The notes beneath the pieces were generated by a model. That model ran no database searches and was not told the origin of the DNA. It was given only the letters and a program-made list of their open reading frames with translations. The position numbers and the translations under genes are program-made. This document shows, piece by piece, positions 1 through 64,000 of a stretch of 64,000 nucleotides of DNA. The stretch lies in assembly GCA_963402885.1 (NCBI GenBank), contig OY727103.1:15402085-15466084 (forward strand), in the 5' to 3' direction. The stretch is from Antedon bifida (Eukaryota > Echinodermata > Crinoidea > Comatulida > Antedonidae). How positions within the stretch are numbered: the stretch's first letter is position 1; each line of letters starts with the position of its first letter.

Positions 1-399
1 AGAGCTTTATACGCGTTTCTTATAATTCTTTCTATAAGCTAAAGTATTAAGTTCAGAACAAGATTTCAAATATAATTGCATTGAAAACAGTATGAAGCTA
101 AATAAATCTTTCCGTTACTACTGCTGTTTGTTATGATAGATTTTCTTAGATATAAACAGCTACAAATGTTATTTTGACTAATGATTGAGTGTTAAACTTT
201 GTTTGAAAGCGTTCATTGACACTGCCTCCCTTATGTCAGGCTTATTGTTACAAACGTGCCAAAAGTTCACAAGGAAGTATTTCACTTATCGATGGGTTTT
301 TTGTATCGACTCTCTGCTCTGTGACATCACTACGCTGTGAAAATATTCAGGTTATTTTGAAAGAAACGGGCTAATAAAGTTATCAAACTTAATTTTCAG

Positions 400-3300
400 T
401 TTTTCCAGTGTTTACGAAAACACCCACCGATAAGACTGTTGAAGTTGGAGAAGTTATACCTCTTGCATGTGCTGCTACTGGTCATCCACAACCGGATATT
501 TCGTGGCAAAAGGACGGCGGTGTAAATTTCCCTGCTGCTCGAGAACGTCGAATGCACATCTTTCCCAACGAAGAAACCTTCTTCATTGCCAAAAGTAAGG
601 TTGAAGACATGGGAGTGTATTCCTGCATCGCCAGTAATAATGCCGGAACCATTGTCACGAATGCCACCATCCAAGTTCTCCAGGAACCATCGTTTGCGGA
701 GAACTTAAAGGATGTTACTGCGCGAGCAGGCGACACTGCAATGCTCCAATGCAAGCCATCAGGGAGTCCCATGCCAAACATCTCATGGAAAAAAGATGGT
801 AAAAGTGTGGTGGCATCAGATCGGATTCATCTGGTGAGCAATAACCAACTTTTGCTGGTGACAGATGTCAAAGTAGAGGATGCTGGCAGCTATAGCTGCT
901 CTCTGTCAAATGTTCTTGGACAAGTAACTGGAACAATTGACCTTACAGTTAATAGTGGTAAGTATTTTTAACTGAAATGATCTTTTTGCAGGAGATTTAA
1001 ATTGCAATTAAGATTTTCTTTTATAACAAATATTTTTTAATTGTTGAAACAACATCAATACTGTACACATACTAGATTGTAAAGAGAAAAAAAAGAAAGA
1101 CAAATTTTTTAAACCAACAATGAGGTGAAATCAACAACATAAAAACACATGACTATGTAACAATTATGGTACAGAGTTTCTAAAACAAAGTTTTACCTTA
1201 AAGGTTGAAACATGTTTATTTCCCTTCAATGATATTGGACAGGCCTTCTGTGTAATTATTATTGCTACATGGCTAAATTTATTCCAAATAGCATTTGAAA
1301 TTTTAATTAGCCAAACCCATAAATATGTTATGGTGGCAAGTACAAATTAGATTTATTACCCAATTATTGTGGCGATCAGGTTTTCAATTGAAATAATAAA
1401 AATTTAACACTGACATCCTTTTGATTAATCAAACTTATAAAAATGTTAATCTATTGAAATGCATTATTATTTATTGGACTGTTAACACACAATTTTTAAC
1501 ACACATTTTTTTTTTCTGGAAAAAAGGTTTTTAATTTACAATCGATATAGAGAAGTTTAACTCTTTCAAAAGAGCTAAATTTATATTAAAACTATTTAGT
1601 GTACTTATAATAGTAATTTCTAACTTATTAGTAACTTTTTGATTGACGATTTGAACTTTAACCTTATTTGCCAACATACATTTATCATGCAAACTCAAAA
1701 TCGCTTACCCAACGTAAATCAAGAACCTTTTCATGTCATTCAACAAGCCTAACCTAAATGCTTGTTGGGATATAAGGTTAAAGTTCAGCTACATGACACA
1801 AATTGTAATTAAATAATTGTTGGATGAGATCATTAAAAGTATTTTATCAATTTTCTTTAGATTCTTGTACATCACCGCAGTCTGGCCAATCACAGAACAG
1901 TATTTGCAACGGAGCTTTCACCGGTATCATAATCATTGCGGTGGTGTGCGGTGTTGTTGGTACTTCTGTCATCTGGGTAGTGATTATCTACCATAGTCGC
2001 AAACGTAGGCGCCGGTACAACACAACACCGGTGGATGATCCTGTGTTACCGGAGGAGATACCAAGCATGATGTATAATGGGTCAGAGGGCACGATACAAC
2101 AGGAGACCAGCAGCGGTGTCTCAAGCTCTGGTATGTTTACTTTTGTAGTAATACAGGTCTCTTTCCAGATCTCTCCAATCTCCAGGTCTCTCTCCAGTGT
2201 CCAGGTCTTTCTCCAGGTCTCTCTCCAGTGTCCAGGTCTTTCTCCAGGTCTCTCCAGTGTCCAGGTCTCTCTCCACTCTTTTCAGTGTCTAGGTCTCTCC
2301 ACTGTCCAGGTCTCTCTCTGGGTCTCTCCAGTGTCTAAGTCTCTCTCTAGGTCTCTTCAGTGCCCAGGTCTCTCACCAGGTCTCTCTAATGTCCAGGTCT
2401 CTCTTCAGGTATCTCCAGTGTCCAGGTCTCTCTCTAGGTCTCTCTAATGTCCAGGTCTCTCCACTGTCCAGGTCTCTCCACTGTCCAGGTCTTCCCAGCT
2501 TCCATATTGTGGGGCAACCATATATATTTTTATTTCTCCGGGGACCACAGAAAAGGTCTCAAAGTGGAGGGAGCAATATATATTAGAACTGGCCTATTGA
2601 ATCATTTAAGAAGATACTTATCATAATAAATAAAACCAGCTGTCCATCTATCTCTCTTATCTTCTATGTCTATCATGTCTTTTTTCTATTACTCTATATT
2701 TATTGATGCGTACTAGTTTTATCTATTATATATCCATTATATATCTATTATATATAACTGCCTGTCCATCTCCCTCTCTTTTATCTTTGTATCTCTGTCT
2801 ATCTGTTCATCAATGCTAGTCAGCCTGTCTGTATGGTTTGAATTCTCCTCATCTTTTCGTTTGTCCATCACAATTTATTCAATATTTTTATCTTTCTCTT
2901 CATCTTTCAATCACAATTTAATCAATATAAGATTATATCCGATAACATAGATGAGAAACGAAATTTTAATGTTGTATTTTTTTCTTTTTGTAGAATAAAA
3001 TATATTAATTAGTATTATGTAATATAAACACTAAAGTAGCAGTAGTTTCCTTTCATGTAACAAATTCTTAGATCTAGTATTACAATCGGTAATTTAAAGT
3101 AAAGATTTTGTTTTAAAGTGAGTTTGATAAACATTGACAAGATTCATATGAGATAATGCCTAAGGGAAAGTACTAAAGTGAATCTTTGACGTTAAAAGTC
3201 TACCAACACGTTTGTAGCTGTGCGCAAACATCACTCGTGTATTCCAAGAGGTATCATTTTCTCTGACTCACCAACCAATGATTACTGCAATTTTCTCTGC

Positions 3301-5906
3301 AACTAAAACCTTGCATTGATTTCTATCTGCCGCAAGAGACAACAATTGTTGTTAATTTATAAAGTTTAAATTTCTTCAGTCCTAGTTTTTTAGTGACAAC
3401 AACTCTCTGAAGATATAATCTGTCAATCAAATATTTATAAATATCTTTTTTTTTAACAGCCACTGATAAATATCAAATGGATAACTTAAGCGACGATGAT
3501 TCTATAGATGGAACTCTTCATGCTTCATATCGACCGCCGCAACGTTTTCGTACTTCAGCTGGTTTCCCGAGTGATGGGCATGGTGATGAGCCAATGCATT
3601 TGACTACTTTCAGTCGTAACTATGATGATAGCAATGGTAAATTTACCTATTGTTTTTTTTTATAGCTGATTTAGTTTTGGCTTTCGATAACGTTTCCTTA
3701 TTGATTTTACACTTTTAAAGTTTCATTTGTTAGTCATGTTTTCTGAAACTGCTTTTACATAAAGGTGAAAAACTATTAATAGAATCTTGGGGTTAAAATC
3801 AAACAGTAAAACTGAATCAGATGAAACAAAAAACTACACATAAACTACAACATCTGGGCAAGGGACAACAACTAATTGTGGTGTTACATTGAATTGTGGG
3901 TAATGCATTAAATTGTTGCATTTTGCTTGAATTGTGGGTAATGAATTGATATGAATTGTGGGTAATGAATTGATATGAATTGTGGGTAATAGAATGAATT
4001 TAATTGAGGGATACAAACCCAGAAGTACATGACTCGTTCATAAGGGACAACAACTTATTGTGGTTTTACATTGAATTGTGGGTAATGCATTTAATTGTTA
4101 TATTTAATTTAAATTGTGGGTAATGAATTGATATGAATTGTGGGTAATAGATTCAATTTAATTGAGGGACACAAACCCAGAAAGTAAATGACTCGTTCAT
4201 AAGGTCAATATGTTGTATTCATTATTTGGAGGAAGGAAATGGTGAATGCGCTGAACACAAGCAACACATATGTTAAGAATAGAAATCAGCTAAAAACAAC
4301 GCTTACAGGAACAATCTGTAACCAGGGAATTAAAATAGAAAGAAGAAAGAAATATAAGGGGCAAAAAGAGTATTAAATATGAAATACAGGAGAGGAAAAA
4401 GTAAATAGGTATTACTATTAGTAGATGAATCATTTTATTTCATTTAATTAAAAGAATGATTAGCATATACCAAAAAAGAAAATGAGGGAAAAAATCGTGT
4501 CTTGTTGGGAAAGGGAAGAGCTTGAAAAATATTATGGAATATATCGCTGTTTTGATGACTGACATTTACTAAATGTTAACATACATACTGCACAGATATC
4601 GTCTGAAATATATGTTTTTTCCCTTTGTGATGTCTACCTATACAACTGAATTATTATTTATTACGAGTGAGAAATTTATGTTTTGCAATAAAACTTAAAA
4701 ATGTCAAACCCATTACGAAACCTTGGATAAGATTACATGAATATAAAAATTCTCGATTTAAACAAAATTTAAAATGAAAATTATACATAATGATCGTCGT
4801 TCTCATGGAAATTACATACTTGTTAAATTCATCAAATTTCAAAATAAACATTAAATTTTTCAGTAATAAGATTTCAAATTATACTTGTAATGTATACTTT
4901 AGAAACGGTCCTAAATCACTTTTTATTGTCATTTTTACACCATTTTTCACCTGTTCATTATGGTTCTATAATTTTTCAAATTTAAGGGATCATGCCAAAC
5001 CTATTCTATGGCAGTTACTTCACTACCTACATTTTTTTAAATACTGCAAGATATGATTTTAGATTAGTAACTGCAGTAGGATAATTGGTTAATTTGAAGT
5101 GTGATTAACAGAATTATTAGTTACAATGTTTCCACTTTATTCTTGAGTTTAAAGTAATTATTACCATTTCTTTTATCTTTTTTAGTCCATGATGGCAGTA
5201 GCTTTCCACTTCTCAATCACTCACTGACCAATCAGAGTGCTTCAGCACCACACGTTACTATGGGATATCAATCAGAAATTGATCCATTGACTGCCCAGGA
5301 CATGTACAAGGAACTCCCACAGCAGCAGGACAAACATCACAACCAATATCAATGTGCCAGTTATCCGGCTTTTGAGCCAGAGGCAACTGAAGGTGTGGCC
5401 AACTCGTTCCCAGGGATGTCATCAGGACCTGCGGGAAACCTGACAGATGACTTGCATCCTCCGTCCAATCCTCCGAGTTACGCGGAATTGGTTAACAAAA
5501 ACTTAAGTGAAAAACAGTATTCAAATAACCCAAAGGATTGTCAGAAAAAAACTGGTAGGTTTAAATTCTAAACTTATTTAATTTAATTAATTTATTTAGT
5601 AATATTATTACAAGTTTTTTGAGGACCAGTCAAATAATTAAGTATATGAATTTATTTTTCTTTTTAGAATTGACAGCAAATGGACACTTACCAAATAGTA
5701 ACTTATCAGAAGTAAAATCACCCAAGCATCACATATCACCGTTACATCAACACAAGAAAAGCACTGACAAGCCACAAGAATTTATCCCACAATTTAACAT
5801 TCCAACCTGCCAAGCAACTCCTAACGAGCACTCGCAACAGTTCAAAGGTCGGCGGAATGTTCCACACTCGCAAACAAACGGTGTGGCAACATCAAGTAAC
5901 GTGTAG
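400..5906 (+). CDS. LRIG: LRIG-family receptor, 3' part (last Ig domains, TM, cytoplasmic tail)
   Basis: Five exons join in frame: 400-957, 1861-2130, 3460-3636, 5186-5554, 5668-5906 (stop TAG). All four introns are GT-AG and phase 1. Exon one encodes two I-set Ig domains, with CAATGHPQPDISWQKDGG, FPAARERRMH and VYSCIASNNAG followed by the second domain's SYSCSLSNVLG. Exon two encodes the membrane segment (IIIIAVVCGVVGTSVIWVVI) followed by YHSRKRRRR and then LPEEIPSMMYNGSEGT, which lines up with the juxtamembrane tail of vertebrate LRIG proteins. The remaining exons give a polar tail rich in Ser, Pro, Gln and His that I can align only by position. LRIG proteins are single-pass membrane regulators of receptor tyrosine kinase and BMP signalling in vertebrates. 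The leucine-rich repeats and first Ig domain must lie left of the window; bases 1-399 are intron. Which LRIG paralogue this represents cannot be said; an invertebrate may have only one. Confidence 0.93.
2137..2495 (+). repeat. CT-rich minisatellite in LRIG intron
   Basis: Around twenty imperfect tandem units of the type CCAGGTCTCTCTCCAGTGT fill the start of the intron after the transmembrane exon. They keep frames open by chance, which creates spurious long reading frames running out of the exon. Confidence 0.9.
3859..4203. repeat. Tandem duplication with inner GAATTGTGGGTAAT repeats
   Basis: Two adjacent units of about 170-180 bp both start near AAGGGACAACAACT and end near GACTCGTTCATAAGG. 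Each contains several copies of GAATTGTGGGTAATGAATTG. It lies inside an LRIG intron and has no coding potential. Confidence 0.8.
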
Positions 5907-6698
5907 ATTACAATTATACCTGTATGGTTTAGTGTGTATGAAATTTGTCCCACAATGCATCACCCAAAATGGTTGCTTAGCAACATTATGTCCATATGTG
6001 ATTTTTTAAAATTGAATTAAAAAAATTAAATGATAATCTAAAGTTGCATTGAATTTTGGAAAAATTAATTTAATATAGAAATTTGTGTACATTAAATGAT
6101 TTTACGCAAGTATGTTTGATTAAATGCTGTATGTAAAATGTAGTACAAAATACAATGCAATTTGTAGACGTATATGTGTTTTGGGTGCAAGGCTTAGCCA
6201 AAGCATTTTATTTACTTCTCCCGATAAAGCATTCTGTAAATTATTGTATATTTGGTCTGTAAATAGAGCTAGTATGAAGTTGTATCTTGCAATGCTTGTA
6301 CGATATATGCCACCGTGAGAGTTTGAGAGCGTGTGTCAGAGTAACAAATAGTGCAAGAATTATATAAATTGAGTGAAGGAGAGAGAGAGAGTGACGAGTG
6401 AATTAGAATTTTAAAAAGCAATATATTACTAAGTTCTGTCCGTAATTGTTGAGTAGCTAATAGATATCTATACAAAATTGGATACAAGTCTTGTTCCAAT
6501 TAAAGACAACTTTGTGGGTTGAACGTCTGATTATTCTCTACATTGTAATTATTTTAATTATAATGTTAGTTATAGTGTGTGAGGGGAGGGGCGTAATTGT
6601 GGGCTTTAAATATAATCACTTCAATCATATGCTGAATTATATTTGTTTTTAGTCGGGATAAGACTTGTGGTCTTTAATTGCAAACAAACCTGTATTGC

Positions 6699-6704
6699 AA
6701 TAAA
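6699..6704 (+). terminator. Probable LRIG polyadenylation signal
   Basis: AATAAA lies about 800 bp after the LRIG stop codon, at the end of an AT-rich stretch without other good candidates nearby. It would give a 3'UTR of roughly 0.8 kb. Confidence 0.5.
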
Positions 6705-6720
6705 TATGAAATTGGTTTCC

Positions 6721-9700
6721 AACAGCATTTTACCATTCTTTAGCAAACTTGTAGCATTATGACATAAAAAAAAATGCTATTTCAAATGTAATCCCACCCC
6801 AGCTTACCCATTACCCCAGCTTACCCATTACCCTCAATTAAGCATTTAATCAGAAATTATTGACTTTCTAATATTGTAATCTTAAATCATTCGCTCTTTA
6901 TATTTCATAAAATACTTGTTATATATTGTGAAAGATAACATTGTGATATCAACTAGTTATTAGTCTATTATTCTTCTTATTGAGAATTTATAAATGTTAT
7001 TGAAAGTCTTTTGAAATTTAATCTTGTTGTGTAGAAAATACCATCAGTTTTGAAAAAGAATTGTAGAAGTTTTCAGTGCTTATACAAAGTGATCGTTTTG
7101 TGCATCCAACAGTATTTTTAATCAGCAATTAAGGTATAAGAACTAAGTCCACTTTGATAGTGGTGATATTTTAGGCTTGATAATAGCATGTTTGTACTTA
7201 AGCAAGATTTGAACCCAAGAGATTGAGATTGAAAGGCAACCACCAATCAAAAGTGCCACTGAGGATTTGTGCATTTAACGTACATGACACTTTTAAACAC
7301 AGCATCTAGAGCTTATACTTTATTTTACATGCCAATGTTCTCCAATTAAATCATAAATCAACCATTTTTCTAATCGATATCCAACGGATTACTACATTTT
7401 GATGTCATTTTTATTACTTTAGTAGAAGATCGTGTGTGACTATTTTAGACGGATGATTAATTACAAGAAATAATCAATATTATTTTTATATTAAAAATAT
7501 GAAATTAGCGCAAACAATGCCTTATTATGACATGTTCAGCGTTCAAAAGACATTATGTTATAACCTCTAGAAAAATCGTGTGAATAACCCATTGATTTTC
7601 AAAATTGTTTTTCTGGAGTTTATTTACATCGGGTAATAAATTGTAACATGCATTCATTTACAAAATCATAAAGAAGCAGAGCGAGATTACACGCTGCTGT
7701 TTCTGAGCCTGCTCTTGTACAATTAGGCAATTGGGTCAGAGACCCCTAAAGGCAGACCAGTTCCTTTGTCATATTGCGCCTCAATTCGTAGTAATTTTTA
7801 CAACAAAGTACTAGCGAAGATTGTCTGCAACAATTTCAGGTATATTGTAAAAATATTCTCGAATAATCCTTTTAAAGAATACTGATTTATTAACCTCGAT
7901 CCCGTCAACATTTCACAACGGTTTTTCAACAAATTGAATTTTGAAAAATTGTGCTAATTTTTGCATTTATCAAATTCAATAATGTAGCCCCTTGTCAATT
8001 TTCTCATGGATATTTTATTACATCCATCACTTTAAAAATTGGGGACTTGTCGATCCGCTTTTCGGACAAAATTTGTCTTCGCTTCAGTACCACCAGTGTT
8101 CCTTTTTTTGTTCTCGAAAATTGAAATTATTTCAAAAGTGACAAATATAAAAACGTTCATATGAAACATATTACCACCGGAGATCGTTTCTGTCAGTACA
8201 ACGGTTACAACACAAACAATAACAACACAAAAAGTACAATGTATTAGTTTAATTTATTATATTATTTCAGCTTCGGTAATCGCGTTAAGAAATGCGTAAC
8301 TCGCCGATTCGCCACTAAACACAATTCAATTATTCTCTTATATCTGGTGGATGTTGCTATATCGAAATATTAATTTGATTTTTATTGCACGATTTAACTC
8401 GAATTGTGCAATATTCGAAGACGTTAGCATTTGTAATTATATGAATTCAATGAGCTATTAATAAATAGATATTCAGTCAGTGATAATGGGAGATAGACTT
8501 CGCAAATAATTATTCTCCGTGTAACTAAACTCGCGTTACATTACTATTTAATGATTCAACTCGCAAAATTAATTTCTAATTCGTTATTAAACATTTTACT
8601 GAAAGAATGAATAACCGATTATTAATAAATATTTTTTTTAAATTGGCTATTTTTTGGTAATTTGAATATTGTAATCGAATATAAAATATGCGATGATGGA
8701 CGTTCGCATGATCGAAACGAAATAATCTTTTTACTAATTTCCCCCACGTAATATAAAAATGTGTAATGCGACGTACGCAGTACATTCTATATTATTACAC
8801 CGTAATGCATTGCGTGTTGAAATATACCAATGCCACGCCCGACACAATTAACATATTGGTTTTTCTTGTGTAGTGGAAACAAACAGAATATATATTACAA
8901 ATATTTGCGCTTGTATATATATAACTTTTGCGCAAGAAAGATTTTCAATAATTCGGTTAACTCGTAAATCATGAAAGTGGGTGTGGTAGGTTGGGATGGG
9001 CGGACGGGCGGGGGACGATAGAATACCATGTCATAATGTGTTGCTATGTGCTAATATTTTTCTTAAATAAAAACATTATTCAACAATGTTTTAATGTTGT
9101 ATAATGTACGTCGCATTCGACCCTTTTAAAGCTATAGATAGTAGTGAAAATGTATGTGTTTAAAATGAAATACAATATTATGTAGAAAGAAGCTACAGTA
9201 ATCAAAATGTCAAATGAATAAAAATGAAAATATCTGTTACACGTTTGTCTTGTTTTATTTCTGTTCATTTTCTGTCTCTTCGGGCAATTTGTGATGTATG
9301 GCGAATGTTTTACGCGATATTGTTGCATTAATTTAACATTATTGTACGAGTGTACATGCATGAAGATTCGTTTACAATATTAATTGTCACAAAGAATGAA
9401 TTGGTTGGTTGGTTTTCTTATTATCTTTATTTTCAACAATCGTCATCATCCGCGCGCATCGTATTCATCATTTAAATATATTACTTTTATCATCTTCCTT
9501 ATCGTATCATCACTTAATATTTTTATCGTATACAATGTATCATTCATAACCATAATCATTATTATATCATATCATTCGTATATGTATTTGTATTGTACAT
9601 ATATGTATTTGCATAATACGCACGCGATGAGTAAAGCTGTCAGTATATTTTAAATAGAAAAGAATACTTTTCAACCCCCTCGCATCTTGTGTCAGCGTTC

Positions 9701-10140
9701 CATATTTGTTCACGCTTGAGTAAACAGAAGCACGCCCTCTATCAACATGCCCATTTTTTTTAAGGGGACATGCAAAATAAATGAAATGTGCGTATTTTAA
9801 CTTTCTAAATCTTGTTATTAAATCTTGTGACAATTAATATACCTTGTGAGTTTGTATAAATAATAATATTGTAATAAATAATACGTATAGTCATATATGA
9901 AGTTAGGCTAGGGCCTTAGTTAGGCCTAATAAACAAAACAGTGAACCGCATCACTGACTGACCGACCAGGCTACATTATCAAGACCCCTGGCCGGCGTCA
10001 TTGTTACGGTGAAATAACATGGAACCAGGAGCCTACACTTTTAGAAACCCATTCCAGCCTAATTCTCTCAACCAAATTGTAGTGCATGTTTTTATCTCTA
10101 TGGTAATATTGTAAATTTCATAAATAATCCTGTTTTTCAG
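6721..10140. other. Intergenic region between LRIG and GRAMD4-like gene
   Basis: AT-rich DNA with no reading frame resembling a protein. At 6796-6835 there are two copies of a CCCAGCTTACCCATTAC unit. A G-rich run lies near 8985-9020. The promoter and any non-coding first exon of the downstream gene should lie here: a polypyrimidine tract and AG at 10133-10140 look like a splice acceptor just before the first coding exon. Confidence 0.6.
7204..7265 (-). mobile_element. Possible tRNA-derived SINE fragment
   Basis: Read on the minus strand the sequence contains GGGTTCAAATC, which fits a polymerase III B box, after a stretch resembling the anticodon-to-T arm of a tRNA. No second arm, tail or target duplication is visible, so this is weak. 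Confidence 0.25.
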
Positions 10141-10152
10141 AAAAGAAAGAAA

Positions 10153-13100
10153 ATGTCATTAAGGCATGCTTTACGCTCCAAATTTCGACCGAATGCGAAC
10201 GAACGGAATGACCAAGGCGCTTCCATGCAAGAATCATCTGAGTATGGAGACGAAGGACAAGTATCTGTGGGTGATACGGATACGGTAATTTGAAAGGTCA
10301 CATTGCATATCGGTCGCCGTCACAGTGTCCATTCGTATTTGACGCCTGTGTATGGAATGCCCAAATTCATGGTGCTCCACCAATGTCAAATATTTATCAT
10401 CTTCATACATATGCCAACCCTCCCGTTTTAAATGGGAGACTCCTATATTTTTGACTCGTTTTCCGGTCTAACATCGTGCTCCCGGTTTTCCACACTTTCT
10501 CCCGGATTACAATTTTATGTATTGTGTTTACATTCAAGTAAATTTACAATATTTAAACCATTTGTTATCTATCATTACTGTTAATAATCAATGTATACAT
10601 TTTATAATTAATATTTTTTGTAAAAATCACTGCACTATACACGTTATTATGGTTATTATTATTTATGATACGATTGATTGTTCACAAGAAACAAAAAAAC
10701 ATTTTTTTTAAATAAATGCCTCATCCTATTCGTTATACCCACCTATTCCCTTCCTTTACCATTGAATGCCATTTCATTTGACATTTTCTGTTTATAAGGA
10801 TGGACTTTGTATGGTAATATAACTGTATAGGCCAATAATACATCAAATTTTTTTAGCGAATACTGCAATTCAATACTTAAATATTCAATAAAAAAATGTC
10901 AATTTCTTTTAGTTGACTGATGAATGGCATAACTTTGACGACAGAGGAGTGTTTGAAATGCAGCTGTCAAACCTGCAAGAGCAATTGGTGGCTACAATGA
11001 TTTCTAATCAAAAACTTAGTAAGCAAAATATAACAGCACATATCATTTCAGAAAAAGTTTTCCTTGTCATTTTTAAGTTAAAAACTCTTTTAAAAGTGAA
11101 GTGTTAATCAGGCCTTGTCTTTTGAAAATCATAGGTGTGCTACAAATTGCAATCCTCAATACATTCAGGTGTGCTGTAGGTGTGCTGTTTGTATTTTGGT
11201 GTGTAAATTTAAGCGTGTTGTAAATCGCATTCCTCAAGGGCAGTTTAGGAGTGTGTTAGGTGAGTGATCGCACTTGATCGCCTTAAAAGACAAGGCCTGG
11301 TTAATTCTTGGTTTTAAAAGCTCAAACTAGTTGGACAAAAAAACTGTGATTTGCCCAAATATAGTAGTGATATGACATCATCGTGTCCATATATGGGCAC
11401 ATCACATTTTTTTGTCAAATAAAGTTTGATAGTGTAGACAGAGCTTTATTGAAATATATATTGGTCACATACATTTATGTTTTTCATAATTTCATTTTAA
11501 AGCCAAAGAATTGGAACAATTAAAAGAAGAAAAACATGTTGATCAACTTTATAAACAACTGGAAGAACAAAAGATGAAAAATGATGAATTAAATGCAAGA
11601 GTGTTGGAACTAGAAGAGACCTCAATGAACGAAAGGTGTTGTATTAATTAACATATTCTAACATCATTAAATACTTCAACAAGTTGTAACATATTTTAAT
11701 CTCCTGATTTATTACATGTTTCATACTTGCATAATAAACATTGTGAAATCTCATGAAAAATTATTGTTGTTATTAGCGTTTATGTTATTAACGTAATGTA
11801 CTGTCATTAGGACAGAATTAACATACTTGGAAAATCTTGGAATAAAAAACATGCCTCTCACTGGTGTATTTTTTCAGGGGACTCTTGGGATTTTGCCTGG
11901 TTACAAGTTGTTACTTTTTTGCAGATGTGAGGTACTGGTGTAGATGATCAAATTAATTGATTAAAAATAATTTAAATTTGTGTTTACTGTTTCTCTTGTT
12001 ATCTAGACTGTCTGATGAGGCTGATGGACCTAGAAGAGAAAATCTTATAAACACCGAAGAAACAGGTATCTTAAAGAAGTAGTGTCTAGCATCCTAGCAT
12101 TGGCTTATAATTGTGTGTCTAGCATCCTAACATGGGCTTATAATTGAGTGTCTACAAATGCGGTGGGCTTATACAAACATATCTGCCAACTCTCACGGAT
12201 AATTTGTGAGTCTCGTGCATGAAGGCCGATTATTTATGTCTCGCGCATCCATAAAAATATTCAGAACTATTTTGGAGGAAATAGTTAAGGACTATAATTA
12301 ATTTGAGCCTAATTAGCCTAGGCCTATGTTTATTTGTATTTTATTGTTGATGTAGACTACAGGAAAGCCTAACTCAACATAGACGATGATTTTTTAATAT
12401 AGATGGCGCTAAATACAATTTTAATGTAATGTGTCGCTTTTTTATTTTGTATAACTTTTAGGCTCTTTAGAATCAACGCCTAATTCCAGTCGTGGAAACA
12501 GGTTGTACAGGTGGATGGAGGACAAGATTTTGACATTCCTGCAGGATTTTTCTGATGATAGTGATCTTGAAGAGGTAACCCCTACAATTGAGCAAGAGTT
12601 ATCTGTACGAAAGTGAGTTATACTTTATAAAACATGAGCGTGGTATCAAGTCAAGATATTGTAGGGATAAACTACAATAAGATTAAGTTCCTCTCTCTCT
12701 CTCTCTTGAAACCTTTTCCGACATAACACTTTCCGCGATTTGTTTCCATATTTTTCTGGTATGGGCAGGATGGTTTGTTATTGTGCTAAAATCTACATAT
12801 TTTTCCTTTTAAATCTTTTTATTTGGTTTATCCAGTTTTCTGTTGTTCTTCCTGGTGGTCCTTTTACTTATGTAGGCTAAATTAGGATAGGATAAATTAC
12901 ATGTATTTTATCTAGAGTTTCCTGCCAAGAAGTAATGAAATATTTAAACAATAAATAATATTAAAGCATTTGGCTTAATGCATCCTTCTTACACAATGCA
13001 TTTATTATATTAACAAATACTTTTATATTATGTTGTGTGCAATAAACCTTTTTCATCTTTTTTTTTTTTTTAGATTAAAAGAAAATTTGAGGAGATTTAG

Positions 13101-16100
13101 TAAGTTTAATCATCCACTACTTTGAATAAAAATACCAAAACAAAAAATGACATATGTGTTTAATATCAAAATTAAATTAGTATTTTTACTATATAATCCC
13201 CTTTTCCATTTGTCAATATTTTCATAAAATAATTTATGTCCTTTTTCAGAGTTGGGAGCTGGACCACCAATGTTGTACTTAAAGGTTTTATCTGCGTTGA
13301 TGTCGTGGCAATCCCCTGCCTCAACATTTATTGCGTTTATGGTGAGTTTAAAAATTAACAGACATCAGTAAATTAACTACATTATTTATGTAATGTAGTA
13401 TTAATCCAAAGGCAAATTACTGAACAAAATGACAATTCTGTGGGTATCAGTGGCTGGATCTCAATGGAGATACAAAATACGCAAAAAGCTAAATCAAAAG
13501 GATAAAACAGCCACAAAAAATTGCAGAGCTTTTAGGCTTTATCAGTGCAAATCATGTACTATTAAGTTTTTTGATCAATCATAATTATTTTATTTTAAAA
13601 CTACAATGGAATCAAATATGTGGCAAAGTGGGTACAGGTTTTATTATAAAATGTATGCTGCTCAGAATGGGTAAGCTCATATATGTATGTGATCCGAGAG
13701 TTAGCGGTAGTTGAATCTTGTAAATCAATTTATTCAAATCTCGGTAAGACTGTTAATGAGCAGATTGTTAAATTACAGTTTTGTTTCCTTTCACTCTGTC
13801 CGTGGTACCCAATTATGCCATAATCAATTCCCATTGATTTTAATTGTCTTTATCTGTGTTAATACACACATATATATTTATAGGGAAAACAATTACATAA
13901 CACAAAGAAAGAATCCACAAAAAATGTAACTCAGACACCCAGTTGTAGACACCCAGGCCCATTAAAGACAAAACCGGAGACGGAAAAAACATTAAGATGA
14001 ATTTTAATTTACATACTTATTGCCCTTGACATTTCTTGTAATATATAATTACACCCTATATAACATTGTACAATATTCTTGTCATTAATTCCATCTAGTC
14101 ATGATTATTTTTATGGAAGTGTAATTATTAGAAAACGTTAATGAATATGAGTTGTGTAGTTATCAATATTATTATGTGTCATAGCTTTAAATAGGCTATG
14201 AAAGCAGTCAAGCATGTCCGACATCTGTGCATGATTAAAAACTTAACAAAATTGATATAAGCGTACACATACACAGTTTATCATAAGTTCTAAAACTTTT
14301 TTACAATAAATATATTTTTGGTGCATGTACAGATGTTTTGTTTTTTTGTAGTAGTACCAGATAATTCTACTAAACTCAGTCCATGTCAATATATTTAATT
14401 TTAAATTACTTTACACTTTCCTTAAACAATTAACTCACCATTGTGCTACCTCAATTTAATGAAGTGGCATAAGTGGCTAACAGGTCGTATCGGACCCTAA
14501 ATTGGTGACATACTGTACTACCTAAATATGGTGTACTGTTATTAATAATAAATAGATTTAAGATAACAGTATATAAATTAATTGGATTAATTTTCTTTTT
14601 AGCTGTACATGTATGCCATCTACAGTGGCTGGTTTCTCACTGTCCTGTTTGGTTTAATTCTCTGGCATTTCTCAAAAACATACTTAATATCCAGGTAAGA
14701 ATTATCATTATTTTTTTACTTGCTCAATGAATACAAAGCAATGAATGTTTGCGGCTAAAGTATATGTAGTTGTAGCAGTTTTAAATCTGATGTCCCAATA
14801 CAAATCAATATAGGTTCTCTATCATGCACCTATTGGATATTTAGTTCTAATTGTCCTAATTAGTCATGTATATTAACTATCAAATATCTTTCAAATGTTT
14901 TTTGTTACAACAGTTCATAGCTAATTCTGTATTTCCATTTCTATCTAAGAAATCAATTTAAATCATGTCTATCATATCTCTCTTATTTGTTTCATTCTTT
15001 TTTCAGAGGTTGGAATATAGAGTTTTCTCTTTTGCCCTACCACACTATTGAAGAGGCAAGTTACGTTGTGCAACTTTTTTGTTACAACATTTTATGAATG
15101 AAAAACAGTCTTTTGTCAAGTTATTTATTTACTTTATGTTGCATTATTGCAAGAAGAATCTTTTTAACATGTTTTTTACTTTACTATTAATTCAGGATAC
15201 TGAAGAAGAAAAATCATTAGGCATGCCAGACAAATTTCACCTAGTCTTACAGGTTGCAAAGAAGGCTCAAAACCTGCTTGGAGATGTCGCTGATGGTCTT
15301 GAAAAACTACAAAAGTATGATATTTATAGGCCTAACTGAAATCATGTTCATTGTAAATAATTACTGCTACACAAACTTATTGCATACAAAAAAAAATGAT
15401 TTAAGGAAAATAACTTTTAAACTAATCTCATTCTCAACTTTAAAAACGAATTTGTGATATCTCTCCCATTTTTGTATTGTAGTCTCTTAAAATTCATTAC
15501 AATTACCAATAATGGTTTTATCTGAATGTTTTAAAATACTTTTGTTTTGGGAACTGGGGTATTTTATATTTATTTTCTCCCCAAAAATATTATATTATAT
15601 TGCTGCATGTTTCTGAGAAGTAAAGTAAAATGATGATGATGTTTTATATATTTTAGCTTAATATCATGGAGTGATGTACAAGTTACAAAATCTCTTTATA
15701 AAAATGTATGTGCTGGCTTTATATTATCACTTTTCGTTTCGGCTTCAACGCTTCTTACCTATGCAGGTGAGTGATTTTTTTGTTGTAACATCAGCAACAT
15801 CATTATCAACAGCATCATCATCAACAACAAAAAAGATCATCATCATCATAACGTTAAGATCATCATCATTATTTTCATCATCATAACGTAAAGATCATCA
15901 TCATTATTTTCATCATCATCAACGTAAAGATCATCATCATCATAACGTAAAGATCATCATCATTATTTTCATCATCATAACGTAAAGATCATCATCATTA
16001 TTTTCATCATCATCAACGTAAAGATCATCATCATCATAACGTAAAGATCATCATCATTATTTTCATCATCAACGTAAAGATCATCGTCATTATTTTCATC

Positions 16101-16431
16101 ATCATAAACGCAAAGATCATCATCATTTTCATCATCATCAACGTAAAGGTCATCATCATCATATCAACAGCATCATCATCAATGTAAACATCATCATCAT
16201 CATTATCGTCATCATCATCTTTGTAAACCTTTTTTCTATTATATATAAAACTTATTTTTTCATTGCACTTTTAAAGGTGTTTTTATTGGCGTTAAGTTAT
16301 TTATTACCAAAAACCTGTATCGAAAATATCCTCGTCTGAAACAGAAGTATGACACGACAGCTGAGATGTGGAAGAAGCTGCCAACGAACGAACAAAAAGT
16401 ACAACGCAAAATTGTTTCACAGAGAAGACAG
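10153..16431 (+). CDS. GRAMD4: GRAMD4-like protein, N-terminal and membrane part; GRAM exons not found
   Basis: Twelve coding exons join in frame: 10153-10284, 10913-11018, 11503-11635, 12007-12065, 12462-12612, 13074-13099, 13250-13341, 14603-14694, 15007-15055, 15196-15314, 15657-15766, 16277-16431, giving about 405 residues. The order matches human GRAMD4: a coiled coil (KELEQLKEEKHVDQLYKQLE), a short basic stretch (LKENLRRF), two hydrophobic segments (MYAIYSGWFLTVLFGLILWH), then RGWNIEFSLLP, DKFHLVLQVAKKAQNLLGD, a second hydrophobic pair, and YPRLKQKYDTTAEMWKKLP. Vertebrate GRAMD4 is an ER/mitochondria-associated membrane protein with a C-terminal GRAM lipid-binding domain. No exon for that domain is visible on the + strand after 16431. 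The intron after 15055 begins with GC, not GT. Reading straight through 16431 would instead add about 30 unrelated residues before a stop. Confidence 0.9.
11104..11304. mobile_element. MITE with TTAA target duplication
   Basis: Termini CAGGCCTTGTCTTTT and its near-perfect inverse AAAAGACAAGGCCTG are each flanked by TTAA (11104-11107 and 11301-11304). The 200-bp length, lack of a reading frame and TTAA target fit a non-autonomous element of a TTAA-targeting superfamily such as piggyBac or Kolobok. Internal copies of GGTGTGCTGTAGG-like sequence are present. It sits in a GRAMD4-like intron. Confidence 0.75.
11325..11450. repeat. Dispersed repeat, copy 1
   Basis: This shares its layout with 16725-16822: an imperfect inverted repeat around GATATGACATCATC, then TTTTTTGTCAAA, then TTTGATAGTGTAGACAGAGC. 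Both copies lie near or in the GRAMD4-like gene. The foldback form suggests an old MITE. Confidence 0.6.
12082..12147. repeat. Short tandem duplication in intron
   Basis: Two adjacent 33-bp units begin GTGTCTAGCATCCTA. Each contains GGCTTATAATTG. No function is evident. Confidence 0.5.
15828..16225. repeat. ATC-rich satellite in GRAMD4-like intron
   Basis: Arrays of ATC/ATT triplets are broken at regular points by AACGTAAAG, giving higher-order units of about 30-60 bp. It fills the intron before the last recognised exon. Confidence 0.9.
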
Positions 16432-17615
16432 GTAATAAATTTAAACAATTATCTTTTATTTCAGCTATTATTGAATGCTTTTCCTGACAATTTGTTGAAT
16501 GTTTATTTCATTTAATATATATTTAGGCACATAGAGATAAAATTATGATTTATTTTAGTTATTATGTGATAAACCCTTTACAATATAGATGTATACACTA
16601 CACTATTATAAACTTTTTAACATAACTTAATCTAATAATGATAACATAATCGACTGAAACTATATATGTACTGTACAAATGAAAAGTATGATCAAGAGGG
16701 ACAAACAAGCTTAGTTAGTTAACTTAAGCCCATATATGGACATGATGATGTCATATCACTACCATACTTGGGCACATCACACTTTTTTGTCAAAATAGTT
16801 TGATAGTGTAGACAGAGCTTTAAATGTAAATCAAGTTGTGATCGGCCTTTAGTGATGATCACATATTATAACATAATATATAATACTAAATTACATTTAT
16901 TAATATATAATACTAAATTAAATTTATTTAAATATTGTTCAATATCAAAGAATGCTTTATTTTTACTAACATTGAAAAATAAAATATATAGAATAAAACA
17001 AATAATAGGACTAAAAATTACTTGGAATTCCCCCAAATATACATAGTTCCCCAAAATATACATAGTACAAGTAATGTAAATTTAGACTACAGACTTCCTT
17101 TATTGGAAATAATGCTTTATTTTCACTCGCATTGAAACATGCCAAATATAGAATATAATATAGAATAACAATTATTTGGAATTCCCCATCATTATATACA
17201 TATTCTGCAGTAATGTGAATTTAGATTGTATACTGTACTTCCTTTATTGGATGATAAGGAAACCACAAGTTGATTTTATCTCTTTTTTATATTGGTTATT
17301 AAGCAATACTTAACAAAAGAATTGTTCACACTGCAATTAACAAAGATTTTACAGACCTGATAGGGAAAATTTGCGGTTTTCAACATTGACAATATGTATT
17401 TAAAAGCACTAAGATATGCTTGGTTAAATAATAACTTTTACTGTATTTATCCTTTTAAATTAGTGCACCTATTTTGCTTCCTTAAACCAATCCTTACCAA
17501 AACCAAATTCTATTATATAAACAAATTACATACATAGTTGCCCTATTAACACATTCAACTGTATTAAATATAATTCAGGTCAGTTAGTGGCATTTCTGTG
17601 TTTTTACTTGATAAA
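16432..17615. other. Region between GRAMD4-like exon and receptor cluster
   Basis: No exon matching a GRAM domain is visible. The second copy of the foldback repeat is at 16725-16822. Two related AT-rich segments occur around 16940-17060 and 17110-17230, sharing CTTGGAATTC/TTTGGAATTC followed by CCC and a nearby ATACATA. The rest is AT-rich and featureless. Confidence 0.6.
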
Positions 17616-19196
17616 TTAGACACCTTCATATATGTTATTTTCAACCATTACATGGTCATCATCTGATGGACATTCAGACTCCTTATCTTGCTGCATATTG
17701 TTATTTCTCAAGTTTCCATTCTGTGATTCTGTAACTTCAAATCCACCTTCATATATGTTATCAACCATATTGCCATCTTCTGATGGACATTCAGACTGCT
17801 TATCTTGCCGCATATTAGCATTTCTCAAGCTTCCATTATGTGATTCAGTAATGTCAATCACACCTCCATAAATGTTGTTTTCAACCATTACATGGTCATC
17901 ATCTGATGGACATTCAGACTCCTTACCTTGCTGCATATTGGCATTTCTCAAACTTCCATTCTGTGATTCTGTAACTTCAAATCCACCTTCATATATGTTG
18001 TTATCAACCATACCATTGTCGTCTTCTGTAACTTGCTGTAATTTGGAATTTCTCATTGACTTTGGAACTACCTGAGCATATGTGTCACTTCTATTGCGTG
18101 TGTCAGATGATGTCTTTAGATCTTGCTGTATCATAAATTCTGGTTGATTCTTTGAAGCTGACAAATGATACATGGGGTTAGACTCTCTGTATAATCCCTT
18201 ACTTTTATTGGAATACTTCACATGCACTTCATCGCCATTTGTTGTAGACTTTCTTTTTCCAGCTTGTTTCTTCAAGACAACACAAATTAAAAACAATAGA
18301 AGACAAATACAAATAACAGCTGGAATAGCAAATAGATATATTATTATGCTGACTTCACTAGAAGATTCTTTAGTGCCATTGGTAGAGGTTGTGTTTCCAT
18401 CTGGTGTTGGTATTGTTGTCTGAAATGTTTCCTGTACTATACATGTCATAACATCCTCCATCCATGTGACCCTACATTGGTATGTTGCATTTAGATCTTC
18501 TTGTTGAAGATCAAAGGCATAGTCTAATTCGTATTCTGTAAATCTCAAGTTACTATAATATGTTACATTTCCATTCCAAACCATGACTTCATTTCTCCAC
18601 CATTCAATGCTTATGGTTGGATAACCTGGCTGTGTTGTACAGGTCAAGGTAACATTTTGTCCAATTAAATCACTCTGGTAACCAGTAGAATTACAAAGAG
18701 GGTATGGTGCTGGTGGTGGATATTCTACTGACAAAATGACAAAACCAATTGTATCTATTAATTCATTACCAGTACTAGTTACTTCACATCTATAAATATT
18801 TAAGTGTATAAAATGTTCAAGCCCTCGTGTAATGGTTAATGTAAATTCAATTTCATTGAAGTGGTTAAGTGAAAATGCCAATGCTTCTTCTCCAAGGTCA
18901 GAGGTCAGTAGTGTTCCATTTCTGTAAATCTCTGTTTCTGTTTCATCTTCAGCATATCCATCCATTTTTCTATACCAGATGATGTAATGTTCCTGCATAA
19001 AAGTTTGATCAGTACATTTGAAGTCAATTATATCACCTTCAGTGGCATCAATAATTTTGTTTAATTTTCCTGTCACAAGTCGTCTAGATTCCTCTTGATT
19101 TGTTTGCAATATATTTGTTATAAGTGAAATAATCCACAAAATATCAACAAGTCTATCTCCCACCATGATTGAAGTTTGTAATAATCTAATGCTCAT
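17616..19196 (-). CDS. R1: two-Ig membrane receptor, class B tail (526 aa)
   Basis: One uninterrupted frame. A signal peptide most likely begins at Met11 (MVGDRLVDILWIISLITNIL), the start shared by most paralogues. Ig1 has C61, W74 and C137; Ig2 has C186, W199 and C241, with an extra pair C168/C252 framing Ig2. A short Ser/Thr stalk precedes a membrane helix at about 283-308 and a basic stop-transfer KKQAGKRK. The 218-residue tail holds KYSNKS, NPMYHL and DTYAQV, then about three 40-residue repeats plus a partial, each starting IYEG or IYGG and containing SECPS followed by acidic residues. The long repeated tail is unique among the class B copies. A receptor with phosphotyrosine signalling is the likely role. 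The ectodomain is closest to R10, which carries a class A tail. Confidence 0.88.
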   Translation of the reverse strand: MSIRLLQTSIMVGDRLVDILWIISLITNILQTNQEESRRLVTGKLNKIIDATEGDIIDFKCTDQTFMQEHYIIWYRKMDGYAEDETETEIYRNGTLLTSDLGEEALAFSLNHFNEIEFTLTITRGLEHFIHLNIYRCEVTSTGNELIDTIGFVILSVEYPPPAPYPLCNSTGYQSDLIGQNVTLTCTTQPGYPTISIEWWRNEVMVWNGNVTYYSNLRFTEYELDYAFDLQQEDLNATYQCRVTWMEDVMTCIVQETFQTTIPTPDGNTTSTNGTKESSSEVSIIIYLFAIPAVICICLLLFLICVVLKKQAGKRKSTTNGDEVHVKYSNKSKGLYRESNPMYHLSASKNQPEFMIQQDLKTSSDTRNRSDTYAQVVPKSMRNSKLQQVTEDDNGMVDNNIYEGGFEVTESQNGSLRNANMQQGKESECPSDDDHVMVENNIYGGVIDITESHNGSLRNANMRQDKQSECPSEDGNMVDNIYEGGFEVTESQNGNLRNNNMQQDKESECPSDDDHVMVENNIYEGV

Positions 19197-19205
19197 ATTG
19201 TCAAA

Positions 19206-19488
19206 CTAAATATTAGAAATTAACTTCCTTAAATGGAATATTCCATTAATATAGAATTTTTTTATTTTGCTTTTAAAATAAATATTTCTGGCCAAAAATA
19301 TGTTGTAAATAATTATTTTTTGTAAACAATTTTTAAAAAAAATTCCTATGGGTATTAAATGTTATTGATTGGTTATTTATATTAAAGTACAGTATGAATC
19401 TTTTTACCTGCAAAGAACTGTTTATATTTTGTCTAGAAAAGAATATACATATCAAAAGTATCATATACTTTAGTGAGCCTTTTATATA
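19206..19488 (-). promoter_or_regulatory. R1 promoter and 5'UTR intron
   Basis: On the minus strand TATATAAAAGG (19478-19488) is a canonical TATA box. About 70 bp on, TTTGCAG is followed by GTAAAAA (donor at 19407), and TAATATTTAG at 19206-19215 is an acceptor 10 bases before the start codon, giving a 202-bp UTR intron. A conserved block at 19221-19250 contains the palindrome TGGAATATTCCA and the ETS-like AAGGAAGT. Confidence 0.6.
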
Positions 19489-20138
19489 CCTTTGTTAACC
19501 TTTGTAAATACAATGGGTCTTAGAAATAGTGTTACGCCCCACCTGGTTAATTCTCTCAGTTATGACATCATTGACATGTTTGCTCATTTGGTATATTATA
19601 TACATAAACATGCTTTATACAATAGCTGTAGACATACAAGTCTATGAAAACAAAGGACACTCCAATTATACATGTGCAGTGTTACTGTAAATTTATTTAT
19701 CAATAGTCGTTTCATGGCCTAACATAGGCTGTGTTGAACATGTTTATGGTGGTGGGCTTACACTATACCTCTAGATATATTTTAGTAGTGTGTTTCGTTT
19801 TTTTCAGCGCCATTATATATACCACTAAAATGTTCAGATATTTAGTAAGATGATGATTAAATGCTATATAAGTATAAGTGAGAAATTCTGTAAGAATAAT
19901 ATGATAAAATTTCCCCAAACAAAATTAAAACTAGGACACTTCATCTTGATTAGACCCATAGGGCTTCTATATTATTTGATGCCATAGACAATTAAACTCT
20001 GTAAACCCTCAATGAGCTACAGTTAGAGCACTATATTCTTGTAATCTTGCTCACAAGAGATCAAATTGATACACAATCATCTTTTCAGAGTTCTATTCAG
20101 GTGACTAACATGAAATGACATTGGCATTTTTTGTTTTT
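19489..20138. other. Duplicated flank shared with 43314-44154
   Basis: Non-coding. It matches the region upstream of R10 nearly base for base, apart from a LINE fragment present only there (43396-43570). A GACATGTTTGCTCATTTGG segment also recurs near 26.2, 32.2 and 34.5 kb. Confidence 0.6.
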
Positions 20139-20354
20139 TTAATCTTTTGATTTGGTAAACTGCATCTTCTGGCTCATTGTAACAAACATGTTCTTTTCTT
20201 CCTTAATATTATTATGTTCTTCAACTTTATTATAGACATGTTCTGTGTTCATTTCAATTGGTTTGTTGTAGATGTCTGTTACTTCAGTGGCACCTGCCAT
20301 TGTTTGATCACTATTGTTTGGCGTCTGATTTTCATGGTTTATCTTTTGAAACAC
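20139..20354 (-). pseudogene. Orphan class A tail fragment
   Basis: The frame encodes only the post-membrane part of a class A tail: NQTPNNSDQTMAG, TDIYNKPIEMNTEHVYN and a frameshifted end. No membrane segment or ectodomain lies directly upstream. The same relic occurs at 44155-44358, so it predates the block duplication. Confidence 0.75.
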
Positions 20355-20496
20355 TAGAGGCAGTATACCCAGATGTTAACAGGTAACTGTGTAAAATAAT
20401 ATTCCTGTGTTTACTATATTTAAGATTCGTTATTATCAGTTGTCATCATCTGTGAGGTGATTATGATGGCAATGTAATCTCATACTTTATAACTTA

Positions 20497-21642
20497 TCAT
20501 ACCTTGTTCATTTCTCTCTTGACATAATTTATATAGACATGCTCTTTTTCTTCAGCAACTTCATTATAGACATGTTCTTTGTTCATTTCTCTCTTGACAT
20601 CATTTATATAGACATGCTCTTTTTCTGCAGCAACTGCATGTTCTTTGATAATTTCAATTGGTTTGTTGTAGATGTCTGTTACTTCAGTGACATCTTCCGT
20701 CTTTTGAACAGCATTATTTGGCGTCTGATTTCTCTTGTACAGTAATAAGATTATTAGTAGTATTAGAAGAAGAACAATAACTGCACCAAGTGACAATCCA
20801 ATGGTTAAAGACGATGTTGATGCAATATTTGTCTGATTTATGGTTTTTGTTGCCAATTTCTCTGGTTCTGTTGTTGGTGTTGTTGTCTGAAATGTTTCCT
20901 GTACTGTACATGTTGTAACATCCTCCTTCCATGTGACCCTACATTGGTATGTTGCCTCTAAATCTTCTTGCTGAAGATTGAAGACATAGTCCGAAGAGTA
21001 TTCTATAAATAGCAAGTTACTATCATATGTTACATTTCCATTCCAAACCATGACTTCATTTCTCCACCATTGAATAGTTATTGTTGGATTACCTGGCTGT
21101 GTTGTACAGGTCAAGATAACATTTTGCCCAATTAAATCACTCTGGTAACCAGTAGAAGTACAAAGAGGGTATGGTGCTGGTGGTGGATATTCTACTAACA
21201 AAATGACAAAACCAGTTATATCTATTAATTCATTACCAGTCATACTTGCTATTACTTCACATCTATAAATATTTAAGTGTATAAAATGTTCAAGCCCTCG
21301 TGTAATCATTATTGTAAATTCAAATTCATTGACGTTGTTAGGTGAAAATGCCAATGCTGCTTCTCCAAGGTCAGAGGTCAGTAGTGTTCCATTTCTGTAA
21401 ATCTCTGTTTCATCTTCAGCATATACAATTTTTCTATACCAGATGATGTAATGTTCCTGCATAAAAGTTTGATCAGTACATTTGAAGTCAAATATATCAC
21501 CTTCAGTGGCATCAATAATTTTGTTTAATTCTCCTGTCACAAGTCGTCTAGATTCCTCTTGTGTTGTTTCACAATGTTTGTTATGAGTGAAATAATCCTT
21601 TTTTCCACATAAGAACTTGATATTTGATGTTTTACTATCCAA
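20497..21642 (-). CDS. R2: two-Ig receptor lacking the family signal peptide, class A tail (381 aa)
   Basis: Ig1 has C55, W68 and C128; Ig2 has C179, W192 and C234; the membrane helix is at about 279-302. The tail has DIYNKP, HVYIND, HVYNEV and HVYINYV, then stops early: the position equivalent to the C-terminal tail of R5 is interrupted by a stop after KREMNKV. The first ~25 residues are not a signal peptide. They read the family leader in a shifted frame and then foreign sequence, because the 5' end is joined to the remnant also seen at 46245-46308. R11 is its near-identical sister with an intact leader. As it stands this protein may not enter the secretory pathway, unless splicing supplies another leader, so it may be a recent pseudogene. 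Confidence 0.7.
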   Translation of the reverse strand: MDSKTSNIKFLCGKKDYFTHNKHCETTQEESRRLVTGELNKIIDATEGDIFDFKCTDQTFMQEHYIIWYRKIVYAEDETEIYRNGTLLTSDLGEAALAFSPNNVNEFEFTIMITRGLEHFIHLNIYRCEVIASMTGNELIDITGFVILLVEYPPPAPYPLCTSTGYQSDLIGQNVILTCTTQPGNPTITIQWWRNEVMVWNGNVTYDSNLLFIEYSSDYVFNLQQEDLEATYQCRVTWKEDVTTCTVQETFQTTTPTTEPEKLATKTINQTNIASTSSLTIGLSLGAVIVLLLILLIILLLYKRNQTPNNAVQKTEDVTEVTDIYNKPIEIIKEHAVAAEKEHVYINDVKREMNKEHVYNEVAEEKEHVYINYVKREMNKV

Positions 21643-22461
21643 GAATATACCAAATATTATATACTTCTCTTTTATGTGTGTTTATATAGCCAACAAAACT
21701 ATTCTTCTTTTATCTACCTTCATAGAATGAGCCTAAATAATAATAATAATATAGTGTGGCATTCATTTGAACAGAACAAGATTAATTTATCATTCCATTG
21801 AAATTATTGCTCATTTGGTAATGATCAAATACAAAGATGCTCTATGCAGTTGAATAATCAAATAAAATCTTTATTTGTTCCATAAAAAAGTGTACATGGA
21901 AAAATTGTTTTCCTAAACAGAAATATGAACGTCAAGGTTTAGACAAATGGAATTTAGATTTAATAGTTTAAACAAAAGGAACATGAAGGACTATGAATTG
22001 ACACTATATTAATATATTTTATTATACTTTTATACTTGTACAGTATTTTTATACATTTTCTTGTTATAGGTATTTTATAATTTGCTTGACTAGACTAGAT
22101 TCTTTTAGCAATTTCAAACCATGTATGAGTCAAATATGAACAAAGTTGAGTACAAAATATAGTAGGTTGGTTATATGAATCATCTTACAGGAATACTGTA
22201 GTACTACTCGGCTATTTTGGTGATAGGCTTGTACTTTGTAATATGCTTTATTTACATCAGTTAGATTGTTTGCCTTCAGTTCCATTGTATATTCAACTAT
22301 AACTATTGCACAGTTGTTCTAATAATATATGTAAATGGAAGAGTAAAGTAAAAGTTTCCCAACCAAAATTAAAACTTGATAATCATGATAATACATGTGC
22401 CTCTTTTTATCATGTGACCCACAATTGTCCAATCTTTTTAGGTTTTATATGCCTCTTTTTA
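21643..22461. other. Duplicated non-coding spacer
   Basis: Matches 46320-46770 and, in part, 27000-27960, 35640-36370 and 47810-48780. No gene is visible. Two copies of CCTCTTTTTATCATGTGACC lie near 22399 and 22451. Confidence 0.6.
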
Positions 22462-23841
22462 TCATGTGACCCACAATCGTCCTATCATATATGACAGAAA
22501 TCTATTTAGGTGTTTTTTTTCAGCAACATAATTATAGACATGTTCTTTTTCTTTTGCAACATCATTATAAGCATGTTCTTTTTCTTCAGCAACAGCATTA
22601 TAGACATGTTCTTTTTCTTCAGCAACATCATTATAGACATGTTCTTTTTCTTCAGCAACATCATTATAGACATGTTCAGTGTTCATTTCAATTGATTTGT
22701 TGTATATGTCAGTTACTTCAGTGACACCATTGTTTAGCATCTGATTTCTAGGATTTCTCTTGTACAGTAATGAGATTATTAGGAATATCAGTAGAAGAAC
22801 AATAACTGCACCAAGAGACAATCCAATGGTTAAAAACTGTGAAGTTAAAGTTGTAGTAGATGTTGTTTGATAGAATGTTGGTGTAGCCAATGTGTTTCTG
22901 CTAATTATTGACTTATCAGAAGTTGTAGTAACTTCCACTTTAGATGTTGTTTGATGGATTGTTGGTGGAGTCAATGTATTTCTGCTAATTGTTGAAACAA
23001 TCGATGTTAATGCAATATTTGTTTGATACCAAGTAGTTTTGCTGGCTTTTGTCGTCAATGTCTCTGGGTCTGTTATTGGTTCTGTTGTTGGTAATATTGT
23101 TGTCTGTGATGTTTCTTCTGCTGTACACGTTGTAATATCCCCCGGGCCCCACCATGTTACTCTGCATTGGTATGTTGCATCTAAATCTTCTTGTTGAAGA
23201 ATAAAGTTATAATCCAATGGATATTCTGTAAACCTCTCTCCACTCAAAAATGCAACATTTCTACTCGAAACCATGACTTCATTTCTCCACCATTGAATCC
23301 ATAGTAGTGGATTAGCTTGCTGTGTTTTACAGGTCAAGGTAGCAGTTTGGCCAACTAAATCTCTCTGATAACCAGTAGAAGTACAAAGGGGATAAGGCGC
23401 TGGCGGTGGAAAATATACATAAAAAACGACATAACCTGTTAATAATTCATTACCAGTACTAGTTGCTATTGCTACACATCTATAATTTTTGAAGTGAAGA
23501 ATATGTCCTTTTTCAATTGTTATTGTAAATTCAGCTTCGGTAGAGTTGTTAAGTGAGTAGGCCAGTGCTTCTTGTCCAATTTCAGAGGTCAGCAACATTC
23601 CATTTCTGTAAATCTCTGCATCATCTTCAGTATAGTAATCTTTTCTGATCCAGACAATGTAATGTTCCTCTGTCAAAGTTTGATCAGAACATTTAAAGTC
23701 AAATATATCACCTTCATTAGCATATACAGTTTCAGGTGATTCTGCTGTCACAAGTCCTCTATATTGCTCTTGTGTTGTTGGCACAATGTTTGTTATAAGT
23801 GAAATTATCCACAAAATATCAACAAGTTTATCTCCTCCCAT
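22462..23841 (-). CDS. R3: two-Ig receptor, class A tail with novel C-terminus (459 aa)
   Basis: Leader MGGDKLVDILWIISLITNIV; Ig1 C51, W64, C122; Ig2 C171, W184, C226. The stalk is long, with two related ~28-residue Thr/Ser units (ISRNTL...TTSDK). The membrane helix is at about 336-360, followed by YKRNPRNQ. The tail has DIYNKS and five 11-residue units of the EHVYNDVAEEK type, then ends abruptly in KKHLNRFLSYMIGRLWVT, which has no counterpart in R5 or R12. The DNA coding for that end matches non-coding flank found downstream of R5 (about 27900-27975), so a deletion has fused the tail repeats to flank and removed the usual VYINT end. Ectodomain nearly identical to R5 and R12. Confidence 0.87.
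   Translation of the reverse strand: MGGDKLVDILWIISLITNIVPTTQEQYRGLVTAESPETVYANEGDIFDFKCSDQTLTEEHYIVWIRKDYYTEDDAEIYRNGMLLTSEIGQEALAYSLNNSTEAEFTITIEKGHILHFKNYRCVAIATSTGNELLTGYVVFYVYFPPPAPYPLCTSTGYQRDLVGQTATLTCKTQQANPLLWIQWWRNEVMVSSRNVAFLSGERFTEYPLDYNFILQQEDLDATYQCRVTWWGPGDITTCTAEETSQTTILPTTEPITDPETLTTKASKTTWYQTNIALTSIVSTISRNTLTPPTIHQTTSKVEVTTTSDKSIISRNTLATPTFYQTTSTTTLTSQFLTIGLSLGAVIVLLLIFLIISLLYKRNPRNQMLNNGVTEVTDIYNKSIEMNTEHVYNDVAEEKEHVYNDVAEEKEHVYNAVAEEKEHAYNDVAKEKEHVYNYVAEKKHLNRFLSYMIGRLWVT
22510..22680 (-). repeat. 33-bp coding minisatellite in R3 tail
   Basis: Five tandem 33-bp units encode EHVYNDVAEEK variants (YNDV, YNDV, YNAV, YNDV, YNYV). Confidence 0.9.
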
Positions 23842-23894
23842 AGCTGCAATTTGTAATCATCTGATCAATTCTCAAACTTCTGAATTTTCAAAAT

Positions 23895-24257
23895 TAACTT
23901 CCTTAAGTGGAATATTCCATTAATGTAGAATAAATTAAAATTTATGAATATATTAATATATTAAGTTTCTTGAAGAATATTGGAAACAAATTCAATTAAT
24001 TTGTTTAGTATTTTGTATATTTTATTTTTTTCTATAATGGTTAATTTGATCATATTTTAAAATGATTTTTTTTTCTGCAGAAAATATTTTGTTTTACTAG
24101 CAAATAATACATCAAATATTGTATACTTCGCTAAGTATCTAACATGTTTATTTACTAAACAAAACTGTAGTTCTTCTTTTATGTGCGTTACTAATCACAC
24201 GGTGCTCTGCATTTAAACAGTGGATAGAATTTATATTCCATACACTGTTTAAATGCA
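23895..24257 (-). promoter_or_regulatory. R3 upstream region: conserved block and inverted repeat
   Basis: The TGGAATATTCCA/AAGGAAGT-type block is at 23895-23924 (here with CCACTTAAGG between). A perfect 15-bp inverted repeat, TGCATTTAAACAGTG at 24208-24222 and its complement at 24243-24257, lies about 370-415 bp before the start codon. Confidence 0.5.
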
Positions 24258-24558
24258 GACCAATAACTCATTCAGTCAGATAGATAAAGTATGACATCAT
24301 AATTGATGTTAAAGGTCATAGGTAAATTGAATGGGATAGTTTAAAACTAGAAATGTGTAGCGCCTATGAATACAAAATAATGAAAATAAAACTATGATAT
24401 TGTACTGTTATCTCTGAAAATTGACTTTATTCCTATAAATCTTTTAATAGATATTTGTACAGTTACACATTGTCCACATTTGGTGGTAAACTTTACCTGA
24501 ATATGCATTGATAGAGTATTTATTTCTTTCAGTACCATTATATATTTTGCTATAATGT

Positions 24559-25761
24559 TCAGATATTATCTTCATATATGTTGTTATCAACCATACCATT
24601 GTCATCTTCTATAGGATATTCAGACTCATTATCTTGCTGTAATTTGGAATTTCTTATTGACTTCGGAACTACCTGGGAATAGGTGTCACTTCTACTTTGT
24701 TTGTCAGATGATATCTTCAGTTCTGGCTGTATCATAAATTCTGGTTGATTCTTTGTAGCTAATCCATCATACATGGGATTAGACTCTCTGTATAATCCCT
24801 GACTTTTATTGGAATACTTCACCTGTACTTTATCACCATCTGTTTTAGACTTTCCTTTCCCAGCTTGTTTCTTCAAGACAACACAAATTAGAAACAATAG
24901 AAGACAAATACAAATAACAGCTGGAATAGCAAATAGATATGTTATTATGCTGACTTCATTAGAAGATTCTTTAGTGCCATTGGTAGAGGTTGTGTTTCCA
25001 TCTGGTGTTGGTATTGTTGTCAGAGATGTTTCCTGTACTGTGCATGTTGTAACATCCTCCATCCATGTGACCCTACATTGGTATGTTGCCTCTAAATCTT
25101 CTTGTTGAAGATTGAAGGCATAGTCCAATGAGTACTCTTTAAATCTCAAGTTACTATTACTATCATATGTTACATTTCCATTCCAAACCATGACTTCATT
25201 TCTCCACCATTGAATGCTTATGGTTGGATTACCTGGCTGTGTTGTACAGGTCAAGGTAGCAATTTGCCCAATTAAATCACTCTGGTAACCAGTAGAAGTA
25301 CAAAGAGGATATGGTGCTGGTGGTGGATATTCTACTAACAAAATGACAAAACCAGTTTTATTTATTAATTCATTACCAGTACTAGTGGCTATTACTTTAC
25401 ATCTATAAATATTTAAATGTATAAAATTTCCAATTCCTCGTACAATGGTTATTGTAAATTCAATTTCATTGACATTGTTAAGTGAATATGCCAATGCTTC
25501 TTCTCCAAGGTCAAAGGTCAGTAGTGTTCCATTTCTGTAAATCTCTTTTTCATCTTCAGTATATCCACTTGTTCTATACCAGATGATGTAATGTTCCTCT
25601 GTCAAAGTTTCATCAGTACATTTGAAGTCAAATATATCACCTTCAGTAGCATCAATACGTGTATGTATCACATGTTGTCCAGATTCCTCTTGATTTGTTG
25701 GCACAATGTTCGTTATGAGTGAAGTAATCCACAAAATATCAACAAGTTTATCTCCCACCAT
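24559..25761 (-). CDS. R4: two-Ig receptor, class B tail (400 aa)
   Basis: Leader MVGDKLVDILWITSLITNIV; Ig1 C48, W61, C121; Ig2 C172, W185, C229; a short stalk (PTPDGNTTSTNGTKESS) with N-glycosylation sites; membrane helix about 271-296; basic KKQAGKGKSK. The tail has KYSNKS, GLYRESNPMYDGL, DTYSQVVPK and NNIYED as tyrosine motifs, without the 40-residue repeats of R1. From the start of Ig2 to the stop the protein matches R6 almost residue for residue, while Ig1 differs clearly, so R4 and R6 are patchworks. A minus-strand AATAAA at 24519-24524 is 35 bp past the stop. Confidence 0.9.
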   Translation of the reverse strand: MVGDKLVDILWITSLITNIVPTNQEESGQHVIHTRIDATEGDIFDFKCTDETLTEEHYIIWYRTSGYTEDEKEIYRNGTLLTFDLGEEALAYSLNNVNEIEFTITIVRGIGNFIHLNIYRCKVIATSTGNELINKTGFVILLVEYPPPAPYPLCTSTGYQSDLIGQIATLTCTTQPGNPTISIQWWRNEVMVWNGNVTYDSNSNLRFKEYSLDYAFNLQQEDLEATYQCRVTWMEDVTTCTVQETSLTTIPTPDGNTTSTNGTKESSNEVSIITYLFAIPAVICICLLLFLICVVLKKQAGKGKSKTDGDKVQVKYSNKSQGLYRESNPMYDGLATKNQPEFMIQPELKISSDKQSRSDTYSQVVPKSIRNSKLQQDNESEYPIEDDNGMVDNNIYEDNI

Positions 25762-25795
25762 GGCTGCAATTTTTGATAATCTAATACTGAATTGT

Positions 25796-26083
25796 CTAAA
25801 TATTAGAAATTAACTTCCTTAAATGGAATATTCCATTAATATAAAATGTTAATATTGCTTTTATTTTAAAAGTTTTAAAATGCTGGCCAAGAATATTTTT
25901 TAAATAAATTGAACAATTTTTTTTTTATTCCTATGGGTAATTAGATCCTATTGATTGGTTATTTATGATTTATATTAAAGTACAGTATGAATCCTTTTAT
26001 CTCTGCAAAGAACTTTTTATATTGTGTCTAGAAAAGGATATACATATCAAAAGTATCATATACTTTAGTGAGCCTTTTATATA
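25796..26083 (-). promoter_or_regulatory. R4 promoter with altered 5'UTR donor
   Basis: TATA box TATATAAAAGG at 26073-26083, conserved block at 25811-25840 and acceptor AATATTTAG ending at 25796. The donor site that reads CAGGTAAAAAG in R1 and R6 reads CAGAGATAAAAG here, so the usual GT is missing. Confidence 0.55.
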
Positions 26084-26214
26084 CCTTTGTTACTTTTGTA
26101 AATACAATGGGTCTTACAAATAGTGTTATACTCCACCTGGTTAATTCACTCAGTTATGACATCATTGACATGTTTGCTCATTTGGTATATTATATACATA
26201 AACATGCTTTATAC

Positions 26215-26282
26215 AATAGCTTTTTGAGTAATCCTGCTAACAAACAAACAATCGATTACATATACCTCCTTGGCGGAGGTAA
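26215..26282. mobile_element. Retroposon 3'-end fragment
   Basis: AACAAACAAACAA followed by CCTCCTTGGCGGAGGTAA is, from memory, a repeat end common in marine invertebrate genomes. It joins directly to an orphan promoter block, the same junction as at 47.1 kb. Confidence 0.5.
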
Positions 26283-26297
26283 ACTAAAATTAGAAAT

Positions 26298-26556
26298 TAA
26301 CTTCCTTAAATGGAATATTCCATTAATATAGAATAAAAATAAACTTTTAAATATTAATCAATATTTCTGTCAAGAATATTTTTAAAGTAAATCCTGCAAT
26401 AGTTCCTATGTTGTTTAGTTATTAATTAAATGCTATTAATTGGTTATTTATATGTATGTATGAATCTATTTTACCTGCAGATAACTTATTATTTTGTACA
26501 TTAGAAATGAGTAAACACACCAAAAGTATTGTATACTTCGCTGTGCCTTTTATATA
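26298..26556 (-). promoter_or_regulatory. Orphan receptor promoter without a gene
   Basis: A complete family block (26298-26327) and TATA box TATATAAAAGG (26546-26556) are present, but retroposon sequence and flank follow instead of a start codon and leader. The matching copy at 47120-47372 still has a 5' gene fragment. Confidence 0.55.
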
Positions 26557-28209
26557 TTCCTCTGTTTACCTTTGTAACACAATGGGTGTTTCGTTTTGTA
26601 AACGAAAGTTTTATACAGTATGCCCTCAATATTATTATAACGTGTATAGGACACGTGTGTAAAGTGATGCAAATAGCGAATGTGAAAAAATTTCAAAATA
26701 TTTCTGGGCAAGAGTATTTTGTAAATAAATTTAACAATTGGTTTTTTTTTTATTCCTATGGGTAATTAAATCCTATTGATTGGTTTATTATGATTTATGT
26801 TAAAGTAGAATATGAATCCTTTTACCTCAATGAGGTACAGTGAAAGAGCAATAGTTGCATTCTCAAAAGAGGTCAAATTGATACACAATCTTCTTTTCAG
26901 AGTTTTCGTCAGGTGATTAACATGAAATTTATCAGTTGGCATGAATTTATTAAAAGTAAGAATATTAGGTATGAATTTTTCAACATAAGAACTTGATATT
27001 TGATGTCTTACTAACGAAGATATACCAAATATTGTATACCTCACTGAGCATTTTATGTGTGTTTATTTAGTCAACAAAACTGTTCTTCCTCTTTTCTACC
27101 TTCATACAATGGGCCTAAATAATAATAATATTGTGTGGCATTCATTTGAACAAGATTACTGTAACTTATGATTCCATTGAAATTATATTATTGCTCATTT
27201 GGTAATGATCGAAAACAAAGATGCTCTATGCAGTTGAATAATCAAATAAAATCTTGATTTGTTCCATATATAAAAACGTACATGGAAAAATTGTTTTCCT
27301 CAACAGAAATATGAACGTCAAGGTATAGAGAAATGGAATTTAGATTTAATAGTTTAAACAAAAGGAACATGAAGGACTATGAATTGACACTATAATGATA
27401 TATTTTATTATACTTTTATACTTAGTTTTATACTGTTAGTGGCGGTTTCATCGTTGTTGGTTGTCAACTGAATAAAATAAATAAATATGAATGAATACAT
27501 TTTCTTGTTTATAGGTATTTTATAATTAGCTTGACTAGACTAGATTCTTTTACCAATTTATACCGAGTATGAGTCAAATATGAACAAAGTTGAACACAAA
27601 ATATGGTAGGTTGGTTATATAAATCATCTTACAGGAATACTGTAGTACTACTCGGCTAATATGGTGATAGGCTTGTACTTTGTAATATGCTGGTAATTTG
27701 TAATATGCTTTATTTACATCAGTTAGATTATTTGCCTTCAGTTCCATTATATATTCAACTATAACTACGGCACAGTTGTTATAATAATGAGTAAATGGAA
27801 GAGTAAAGTAAAAGTTCCCTCAACCAAAATTAAAACTTGATAATCATGATAATACATGTGCCTCTTTTTATCACGTGACCCACAATTGTCCAATCTTTTT
27901 AGGTTTTATATATATGCCTCTTTTTATCATGTGACCCACAATCGTCCTATCATATATGACAGAAATCTATTTAGGTTTTATATAAATTTCTCTATTATAG
28001 CAATCAATTGTTTTATCGTACATATTGTAGCTTTGTGTAGTAGAAACAGTTTGTTTCTCATAAGAAATTTTGAGTCATGTACTAATGGTTTTTACACACT
28101 AAAGGCAGTATAACCAGATGTTAAAAAGTAAAGTGTGTATAATAATATTCCTGTGTTTATTAGGTTTAAGATTTGTTATTACAAGTTGTCATTATCGTCT
28201 GTCAGGTGA

Positions 28210-29865
28210 TTATGATGGCAATGTAATCTCATACTGTATGTCTTCTACCTGTTTCTTATTAGCCTTATGTCCAGATGTGGTAGTGTTAATGTAGACCTTA
28301 TCTCCTGCATCATTGTAATATACATGTTCCTTGTTATTTTCTTCCTTAACATCATTATAGACATGTTCTTTTTCTTTTGCAACATCATTATAGACATGTT
28401 CTTTTTCTTCAGCAACATAATTATAGACATGTTCTTTTTCTTCAGCAACATCATTATAGACATGTTCTTTTTCTTCAGCAACATCATTATAGACATGTTC
28501 TTTTTCTTCAGCAACATCATTATAGACATGTTCAGCGTTCATTTCAATTGATTTGTTGTATATGTCAGTTACTTCTTTTTCTTTTGCAACACCATTATAA
28601 ACATGTTCTTTTCCTTCAGCAACATCATTATAGACATATTCTTTTTCTTCAGCAACAGCATTATAGACATGTTCTTTTTCTTCAGCAACATCATTATAGA
28701 CATGTTCAGTGTTCATTTCAATTGATTTGTTGTATATGTCAGTTACTTCAGTGACACCATTGTTTAGCATCTGATTTCTAGAATTTCTCTTGTACAGTAA
28801 TGAGATTATTAGGAATATCAGTAGAAGAACAATAACTGCACCAATGGTTAAAAACTGTGAAGTTAAAGTTGTAGTAGATGTTGTTTGATAGAATGTTGGT
28901 GTAGCCAATGTGTTTCTGCTAATTATTGACTTATCAGAAGTTGTAGTAACTTCCACTTTAGATGTTGTCTGATGGATTGTTGGTGGAGTCAATGTATTTC
29001 TGCTAATTGTTGAAACAATCGATGTTGATGCAATATTTGTTTTATACCAAATAGTTTTGCTGGCTTTTGTCGTCAATGTCTCTGGGTCTGTTATTGGTTC
29101 TATTGTTGGTAATATTGTTGTCTGTGATGTTTCTTCTGCTGTACACGTTGTAATATCCCCCGGGCCCCACCATGTTACTCTGCATTGGTATGTTGCATCT
29201 AAATCTTCTTGTTGAAGAATAAAGTTATAATCCAATGGATATTCTGTAAACCTCTCTCCACCCAAAAATGCAACATTTCTACTCGAAACCATGACTTCAT
29301 TTCTCCACCATTGAATCCATAGTAGTGGATTAGCTTGCTGTGTTTTACAGGTCAAGGTAGCAGTTTGGCCAACTAAATCTCTCTGATAACCAGTAGAAGT
29401 ACAAAGGGGATAAGGCGCTGGCGGTGGAAAATATACATAAAAAACGACATAACCTGTTAATAATTCATTACCAGTACTAGTTGCTATTGCTACACATCTA
29501 TAATTTTTGAAGCGAAGAATATGCCTAAGTCCTTTTTCAATTGTTATTGTAAATTCAGCTTCGGTAGAGTTGTTAAGTGAGTAGGCCAGTGCTTCTTGAC
29601 CAAGGTCAGAGGTCAGCAACATTCCATTTCTGTAAATCTCTGCATCATCTTCAGTATAGTAATCTTTTCTGATCCAGACAATGTAATGTTCCTCTGTCAA
29701 AGTTTGATCAGAACATTTAAAGTCAAATATATCACCTTCATTAGCATATACAGTTTCAGGTGCTTCTGCTGTCACAAGTCCTCTATATTGCTCTTGTGTT
29801 GTTGGCACAATGTTTGTTATAAGTGAAATTATCCACAAAATATCAACAAGTTTATCTCCTACCAT
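28210..29865 (-). CDS. R5: two-Ig receptor with longest interrupted tyrosine array, class A (551 aa)
   Basis: Ectodomain as in R3 (Ig1 C51, W64, C124; Ig2 WIQWWRNEV and YQCRVTW). The Thr-rich stalk has two ISRNTL units. The membrane segment is four residues shorter than in R3 (LTIGAVIV instead of LTIGLSLGAVIV) but still about 20 residues. The tail holds ten units of the HVYNxV type in two arrays of four and six, separated by a second copy of the header TDIYNKSIEMN; it then ends HVYYND, VYINTTTS and IQYEITLPS. With about 15 tyrosines, many at fixed 11-residue spacing, it could recruit several SH2 proteins at once. Near-identical to R12 outside the array, where unit number differs. Confidence 0.9.
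   Translation of the reverse strand: MVGDKLVDILWIISLITNIVPTTQEQYRGLVTAEAPETVYANEGDIFDFKCSDQTLTEEHYIVWIRKDYYTEDDAEIYRNGMLLTSDLGQEALAYSLNNSTEAEFTITIEKGLRHILRFKNYRCVAIATSTGNELLTGYVVFYVYFPPPAPYPLCTSTGYQRDLVGQTATLTCKTQQANPLLWIQWWRNEVMVSSRNVAFLGGERFTEYPLDYNFILQQEDLDATYQCRVTWWGPGDITTCTAEETSQTTILPTIEPITDPETLTTKASKTIWYKTNIASTSIVSTISRNTLTPPTIHQTTSKVEVTTTSDKSIISRNTLATPTFYQTTSTTTLTSQFLTIGAVIVLLLIFLIISLLYKRNSRNQMLNNGVTEVTDIYNKSIEMNTEHVYNDVAEEKEHVYNAVAEEKEYVYNDVAEGKEHVYNGVAKEKEVTDIYNKSIEMNAEHVYNDVAEEKEHVYNDVAEEKEHVYNDVAEEKEHVYNYVAEEKEHVYNDVAKEKEHVYNDVKEENNKEHVYYNDAGDKVYINTTTSGHKANKKQVEDIQYEITLPS
28345..28740 (-). repeat. 33-bp coding minisatellite in R5 tail (two arrays)
   Basis: Six units, a repeated header coding DIYNKSIEMN, then four more units. 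The header duplication shows that array growth copied a larger segment, not only single 33-bp units. Confidence 0.9.
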
Positions 29866-29919
29866 AGCTGCAATTTGTAATCATCTGATGGTCAATTCTC
29901 AAACTTCTGAATTTTAAGT

Positions 29920-30295
29920 TAACTTCCTTAAGTGGAATATTCCATTAATGTAGAATAAATTAAAATTTGTGAATATATTAATATATTAAGTTTCTTGAAG
30001 AATATTGGAAACAAATTCAATTAATTTGTTTAGTATTTTGTATATTTTATTTTTTTCTATAATGGTTAATTTAATCATATTTTAAAATGATTTTTTTTTC
30101 TGCAGAAGATATTTTGTTTTACTAGCAAATAATACATCAAATATTGTATACTTCGCTGAGTATCTAACATGTTTATTTACTAAACAAAACTGTAGTTCTT
30201 CTTTTATGTGGGTTAGTATGGGGCTTTACTAATCACACGGTGCTCTGCATTTAAACAGTGGATAGAATTTATATTCCATACACTGTTTAAATGCA
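29920..30295 (-). promoter_or_regulatory. R5 upstream region: conserved block and inverted repeat
   Basis: Block at 29920-29949; perfect inverted repeat TGCATTTAAACAGTG at 30246-30260 with its complement at 30281-30295. Confidence 0.5.
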
Positions 30296-30596
30296 CACCA
30301 ATAACTCATTCAGTCAGATAGATAAAGTATGACATCATAATTGATGTTAAAGGTCATAGGTAAATTGAATGGGATAGTTTAAAACTAGAAATGTGTAGCG
30401 CCTATGAATACAAAATAATGAAAATAAAACTATGATATTGTACTGTTATCTCTGAAAATTGACTTTATTCCTATAAATCTTTTAATAGATATTTGTACAG
30501 TTACACATTGTCCACATTTGGTGGTAAACTTTACCTGAATATGCATTGATAGAGTATTTATTTCTTTCAGTACCATTATATATTTTGCTATAATGT

Positions 30597-31811
30597 TCAG
30601 ATATTATCTTCATATATGTTGTTATCAACCATACCATTGTCATCTTCTATAGGATATTCAGACTCATTATCTTGCTGTAATTTGGAATTTCTTATTGACT
30701 TCGGAACTACCTGGGAATAGGTGTCACTTCTACTTTGTTTGTCAGATGATATCTTCAGTTCTGGCTGTATCATAAATTCTGGTTGATTCTTTGTAGCTAA
30801 TCCATCATACATGGGATTAGACTCTCTGTATAATCCCTGACTTTTATTGGAATACTTCACCTGTACTTTATCACCATCTGTTTTAGACTTTCCTTTCCCA
30901 GCTTGTTTCTTCAAGACAACACAAATTAGAAACAATAGAAGACAAATACAAATAACAGCTGGAATAGCAAATAGATATGTTATTATGCTGACTTCATTAG
31001 AAGATTCTTTAGTGCCATTGGTAGAGGTTGTGTTTCCATCTGGTGTTGGTATTGTTGTCAGAGATGTTTCCTGTACTGTGCATGTTGTAACATCCTCCAT
31101 CCATGTGACCCTACATTGGTATGTTGCCTCTAAATCTTCTTGTTGAAGATTGAAGGCATAGTCCAATGAGTACTCTTTAAATCTCAAGTTACTATTACTA
31201 TCATATGTTACATTTCCATTCCAAACCATGACTTCATTTCTCCACCATTCAATGCTTATGGTTGGATTACCTGGCTGTGTTGTACAGGTCAAGGTAGCAA
31301 TTTGCCCAATTAAATCACTCTGGTAACCAGTAGAAGTACAAAGAGGATATGGTGCTGGTGGTGGATATTCTACGAACAAAATGACATAACCAGTTATATC
31401 TATTAATTCACTACCAGTACTAGTTGCTATTACTTTACATCTATAAATATTTAAGTGTATAAAATGTTCAAGCCCTCGTGTAATGGTTAATGTAAATTCA
31501 ATTTCATTGAAGTGGTTAAGTGAAAATGCCAATGCTTCTTCTTCAAGGTCAGAGGTCAGTAGTGTTCCATTTCTGTAAACCTCTGTTTCATCTTCAGCAT
31601 ATCCATCCATTTTTCTATACCAGATGATGTAATGTTCCTGCATAAAAGTTTGATCAGTACATTTGAAGTCAAATATATCACCTTCATTAGCATCAATAAG
31701 TCTTTGTGATTCTCCTGTCACAAGTCGTCTAGATTCCTCTTGATTTGTTTGCAATATGTTTGTAATAAGTGAAATAATCCACAAAATATCAGCAAGTTTA
31801 TCTCCAACCAT
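30597..31811 (-). CDS. R6: two-Ig receptor, class B tail (404 aa)
   Basis: Leader MVGDKLADILWIISLITNIL; Ig1 C51, W64 and the YRCKV cysteine; Ig2 with IEWWRNEV and YQCRVTWMEDVTTC; short PTPDGNTTS stalk; membrane segment IITYLFAIPAVICICLLLFL; tail with KYSNKS, NPMYDGL, DTYSQVVPK and NNIYEDNI. Ig2 through stop and the 3' flank are almost the same as R4, whereas leader and Ig1 resemble R1 (FMQEHYIIWYRKMDGYAED). It lies directly upstream of R5 in the same order as R4-R3, so the pair was duplicated as a unit and Ig1 exchanged afterwards or before. A minus-strand AATAAA is at 30557-30562. Confidence 0.9.
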   Translation of the reverse strand: MVGDKLADILWIISLITNILQTNQEESRRLVTGESQRLIDANEGDIFDFKCTDQTFMQEHYIIWYRKMDGYAEDETEVYRNGTLLTSDLEEEALAFSLNHFNEIEFTLTITRGLEHFIHLNIYRCKVIATSTGSELIDITGYVILFVEYPPPAPYPLCTSTGYQSDLIGQIATLTCTTQPGNPTISIEWWRNEVMVWNGNVTYDSNSNLRFKEYSLDYAFNLQQEDLEATYQCRVTWMEDVTTCTVQETSLTTIPTPDGNTTSTNGTKESSNEVSIITYLFAIPAVICICLLLFLICVVLKKQAGKGKSKTDGDKVQVKYSNKSQGLYRESNPMYDGLATKNQPEFMIQPELKISSDKQSRSDTYSQVVPKSIRNSKLQQDNESEYPIEDDNGMVDNNIYEDNI

Positions 31812-31848
31812 GGCTGCAATTTTTGATAATCTAATACTAAATTGTCAA

Positions 31849-32134
31849 CTAAATATTGGAAATTAACTTCCTTAAATGGAATATTCCATTAATCTAAAAT
31901 TATAATATTGCTTTAAAAAAAAAAAAAAAAAATATTTCTGGCCAAGAATATTTTGTAAATAAATTTAACAATTGGTTTTTTTTTTTATTCCTATGGGTAA
32001 TTAAATGCTATTGATTGGTTATTTATATTAAAGTACAGTATGAATCTTTTTACCTGCAAAGAACTGTTTATATTTTGTCTATAAAAGAATATACATATCA
32101 AAAGTATCATATACTTTAGTGAGCCTTTTATATA
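31849..32134 (-). promoter_or_regulatory. R6 promoter and 5'UTR intron
   Basis: TATA box TATATAAAAGG (32124-32134), donor CAG/GTAAAAAG near 32050, block at 31864-31893 and acceptor AATATTTAG ending at 31849. Confidence 0.6.
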
Positions 32135-32793
32135 CCTTTGTTTACCTTTGTAAATACAATGGGTGAAATAGTGTTACACTCCACCTGGTTAATTCACTCA
32201 GTTATGACATCATTGACATGTTTGCTCATTTGGTAAATTACATACATAAACATGCTTTATACAATAGCAGTAGACATACAAGTCTATGAAAACAAAGGAC
32301 ACTCCAATTATACATGTACAGTGTTACTGTAAATTTATTTATTAATAGTCGTTTCATAGCCTAACATAGGCTGTTTAAAACCTGTTTATGGTAGTGGCTT
32401 ACAGTATACCTCTAGATATACTTTAGTAGTGTGTGTGTTTTTTTTTCAGCGCCATTATATATACCACTAAAACTGTTCATATATTTAGTAAGATAATGAA
32501 TAAATGCTATGAGTGAGAAATTCTGTAAGAATTATATGATAAAAGTTCCCCAACCACAATTAAACCCTATTTAATGAAGGTGATCATTTTGGAAAAATAG
32601 TTCTTGTATTCTAGCTCACAAGAGATGAAGTTGATGAAGATGAAGCACAATCTTCTTTTGAGAGTTCTAGTCAGGTGACTAACATGACATTTATCAGGTG
32701 GCATTGGCATTAAGTAATCAGTCAGATGCTTAAGATTGCAGGACAATCCCGTACTTAACATCTTTTATTTTGTTTTGTTTTTTTTATCTTATC
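32135..32793. other. Spacer between R6 and R7
   Basis: Duplicated flank DNA resembling 19500-20100 and 43.6-44.1 kb. No gene seen. Confidence 0.5.
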
Positions 32794-34077
32794 TTATGAT
32801 TTGGTAGTATTGACGTAAACTGCATCTTTTGGCTCATTGTAATAAACATGTTCTTTGTTCTTTTCTCCTTTGACATTGTTATAGACATGTTCTTTTTCTT
32901 CAGCAACATCATTACACACATGTTCTGTGTTCATTTCAATTGGTTTGTTGTAGATGTCTGTTACTTCAGTGACACCTGCCATCGTTTGGTCACCATTATT
33001 TGGCGACTGATCTTCATGCTTTCTCTTGTACAGTAATAAGATTATTATGAGTATTAGAAGAACAATAACTGCACCAAGAGACAATCCAATGGTTAAAGAC
33101 TTATCAGCAATCATAGCACCTTCTGATTTCAAAGTTGTCTGATGGATAGTTGGTGTAGTCAATGTGTTAATACTCATTGTTGTCATAACCCTGTTGTGTT
33201 CAGGAACAGTTGATTTTAATGCAATATTTGTTTGATGCCTAGTAGTTTCACTTGTTGCCAATTCCGCTGGTTCTGTTGTTGGTAATATTGTTGTCTGAGA
33301 TGTTTCCTGTACTGTACACGTTGTAATAGGCCCCGGGCCCCACCATGTTACTCTGCATTGGTATGTTGCATCTAAATCTTCTTGTTGAAGAATAATGGTG
33401 TAGTCCAATGAGTATTCTGTAAATCTCATGTTAATACTATCATATACTACATATCTACTCAAAACCATGACTTCATTTCTCCACCATTGAATGCTTATTC
33501 TTGGATTACCTGGCTGTGTTGTACAGGTCAAGATAACATTTTGTCCAATTAAATCTCTCTGATAACCAGTAGAAGTACAAAGAGGGTATGGTGCTGGTGG
33601 TGGATATTTTATAGACAGAAGGACATATCCTGGTATATCTATTAATTCCTTACCAGTATTTGTTGCTATATAGATTTCACATCTGTAATTATTGGAGTTA
33701 ATAAATTGTTCAAGCCCACTTGCAACTGATATTGTAAATTCAAATTCAGTGGAGTTATTAAGCGAGTAAGCCAGTGCTTCTTGGCCAAGGTCAGAGGTTA
33801 ATAGCATTCCATTTCTGTAAATATCTCTTCCAGCTCCAGGATAATGAGTTGTTCTGTACCAGACGATGTAATGTTCCTCTGTCAAAGTTTGATTAGTACA
33901 TTGAAGGTTGATTATATCACCTTCAGTGGCATCTACAATTACAGATGATTCTCCTATCAATATTCTATATTCCTCTTGGTTTGTTTGCAATATATTCGTT
34001 ATTAGTGAAAAAATCCACAAAATATCAACAAATTTATTTCCCATCATGGCTGAAATTCCTAATAATCTAATGCTCAA
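32794..34077 (-). CDS. R7: two-Ig receptor, class A tail (427 aa)
   Basis: Leader begins at Met1 or, more likely, Met11/12 (MMGNKFVDILWIFSLITNIL). Ig1 C60, W73, C133; Ig2 C185, W198, C241; stalk with MSINTLTTPTIHQTT; membrane helix about 328-350; YKRKHEDQ. The tail contains DIYNKP, HVCNDV, HVYNNV, HVYYNE and the C-terminal VYVNTTKS. HVCNDV is a tyrosine-to-cysteine change (codon TGT at 32914-32916) in the first repeat unit; R9 and R10 keep tyrosine there. YVNT at the end fits the pYxN pattern bound by Grb2-type SH2 domains. Sister of R9. Confidence 0.9.
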   Translation of the reverse strand: MSIRLLGISAMMGNKFVDILWIFSLITNILQTNQEEYRILIGESSVIVDATEGDIINLQCTNQTLTEEHYIVWYRTTHYPGAGRDIYRNGMLLTSDLGQEALAYSLNNSTEFEFTISVASGLEQFINSNNYRCEIYIATNTGKELIDIPGYVLLSIKYPPPAPYPLCTSTGYQRDLIGQNVILTCTTQPGNPRISIQWWRNEVMVLSRYVVYDSINMRFTEYSLDYTIILQQEDLDATYQCRVTWWGPGPITTCTVQETSQTTILPTTEPAELATSETTRHQTNIALKSTVPEHNRVMTTMSINTLTTPTIHQTTLKSEGAMIADKSLTIGLSLGAVIVLLILIIILLLYKRKHEDQSPNNGDQTMAGVTEVTDIYNKPIEMNTEHVCNDVAEEKEHVYNNVKGEKNKEHVYYNEPKDAVYVNTTKS

Positions 34078-34085
34078 TTATCAAA

Positions 34086-34358
34086 CTTAAATATTAGAAA
34101 TTAACTTCCTTAAATGGAATATTCCATTAATATAGAATAAAAATAAAACTTTTAATTATTAATAACTATTTCTGGCCAAGAATATTTATGAAATGAAATA
34201 AATTCTTCAGTTGTTTTTTTTTTATTACTAATGTTGTTATAGTTAATTAAATTCTTTGAACTGGTTATTTATGTATGTATGAATCTGTTCACCTAGAAAA
34301 GTGTATACAGAACATACCAAGTATGGAACAACTGCCTGCTTCAGTAAACCTTTTATAT
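34086..34358 (-). promoter_or_regulatory. R7 promoter and 5'UTR intron
   Basis: TATA ATATAAAAGG (34349-34358), donor TCTAG/GTGAAC near 34293, block at 34102-34131, acceptor ATTTAAG ending at 34086. Confidence 0.55.
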
Positions 34359-34691
34359 GTCTTTGTTTACCTTTGTTTACCTTTATAGCACAATAGGTCT
34401 TAGAAATAATGACACTCCACCTGATTTATTCACTCTTTATGACAGCATTACTGTGCATTATTGCTCATTTGGTAAATACAATGGGTCTTACAAATAGTTA
34501 GCCCCACCTGGTAAATTCACTCAGTTATGACATCATTGACATGTTTGCTCATTTGGTATATTATATACATAAACATGCTTTATACACAATTGCAGTGGAC
34601 ATACAAGTCTATAAAAACAAATGACATTCACAATTATACGTGTACAGCGTTACTGTAAATTTATTTATCAATAGTCTTTTCATAGCCTAAC

Positions 34692-35456
34692 CTAAGCTGT
34701 GTTGAACATGTTTATGGTGGTTGGTTTATATATACTGGAAATTGCCAATTCCGCTGGTTCTGTTGTTGGTAATATAGTTGTCTGAGATGTTTCCTGTACT
34801 GTACATGTTGTAACATCCTCCATCCAAGTGACCCTACATTGGAATGTTGCATCTAAATCTTGTTGTTGAAGAGTAAAGTTATAATCCAATGAATATTCTG
34901 TAAATCTTTCACTACTTAAGTATTGTACATATCTACTCAAAAGCATGACTTCATTTCTCCACAATCCAATGGTTATTGATGGATAACCTGGCTGTGTTAT
35001 ACAGGTCAAGGTAGCATTCTGTCCAATTGAATCACTCTGGTAACCAGTATCAGTACAAAGGAGATATGGTACTGGTGGTGGATACTGTATTGACAGAATG
35101 ACAGAACCAGTTATATCTATTAATTTACTACCAGTACTAGTTACTACTACTTCAGTGGAGTTGTTAAGTGAGTAGGCCAGTGCTTCTTCTCCTATGCCAG
35201 AGGTTAACAGTGTTTCATCTCTGAAAGTCTCAGTTTCATTTGACGTAGGTAGAATGTCTCTGAACCAAATGATGTAGTGATCCTCTGTGAAAGTTTGATC
35301 AGTACATTGGAGGTTGATTATGTCACCTTCATTGGCAGGTACAACTTTAGCTGATTCTCCTATCAATATTATATATTCCTCTTGATTTGTTTGCAATACG
35401 TTTGTGAAATGAAGTGAAATGATCCACAAAACATCAACAAGTTTATTTCCAAACAT
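34692..35456 (-). CDS. R8: truncated two-Ig protein without TM or tail (254 aa)
   Basis: A leader (MFGNKLVDVLWIISL) and start of Ig1 (C51, W64) are present. About 25-30 residues are deleted after SLNNSTE, which removes the Ig1 F strand with its second cysteine (junction near 35150). Ig2 is complete (C152, W166, C207). After AELAISS the frame runs into flank DNA and stops, so there is no stalk, membrane helix or tail. The flank at the junction (near 34735) is the sequence found about 0.5 kb downstream of R1's promoter block, which points to a deletion. It could be a secreted decoy-like protein, but the broken Ig1 makes a decaying pseudogene equally likely. Confidence 0.6.
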   Translation of the reverse strand: MFGNKLVDVLWIISLHFTNVLQTNQEEYIILIGESAKVVPANEGDIINLQCTDQTFTEDHYIIWFRDILPTSNETETFRDETLLTSGIGEEALAYSLNNSTEVVVTSTGSKLIDITGSVILSIQYPPPVPYLLCTDTGYQSDSIGQNATLTCITQPGYPSITIGLWRNEVMLLSRYVQYLSSERFTEYSLDYNFTLQQQDLDATFQCRVTWMEDVTTCTVQETSQTTILPTTEPAELAISSIYKPTTINMFNTA

Positions 35457-35482
35457 AACTGCAATTCTAATAATCTATAAAT

Positions 35483-35512
35483 TAACTTCCTGAAATAGCA
35501 TATTCCATTAAT
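35483..35512 (-). promoter_or_regulatory. Degenerate conserved block upstream of R8
   Basis: The palindrome reads TGGAATATGCTA here, with the ETS-like half changed to CAGGAAGT. The loss of symmetry fits decay of this copy. Confidence 0.45.
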
Positions 35513-36389
35513 TGTAAATACAAATAAAGATTTTTAATCTATTAATTAGCAGTACTTGCCAAGGAAATGTTTAGTTTGCAGTTGATTTTAATTCATTGTT
35601 TTGTTATTGTAAATGTATTAAAACTATGAAAATTAGGTAGGAATCCTTTTTTCCAACAGAAGAACTTGATATTTGATGTTTTAATAGCAAAGAATATACA
35701 AAAAATTGTATACTTCACTGAGCCTTTTATGTGTGTTATTTAGCTAACAAAACTGTTCTTCTTCTTTTTTACCTTTATACAATGGGTCTAAATAATAATA
35801 ATAAAGTGTGGCATTCATTTGAACAAGATTACTGTAACTTATGATTCCATTGAAATTATATTATTGCTTGTTTGGTAATGATCAAATACAAAGATGTTCT
35901 ATGCAGTTGAATAGTCAAATAAAATCTTTATTTTTTACATATATGAAAAGGTACATGGAAAAATTGTTTTCCTCAACATAAATATGATTGTCAAGACTTA
36001 AACATATGGAATTTAGATTTAATAGTTTAAACAAAAGGAACATGAAGGACTATGAATTGACACTATAATGATATATTTTATTATACTTTTATACTTGTAC
36101 AGTATTCTTATTCCTGTTAGTGGCGGTTTCATCGCTGTTGGTTGTCAACTGAATAAAATAAATAAATATGAATGAATACATTTTCTTGTTTATAGGTATT
36201 TTATAATTAGCTTGACTAGACTAGATTATTTTACCAATTTATACCGAGTATGAGTCAAATATGAACAAAGTTGAGTACAAAATATAGTAGGTTGGTTAAA
36301 TATGAATCATCTTACAGGAATACTGTAGTACTACTCGGCTATTTTGGTGATAGGCTTATACTTTGTAATATGCTTTATTTACTTTATTT
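35513..36389. other. Duplicated spacer
   Basis: Matches the flank segments at 21643-22300, 27000-27700 and 47810-48500, including the ~70-bp GTTAGTGGCGGTTTCATCG insertion at about 36115-36180. No gene. Confidence 0.6.
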
Positions 36390-36441
36390 TCGTTATGAGT
36401 GAAATAATCCACAAAATATCAACAAATTTATTTCCCGCCAT
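36390..36441 (-). pseudogene. Receptor 5' relic: leader only
   Basis: Encodes MAGNKFVDILWIISLIT and then breaks into spacer DNA at about 36390. Its promoter block (36496-36525) and TATA box (36749-36758) remain. Confidence 0.75.
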
Positions 36442-36495
36442 GGCTGAAATTCCTAATAAACTAATGCTCAATTATCAAACTTAAATATTAGAACT

Positions 36496-36758
36496 TAACT
36501 TCCTTAAATGGAATATTCCATTAATATAGAATAAAAATAAAACTTTTAATTATTAATAACTATTTCTGGTCAAGAATATTTATGAAATAAATTCTTCAAT
36601 TGTTTTTTTTTATTACTAATGTTGTTATAGTTAATTAAATTCTTTGAACTGGTTATTTATGTATGTATGAATCTGTTCACCTAGAAAAGTGTATACAGAA
36701 CATACCAAAAGTATACTTTAGTCAGGAACAACTCCCTGCTTCAGTGAACCTTTTATAT
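36496..36758 (-). promoter_or_regulatory. Promoter of the leader-only relic
   Basis: Intact block at 36496-36525 and ATATAAAAGG at 36749-36758. It could still start a non-coding transcript. Confidence 0.45.
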
Positions 36759-37385
36759 GTCTTTGTTTACCTTTATAGCACAATAGGTCTTAGAAATAGT
36801 GACACTCCACCTGAATTATTCACTCTTTTTTAACAGCGTTACTGTGCATTTATTGGTCATTTGGTATATTTCATACAGATGCTTTGTACAATAGCAATGG
36901 ACATGCAGGCCTATGAAAACCAAGGATACTCCAATTATACTCCAACAGTATTAACTGTTCATTTATTTATCAATAGTTGTTTCATAGCCTAACCTAGGCT
37001 GTGTAGAACATGTTGTTGGTTTATACCTCTGGATATGCTTTTTTTTCACTACTGTTCTATTTTCCACTAAACTGTTCAGTTGTTAACATAAAGATAATGA
37101 TTAAAAAGCTAAAAGTGAGACATTCTGTAAGAATAATATGATAAAAGTTCCCCATCCACAATAAAAACCAGGACCCTTCACCTTGATTAAACCCACAGGG
37201 CTTCTAAACATATTTAAACCTTCAATGAGCTACAGTGAAAGAGCACTAGTTCTTATATACATCATGCTCACAAGAGATGAAGTTAATACACAATCTTCTT
37301 TTCAGAGTTAAGTAATCTGTCAGATGATTAGGATGGCAGGAAAATCCCATACTTAACATCTTTTATATGTTTTTGGATTTTAATC
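36759..37385. other. Spacer between relic and R9
   Basis: Resembles 38940-39550 (downstream region of R9's block). No gene seen. Confidence 0.5.
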
Positions 37386-38657
37386 TTATGATTTGGTAGT
37401 ATTGACGTAAACAGCATCTTTTGGCTCATTGTAATAAACATGTTCTTTGTTCTTTTCTCCTTTGACATTGTTATAGACATGTTCTTTTTTTTCAGCAACA
37501 TCATCATACACATGTTCTGTGTTCATTTCAATTGGTGTGTTGTAGTCTGTTACTTCAGTGACACCTGCCATCGTTTGGTCACCATTATTTGGCGACTGAT
37601 CTTCATGCTTTCTCTTGTACAGTAATAAGATTATTATGAGTATTAGAAGAACAATAACTGCTCCAAGAGACAATCCAATGGTTAAAGACCTGTCAGCAAT
37701 CATAGCACCTTCTGATTTCAAAGTTGTGTGATAGATAGTTGGTGTAGTCAATGTGTTAATACTCATTGTTGTCATAACCCTGTTGTCTTCAGGAACAGTT
37801 GATATTAATGCAATATTTGTTTGATGCCTAGTAGTTTCACTTGTTGACACTTGCTGGTGTTCTGTTGTTGGTAGTATAGTTGTTGATGTATCCTGTACTG
37901 TACATGTTGTAACATCCTCTTTCCATGTGACCCTACATTGGTATGTTGCATCTAAATCTTCTTGCTGAAGAATAATGGTGTAGTCCAATGAGTATTCTGT
38001 AAATCTCATGTTAATACTATCATATACTACATATCTACTCAAAACCATGACTTCATTTCTCCACCATTCAATGCGTATGGCTGGATTACCTGGCTGTGTT
38101 GTACAGGTCAAGATAACATTTTGTCCAATTAAATCTCTCTGATAACCAGTAGAAGTACAAAGAGGGTATGGTGCTGGTGGTGGATATTCTATAGACAGAA
38201 GGATATATCCTGGTATATCTATTAATTCATTACCAGTATTTGTTGCTATATAGACTGCACATCTGTAATTATTGTAGCTAATAAATTGTTCAAGCCCACT
38301 TGCAACTGATATTGTAAATTCAAATTCAGTGGAGTTGTTAAGTGAGTAAGCCAGTGCTTCTTGGCCAAGGTCAGAGGTTAATAGCATTCCATTTCTGTAA
38401 ATATCTCTTCCAGCTCCAGGATAATGAGTTGTTCTGTACCAGACGATGTAATGTTCCTCTGTCAAAGTTTGATTAGTACATTGAAGGTTGATTATATCAC
38501 CTTCAGTGGCATCTACAATTACAGATGATTCTCCTATCAATATTCTATATTCCTCTTGGTTTGTTTGCAATATATTCATTATTAGTGAAAAAATCCACAA
38601 AATATCAACAAATTTATTTCCCATCATGGCTGAAATTCCTAATAATCTAATGCTCAA
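37386..38657 (-). CDS. R9: two-Ig receptor, class A tail (423 aa)
   Basis: Sister of R7: same leader (MMGNKFVDILWIFSLIMNIL), Ig1 with C60, W73 and YRCAVYIA, Ig2 with IEWWRNEV and YQCRVTW. Where R7 has RVTWWGPGPITTC, R9 has RVTWKEDVTTC as in R2, R10, R11 and R13, so even this pair has exchanged short segments. The tail has DYNTP, HVYDDV, HVYNNV, HVYYNE and VYVNTTKS, all tyrosines kept. One residue is lost in the header (TDYN rather than TDIYN). The upstream TATA box has been deleted. Confidence 0.9.
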   Translation of the reverse strand: MSIRLLGISAMMGNKFVDILWIFSLIMNILQTNQEEYRILIGESSVIVDATEGDIINLQCTNQTLTEEHYIVWYRTTHYPGAGRDIYRNGMLLTSDLGQEALAYSLNNSTEFEFTISVASGLEQFISYNNYRCAVYIATNTGNELIDIPGYILLSIEYPPPAPYPLCTSTGYQRDLIGQNVILTCTTQPGNPAIRIEWWRNEVMVLSRYVVYDSINMRFTEYSLDYTIILQQEDLDATYQCRVTWKEDVTTCTVQDTSTTILPTTEHQQVSTSETTRHQTNIALISTVPEDNRVMTTMSINTLTTPTIYHTTLKSEGAMIADRSLTIGLSLGAVIVLLILIIILLLYKRKHEDQSPNNGDQTMAGVTEVTDYNTPIEMNTEHVYDDVAEKKEHVYNNVKGEKNKEHVYYNEPKDAVYVNTTKS

Positions 38658-38681
38658 TTATCAAACTTAAATATTAGAAAT

Positions 38682-38711
38682 TAACTTCCTTAAATGGAAT
38701 ATTCCATTAAT
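38682..38711 (-). promoter_or_regulatory. Conserved block upstream of R9
   Basis: Intact TGGAATATTCCA and AAGGAAGT. Further upstream, at about 38929, the TATA-bearing stretch seen in R7 is missing by a ~35-bp deletion. Confidence 0.55.
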
Positions 38712-39556
38712 ATAGAATAAAAATAAAACTTTTAATTATTAATAACTATTTCTGGCCAAGAATATTTATGAAATGAAATAAATTCTTCAGTTTTTTTTTT
38801 TTTATTACTAATGTTGTTATAGTTAATTAAATTCTTTGAACTGGTTATTTATGTATGTATGAATCTGTTCACCTAGAAAAGTGTATACAGAACATACCAA
38901 GTATGGAACAACTGCCTGCTTCAGTAAACATAGCACAATAGGTCTTAGAAATAATGACACTCCACCTGATTTATTCACTCTTTATGACAGCATTACTGTG
39001 CATTATTGCTCATTTGGTATATTTCATACAGATGCTTTGTACAATAGCAATGGACATGCAGGCGTATGAAAACAAAGGATACTCAAATTATACTTCAACA
39101 GTATTAACTGTTCATTTATTTATCAATAGTCGTTTCATAGCCTAACCTAGGCTGTGTAGAACATGTTTATATATGCTTTTTTTTGTTTGTTTTTTTCAGT
39201 ACCGTTCTATTTTCGACTGAACTGTTCAGTTGTTAACAGTTAGATAATGATTAAAAGCTAAAAGTGAGACACTCTGTAAGAATAATATGATAAAAGTTCT
39301 CCAACCAAAATTAAAACCAGGATCCTTCATCCTGATTAGACCCATAGGACTTCTATGATATTTAAACCTTAAATGATCCACAGTGAAAGAGCACTAGTTC
39401 TTATATACATCATGCTCACAAGAGATGAAGTTAATACACAATCTTCTTTTCAGAGTTCTTATCAGCTGGCATTGGCATTAAGTGATCTGTCAGGTGATTA
39501 GGATGGCAGGACAATGCCATACTTAAAATCTTCTCTTCCTTTTTTGTTTTTTAATC
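38712..39556. other. Spacer between R9 and pseudogene
   Basis: Matches 34132-34460 at its start and 36780-37380 later. No gene seen. Confidence 0.5.
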
Positions 39557-40993
39557 TTATGATTTGGTAGTATTAACGTAAACTGCACCTTCTGGCTCAT
39601 TGTAATGAACATGTTCCTTGTTCTTCTCTCCCTTGACATTGTAATAGACATGTTCTTTGTTCTTTTCTCCCTTAATATTATTATAGACATGTTCTGCTTC
39701 AGCAACTTATACATACTCTTTTTCTTCAGCAACATCATCAGAGTCATGTTTAGTGTTCATTTCAATTGGTTTGTTGTAGATGTCTGTTACTTCATTGACA
39801 CTTGCCACTATTTGATAACCATTTTTTGGCATTTGATTTGTATCGTTTCTTTTTGTACATTAGAAGAAGAACAATAACTGCACCAAGAGACAATTCCATG
39901 GTCAAAGACTTGTCAGCAGTCATAGCATCTTCTGATTTAATAGTTGTCTGGTGGATTGTTGGTGTAGTCAATTGTTCAGAAGCAATCGATGTTCAGCAAT
40001 ATTTGTTTGATGTCTAATACCCCTTTCACACCAAAAGCAAAACTCCGAAGACATTCCGGAGTTGACGCTCCACTGTTTTGGTGTGAAAGGTCAAATCAAG
40101 CAACTCCGGAGTTTAAAACTGCGGGGTTGAACAGCTGAACATTCTCCGGAGAGCGAACTGCGGGGACACCCCGGTGTTTTGGTGTGAAAGGTACCAACAT
40201 CAAAACTCCGGAGTTTTAGGTCAAAAGGTCATCCTCACACGATCACTCATTGCTTTAGTTTTATTTCAAAATATTTGTACAAAATATATAGCGGGTTTAA
40301 AAAATAATAAGTAGTATCAATAAAACATTATATTACTTCTGAGACTTTTGAAAGTAATTATTAAATTAAAAATATTATTAATTAAAATGATTCTAATGAT
40401 CGTCGCTATGTAAACAAACAAAATAGAGGGCGACATTTACAATTTTATTTTATAAACCCCGGTGTTGCTAGGTTGGTGTGAAAGGGGTATCTCCAGAGTT
40501 TCTCGACGTTTTGAATGGTCATAAACCCCGGGGTGTCTCCGGAGTTTTGGTGTGAAAGGGGTATCATAGTTTCACTGGTTTTTGTTGTTAATTGCTTAGC
40601 CTCTGATGTTGGTAATATTGTTACTGAGATGTTTCTTGTACTGTGCATGTTGTAACATCCTCCTTCCATGTGACCCTACATTGGAATGTTGCCTCTAAAT
40701 CTTCTTGTTGAAGATTGAAGGTATAATCCAATGGATACTCTGTAAATCTCTCATCAATAATGTATTTCACATATCTACTCAAAACCATGACTTCATTTCT
40801 CCACCATTGAAGTCTTATTGATGGATAACCTGACTGTGACTACATCAAAGTAGCATTTTGTCCAATTAATTCTCTCTGATAACCAAAAGAAGTACAAAGA
40901 CCAGTTTGGTCAGTACATTGGAGGTTAATTATATCACCTTTAGTGGCATGTACAATTTCAGCTGTGTCTCAGTATTCTATTATTTCCCACCGT
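39557..40993 (-). pseudogene. Receptor pseudogene split by a MITE
   Basis: Read from the right: the start codon is ACG, most of Ig1 is deleted, Ig2 has lost its first cysteine, a 548-bp transposon (40017-40564) interrupts the stalk, the membrane helix has a deletion, and the tail carries a stop within the repeats. The distal tail (EHVYNNIKGEKNK, HVHYNE, VYVNTTKS) is still readable. It is the only copy disrupted by a transposon. Confidence 0.9.
40017..40564. mobile_element. MITE with ATACCCCTTTCACACC ends
   Basis: Termini ATACCCCTTTCACACC and GGTGTGAAAGGGGTAT are perfect inverses. GGTGTGAAAGG recurs inside, always near CCGGAGT or CCCCGG, so the element is built of nested subterminal repeats. 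No reading frame. Comparison with the stalk of R10 puts the insertion in the TTTGATGCCTAG region; a TA-type target duplication is possible. GC content is visibly higher at the ends than in the surroundings. Confidence 0.85.
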
Positions 40994-41046
40994 GATTGCA
41001 ATTCCTAATAATCAAATGCTGTATTGTTGAACTAAATATTACAAAG

Positions 41047-41075
41047 TAACTTCCTTAAATGGCACCTTTCATTAG
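41047..41075 (-). promoter_or_regulatory. Degenerate block upstream of the pseudogene
   Basis: AAGGAAGT is kept but the palindrome is replaced by GAAAGGTGCCA. Confidence 0.4.
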
Positions 41076-41755
41076 CCAAGTCAGAAAACAACAACAGGCA
41101 AGAAAGGTGAACAAAATCAAAAATTAAATTTAACAATTGTTGTTTTTTTATTCCTATGAGTAATTAAATCCTATTGATGAGTAATTTATATTAAATTATA
41201 AATCTCTTTACATGCAAAGAACTTTTAATATTTTGTCTAGAAAAGAATGTATATATCCTTTTATATGCCTTTGTTTACCTTTGTAAATATAATAAGTCTT
41301 AGAAATAGTATAACAGATCAACGCTTGATTAATTCACTAATTTCGACAGCATTGAAATTACTGTACTTTATTGCTCATTTGTTATATTTCATACATATAT
41401 GCTTTATACAATAGGAAGGGATGCAAGTCTATGAAAACGAAGGATACTCTAATAAAAATATATAAGTTTTCAAACCACAATTAAAACTAGGACAGTACAT
41501 TATCTTTTATTAGATGAAAGGTCTTTCATGATATATAAGTCCAATTGGAAATCAACGCTTTAAACCCTCAATGAGGTACAGTGTATCCATTTTCAAAAGG
41601 GATCAAATTGATACACAATCTTCTATTCAGAGTTCTAGTCAGATGACATGGAATTTATCAGGTTGCATTGGCATTAAGTAATCTGTCAGATGATTAGGAT
41701 GGCAGGACAATCCCATACGTAACATCTTTTACATTTTGGTTTTTGGATTTTAATC
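41076..41755. other. Spacer between pseudogene and R10
   Basis: AT-rich; shares segments with 45960-46160. No gene seen. Confidence 0.5.
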
Positions 41756-43021
41756 TTATGATTTGATAGTATTGACGTAAACGGCATCTTCTGGCTCATT
41801 GTAATAGACATGTTCTTTGTTCTTTTCTCCTTTGACATTGTTATAGACATGTTCTTTTTCTTCAGCAACATCATTATACACATGTTCTGTGTTCATTTCA
41901 ATTGGTTTGTTGTATATGTCTGTTACTTCAGTGAGACCTGCCATCGTTTGATCACCATTATTTGGCGTCTGATCTTCATGCTTTCTCTTGTACATTAATA
42001 AGATTATTATGAGTATTAGAAGAACAATAACTGCTCCAAGAGACAATCCAATGGTTAAAGACCTGTCAGCAATCATAGCACATTCTGATTTCAAAGTTGT
42101 GTGATGGATAGTTGGTGTAGTCAATGTGTTAATGCTCATTGTTGTCATAACCCTGTTGTGTTCAGGAACAGTTGATGTTGATGCAATATTTGTTTGATGC
42201 CTAGTAGTTTCACTTGTTGACACTTGCTGGTGTTCTGTTGTTGGTAGTATTATTGTCAGAGATGTTTCCTGTACAGTGCATGTTGTAACATCCTCCTTCC
42301 ATATGACTCTGCATTCGTATGTTGCCTCTAAATCTTCTTGTTGAAGAGTAAATGCATAGTCCAATGAGTATTCTGTAAATCTCATGTTACTATTATATTC
42401 TACATTTTCATTCCGAACCATTACATCATTTCTCCACCATTGAATGCTTATGGTTGGATTACCTGGCTGTGTTGTCAGGATAACATTTTGCCCAATTAAA
42501 TCTCTCTGGTAACCAGTAGAATTACAAAGAGGGTATGGTGCTGGTGGTGGATATTCTACTGACAAAATGACATAACCAGTTATATCTATTAATTCATTAC
42601 CAGTTGCTATTACTTCACATCTATAAATATTTGAGTGTATAAAATGTCCAAGCCCTTGTGCAATGGTTATTGTAAATTCAATTTCAGTGACATTGTTAAG
42701 TGAAAATGCCAATGCTTTTTCTCCAAGGTCAGAGGTCAGTAGTGTTCCATTTCTGTAAATCTCTGTTTCATCTTCAGCGTATCCATCAATTTTTCTATAC
42801 CAGATGATGTAATGTTCCTGCATAAAAGTTTGATTAGTACATTTTAAGTCAATTATATCACCTTCATTAGCATCAGTAAGTGTTAGTGATTCTCCTGTCA
42901 CAAGTCGTCTAGATTCCTCTTGATTTGTTTGCAATATGTTTATTATAAGTGAAATAATCCACAAAATATCAACAAGTCTATCTCCCACCATGATTGAAGT
43001 TTGTAATAATCTAATGCTCAT
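41756..43021 (-). CDS. R10: two-Ig receptor missing an Ig2 cysteine, class A tail (421 aa)
   Basis: Leader and Ig1 match R1 (MSIRLLQTSIMVGDRLVDIL; C61, W74, C135). Ig2 reads NVILTTQPGNP where paralogues read NVILTCTTQPGNP: a 6-bp in-frame deletion near 42475 removes the B-strand cysteine, while W196 and the F-strand cysteine (YECRV) remain. The extra cysteines PLC and TTC are kept. The membrane helix is about 322-345. Tail: DIYNKP, HVYNDV, HVYNNV, HVYYNE, VYVNTIKS. Membrane and tail match R7/R9, whereas the ectodomain matches R1, so this is a natural ectodomain/tail recombinant relative to both. Confidence 0.9.
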   Translation of the reverse strand: MSIRLLQTSIMVGDRLVDILWIISLIINILQTNQEESRRLVTGESLTLTDANEGDIIDLKCTNQTFMQEHYIIWYRKIDGYAEDETEIYRNGTLLTSDLGEKALAFSLNNVTEIEFTITIAQGLGHFIHSNIYRCEVIATGNELIDITGYVILSVEYPPPAPYPLCNSTGYQRDLIGQNVILTTQPGNPTISIQWWRNDVMVRNENVEYNSNMRFTEYSLDYAFTLQQEDLEATYECRVIWKEDVTTCTVQETSLTIILPTTEHQQVSTSETTRHQTNIASTSTVPEHNRVMTTMSINTLTTPTIHHTTLKSECAMIADRSLTIGLSLGAVIVLLILIIILLMYKRKHEDQTPNNGDQTMAGLTEVTDIYNKPIEMNTEHVYNDVAEEKEHVYNNVKGEKNKEHVYYNEPEDAVYVNTIKS

Positions 43022-43030
43022 ATTGTCAAA

Positions 43031-43313
43031 CTAATATTAGAAATTAACTTCCTTAAATGGAATATTCCTTTAATATAGAATACACATTTTGGTTTTAAAA
43101 TAAATATTTCTGGCCAAAAATATGTTGTAAATAATTTTGTTTTTGTAAACAATTTAAAAAAAAAAAATTCCTATGGGTATTAAATGTTATTGATTGGTTA
43201 TTTATATTATAGTACAGTATGAATCTTTTTACCTGCAAAGAACTGTTTATATTTTGTCTAGAAAAGAATATACATATCAAAAGTATCATATACTTTAGTG
43301 AGCCTTTTATATA
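43031..43313 (-). promoter_or_regulatory. R10 promoter and 5'UTR intron
   Basis: TATA box TATATAAAAGG (43303-43313), donor CAG/GTAAAAAG near 43232, block at 43045-43074 (one change, AAAGGAATATTCCA), acceptor CTAATATTAG ending at 43031. Confidence 0.6.
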
Positions 43314-43395
43314 CCTTTGTTACTTTTGTAAATACAATGGGTCTTACAAATAGTGTTACGCCCCACCTGGTTAATTCACTCAGTTATGACATCAT

Positions 43396-43570
43396 CACTC
43401 ACATATCACACCTGTGCTGAGACAGCTTCACTGGCTTCCGGTAACACAAAGAATTACCTTCAAGATCCTTTAATTTGTAATTTTTCAAAATTTTCTGTCT
43501 TTGTAAAGCGCATTGAGGCTTTCAGCATAATGCGCTATATCAAGTACCAGTTATTATTATTATTATTATT
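43396..43570 (+). mobile_element. Truncated LINE (CR1/L2-like) 3' end
   Basis: One frame reads LRQLHWLPVTQRITFKIL, the well-known motif after the reverse transcriptase domain of CR1/L2-type LINEs. The 3' end has AAGCGCATTGAGG and ATGCGCTATATCAAG followed by (ATT)n, the typical tail of such elements. The paralogous sequences at 19572 and 26163 lack it, so the insertion limits are clear. Confidence 0.8.
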
Positions 43571-44154
43571 GACATGTTTGCTCATTTGGTATATTATATA
43601 CATAAACATGCTTTATACAATAGCAGTAGACATACAAGTCCATGAAAACAAAGGATACTCCAATTATACTTGTGCAGTGTTACTGTAAATTTATTTATCA
43701 ATAGTCGTTTCATGGCCTAACATAGGCTGTGTTGAACATGTTTATGGTGGTCGGCTTACAGTATACCTCTAGATGTATTTTAGTAGTGTGTTTCGTTTTT
43801 TTCAGCGCTATTATATATACCACTAAAATGTTCAGATATTTAGTAAGATGATGATTAAATGCTATATATATATATAAGTATAAGTGAGAAATTCTGTAAG
43901 AATATCAATAATATGATAAAATTTCCCCAAACAAAATTAAAACTAGGACACTTCATCTTGATTAGACCCATAGGGCTTCTATGTTATTTGATGCCATAGA
44001 CAATTAAATTCTGTAAACCCTCAATGAGCTACAGTTAGAGCACTAGTACTTGTAATCTTGCTCACAAGAGATCAAATTGATACACAATCATCTTTTCAGA
44101 GTTCTATTCAGGTGACTAACATGAAATGACATTGGCATTTTTTGTTTTTTTAAT
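43571..44154. other. Duplicated flank shared with 19590-20138
   Basis: Non-coding; a (TA)n run at 43864-43875 is the main difference from the other copy. Confidence 0.6.
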
Positions 44155-44358
44155 CTTTTGATTTGGTAAACTGCATCTTCTGGCTCATTGTAACAAACAT
44201 GTTCTTTTCTTCCTTAATATTATTATGTTCTTCAACTTTATTATAGACATGTTCTGTGTTCATTTCAATTGGTTTTTTGTAGATGTCTGTTACTTCAGTG
44301 GCACCTGCCATTGTTTGATCACTATTGTTTGGCGTCTGATTTTCATGGTTTATCTTTT
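44155..44358 (-). pseudogene. Orphan class A tail fragment, second copy
   Basis: Same relic as at 20139-20354, here with a few bases lost at its 5' end (ACACTAGAGG follows directly). Confidence 0.75.
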
Positions 44359-44504
44359 ACACTAGAGGCAGTATACCCAGATGTTAACAGGTAACTGTCT
44401 AAAATAATATTCCTGTGTTTACTATATTTAAGATTCGTTATTATCAGTTGTCATCATCTGTGAGGTGATTATGATGGCAATGTAATCTCATACTTTATAT
44501 CTTA

Positions 44505-45671
44505 TCATACCTTGTTCATTTCTCTCTTGACATAATTTATATAGACATGCTCTTTTTCTTCAGCAACTTCATTATAGACATGTTCTTTGTTCATTTCTCT
44601 CTTGACATCATTTATATAGACATGCTCTTTTTCTGCAGCAACTGCATGTTCTGTGATCATTTCAATTGGTTTGTTGTAGATGTCTGTTACTTCAGTGACA
44701 TCTTCCGTCTTTTGAACAGCATTATTTGGCGTCTGATTTCTCTTGTACAGTAATAAGATTATTAGTAGTATTAGAAGAAGAACAATAACTGCACCAAGAG
44801 ACAATCCAATGGTTAAAGACGATGTTGATGCAATATTTGTCTGATTTATGGTTTTTGTTGCCAATTCCTCTGGTTCTGTTGTTGGTAATATTGTTGTCTG
44901 AGATGTTTCCTGTACAGTGCATGTTGTAACATCCTCCTTCCATGTGACCCTACATTGGTATGTTGCATTTAGATCTTCTTGTTGAAGAGTAAAGGTATAG
45001 TCCAATGAGTATTCTATAAATTGCAAGTTACTATCATATGTTACATTTCCATTCCAAACCATGACTTCATTTCTCCACCATTGAATAGTTATTGTTGGAT
45101 TACCTGGCTGTGTTGTACAGGTCAAGATAACATTTTGCCCAATTAAATCACTCTGGTAACCAGTAGAAGTACAAAGAGGGTATGGTGCTGGTGGTGGATA
45201 TTCTACTAACAAAATGACAAAACCAGTTATATCTATTAATTCATTACCAGTCATACTTGCTATTACTTCACATCTATAAATATTTAAGTGTATAAAATGT
45301 TCAAGCCCTCGCGTAATCGTTATTGTAAATTCAAATTCATTGACGTTGTTAGGTGCAAATGCCAATGCTGTTTCTCCAAGGTCAGAGGTCAGTAGTGTTC
45401 CATTTCTGTAAATCTCTGTTTCATCTTCAGCATATACAATTTTTCTATACCAGATGATGTAATGTTCCTGAATAAAAGTTTGATCAGTACATTTTAAGTC
45501 AATTATATCACCTTCAGTAGCATCAATAAGTGTGTCTGATTCTCCTGTCACAAGTCGTCTAGATTCCTCTTGATTTGTTTGCAATATGTTTGTCATAAGT
45601 GAAATAATCCACAAAATATCAACAAGTTTATCTCCAACCATGGCTGCAATTTTTGATAATCTAATACTCAA
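44505..45671 (-). CDS. R11: two-Ig receptor, class A tail (388 aa)
   Basis: Complete leader (Met11 of MSIRLSKIAAMVGDKLVDIL is the likely start); Ig1 C61, W74, C134; Ig2 C185, W198, C240; membrane helix about 286-309. Tail: DIYNKPIEMITEHA, HVYINDV, HVYNEV, HVYINYV, then stop after KREMNKV, as in R2. Two of the units carry an extra residue (YINDV), which puts Asn at +2 and so gives pYxN-type sites. Near-identical sister of R2; together with flanks they mark a duplicated block (19200-21590 and 43022-45600). Promoter and leader are intact, so of the pair this is the copy likely to be functional. Confidence 0.9.
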   Translation of the reverse strand: MSIRLSKIAAMVGDKLVDILWIISLMTNILQTNQEESRRLVTGESDTLIDATEGDIIDLKCTDQTFIQEHYIIWYRKIVYAEDETEIYRNGTLLTSDLGETALAFAPNNVNEFEFTITITRGLEHFIHLNIYRCEVIASMTGNELIDITGFVILLVEYPPPAPYPLCTSTGYQSDLIGQNVILTCTTQPGNPTITIQWWRNEVMVWNGNVTYDSNLQFIEYSLDYTFTLQQEDLNATYQCRVTWKEDVTTCTVQETSQTTILPTTEPEELATKTINQTNIASTSSLTIGLSLGAVIVLLLILLIILLLYKRNQTPNNAVQKTEDVTEVTDIYNKPIEMITEHAVAAEKEHVYINDVKREMNKEHVYNEVAEEKEHVYINYVKREMNKV

Positions 45672-45679
45672 TTGTCAAA

Positions 45680-45953
45680 CTAAATATTAGAAATTAACTT
45701 CCTTAAATGGAATATTCCATTAATCTAAAATTAAAATTGTGTATTTAAAATAAATATTTCTGGCCAAAAATAGGTTGTAAATAAATTTAACAATTATTGT
45801 TTTTATTACTATGGGTTTAATTAAATCCTATTGATTGGTTATTTATATTAAAGTACAGTATGAATCTTGTTACATGCAAAGAACTTTTTATATTTTGTGT
45901 AGAAAAGAATATAAATATTAAAAGTATTGTATACTTCAATGAACCTTTTATAT
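45680..45953 (-). promoter_or_regulatory. R11 promoter and 5'UTR intron
   Basis: ATATAAAAGG (45944-45953), block at 45695-45724, acceptor AATATTTAG ending at 45680. The donor position reads TTTGCATGTAACAAG near 45872, a weaker match. Confidence 0.5.
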
Positions 45954-46171
45954 GCATTTGTTTACCTACCATGGGTCTTAGAAATAGTATGACACATCAA
46001 TGCCTGATTAATTCACTAATTTGAACAGCATTGAAATTACTGTACTTTATTGCTCATTTGTTATATTTCATACATGCTTTATACAATAGCAAGGGATGCA
46101 AGTCTATGAAACAATATAAAAGTTTTCCAACCACAATTAAAACTAGAACAATACATTATCTTTGATTAGAC

Positions 46172-46308
46172 GAGATGTAATATTCCTCATTTAAAAATTC
46201 ATCAGTACATTTGAAGCAGTAGCTATACAGTAGGTGAGTCTTCTGTTACAAGTCGTCTAGATTCCTCTTGTGTTGTTTCACAATGTTTGTTATGAGTGAA
46301 ATAATCCT
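46172..46308 (-). pseudogene. Receptor Ig1 5' fragment
   Basis: Pieces of the leader (after WIISL), the TTQEESRRLVT segment and the start of Ig1 are recognisable with deletions and frameshifts. The 5' side is joined to spacer DNA at about 46308, exactly as upstream of R2. Confidence 0.75.
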
Positions 46309-46758
46309 TTTTTCCACATAAGAACTTGATATTTGATGTTTTACTATCCAAGAATATACCAAATATTATATACTTCTCTTTTACGTGTGTTTATATAGCC
46401 AACAAAACTATTCTTCTTTTATCTACCTTTATAGAATGGGCCTAAATAATAATAATAATATAGTGTGGCATTCATTTGAACAGAACAAGATTAATTTATC
46501 ATTCCATTGAAATTATTGATCATTTGGTAATGATCAAATACAAAGATGCTCTATGCAGTTGAATAATCAAATAAAATCTTTATTTGTTCCATAAAAAAGT
46601 GTACATGGAAAAATTGTTTTCCTAAACAGAAATATGAATGTCAAAGGTTTAGACAAATGGAATTTAGATTTAATAGTTTAAACAAAAGGAACATGAAGGA
46701 CTATGAATTGACACTATATCAATATATTTTATTATACTTTTATACTTGTACAGTATTC

Positions 46759-46974
46759 TTATACATTTTCTTGTCTATAGGTGATGATGATGTAATGTTC
46801 TTCCATAAAAGTTTGAGTTGTACATTTAAGATCAAATATACTACCTTCATTGGTAAATCTACCAGATGATGTTCCTCCTATCACAATCTGTGTGGATTCC
46901 ACTTGTGTTGTATGCAACACATTAGTTATGAAAGAAATAATCCACAAAATATCAACAATTTTCTTCCCTACCAT
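46759..46974 (-). pseudogene. Receptor 5' fragment (leader and start of Ig1)
   Basis: Encodes MVGKKIVDILWIISFITNVL, then Ig1 through the first cysteine and EEHYIIITYR, and breaks into spacer DNA at about 46782. The tryptophan after HYII is already changed. Retroposon sequence (47003-47104) separates the fragment from its promoter. Confidence 0.8.
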
Positions 46975-47002
46975 GACTGCAATTTTTGATTATCAAATGC
47001 TC

Positions 47003-47104
47003 AACTAGAAAGCCACTCCAAGAGTGCATACCTCCGCCTACTGTAAAATTCTTCTACATCAGATTTAGTCACCGGAAAGTATGTGTACTCCTTGGCGGAG
47101 GTAA
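47003..47104. mobile_element. Retroposon fragment between promoter and 5' fragment
   Basis: GTGCATACCTCCGCC at one side and CTCCTTGGCGGAGGTAAAC at the other are inverted GGCGGAGG-type ends that I associate from memory with a repeat family in marine invertebrates. Paralogues are contiguous at this position. Confidence 0.55.
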
Positions 47105-47119
47105 ACTAAAATTAGAAAT

Positions 47120-47372
47120 TAACTTCCTTAAATGGAATATTCCATTAATATAGAATAGAAATTTTTTAAATATTAATCAATATTTCTGTCAAGAATATTT
47201 TTAAAGTAAATCCTGCAATAGTTCCTATGTTGTTTAGTTAATTAAATGCTATTAATTGGTTATTTATATGTATGTATGAATCTATTTTACCTGCAGATAA
47301 CTTATTATTTTGTACATTAGAAATGAGTAAACACACCAAAAGTATTGTATACTTCGCTGAGCCTTTTATATA
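47120..47372 (-). promoter_or_regulatory. Promoter of the 46.9-kb fragment
   Basis: Block at 47120-47149 and TATA box TATATAAAAGG at 47362-47372. Confidence 0.5.
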
Positions 47373-49032
47373 TTCCTCTGTTTACCTTTGTAACACAATG
47401 GGTGTTTCGTTTTGTAAACGAAAGTTTTATACAGTATGCCCTCAATATTATTGTAACGTGTATAGGACACACACGTGTGTAAAGTGATGCAAATAGCGAA
47501 TGTGAAAAAATTTCAAAATATTTCTGGCCAAGAATAAATTTAACAATTGTTTTTTTTATTATTATTCCTATGGGTAATTAAATCCTATTGATTGGTTTAT
47601 TATGATTTATGTTAAAGTAGAATATGAATCCTTTTACCTCAATGAGGTACAGTACATTGAAAGAGCAATAGTTGCATTCTCAAAAGAGGTCAAATTGATA
47701 CACAATCTTCTTCAGAGTTTTCATCAGGTGATTAACATGAAATTTATCAGTTGGCATGAATTTATTAAAAGTAAGAATATTAGGTATGAATTTTTCCACA
47801 TAAGAACTTGATATTTGATGTTTTACTAGCGAAGATATACCAAATATTGTATACCTCACTGAGCATTTTATGTGTGTTTATTTAGTCAACAAAACTGTTC
47901 TTCCTCTTTTCTACCTTCATACAATGGGCCTAAATAATAATAATATAGTGTGGCATTCATTTGAACAAGATTACTGTAACTTATGATTCCATTGAAATTA
48001 TATTATTGCTCATTTGGTAATGATCGAATACAAAGATGCTCTATACAGTTGAATAATCAAATAAAATCTTGATTTGTTCCATATATAAAAACGTACATGG
48101 AAAAATTGTTTTCCTCAACAGAAATATGAACGTCAAGGTATAGAAAATGGAATTTAGATTTAATAGTTTAAACAAAAGGAACATGAAGGACTATGAATTG
48201 ACACTATAATGATATATTTTATTATACTTTTATACTTGTACAGTATTCTTATTCCTGTTAGTGGCGGTTTCATTGCTGTTGGTTGTCAACTGAATAAAAT
48301 AAATAAATATGAATGAATACATTTTCTTGTTTATAGGTATTTTATAATTAGCTTGACTTGACTAGATTCTTTTACCAATTTATACCGAGTATGAACAAAG
48401 TTGAACACAAAATATAGTAGGTTGGTTATATGAATCATCTTACAGGAATACTGTAGTACTACTCGGCTAATATGGTGATAGGCTTGTACTTTGTAATATG
48501 CTGGTAATTTGTAATATGCTTTATTTACATCAGTTAGATTATTTGCCTTCAGTTCCATTATATATTCAACTATAACTACGGCACAGTTGTTATAATAATG
48601 AGTAAATGGAAGAGTAAAGTAAAAGTTCCCTCAACCAAAATTAAAACTTGATAATCATGATAATACATGTGCCTCTTTTTATCACGTGACCCACAATTGT
48701 CCAATCTTTTTAGGTTTTATATATATGCCTCTTTTTATCATGTGACCCACAATCGTCCTATCATATATGACAGAAATCTATTTAGGTTTTATATAAATTT
48801 CTCTATTTTAGCAATCAATTGATTTATCGTACATATTGTAGCTTTGTGTAGTAGAAACAGTTTGTAAAATCACAAATGTTCTCATAAGAAATTTTGCGTC
48901 ATGTATTAATGGTTTTTACACACTAAAGGCAGTATAACCAGATGTTAAAAAGTAAGTGTGTATACTAATATTCCTGTGTTTATTAGGTTTAAGATTTGTT
49001 ATTACAAGTTGTCATTATCGTCTGTCAGGCGA

Positions 49033-50697
49033 TTATGATGGCAATGTAATCTCATACTGTATGTCTTTTACCTGTTTCTTATTAGCCTTATGTCCAGATG
49101 TGGTAGAATTAATGTAGACCTTATCTCTTGCATCATTGTAATATACATGTTCCTTGTTATTTTCTTCCTTAACATCATTATAGACATGTTCTTTTTCTTT
49201 TGAAACATCATTATAGACATGTTCTTTTTCTTCAGCAACATAATTATAGACATGTTCTTTTTCTTCAGCAACATCATTATAAACATGTTCTTTTCCTTCA
49301 GCAACATCATTATAAACATGTTCTTTTCCTTCAGCAACATCATAGACATATTCCTTTTCTTCAGCAACAGCATTATAGACATGTTCTTTTTCTTCAGCAA
49401 CATCATTATAGACTTGTTCCTTTTCTTCAGCAACATCATTATAGACATGTTCAGTGTTCATTTCAATTGATTTGTTGTATATGTCAGTTACTTCAGTGAC
49501 ACCATTGTTTAGCATCTGATTTCTAGGATTTCTCTTGTACAGTAATGAGATTATTAGGAATATCAGTAGAAGAACAATAACTGCACCAAGAGACAATCCA
49601 ATGATTAAAAACTGTGAAGTTAAAGTTGTAGTAGATAGATAGAATGTTGGTGTAGCCAATGTGTTTCTGCTAATTATTAACTTATCAGAAGTTGTAGTAA
49701 CTTCCACTTTAGATGTTGTTTGATAGAATGTTGGTGTAGCCAATGTGTTTCTGCTAATTATTGACTTATCAGAAGTTGTAGTAACTTCCACTTTAGATGT
49801 TGTCTGATGGATTGTTGGTGGAGTCAATGTATTTCTGCTAATTGTTGAAACAATCGATGTTGATGCAATATTTGTTTGATACCAAGTAGTTTTGCTGGCT
49901 TTTGTCGTCAATGTCTCTGGGTCTGTTATTGGTTCTGTTGTTGGTAATATTGTTGTCTGTGATGTTTCTTCTGCTGTACACGTTGTAATATCCCCCGGGC
50001 CCCACCATGTTACTCTGCATTGGTATGTTGCATCTAAATCTTCTTGTTGAAGAATAAAGTTATAATCCAATGGATATTCTGTAAACCTCTCTCCACTCAA
50101 AAATGCAACATTTCTACTCGAAACCATGACTTCATTTCTCCACCATTGAATCCATAGTAGTGGATTAGCTTGCTGTGTTTTACAGGTCAAGGTAGCAGTT
50201 TGGCCAACTAAATCTCTCTGATAACCAGTAGTACAAAGGGGATAAGGCGCTGGCGGTGGAAAATATACATAAAAAACGACATAACCCGTTAATAATTCAT
50301 TACCAGTACTAGTTGCTATTGCTACACATCTATAATTTTTGAAGCGAAGAATATGCCTAAGTCCTTTTTCAATTGTTATTGTAAATTCAGCTTCGGTAGA
50401 GTTATTAAGTGAGTAGGCCAGTGCTTCTTGACCAAGGTCAGAGGTCAGCAACATTCCATTTCTGTAAATCTCTGCATCATCTTCAGTATAGTAATCTTTT
50501 CTGATCCAGACAATGTAATGTTCCTCTGTCAAAGTTTGATCAGAACATTTAAAGTCAAATATATCACCTTCATTAGCATATACAGTTTCAGGTGATTCTG
50601 CTGTCACAAGTTCTCTATATTGCTCTTGTGTTGTTGGCACAATGTTTGTTATAAGTGAAATTATCCACAAAATATCAACAAGTTTATCTCCTACCAT
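49033..50697 (-). CDS. R12: two-Ig receptor, longest continuous tyrosine array, class A (554 aa)
   Basis: Ectodomain as R3 and R5 (Ig1 C51, W64, C124; Ig2 about C172 and C227; CTTGYQ lacks one residue). The stalk has three ISRNTL...TTSDK-type units against two in R3 and R5. Membrane helix about 362-386. The tail has DIYNKS, then nine uninterrupted units of the EHVYNDVAEEK type (one is shortened to YVYDVAEGK, one has Gln for His), followed by HVYYND, VYINSTTS and IQYEITLPS. Differences from R5 are almost confined to stalk and tail copy number, which shows that these coding minisatellites change faster than the Ig domains. Confidence 0.9.
   Translation of the reverse strand: MVGDKLVDILWIISLITNIVPTTQEQYRELVTAESPETVYANEGDIFDFKCSDQTLTEEHYIVWIRKDYYTEDDAEIYRNGMLLTSDLGQEALAYSLNNSTEAEFTITIEKGLRHILRFKNYRCVAIATSTGNELLTGYVVFYVYFPPPAPYPLCTTGYQRDLVGQTATLTCKTQQANPLLWIQWWRNEVMVSSRNVAFLSGERFTEYPLDYNFILQQEDLDATYQCRVTWWGPGDITTCTAEETSQTTILPTTEPITDPETLTTKASKTTWYQTNIASTSIVSTISRNTLTPPTIHQTTSKVEVTTTSDKSIISRNTLATPTFYQTTSKVEVTTTSDKLIISRNTLATPTFYLSTTTLTSQFLIIGLSLGAVIVLLLIFLIISLLYKRNPRNQMLNNGVTEVTDIYNKSIEMNTEHVYNDVAEEKEQVYNDVAEEKEHVYNAVAEEKEYVYDVAEGKEHVYNDVAEGKEHVYNDVAEEKEHVYNYVAEEKEHVYNDVSKEKEHVYNDVKEENNKEHVYYNDARDKVYINSTTSGHKANKKQVKDIQYEITLPS
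49160..49470 (-). repeat. 33-bp coding minisatellite in R12 tail
   Basis: Nine units in one array. A 3-bp deletion in one unit changes the tyrosine spacing locally from 11 to 10 residues. Confidence 0.9.
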
Positions 50698-50751
50698 AGC
50701 TGCAATTTGTAATCATCTGATGGTCAATTCTCAAACTTCTGAATTTTAAGT

Positions 50752-51120
50752 TAACTTCCTTAAGTGGAATATTCCATTAATGTAGAATAAATTAAAATTT
50801 GTGAATATATTAATATATTAAGTTTCTTGAAGAATATTTTGGAAACAAATTCAATTAATTTGTTTAATATTTTTTATATTTTATTTTTTCTATAATGGGT
50901 AATTCAATCGTATTTTAAAATGATTCAGAAGATATTTTGTTTTACCAGCAAAGAATACATCAAATATTGTATACTTCGCTAAGTATCTAACATGTTTATT
51001 TACTAAACAAAACTGTAGTTCTTCTTTTATGTGCGTTAGTATAGGGCTGTACTAATCACACGGTGCTCTGCATTTAAACAGTGTATAGAATTTATATTCC
51101 ATACTGATGTTTAAATGCAC
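50752..51120 (-). promoter_or_regulatory. R12 upstream region: conserved block and partly decayed inverted repeat
   Basis: Block at 50752-50781; acceptor TTAAAATTCAG just before it in the reading direction to the gene; donor TTTGCTG/GTAAAAC near 50946. The left arm TGCATTTAAACAGTG (51069-51083) is intact, the right arm has lost symmetry (ACTGATGTTTAAATGCA). Confidence 0.5.
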
Positions 51121-51300
51121 ACCAATCATTCAGTTAAAGATAAAGTATGACATCATAATTGATGTCAAAGGTAAAAAATAAATAAATTGAATGGGATAGT
51201 CTAAAGCTAGAAATGTGTAGTGTCTATGAATACAAAATGATGAAAATAATACTATGATATTGTGCTGTTATCTCTAAATATTGACTTTATTCCTATAAAT

Positions 51301-51828
51301 CTTTTAATAGATATTCGTACTATATGATTTTGCTGATTTTGTCACAAAAATGATAAGTTTCACATTGTCCATTAGACAAATCAAGTAGTACATTTAGTGG
51401 TTGACTTATACCTGAATATGCATTGATATAGTTTATTTTTTATTTCAGTACCATTATATATTCTACTATACTGATATTATCTGTAAGAAAATAATTAAAT
51501 TCTATTTTTATTTTTTCTATTGAGATACTCTAATATGTAAAAATATATGATCAAAGTTCCCAACAATATCTAAAAGAACTTCATCTTGATTAGACCACCG
51601 GGCTTTCATGGTGTTTAATTCCAACTGGAAAACAACTCTTTACACCCTTAATAGTGGGAGAGCACTGGTTCTTGTATGCATGCACAAAAGAGATCAAGTT
51701 TATATACGATCTTCTTTTGGAGACTTTCCACAGGTGACTAAAATGAAATTTATCAGTTGGCATTATCAGTTGGCTATATCATGTAATCTGTCAGATGATT
51801 ATGATGGCAAGACAATCCCATGCTTTGT
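51301..51828. other. Spacer between R12 and R13
   Basis: AT-rich; the part near 51560-51780 is related to other 3' flanks of the family (CTTCATCTTGATTAGACC). No gene seen. Confidence 0.5.
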
Positions 51829-53484
51829 CTACCTGTTCTGATTATGATTTGGTAGTATTGACGTACAGTAAACTGTATCTTCTGGATCTTTTTTCCTTTC
51901 CTCCTTGACATTATTATATACATGATTCTTCTTTTCTTCCTTGATGGTATTATAGATGTGTTCTTTTTCTTCAGCAACTTCAAGATAGACATGTTCAGTG
52001 TTCATTTCAATTGGTTTGATGTATACTGGTGTGCTGTATGTTTCCATTACTTCTGCCATCTTTTGATCATTATTTGGCATCTGATTTGTCTGATTTCTCT
52101 TGTACATTAAAGCGATTATTAGAAGTATTATCAGAAGAAAAATAACTGCACCAAGAGACAATCCCATGGTAAAAGACTTATCAGAAGTTGTAGTGTCGTC
52201 CAGTGTAGATGTTGTCTGAAGGATTGTTGGTGTAGTCAATGCGCTTCTGCTAATTGTTGACTTATCAGAAGCTGTAGTGTCTTCCATTGTAGATGTTGTC
52301 TGAAGGATTGTTGGTGTAGTCAATGCACTTCTGCTAATTGTTGACTTATCAGAAGTTGTAGTGTCTTCCATTGTAGATGTTGTCTGAAGGATTGTTGATA
52401 TAGTCAATGTGTTTCTGCTAATTGTTGACTTATCAGAAGTTGTAGTGTCTTCCAGCTGAGATGTCTGAAAAATATTTGGTGTAGTCAATGTGTTTCTGCT
52501 AATTGTTGACTTAGAAGTTGTAGTCTTATCAGAACTTGTAGTGTCTTCCATTATAGATGTCTGATGGATGGTTGGTGTAGTCACTGCATTTGTTGACCTA
52601 TCAGAAATTGTAGTGTGTTCCATTATAGATGTTGTCTGATAAATTGTTGTCATATTCCCATTATATTCAGAAACTGTTGATTCAATATTTGTTTGATGTC
52701 TAAAAGTTCCACTGGTTGGTTCTGTTTTTGGTAATATTGTTGTCTGAGATGTTTCTTGTACTGTACATGTTGTAACGTCCTCCTTCCATGTGACCCTACA
52801 TTGGTATGTTGCCTCTAAATCTTCTTGCTGAAGATTGAAGACATAGTCCAATGAGTATTCTGTAAATCTCGCTCTATTATTATATACTATATCTTTATTT
52901 AAAACCATTACATCATTTCTCCACCATTGAATGCTTATGATTGGATTACCTGGCTGTGTTGTACAGGTCAAGATAACATTTTGTCCAATTAAATTACTCT
53001 GGTAACCAGTAGAAGTACAAAGAGGATATGGTGCTGGTGGTGGATATTCTACTAACAAAACGACATAACCAGTTATTAATGCATTACCAGTACTAGTTGC
53101 TATTACTGCACATCTATAATTGTTGAAGTTAAGAATAATCCCAAGTCCTCTTGGGATTGTTATTGTAAATTCAGCTTCAGTGGAGTTGTTAAGTGAGTAT
53201 GCCAGTGCTTCTTGACCAAGGTCAGAGGACAGCAGTGTTCCATTTCTGTAAATCTCTGTTTCATCTAAAGTATAAGATTTTGTTCTGATCCAGATGATGT
53301 AATGTTCCTCTGTGAAAGTTTGATCAGAACATTTGAAGTCAATTATGTCACCTATATTAGCATATACAGTTTGAGGGAATTCTCCTCCTATCACAAGTTG
53401 TCTAGATTCCTCTTGGTTTGTTGGCAACACATTTGTTATCAGTGAAAGTATCCACAAAATATCAACAATTTTCTCCCCTACCAT
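51829..53484 (-). CDS. R13: two-Ig receptor with long Thr-rich stalk, class A-like tail (551 aa)
   Basis: Leader MVGEKIVDILWILSLITNVL; Ig1 C52, W65, C125; Ig2 C174, W187, C229. The stalk (about 245-437) contains several 28-residue units (STISRSALTTPTILQTTSTM followed by EDTTxSDK), likely O-glycosylated and rod-like. Membrane helix about 438-461. The tail differs from other class A members: ETYSTPVYIKP replaces DIYNKP, followed by HVYLEV, HIYNTI, HVYNNV and TVYCTSI. HIYNTI and HVYNNV are one more YxxI/V pair. The C-terminus runs on into NHNQNR. The most diverged of the R1-R13 group, with full leader, Ig cysteines and promoter block. Confidence 0.9.
   Translation of the reverse strand: MVGEKIVDILWILSLITNVLPTNQEESRQLVIGGEFPQTVYANIGDIIDFKCSDQTFTEEHYIIWIRTKSYTLDETEIYRNGTLLSSDLGQEALAYSLNNSTEAEFTITIPRGLGIILNFNNYRCAVIATSTGNALITGYVVLLVEYPPPAPYPLCTSTGYQSNLIGQNVILTCTTQPGNPIISIQWWRNDVMVLNKDIVYNNRARFTEYSLDYVFNLQQEDLEATYQCRVTWKEDVTTCTVQETSQTTILPKTEPTSGTFRHQTNIESTVSEYNGNMTTIYQTTSIMEHTTISDRSTNAVTTPTIHQTSIMEDTTSSDKTTTSKSTISRNTLTTPNIFQTSQLEDTTTSDKSTISRNTLTISTILQTTSTMEDTTTSDKSTISRSALTTPTILQTTSTMEDTTASDKSTISRSALTTPTILQTTSTLDDTTTSDKSFTMGLSLGAVIFLLIILLIIALMYKRNQTNQMPNNDQKMAEVMETYSTPVYIKPIEMNTEHVYLEVAEEKEHIYNTIKEEKKNHVYNNVKEERKKDPEDTVYCTSILPNHNQNR
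52155..52510 (-). repeat. 84-bp coding minisatellite in R13 stalk
   Basis: About four tandem units of 84 bp (28 codons), the last two nearly identical, with older diverged units beyond. The same unit type occurs two or three times in R3, R5 and R12. Confidence 0.85.
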
Positions 53485-53539
53485 GACGGCAATTTATAAT
53501 CATCAAATGCATAATTGCAAAACTTTTAATATTACAAAT

Positions 53540-53950
53540 GAACTTCCTTGAATGGAATACTCCATTAATATAGAATACATAAAATGTTATATAGAATACA
53601 TTAACATTTGTAAATACTAATTAACTTTCTTAGAAACAAATTCAATAAATTTGTTTAATTATTTTATTATATATTTTATTTTATCTATAATGGTTAATTC
53701 AATCCTATTAATTATTTTTAAAATGAATTTATTTTTCTATATAAGATGATATTTTGTTTCACTAGCAAAGAATACATCAAATATTGCATACTTCGCTGAG
53801 TATCCAACATGTTTATTTACTAATTAAACAAAACTGTAATTGTTCTTTTATGTGCCTTTGTATGGGAGCCTTAGTAATCACACGAAGCTCTGAATTTAAA
53901 CAGTGGATAGAATTTATATTCCATACACTGTTTAAATGCAGACCAATAAG
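53540..53950 (-). promoter_or_regulatory. R13 upstream region: conserved block and inverted repeat
   Basis: Block at 53540-53569 reads TGGAGTATTCCA with CAAGGAAGT. The inverted repeat has arms at 53891-53905 and 53936-53950, one mismatch. Donor TTTGCTA/GTGAAAC near 53764. Confidence 0.5.
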
Positions 53951-54449
53951 TCATTCAGTCATATATAAATTATGACATCATTGGAATTATATTATTGCTG
54001 ATTGTGGAAAAAGGATACTCTATAAAGTTGTCAAAGGTCATATGAATACAAAATGATGAAAATATAACTATATTTTACTGTTACATCTGAAAACTTGATT
54101 CCTATAAATCTTTTAATAGATATTTGACCTATTTATTTATTTTATTTTTTTTGCCGCAAGTTAAACATTGTTCCATTACACAAAGCAAGCAGTAGCAATA
54201 ATATTGTTTATCAAATGAAGGAAAAATTACATAATAAACAAGTTTGAAATGATTGAAAGTGAATGCTCATATAAAAGTCTCTGCACAATTCCACAGGTTG
54301 GCAAATATCCAACAAACTAATTCTTCACTCAAAAAAAGTGCTGTAGTTAAATAAGCACAACATTAAACGTCTGAGAATTGTATAAACACATGTGTTGTTG
54401 TTTGTGTAAATTTATTTTCTAATGTGTTATTTGATAGTTACACACGTTC
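53951..54449. other. Spacer between R13 and R14
   Basis: AT-rich, no gene or family repeat recognised except a short match to 24400-24490 (TTCCTATAAATCTTTTAATAG). Confidence 0.5.
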
Positions 54450-56342
54450 CTAATCTTCTGTTAGACATTCAGTCTCCTTATCTTGCTGTAATTTGCTCTG
54501 TGATTTTGATACGTCAACCACACCTTCATAAATGTTGTTGTCAACCATTACAAGGTCATCTTCTGATGGACATTCAGACTCTTTATCTTGCTGTAATTTG
54601 ATCTGTGATTTTGTAACATCAATAGCACCTTCATAAATGCTGTTATCAACCATTTCATTGTCATCTTCTGTCTGATATTCAGACTCTTTATCTTGCTGTA
54701 ATTTGGCACCCTCTGTTGGACAGTCGGTCTCCTTATCTTGCTGATTCACATTTCTCATTGATTTTGGAACTACCTGAGTGTCATTTCTACTGTGTGTGTC
54801 AGATGGTTTCTTTAGTTCTGGTTGTAGCGTTAATTCTGGTTGATCCTTTGAAGTTGATCCATTACACACTGGATTATCCTCTGTGGATAATCCCTGACTT
54901 TCATTGGAATCCTGATCTTTCTTTTGTTTCCAATACTTCATCTGCACTTTATCGCCATCTGTTTTAGACTTTCTTTTTTCAGCTCGTTTCTTCAAGACAA
55001 CAAAAATTACAAGAACTACAAGGCAAGCACAAATAACAGCTGGGATTGCTAATAGATATATTAGTATACTCTCACTTTTTTGAGAAGTTTGTTTAGTGCG
55101 TTTGGTAGTCATGAGTTGTGTTGATGTATGTTGACGGATTTCATCTGTTGCAAAGGATTTGGATAGACTTGCAGCAGTCTCTTCTAGTTTTTTTGTTGTC
55201 AATATCTTTGGTGTTAGTGTGGTCAATATCTCTGGTGTTGAAGTGGTCAGTGTATCTGTCCTTAATGTTGTTAACTTTTTTAGTGTTGATGAGGTCAGTT
55301 TTTCTGGTGTTGGTGTAGTCGATGTCTCTGGTGTTAGTGTGGTCAATATCTCTGGTGTTGGTGTGGTCGATGTCTCTGGTGTTAGTGTGGTCAATATCTC
55401 TGGTGTTGGTGTGGTAAATATCTCTGGTGTTGGTGTGGTCGATGTCTCTGGTGTTGGTGTGGTCGATGTCTCTGGTGTTAGTGTGGTCAATATCTCTGGT
55501 GTTGGTGTGGTTGATGTCTCTAGTGTTATTGTAGTCAATGTCTCTGTTGTTAGTGTGATTGATTTTTCCAATGTTGTTGGTGTGAGAAGTGTCTCTTGTG
55601 TTGCTGTCTCTGGTTCTGTTGTTGCTTCTGCTGTTGTCGAGTGAAGTGTTTCTTGCACTGTACATGTTTTAACATCCTCCATCCATGTGACCCTACATTG
55701 GTATGTTGTCTCTAAATCTTCTTGTTGAAGAGTAAATGTATAGTTCAATGAGAAATCTCTAAGTTTGTTTTCACCATTGTACACTATTAAGCGTTTACTT
55801 GTAACATTTACATTACCTTGCCACCATTGAATGCTTATTCTTGGATTACCTGGCTGTGTTACACACAACAGTGTAACATTTTGTCCAAAAGAATCGCTCT
55901 GATAACTGGTAGCAGAACAAAGAGGATATGGTGCTGGAGGTGGATAGTCTACAAGCAGATAGCCGTAATTATTTGAAAATAATATATTACCAGTACTGGC
56001 TTCTATTACTGCACATTCATAGTTATTTCCATGAAGATATTGTCCAAGTCCTTTTTTTATTGTTATTATAAATTCAGCTTCAATGGAGTTGTTGAGTGAG
56101 TATGCCAGTGCTTCTTGTCCAAGGTCAGAGGTCAGTAGTGCCCCATTCCTGTAAATCTCTGTTTCCTTTCTGTACCAGATTGTGTATTGTCCCTCTATCA
56201 AAGGTTGATCATTACACTTTAAGTTAATAATATCGCCTTCTTTGGCATGTACAATTTTAGGTTGTTCCTCTTGAGTTGCCTGAAGTACGTTTATTATGAG
56301 TGAAACAATCCACAAAATCTCAACAAATTTACCTCCCACCAT
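54450..56342 (-). CDS. R14: two-Ig receptor with mucin-like stalk, class B tail (630 aa)
   Basis: Leader MVGGKFVEILWIVSLIINVL; Ig1 C43, W56, C110; Ig2 C160, W173, C216. The stalk (about 235-420) has many 8-residue units such as TTPTPEIL and TTLTPETS, a dense O-glycosylation pattern. Membrane helix about 425-450, then KKRAEKRKSK. The class B tail has MKYWKQKK in place of KYSNKS, then SIYEGAIDV and NNIYEGVVDV, each followed by KLQQDKESECPSEDD-like acidic stretches, and ends in LTED. The DTYSQV site of other class B copies reads NDTQVVPK, so that tyrosine is absent. Its ectodomain is closest to R15, which has a class A tail. Confidence 0.9.
   Translation of the reverse strand: MVGGKFVEILWIVSLIINVLQATQEEQPKIVHAKEGDIINLKCNDQPLIEGQYTIWYRKETEIYRNGALLTSDLGQEALAYSLNNSIEAEFIITIKKGLGQYLHGNNYECAVIEASTGNILFSNNYGYLLVDYPPPAPYPLCSATSYQSDSFGQNVTLLCVTQPGNPRISIQWWQGNVNVTSKRLIVYNGENKLRDFSLNYTFTLQQEDLETTYQCRVTWMEDVKTCTVQETLHSTTAEATTEPETATQETLLTPTTLEKSITLTTETLTTITLETSTTPTPEILTTLTPETSTTPTPETSTTPTPEIFTTPTPEILTTLTPETSTTPTPEILTTLTPETSTTPTPEKLTSSTLKKLTTLRTDTLTTSTPEILTTLTPKILTTKKLEETAASLSKSFATDEIRQHTSTQLMTTKRTKQTSQKSESILIYLLAIPAVICACLVVLVIFVVLKKRAEKRKSKTDGDKVQMKYWKQKKDQDSNESQGLSTEDNPVCNGSTSKDQPELTLQPELKKPSDTHSRNDTQVVPKSMRNVNQQDKETDCPTEGAKLQQDKESEYQTEDDNEMVDNSIYEGAIDVTKSQIKLQQDKESECPSEDDLVMVDNNIYEGVVDVSKSQSKLQQDKETECLTED
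55200..55560 (-). repeat. 24-bp coding minisatellite in R14 stalk
   Basis: About 14 units of 24 bp, coding TTxTPExx. The antisense strand also stays open (SGVGVVD-type repeats), which is a by-product of the unit length. Confidence 0.9.
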
Positions 56343-56390
56343 GACTGCAGTTTAATCTGATGTTCTATTGTTATATGTTTAATTATTATA

Positions 56391-56413
56391 AACTTCCTTA
56401 TAAGGAATATACC
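56391..56413 (-). promoter_or_regulatory. Diverged block upstream of R14
   Basis: Reads TGGTATATTCCTTATAAGGAAG; the ETS-like part is kept and the palindrome is changed. The same variant precedes R15. Confidence 0.45.
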
Positions 56414-57059
56414 AAAAGTGTAGACACAATTTTAATATTGTATCATTAAGAAGTATCTATATCATAATCAAAAGGCATGTGTTTATAAAGCCAAACAAAA
56501 AGATAAGATAAAGACACATAATTTGTTTCAAATTTTTAATTTAAATTGTAAATTAACAGATATCAACTCATTTTATTTTTTAGAAAAATGGTATATTCCT
56601 AACACGGAAAGAATAAAATACAATATTCATGGTAATATTTTTTTGTCTAAATACTTTACATCACCAGATCAGGATGTATTATTATGATAACTTCCTTACA
56701 TTTGAGTATTGTATAAATATTGTTAATGTTCTTACATATCACAATAATCTTTATTGGAGTTTGATTTTGACATAACAAATAACGTTAAACCAATAATGAA
56801 TGTTTATAAGGTTAAGGCCAAGATTTACTTCAACAGTGAAAAGATTGAACATTCAATCGTTGGAAAGATTGAATGTTCAATCTTTTAATGATGAGTGAAA
56901 GAAATCATAGCATTGAATGATTGCAATAATGACTCTTTTGTAGGGCAAGTTATAGTATGTTTTTTAGGCCTAGGCACGGAAAATGAACCTTAACACCTTT
57001 TGACATGGCCTAACAAACTCTAGAATTTAGTTAGTACATCTATCGGTTAAGATGCTCTT
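56414..57059. other. R14 5' flank, paralogous to 63163-63752
   Basis: Matches the R15 flank closely. The perfect 20-bp inverted repeat at 56839-56858 and 56867-56886 is present here and reduced to half in the other copy. Confidence 0.65.
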
Positions 57060-57265
57060 CCCTTTGCAAAAAAGCCGTATACGATCCGTATACGCTGAAA
57101 ACGTATACGACGTATACGGATCGTATACGATTTCACTGTTTACATTATTTCCACTCTGTTGCTCCACAAAGAGTTGGCGTCGTATACGTTTAGCATACGT
57201 AACGTAGGATACGTTGTTTATTCATGATAAGAATATCGTATACGAATCATATACGAACAAACTAG
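57060..57265. repeat. Left subterminal CGTATACG array
   Basis: About seven sites of the type CGTATACG or ATACGT in 200 bp, in both orientations. Such arrays usually bind the transposase. Confidence 0.8.
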
Positions 57266-58870
57266 GCCATTTTATAAATTATAATAGTAGTAATGAGTAG
57301 AATAGAGCTAAATAAAACATTTAAATTGTCATTACAACAAATACGTACGTAGGCTGGCTCTCTGGCCTAGCTAGCACCAGCCACTACTAGTCTAGTAGTA
57401 TTATTAGTATAGTAGTAGTAGTAGGAGCTAGGACATAAGACCATATTTATTTCTATTTATTAGATAGCCTAGGCTACCGATAAAATTCAAACAACGTTTT
57501 TCGCAAGTCAATAAAATACGCTAAACAGGTATACTACTACTAGGTAGGCCTAGAAAGGACAAGACAAGGGGCCATTTTCACGATGTTGTTTGCAGTTTTC
57601 CTTTATAAAATATGACAGAGGTCAGTAAGTTCAGCCGCCGACGACGACCGATCGTCGCTCGGTTGCCTACAGTTGCAACTCGTGGTCGACTCGGCTCTCT
57701 GGTGGCCAATCATGCATATCATCGGGTACGTCGCGTCGTTCGATCTTCTCAATTCGTCACACCACGTGCGAGCTTTGGGTGGTCAAATTACATCGTTTAT
57801 GTTAAGCGATATTATTCCGCGACATGTGTTGTAGTATAGTGGAGATGGAGTAACAATACTTTGGCAAATAATGCGGAAGAGGAAAACCATGATCCAAAAC
57901 AGAAGTGGGATGTGTTGATATGTACATTAACATTATATAATAATTATTATTTAACGATGAATACAATCGGATTTTGAATATGAAGTTGATCACTTCCGTA
58001 GAAAAAAATTAAAAAACAAAATTAGTGGTTATAGTAAATACAGTATATCGAATTTCTTTCAACTTTTTCCCGGTTAAGCGAACAGATTGAATTGCTTTCA
58101 TTTATCTCAGCGGTATTTCTGCTTGGTGATTAAGAAATCATAAAACATGTCTTTAAAAAATAACCACCCTCAACTGTAAATAACAAATTAAATAAGTCTA
58201 CTAAACATTGTTGATTTCCCATGGACCCAACAATACCCCAACTATTTCATTCATAATTGTTTATTTGTAACAGTTTATTTGAAATCCTTGTCCTTTCTTT
58301 TCAATTGTGTGATAATTAAATTAGATTGTACATGCTGATGCTGTATATTATGTAAAAAGATGAGTCATGTTTATCAGATTCTTGAAAAAGATCAAAAATG
58401 TGTTCTAGTTATATCTTTATTTGGAGTTAGACACGTACTACATTCATTAAAATGATAAACAAATATCCAGCAGCCGTGTGTACAGAGGGGCACAACAAAA
58501 CTATTAGCTACTAATATTGTACACAATTTATTACATACAATAGTAAAACGTCTATACGTCAATACGTAGTTACGAAGCGGTATCCTCGCAACTAGGCTCA
58601 TAGTTGTTTACCACTCCAACATATGATATGAATAAAGCCTATCTTATTAAGTATCTCGCGCCCGCGCATATACAGCAAAAAGTTACAAAGGTTCACATAT
58701 TTATATTAACGATTTTTTTTTAATTTACGAATTAAATAAATAAAAATATAATTAAATACCGCTTGGCCTATCAGCATTTACCAGGGAGATGTAAAATAAG
58801 TATTTAACATTTATCTGGTTTTACTACGTTCGCGTACAATTTATCATTTGGATTTTTTAAGTTACAGTAT

Positions 58871-59000
58871 ATTTAATATACTGCGGGCCCAATTTAAAAG
58901 TTATTTATATATTTCCAAGTACATTATTATTAATTAAAGCACTTTCAAATTAATAACAGCACATTTTGTATGATTCACTTATTAATGGAACGTACCAAAG
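58871..59000. repeat. 130-bp direct repeat inside the transposon, copy 1
   Basis: Starts ATTTAATATACTGCGGGCCC and ends AACGTACCAAAG; copy 2 is at 59659-59788 in the same orientation with few differences. Confidence 0.85.
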
Positions 59001-59658
59001 TAGGTTATGTTAAATTGTATTCATCAGTGACAACTCTAGGAAATTTACAGCAATTAGTTCTGATGCCTAAAATAGTAAAATGCTTTAAAACGTCGGAGCT
59101 TCTTTTTTCGTATTTTTGGCTGTTGAATGTTTTGTTGGCACCCCCTAACTTTGCAAGTAGGTTATTAAAATAATACAATATAACCAAATCTAATATATAG
59201 GGGAAAGCTAGCTAGCTTATTTTCACAATGAGTGTACCACAGACTCTTTTCCTTGGCGTATTTTTCCCAGGCCTAGTTACTCTTAGTTTACTAGAGCTGC
59301 TGCAGTAGCTAGTTACTGCATGTTCGATCTATACAATTACAATATGCCTATAGCCTAGCTAGCTAGAAGTCATCGAATTTACTATCTACTTTGGCCCACT
59401 GTAACTAGGCCTACATCCCATTTTTTTTTTTATGGCGAGTTAAAACCCGTAGCAAAAAAATCCTGTTGGACAACAACACATGATTGAAAATGAATGAAAT
59501 CTGATCCATCCATGTGATGCATGTATGCATGCAGCACACACAACACAGGCACGTTTTGGGCGAATTTATTTGGATCATTCCATATATATAATAGGGAGCC
59601 ACATGTATTCTACATTTTTGTTACATCGTAATTTATGGATTTTACTTACTCGTTTTAA

Positions 59659-59788
59659 ATTTAATATACTGCGGGCCCAATTTAAAATTTATTTATTTAT
59701 TTCCAAGTACATTATAATTAATTAAAGCACTTTCAAATTAATAACAGCACATTTTGTATGATTCACTTATTAATGGAACGTACCAAAG
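59659..59788. repeat. 130-bp direct repeat inside the transposon, copy 2
   Basis: 788 bp downstream of copy 1. The segment between the copies has no coding frame. Confidence 0.85.
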
Positions 59789-60069
59789 GTAAAGAAATAG
59801 CAGAGGGGATAAACAAGACGGAACAGCCTGGGTGGGTTTTTATGCTTGATAGAAAAATAACGTCTTGTAAAATACAGCACCAATTTTTTTCATTAGCGAA
59901 AAATATGAACTAAATCATCATAGGGAATTTAATGTACATATACCGACCGAAAAAAAAACAAACAAATTGTACACGAATTACTGCAGTCAAGATGCTCCTG
60001 CCATCGTAACGTATGCTATCGTCGTCTTGTAAAAAGAGGGACAGTCCCTTTTCGCTTGGTAATATGATG

Positions 60070-60305
60070 CAGTTTGTATACGTACACGCGTCGTATCGTA
60101 TACGGATCGTATACGGATTGTATACGGATCGTATAATTAGGAAATTGTTTATAAATGATCGTATACGGTTCGTATATGTTTATTATGCGGGCAGGAACTT
60201 CCGAATTGGCGTATACGTTTCGTATACGAAATGGACTTCCTATACGAAACATATACGAAACGTATGTAAATCGTATACGTTCGTATACGGCTTTTTTGCA
60301 AAGGG
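60070..60305. repeat. Right subterminal CGTATACG array
   Basis: At least ten sites, including GATCGTATACGG repeated two to three times in tandem, mirroring the left end. Confidence 0.8.
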
Positions 60306-60730
60306 TTATGTCAACACAGAACTCCACTCAACTGTGTCAACATAAGCGCTCCGAGCAACTGTATGCAACTCACCTCAACTAACCGCAACTGAAAGGCACA
60401 CAAAATATATCACATAGTTGCTTTCAATTCCTTTGAGTTGTTCTACTTTTTGCGGAACTGAAAACTTTGAATCAAGTCATGTGTGTGGTATAGGTGACCA
60501 TAACCAGCATATAAGGTAACATACAGGTTCATATACGAATCGTGCTTAGTGTGCCATAAGATAACCATGACTAGTTACAATCAGTTCCTATGTCGACATA
60601 AGCGCTTGCACACTACTTCCTTTTAGTTCAGTTCAGTTCAGTTGCTCAAAATGTCGACATAAGGGCTTTAGCGCAACTAGTTCCTTTCAGTTGAGTTGAG
60701 TTTCTATTTGACATTAAGGCACCTTTAGTT
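60306..60730. repeat. CAACT / GTCGACATAAG repeat region, copy 1
   Basis: Imperfect repeats of CAACT and of CGACATAAGCGCT, with a TTCAG run at 60627. The same sequence continues the R15 flank at 63753-64000, so it is part of the shared segmental duplication. Confidence 0.65.
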
Positions 60731-61678
60731 GTCTGCCATACCTCAGAAATGCCTTTTTTTAAATAAAACAAATTGTAATTGTAGTCAAAAATTAAATTTG
60801 CATTCAACTCATTTGCTAATAATAAACTTTATTCTTGGCAGAAATATAATATAATAGTCACAAATTGTGATACAAGTATAACTAACTTCAATTCAACAAA
60901 TTTAAAAGTACATGTGAATGTAATTTTAATTATATAAGCATTCATTTAACAAAATAGTATTTCAATTTATGGATTAAATAGAAGTAATATTGATTAAGAT
61001 AATAATGTTATATACTTATGAGACCCATGGCCATGTATTTTTTTTATCATATAGTATTTTCAGAGATGTGGATACATAATAGACAGGAGGACATTTTAGT
61101 GTTTTTTTTTATAACAAATCTGCGTTATTCAATTTATTTTACAATTGTGGTTCTACAAATGGAAATTTCAGCATCAATTTACAAAGCAGAAACTCTATAA
61201 TAATGATAATAATATATATAAAAATGTAGTTGTTGAAGTAAATACATTTGTAAAGGTAAAAAATCTAAAAAAAGCTTTCATACAGAAATATTGTGCTTTT
61301 AAAAGTGAACACAAGCTAATATTGGTATTATAATTATATAATAAATTTACGACTTAAATACTGAAAACATCAGCAGACGGTGATTCACATTGACTGTGAA
61401 TACATAACATTGATGGAATTTATCTTTGTTGATCACACAAACATTATTGACAGAAACAGTTTTATACTTAGATAAATGTCATATTACACCTAGCAGCAGA
61501 TATAAGAAGCAATCAATAGTAGTAATAATTACTGTACAATTTAGGTGTGTTTGATTTTGGCAGATTCCCCTGGATAGGGGTGTATTTTAACAAAAGTAAG
61601 AACATTATTTAGTAAATTAGGGATGGTTGTGTTTTGTAGAAAGGTTCATCAGGAGAGGTTTTTGACATTATCTGGTGA
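60731..61678. other. AT-rich spacer between transposon and R15
   Basis: No gene or repeat recognised. Confidence 0.5.
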
Positions 61679-63106
61679 TTAAGATGGCAGCACACTCTCA
61701 TACTTCTCATCTTCTTCTACCCGTTTCTTGTTAGCCTTGACATTATTATAGACATGTTCTTTTTCTTCAGCAACATCATCGTAGACATGGTTTGTGTTAA
61801 TTTCTCTCTTGACATTTTTATAGACATGTTCTTTTTCTTCAGCAACATCATCATAGACATGTTTTGTGTTAATTTCTTCTTGTTCTTTAACATCATCATA
61901 TATGTATTCTGTTTTCATTTCAATTGGTTTGTTGTATATGTCTGTTACTTCAGTAACACCTACCATATTTTGAACACCAGTGTTTGGTGTCTGATTTGAA
62001 CGATTTCTCTTGTGCAGTAATTGTAAAGAAATAATTAACAGTATCAGTAGAAGAATAATAACTGCACCAAGAGACAATCCAATGGTTAAAGACTTATCAG
62101 CAGTTGTAGTGTCTTCCATAAGTGTCTCTTGTGTAGGTGTGGTCAATATCTCTGGTGTTGGTGTGGTCAATATCTCTGGTGTTGGTGTGGTCAATATCTC
62201 TGGTGTTGGTGTGGTCAATGTGACTGGTGTTGGTTTGGTCAATTTTTCTGTTGTTGGTTTGGTCAATTTCTCTGGTGTTGGTGTGGTCAATATCTCTGGT
62301 GTAGGTGTGGTCAATGTGACTGGTGTTGGTTTGATTGATGTCTCTTGCATTGATTTGGTCAATGTTTCTGTTGTTGGTTTGGTCAATTTCTCTGGTTCTG
62401 TTACTCTTGTTTGTTTCTCTACTGTACATGTTTTAGCATCTTTCTTCCATGTGACCCTGCATTGGTATGTTGTCTCTAAATCTTCTTGTTGAATATTGAA
62501 GGTATAGTTCAATGAATAATCTTTAAATTTGTTTAGACCATTGTACACTATTAAGTGTTTTCTTGTAACACTTACATTACCTTGCCACCATTGAATGCTT
62601 ATTCTTGGATTACCTGGCTGTGTTACACACGACAGTGTAACATTTTGTCCAATAGAATTTCTCTGATAACTGGTAGCATAACAAAGAGGATATGGTGCTG
62701 GAGTTGGATATTCTACAACCAGATAGCCATAGTTATAGGAAAATAGGGTATCACCAGTACTGGTTTCTATAACTGCACATTCATAGTTATTTCCATTAAG
62801 ATATTGTCCAAGTCCTTTTTTTATTGATAGTTTCAGGTCAGCTTCAGTTGAGTTGTTAAGTGAGTATGCCAATGCTTCTTTGCCTAATTTAGAAGTCAGT
62901 AGTGTTCCATTTCTGTAAATTGATATTCCCTTTCTGTACCAGATGATGTAATGTTCTTCTATAAATGTTTGATTAGTACATTTCAGGTCAAATATATCAC
63001 CTTCAGTGGCATATACAATTTTAGGTTGTTCCTCTTGAGTTGTCTGATGTACATTTATTATAAGTAAAATAATCCACAAAATATCAACACATTTACCTCC
63101 CACCAT
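61679..63106 (-). CDS. R15: two-Ig receptor with mucin-like stalk, class A tail (475 aa)
   Basis: Leader MVGGKCVDILWIILLIINVH; Ig1 C43, W56, C110; Ig2 C160, W173, C216, with YPTPAPYPLC between. The stalk (about 233-335) has 8-residue Thr/Pro units (TTPTPEIL, TKPTTEKL). Membrane helix about 339-363. The tail has DIYNKP, YIYDDV, HVYDDV, HVYKNV, HVYDDV, HVYNNV and the C-terminal KYESVLPS; two blocks of EINTKHVYDDVAEEK / EINTNHVYDDVAEEK show a longer duplication unit than the 11-residue one. Ectodomain sister of R14; membrane and tail are of the other class. Acidic residues before and after the tyrosines favour phosphorylation by Src/Syk-like kinases, by analogy. Confidence 0.9.
   Translation of the reverse strand: MVGGKCVDILWIILLIINVHQTTQEEQPKIVYATEGDIFDLKCTNQTFIEEHYIIWYRKGISIYRNGTLLTSKLGKEALAYSLNNSTEADLKLSIKKGLGQYLNGNNYECAVIETSTGDTLFSYNYGYLVVEYPTPAPYPLCYATSYQRNSIGQNVTLSCVTQPGNPRISIQWWQGNVSVTRKHLIVYNGLNKFKDYSLNYTFNIQQEDLETTYQCRVTWKKDAKTCTVEKQTRVTEPEKLTKPTTETLTKSMQETSIKPTPVTLTTPTPEILTTPTPEKLTKPTTEKLTKPTPVTLTTPTPEILTTPTPEILTTPTPEILTTPTQETLMEDTTTADKSLTIGLSLGAVIILLLILLIISLQLLHKRNRSNQTPNTGVQNMVGVTEVTDIYNKPIEMKTEYIYDDVKEQEEINTKHVYDDVAEEKEHVYKNVKREINTNHVYDDVAEEKEHVYNNVKANKKRVEEDEKYESVLPS
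62115..62400 (-). repeat. 24-bp coding minisatellite in R15 stalk
   Basis: About twelve units of 24 bp coding TTPTPEIL or TKPTTEKL variants; the same unit family as in R14 but with a different order and number. Confidence 0.9.
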
Positions 63107-63137
63107 GACTGCAGCAGTTCTATTGTAAAATATTTTA

Positions 63138-63162
63138 AACTTCCTTATAAGGAATATACCAA
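63138..63162 (-). promoter_or_regulatory. Diverged block upstream of R15
   Basis: TGGTATATTCCTTATAAGGAAG as in R14; an acceptor-like TTTTACAATAG follows before the start codon. Confidence 0.45.
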
Positions 63163-64000
63163 AAGTGTAGAGACAATTTTAATATTACATCATTAGGAAG
63201 TATCTATATATCATAATCAAAAGGTGTGTGTTTATAAAGCCAAACAAAATAATTTGTTTAAAATTGTTAACTTAAATTGTAAATTAACAGATATTAACTC
63301 ATTTTTTTAGAAAAATGGTATATTCCTAATTAATACACGGAAAGAATATAATATAATATTCATGGTAATATTTTTTTGTCTAAATACTTTAAATCACCAA
63401 ATCAGGATGTATTATTATGATAACTTCCTTACATTTGAGTATTATATAAATATTGTTAATGTTCTTACATTTCACAATAATCTTTATTGGAGTTTGATTT
63501 TGGCATATCAAGTAACGTTATACCAATAATGAATGTTTATAAGTTTAAGGCCAAGATTTACTCCAACAGTGAAAAGATTGAATGTTCATGTTGATGAGTG
63601 AAAGGAATCATAGCATTGAATGATTGCAATAATGACTCTTTTGTAGGGTAAGTAATAGTATGTTTTTTATCGAAAATGAACCTTAACACCTTTTGACATG
63701 GCCTAACAAACTCTAGAATTTAGTTAGTACATCTATCGGTTAAGATGCTCTTATATCAACACAGAACTCCACTCAACTGTGTCGACATAAGCGCTCTGAG
63801 CAACTGAATGCAACTCTCCTCAACTAACCGCAACTGGACGGCACACAAAACATGTCGACATAAGCATAGTTACTTTCAATTCCTTTTAGTTGTTCTACTA
63901 TTTGGGTAAGGTAACATACAGGTTTTTATACGAATCACGCTTAGTGTGCCATAAGATAACCATGACTAGTTACAATCAGTTCCTGTGCCGACAGAAGCGC
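63163..64000. other. R15 5' flank with empty transposon site
   Basis: Paralogous to 56414-57059 plus 60306-60600. The junction at about 63752 lacks the 3.25-kb element. No gene before the window ends. Confidence 0.7.

Follow-up and report, generated by a model that had tools for sequence, protein, structure and literature searches.

The window analysed here, the whole 64-kb stretch of DNA, contains 23 stop-to-stop frames of ≥ 120 aa, 15 of which lie on the minus strand between 17616 and 63178 and represent one receptor family (Table 1; copies are named by their lower coordinate). Five of the others are antisense or other-frame readings of the array's coding repeats and three are contained in a putative neighbour gene on the plus strand. 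Searching the 15 array proteins against the window by tblastn gave 25 minus-strand islands and none in the opposite orientation, which bears out the single-strand tandem array of 15 related frames described in the initial annotation. The genes are intron-free, single-exon frames with a common architecture: leader, V-like Ig1, YPPPAPYPLC linker, Ig2, Ser/Thr-rich stalk, membrane helix and tyrosine-rich tail. About 14 intact receptors, with the shared parts in all 15 frames, had been proposed; we found every part in 13 frames, which are the complete copies, the exceptions being the truncated 34692 (without the stretch of the second Ig1 cysteine, the stalk, the helix and the tail) and 20497, in which the leader and 5′ end are replaced. 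The complete copies include 41756, where the first Ig2 cysteine is missing, and 22462, where the end of the tail is replaced by residues derived from the 3′ flank. Two candidate introns were discarded: one in the 5′-UTR, whose CAG|GT donor is not conserved between copies, and one in the tails of 20497 and 44505, where the piece of tail lying downstream is disrupted and looks like a relic. No matches were found by Rfam and tRNA scans, and Pfam gave none above cut-off for nine further frames that belong neither to the array nor to its neighbour.

Table 1 Receptor copies, relics and 23-bp elements of the array (positions in the window).
Feature	Position	Strand	ATG	Tail class	Remarks
Complete gene	17616..19205	-	19166	B	516 aa
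23-bp element of 17616	19222..19244	-			GGAATATTCCATTTAAGGAAGTT
Relic tail	20155..20372	-		A	downstream of 20497
Receptor frame	20497..21681	-		A	no leader or 5′ element; Ig1-Ig2-TM-tail otherwise kept
Complete gene	22462..23856	-	23841	A	
23-bp element of 22462	23896..23918	-			
Complete gene	24559..25809	-	25761	B	
23-bp element of 24559	25812..25834	-			
Orphan 23-bp element	26299..26321	-			relic 5′ end
Complete gene	28210..29880	-	29865	A	10 Yxx[LIV] tail motifs
23-bp element of 28210	29921..29943	-			
Complete gene	30597..31844	-	31811	B	
23-bp element of 30597	31865..31887	-			
Complete gene	32794..34077	-	34047	A	
23-bp element of 32794	34103..34125	-			
Truncated member	34692..35474	-			
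23-bp element of 34692	35484..35506	-			changed; sole failure of core pattern among 17
Relic	35641..36519	-			20497-type 5′ piece 35641-35736, leader 36397-36471, 23-bp element 36497-36519
Complete gene	37386..38657	-	38627	A	
23-bp element of 37386	38683..38705	-			
Frameshifted relic gene	39501..41001	-		A	Ig fragment and tail, unlike sequence between
Complete gene	41756..43030	-	42991	A	chimera
23-bp element of 41756	43046..43068	-			
Relic tail	44166..44380	-		A	downstream of 44505; segmental-duplication copy of relic 20155..20372
Complete gene	44505..45674	-	45641	A	
23-bp element of 44505	45696..45718	-			
Relic of 20497-type N-terminus	46244..46390	-			
Relic leader and Ig1 start	46768..47143	-			frame broken; element at 47121-47143
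Complete gene	49033..50712	-	50697	A	8 Yxx[LIV] tail motifs
23-bp element of 49033	50753..50775	-			
Complete gene	51829..53493	-	53484	A	long 84-nt-repeat stalk
23-bp element of 51829	53541..53563	-			2 mismatches
Complete gene	54450..56351	-	56342	B	ectodomain sister to 61679
23-bp element of 54450	56391..56413	-			3 mismatches
Complete gene	61679..63178	-	63106	A	
23-bp element of 61679	63138..63160	-			3 mismatches

A conserved 23-bp element was found upstream of 14 starts, with three more matches marking orphan 5′ ends (17 in the window against 0.00 expected). It ranked top of 428 upstream windows and its core had zero mismatches in all 13 complete copies. To judge by its letters, it might be read as an SRF-like CArG, an ETS or a Rel-like (GGRRNNYYCC) site, or as a TATA-like core. 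The architecture, this shared element and the division of the tails into two classes can be read from the sequence itself, and a predicted receptor array with signalling-type tails is well supported.

Ten tblastn islands fell outside the 15 frames. Two of these (27930-27977 and 48741-48788) are 3′-flank sequence that matches only the unusual C-terminus of 22462, and the other eight, together with the orphan element at 26299, were grouped by judgement into approximately seven remnant places, in agreement with the at least six relics noted previously. Long duplicated blocks were also found: 22543-26220 and 28573-32268 are 95.2% identical, 26266-29013 and 47088-49764 are 92.2% identical, and 19567-21598 and 43565-45610 are 96.3% identical, the last two pairs being in the same order. 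In addition, 24559 and 30597 are 99–100% identical from approximately the linker to the 3′ flank. Gene turnover by duplication and decay is well supported by these patterns. Such blocks, two of three pairs of which keep their order, and the near-identity of 24559 and 30597 would also be expected if allelic haplotypes had been assembled end to end and had partly inflated the copy number. We consider this improbable, as similar stretches of ≥ 250 bases form 236 pairs at many levels of divergence (identity down to 64% among the 60 longest), and merging {22462, 28210, 49033}, {32794, 37386} and {24559, 30597} would still leave nine of the 13 complete copies.

The ectodomains of 13 copies were 57–93% identical to that of one reference copy, with invariant Cys and Trp columns. 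The Pfam models Ig_3 and I-set matched all 14 ectodomains and V-set matched 9 of them (E of 0.01 or better), while Ig1 alone matched V-set in 6 of 14 at E 0.1; the Ig fold, the Cys-Cys pair and the core Trp place these proteins in the immunoglobulin superfamily. Structure modelling gave Ig2 with fair to good confidence, and AlphaFold gave no usable model of Ig1. A structure search with the first ectodomain model returned antibody and other Ig chains with a TM-score to the query of approximately 0.3, a low value which is due to the unreliable Ig1 half of that model.

In a clade of six copies, dN/dS was 1.76 for Ig1 and 0.46 for Ig2, a contrast to which low dS in Ig1 contributes much. The Ig2 value differed from 1 (p = 0.009) and the mean omega of Ig1 did not (p = 0.09). 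For all 14 copies, the mean omega of Ig1 was 0.645 (p = 0.0019 against 1), the IQ-TREE omega of Ig2 was 0.586, and pN/pS across all 91 pairs was 0.72 for Ig1 and 0.66 for Ig2. A positive-selection model was favoured for Ig1 in the six-copy clade with all columns (p = 1.5e-4), a signal which vanished on removal of the eight columns 8-15 (p = 0.12). It was also favoured across all 14 copies, both for Ig1 (p = 0.0019, scaled branch lengths) and for Ig2 (p = 0.0083). Positive or diversifying selection on Ig1 is hinted at by these values but is not secure. Internal gaps in the ectodomains were in frame in 318 of 318 cases, against 36 of 191 upstream gaps, which is partly expected because copies were chosen for their open frames. 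Constraint on the ectodomains is shown at the level of sequence.

It is very unlikely, in our judgement, that the array is mostly dead, with few copies expressed and the rest drifting as pseudogenes. The remnant places, the truncated copy, the copy without leader or 5′ element, the lost Ig2 cysteine and a Tyr-to-Cys change within one tail motif are all consistent with such decay, and open frames prove little by themselves in copies picked for them. However, the mismatch-free element core in every complete copy and the omega values below 1 of Ig2 in six copies and Ig1 in 14 argue against it.

The tails fall into ten of class A and four of class B. Motifs of the form (D/E)xxYxx(V/I) were found in 10 of the 14 tails and are repeated 11 residues apart in seven of those ten; [DE]xxYxx[LIV] was counted 36 times, against a shuffle mean of 4.0. 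Up to ten Yxx[LIV] motifs occur per tail, with Val at +3 in 44 of 47 sites. Class A tails also carry YxN sites, and class B tails carry NNIYEGV-type sites with NPxY in three of four (3 occurrences against a shuffle mean of 0.3). The ITAM pattern is Yxx[LI] x6-12 Yxx[LI], and the ITIM and ITSM patterns of NITR, LILRB and KIR receptors are [SILV]xYxx[LIV] or TxYxx[VI]. A pattern search of the 14 tails found 0 strict ITAM, 0 ITIM and 0 ITSM, and filing the proteins as receptors of any of these kinds was rejected. With Val permitted, however, the ITAM pattern was found 27 times in 7 tails (shuffle mean 1.4). The tails resemble ITAM-type tails in the acidic residue at −3 and in Yxx(aliphatic) at ITAM-like spacing, and differ in the Val at +3 and in the number of motifs. 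Adaptor-paired activating receptors have a charged residue within the membrane helix; none was found in the 21-residue membrane peak of any of the 14 tailed copies.

On the ectodomain tree, tail class must have changed no fewer than two times. Copy 41756 is a chimera, with an ectodomain from one lineage and stalk and tail from another, as shown by reciprocal AU tests (p = 1.3e-4 and 1.5e-5). An earlier AU test on 147 tail columns gave no rejection (p = 0.088), which came with the longer 3′ half. The exchange of ectodomain against stalk and tail in this copy can thus be deduced from its sequence.

Vertebrate NITR, LILR/KIR and FCRL clusters, like this array, line up several Ig receptors whose tails bear tyrosines, but their inhibitory members carry the ITIMs which are absent here. 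Among four full-length array proteins, Pfam gave only generic Ig models above cut-off, with none for 49033, and PDB matches were generic IgSF chains, the best profile match being FCRL5 (whole-chain E 3.3e-6, with no single stretch passing). NCBIfam gave nothing for the three array proteins scanned. Pattern matches in bacterial or archaeal genomes (36) and in viral contigs (6) contained no relatives by tblastn, and none were found in phages for the one array protein searched, as is expected for an animal family. The initial statement that no described family has this combination was not contradicted by Pfam, by PDB or by the literature text, where no match was recognised, but it is weak, as the genome searches covered bacteria, archaea, viruses and phages. 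By description in PMC11067881 and PMC11999971, the Hydractinia Alr family is similar in that its members are single-pass surface proteins of the IgSF with V-set and I-set domains, encoded in a cluster that also contains many pseudogenes; the frames of this array are single-exon. Alr genes are defined by sequence homology and a place in the allorecognition complex, and allorecognition genes in general by extreme polymorphism between individuals which governs the response; the comparison made here is one of architecture, in a single sequence. The oyster receptor CgIgIT2, as described in PMC11999971, is an invertebrate receptor of the IgSF whose tail is likewise tyrosine-based, but it combines five Ig domains with a classic ITAM, against two Ig domains without a strict ITAM in the array. 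Snail FREPs, according to the same source, also have two tandem Ig domains, with variability arising by point mutation and recombination. They carry a fibrinogen domain where the array receptors carry a membrane helix and tail, and no fibrinogen model matched any of the four array proteins (of 15) that were scanned at full length.

We propose that the array may be a germline set of single-exon genes for recognition receptors of the type I transmembrane kind, in which Ig1 would be the membrane-distal recognition domain and Ig2 a base domain atop a length-variable, mucin-like stalk. Ligand binding or clustering could lead Src-family-like kinases to phosphorylate the tail tyrosines, on which SH2 proteins would dock: in class A at the (D/E)xxYxx(V/I) and YxN sites, and in class B at the NNIYEGV-type and NPxY sites. 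Surface location, tail phosphorylation, partners, ligand and immune role are all inferred. The family may change by segmental duplication, decay, in-frame change of repeat length and exchange between copies, and an exchange point near the ectodomain/stalk boundary would allow recognition and signalling halves to recombine. A more specific and tentative possibility is a modular germline system in which single-exon genes allow recombination near this boundary to re-pair recognition halves with either of two unrelated tails. The main tail would then be multivalent, an ITAM-like array of valine type with an 11-residue repeat that serves as a new kind of SH2 docking motif, and a single promoter element would be common to the complete copies.

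The favoured reading, that these are germline-diversified innate immune or self/non-self receptors of an invertebrate, is in our estimation about as likely as not. An immune or allorecognition role is suggested by analogy, and remains an analogy because the array lacks the strict ITAM, ITIM or ITSM motifs which would link it with immune receptors already described. A non-immune role in adhesion or recognition (neural wiring, gamete recognition or epithelial adhesion), with tandem expansion by happenstance, seems unlikely, though SYG-2, Dscam and CD276 are among the weak PDB matches. Large non-immune families of Ig recognition proteins do exist: according to PMC11999971, Drosophila has 21 Dpr and 11 DIP proteins. 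However, the up to ten tyrosine motifs per tail, the two exchanged tail classes and the many relics indicate fast turnover. Fast turnover is less usual in wiring or adhesion families. Clustered, fast-turnover Ig receptors with signalling tails occur in fish and mammals, and are also known from hydroids. A compact case free of introns, in which signalling modules have been exchanged and the tyrosine repeat is non-canonical, would provide an independent test of the essentials of such receptors, and would make it possible to ask directly if YxxV repeats can signal like ITAMs.

We found that the receptor array is real, that its copies turn over and that halves have been exchanged between copies at least once. 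The array makes up 15 of the 23 reading frames of ≥ 120 amino acids in the window, every one of the 15 on the minus strand, and the islands matching the 15 array proteins number 25 on the minus strand and 0 on the plus strand. The G+C content of the window is 29–35% (4-kb steps), which is compatible with bivalves (32% in Mytilus; PMC7653742) as well as with many other animals, and tRNA and Rfam scans of it gave no match. Its gene content led us to read the window as animal DNA. The initial annotation counted about 14 intact receptors; the array was confirmed but this count was not, as all parts are present in 13 copies: 34692 (copies are named by their lower coordinate) is truncated and 20497 has had its 5′ end replaced by sequence similar to the promoter side of 34692. 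The last residues of 22462 are encoded by sequence that belongs to the 3′ flank of 28210 and of 49033. An interrupted relic gene was also observed, in which about 600 bases have no array-protein match and are perhaps a mobile insert.

Features of the receptor array and its surroundings in the window
Feature	Copies or positions (strand)	Description
Class A tail, 10 copies	20497, 22462, 28210, 32794, 37386, 41756, 44505, 49033, 51829, 61679 (-)	GAVI helix; EHVYNDVAEEK-type motifs
Class B tail, 4 copies	17616, 24559, 30597, 54450 (-)	AIPAVIC; NNIYE-type sites; NPMY in 3 of 4
Tail end of 22462	22462-22520 (-)	Tail end lost; last residues read from former 3′ flank
Tail motif of 32794	32794-34077 (-)	EHVCNDV in one motif, Cys in place of Tyr
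Relic twin of 20497 5′ end	46244-46390	
Relics tagged by 5′ element	26299, 36497, 47121 (-)	
Interrupted relic gene	39.5-41.0 kb	Interruption at 39992-40624
Neighbour	393-5906 (+)	Looks like last exons of LRIG-like gene: two I-set domains, helix, cytoplasmic exons
Possible exons	15052-15339, 16249-16515 (+)	Putative further gene
Trinucleotide repeat	15789-16219	Long CAT-type arrays
133-base direct repeat	58868-59000, 59656-59788	97% identical; between 54450 and 61679
CGTATACG-rich repeats	57.1-57.3, 60.1-60.3 kb	Near 133-base repeat; inverted arms 25 bases

The complete proteins have a leader of the MVGDKLVDILWIISLITN type, an Ig1 with two cysteines spaced 67–76 residues apart, the linker YPPPAPYPLC in each case and an Ig2 with a canonical cysteine pair, of which 41756 has lost the first. 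Ig2 also carries two outer cysteines, one from the linker and one from TTC. The stalk is Ser/Thr-rich (about 34–200 residues), the membrane peak is uncharged in all 14 tailed copies and the tails are 77–218 residues long. Ig_3 and I-set were matched in 14/14 ectodomains and V-set in 9/14 (E 0.01); Ig1 alone matched V-set in 6/14 (E 0.1), plus a few stray families, and among four full-length proteins scanned 49033 passed no Pfam cut-off. A profile search of the PDB matched FCRL5 (E = 3.3e−6) and SYG-2 (E = 8.5e−6), which points to IgSF membership and nothing narrower. AlphaFold modelling with 14 sequences as input gave pLDDT blocks of 63–93 for Ig2 and < 50 for Ig1 (overall pTM 0.46), and Ig1 modelled alone was likewise unusable. 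In the open-licence literature, with partial coverage, no paper was recognised as describing the array family and four array peptides had 0 matches as text strings. By analogy, an immune-type use of the array's receptors would be likely.

Large blocks of the window resemble one another, among them blocks of 3.7 kb (95.2% identity), 2.8 kb (92.2%) and 2.05 kb (96.3%), and at least two changes of tail class are needed on starred branches of the ectodomain tree. Compared bin by bin with class B 17616, 41756 shows 82–99% identity between a point about 350 bases ahead of its start and the end of Ig2, and 36–51% beyond; from stalk through stop, 41756 is 90–97% identical to 37386 and 32794. AU tests, which included 7 of the 10 class A copies and used groups chosen after the identity profiles were inspected, rejected the grouping of 41756 with 44505 and 20497 in the 3′ half (p-AU = 1.5e−5) and with 32794 and 37386 in the ectodomain (p-AU = 1.3e−4); on a shorter tail alignment there was no rejection (p = 0.088). 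The pair 24559 and 30597 is 79–95% identical before the linker and 99–100% from about the linker on.

BLASTP within a tail class gave E = 1e−50 for one B pair and 3e−27 for one A pair, and no match for 54450 against 61679, the only cross-class pair compared. Strict ITAM, ITIM and ITSM motifs numbered 0, 0 and 0 in the 14 tails. The pattern Yxx[LIV] x6-12 Yxx[LIV] was found 27 times, in 7 tails, vs 1.4 in shuffles, and [DE]xxYxx[LIV] 36 times vs 4.0, in 10/10 class A and 0 class B tails, though these excesses are inflated by repeat copies because the shuffles ignore tandem duplication. The +3 residue is valine at 44 of 47 Yxx[LIV] sites, and motifs are spaced by 11 residues in 7/10 class A tails. 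The length variation of stalk and tail stems from repeats within the coding sequence, whose periods are 24, 33, 84, 105 and 123 bases.

Upstream of the starts, the 5′ element GGAATATTCCATTTAAGGAAGTT had 17 matches at ≤ 3 mismatches, in every case on the minus strand, vs 0.00 expected. Fourteen of these lie 28–57 bases upstream of a start codon (12 of them at 49–57) and three tag relics; 20497 has no 5′ element. The core TATTCCNNNNAAGGAAGTT (2 mismatches allowed, 0.20 expected) is mismatch-free in 16/17 elements, the exception being the truncated 34692. Among 428 upstream 23-base windows in five divergent copies the element ranks first in conservation (90% vs a median of 43%). From its letters, we presume that it holds candidate CArG-like and ETS-like sites, with a Rel-like site in most copies, or else a TATA-like core.

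In pairwise comparisons of the 13 complete copies, limited to non-independent pairs of ≥ 70% identity and to copies preselected for open frames, internal gaps were multiples of three in 318/318 cases in the first 735 coding bases (78/78 pairs usable), 36/191 in the upstream 450 bases (24/78 pairs) and 6/20 downstream (6/78 pairs). Ig2 had an omega of 0.46 in six copies (p = 0.009) and Ig1 one of 0.645 over all 14 (p = 0.0019); both values are below 1 and depend less on frame choice than the gap counts do.

There is a hint in the codon comparisons that Ig1 may be under diversifying selection. Within a clade of six similar ectodomains, dN exceeded dS in 15/15 Ig1 pairs vs 1/15 Ig2 pairs, the latter with zero synonymous changes. 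This contrast is largely due to dS, which was 0.007–0.109 for Ig1 and 0.118–0.283 for Ig2 (zero-synonymous pair excepted), with dN of 0.035–0.136 and 0.005–0.114 respectively; recent exchange within Ig1 could explain the low Ig1 dS. Ig1 omega in this clade (1.76) was indistinguishable from 1 (p = 0.09), and the support for a class of selected sites (p = 1.5e−4) was gone without eight gap-adjacent columns (p = 0.12). Over all 14 copies such a class was supported for Ig1 (p = 0.0019) and Ig2 (p = 0.0083) alike. Of the 91 pairs, 17 had dN above dS in Ig1 and 5 in Ig2; the pooled pN/pS ratio was 0.72 for Ig1 and 0.66 for Ig2.

The array frames have no intron between leader and stop, in contrast to the plus-strand neighbour, which in our reading would be split into exons. 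We read this neighbour as an LRIG gene because of its layout and the match of its Ig pair to LRIG1 (4u7m, E = 7e−61), second to titin among the best 60 of 137 sequences at ≤ 1e−10. Of the two possible exons further along the plus strand, the first had no Pfam match and the second sub-threshold matches only; long trinucleotide arrays lie between them. Direct and inverted repeats were also observed between two of the array copies.
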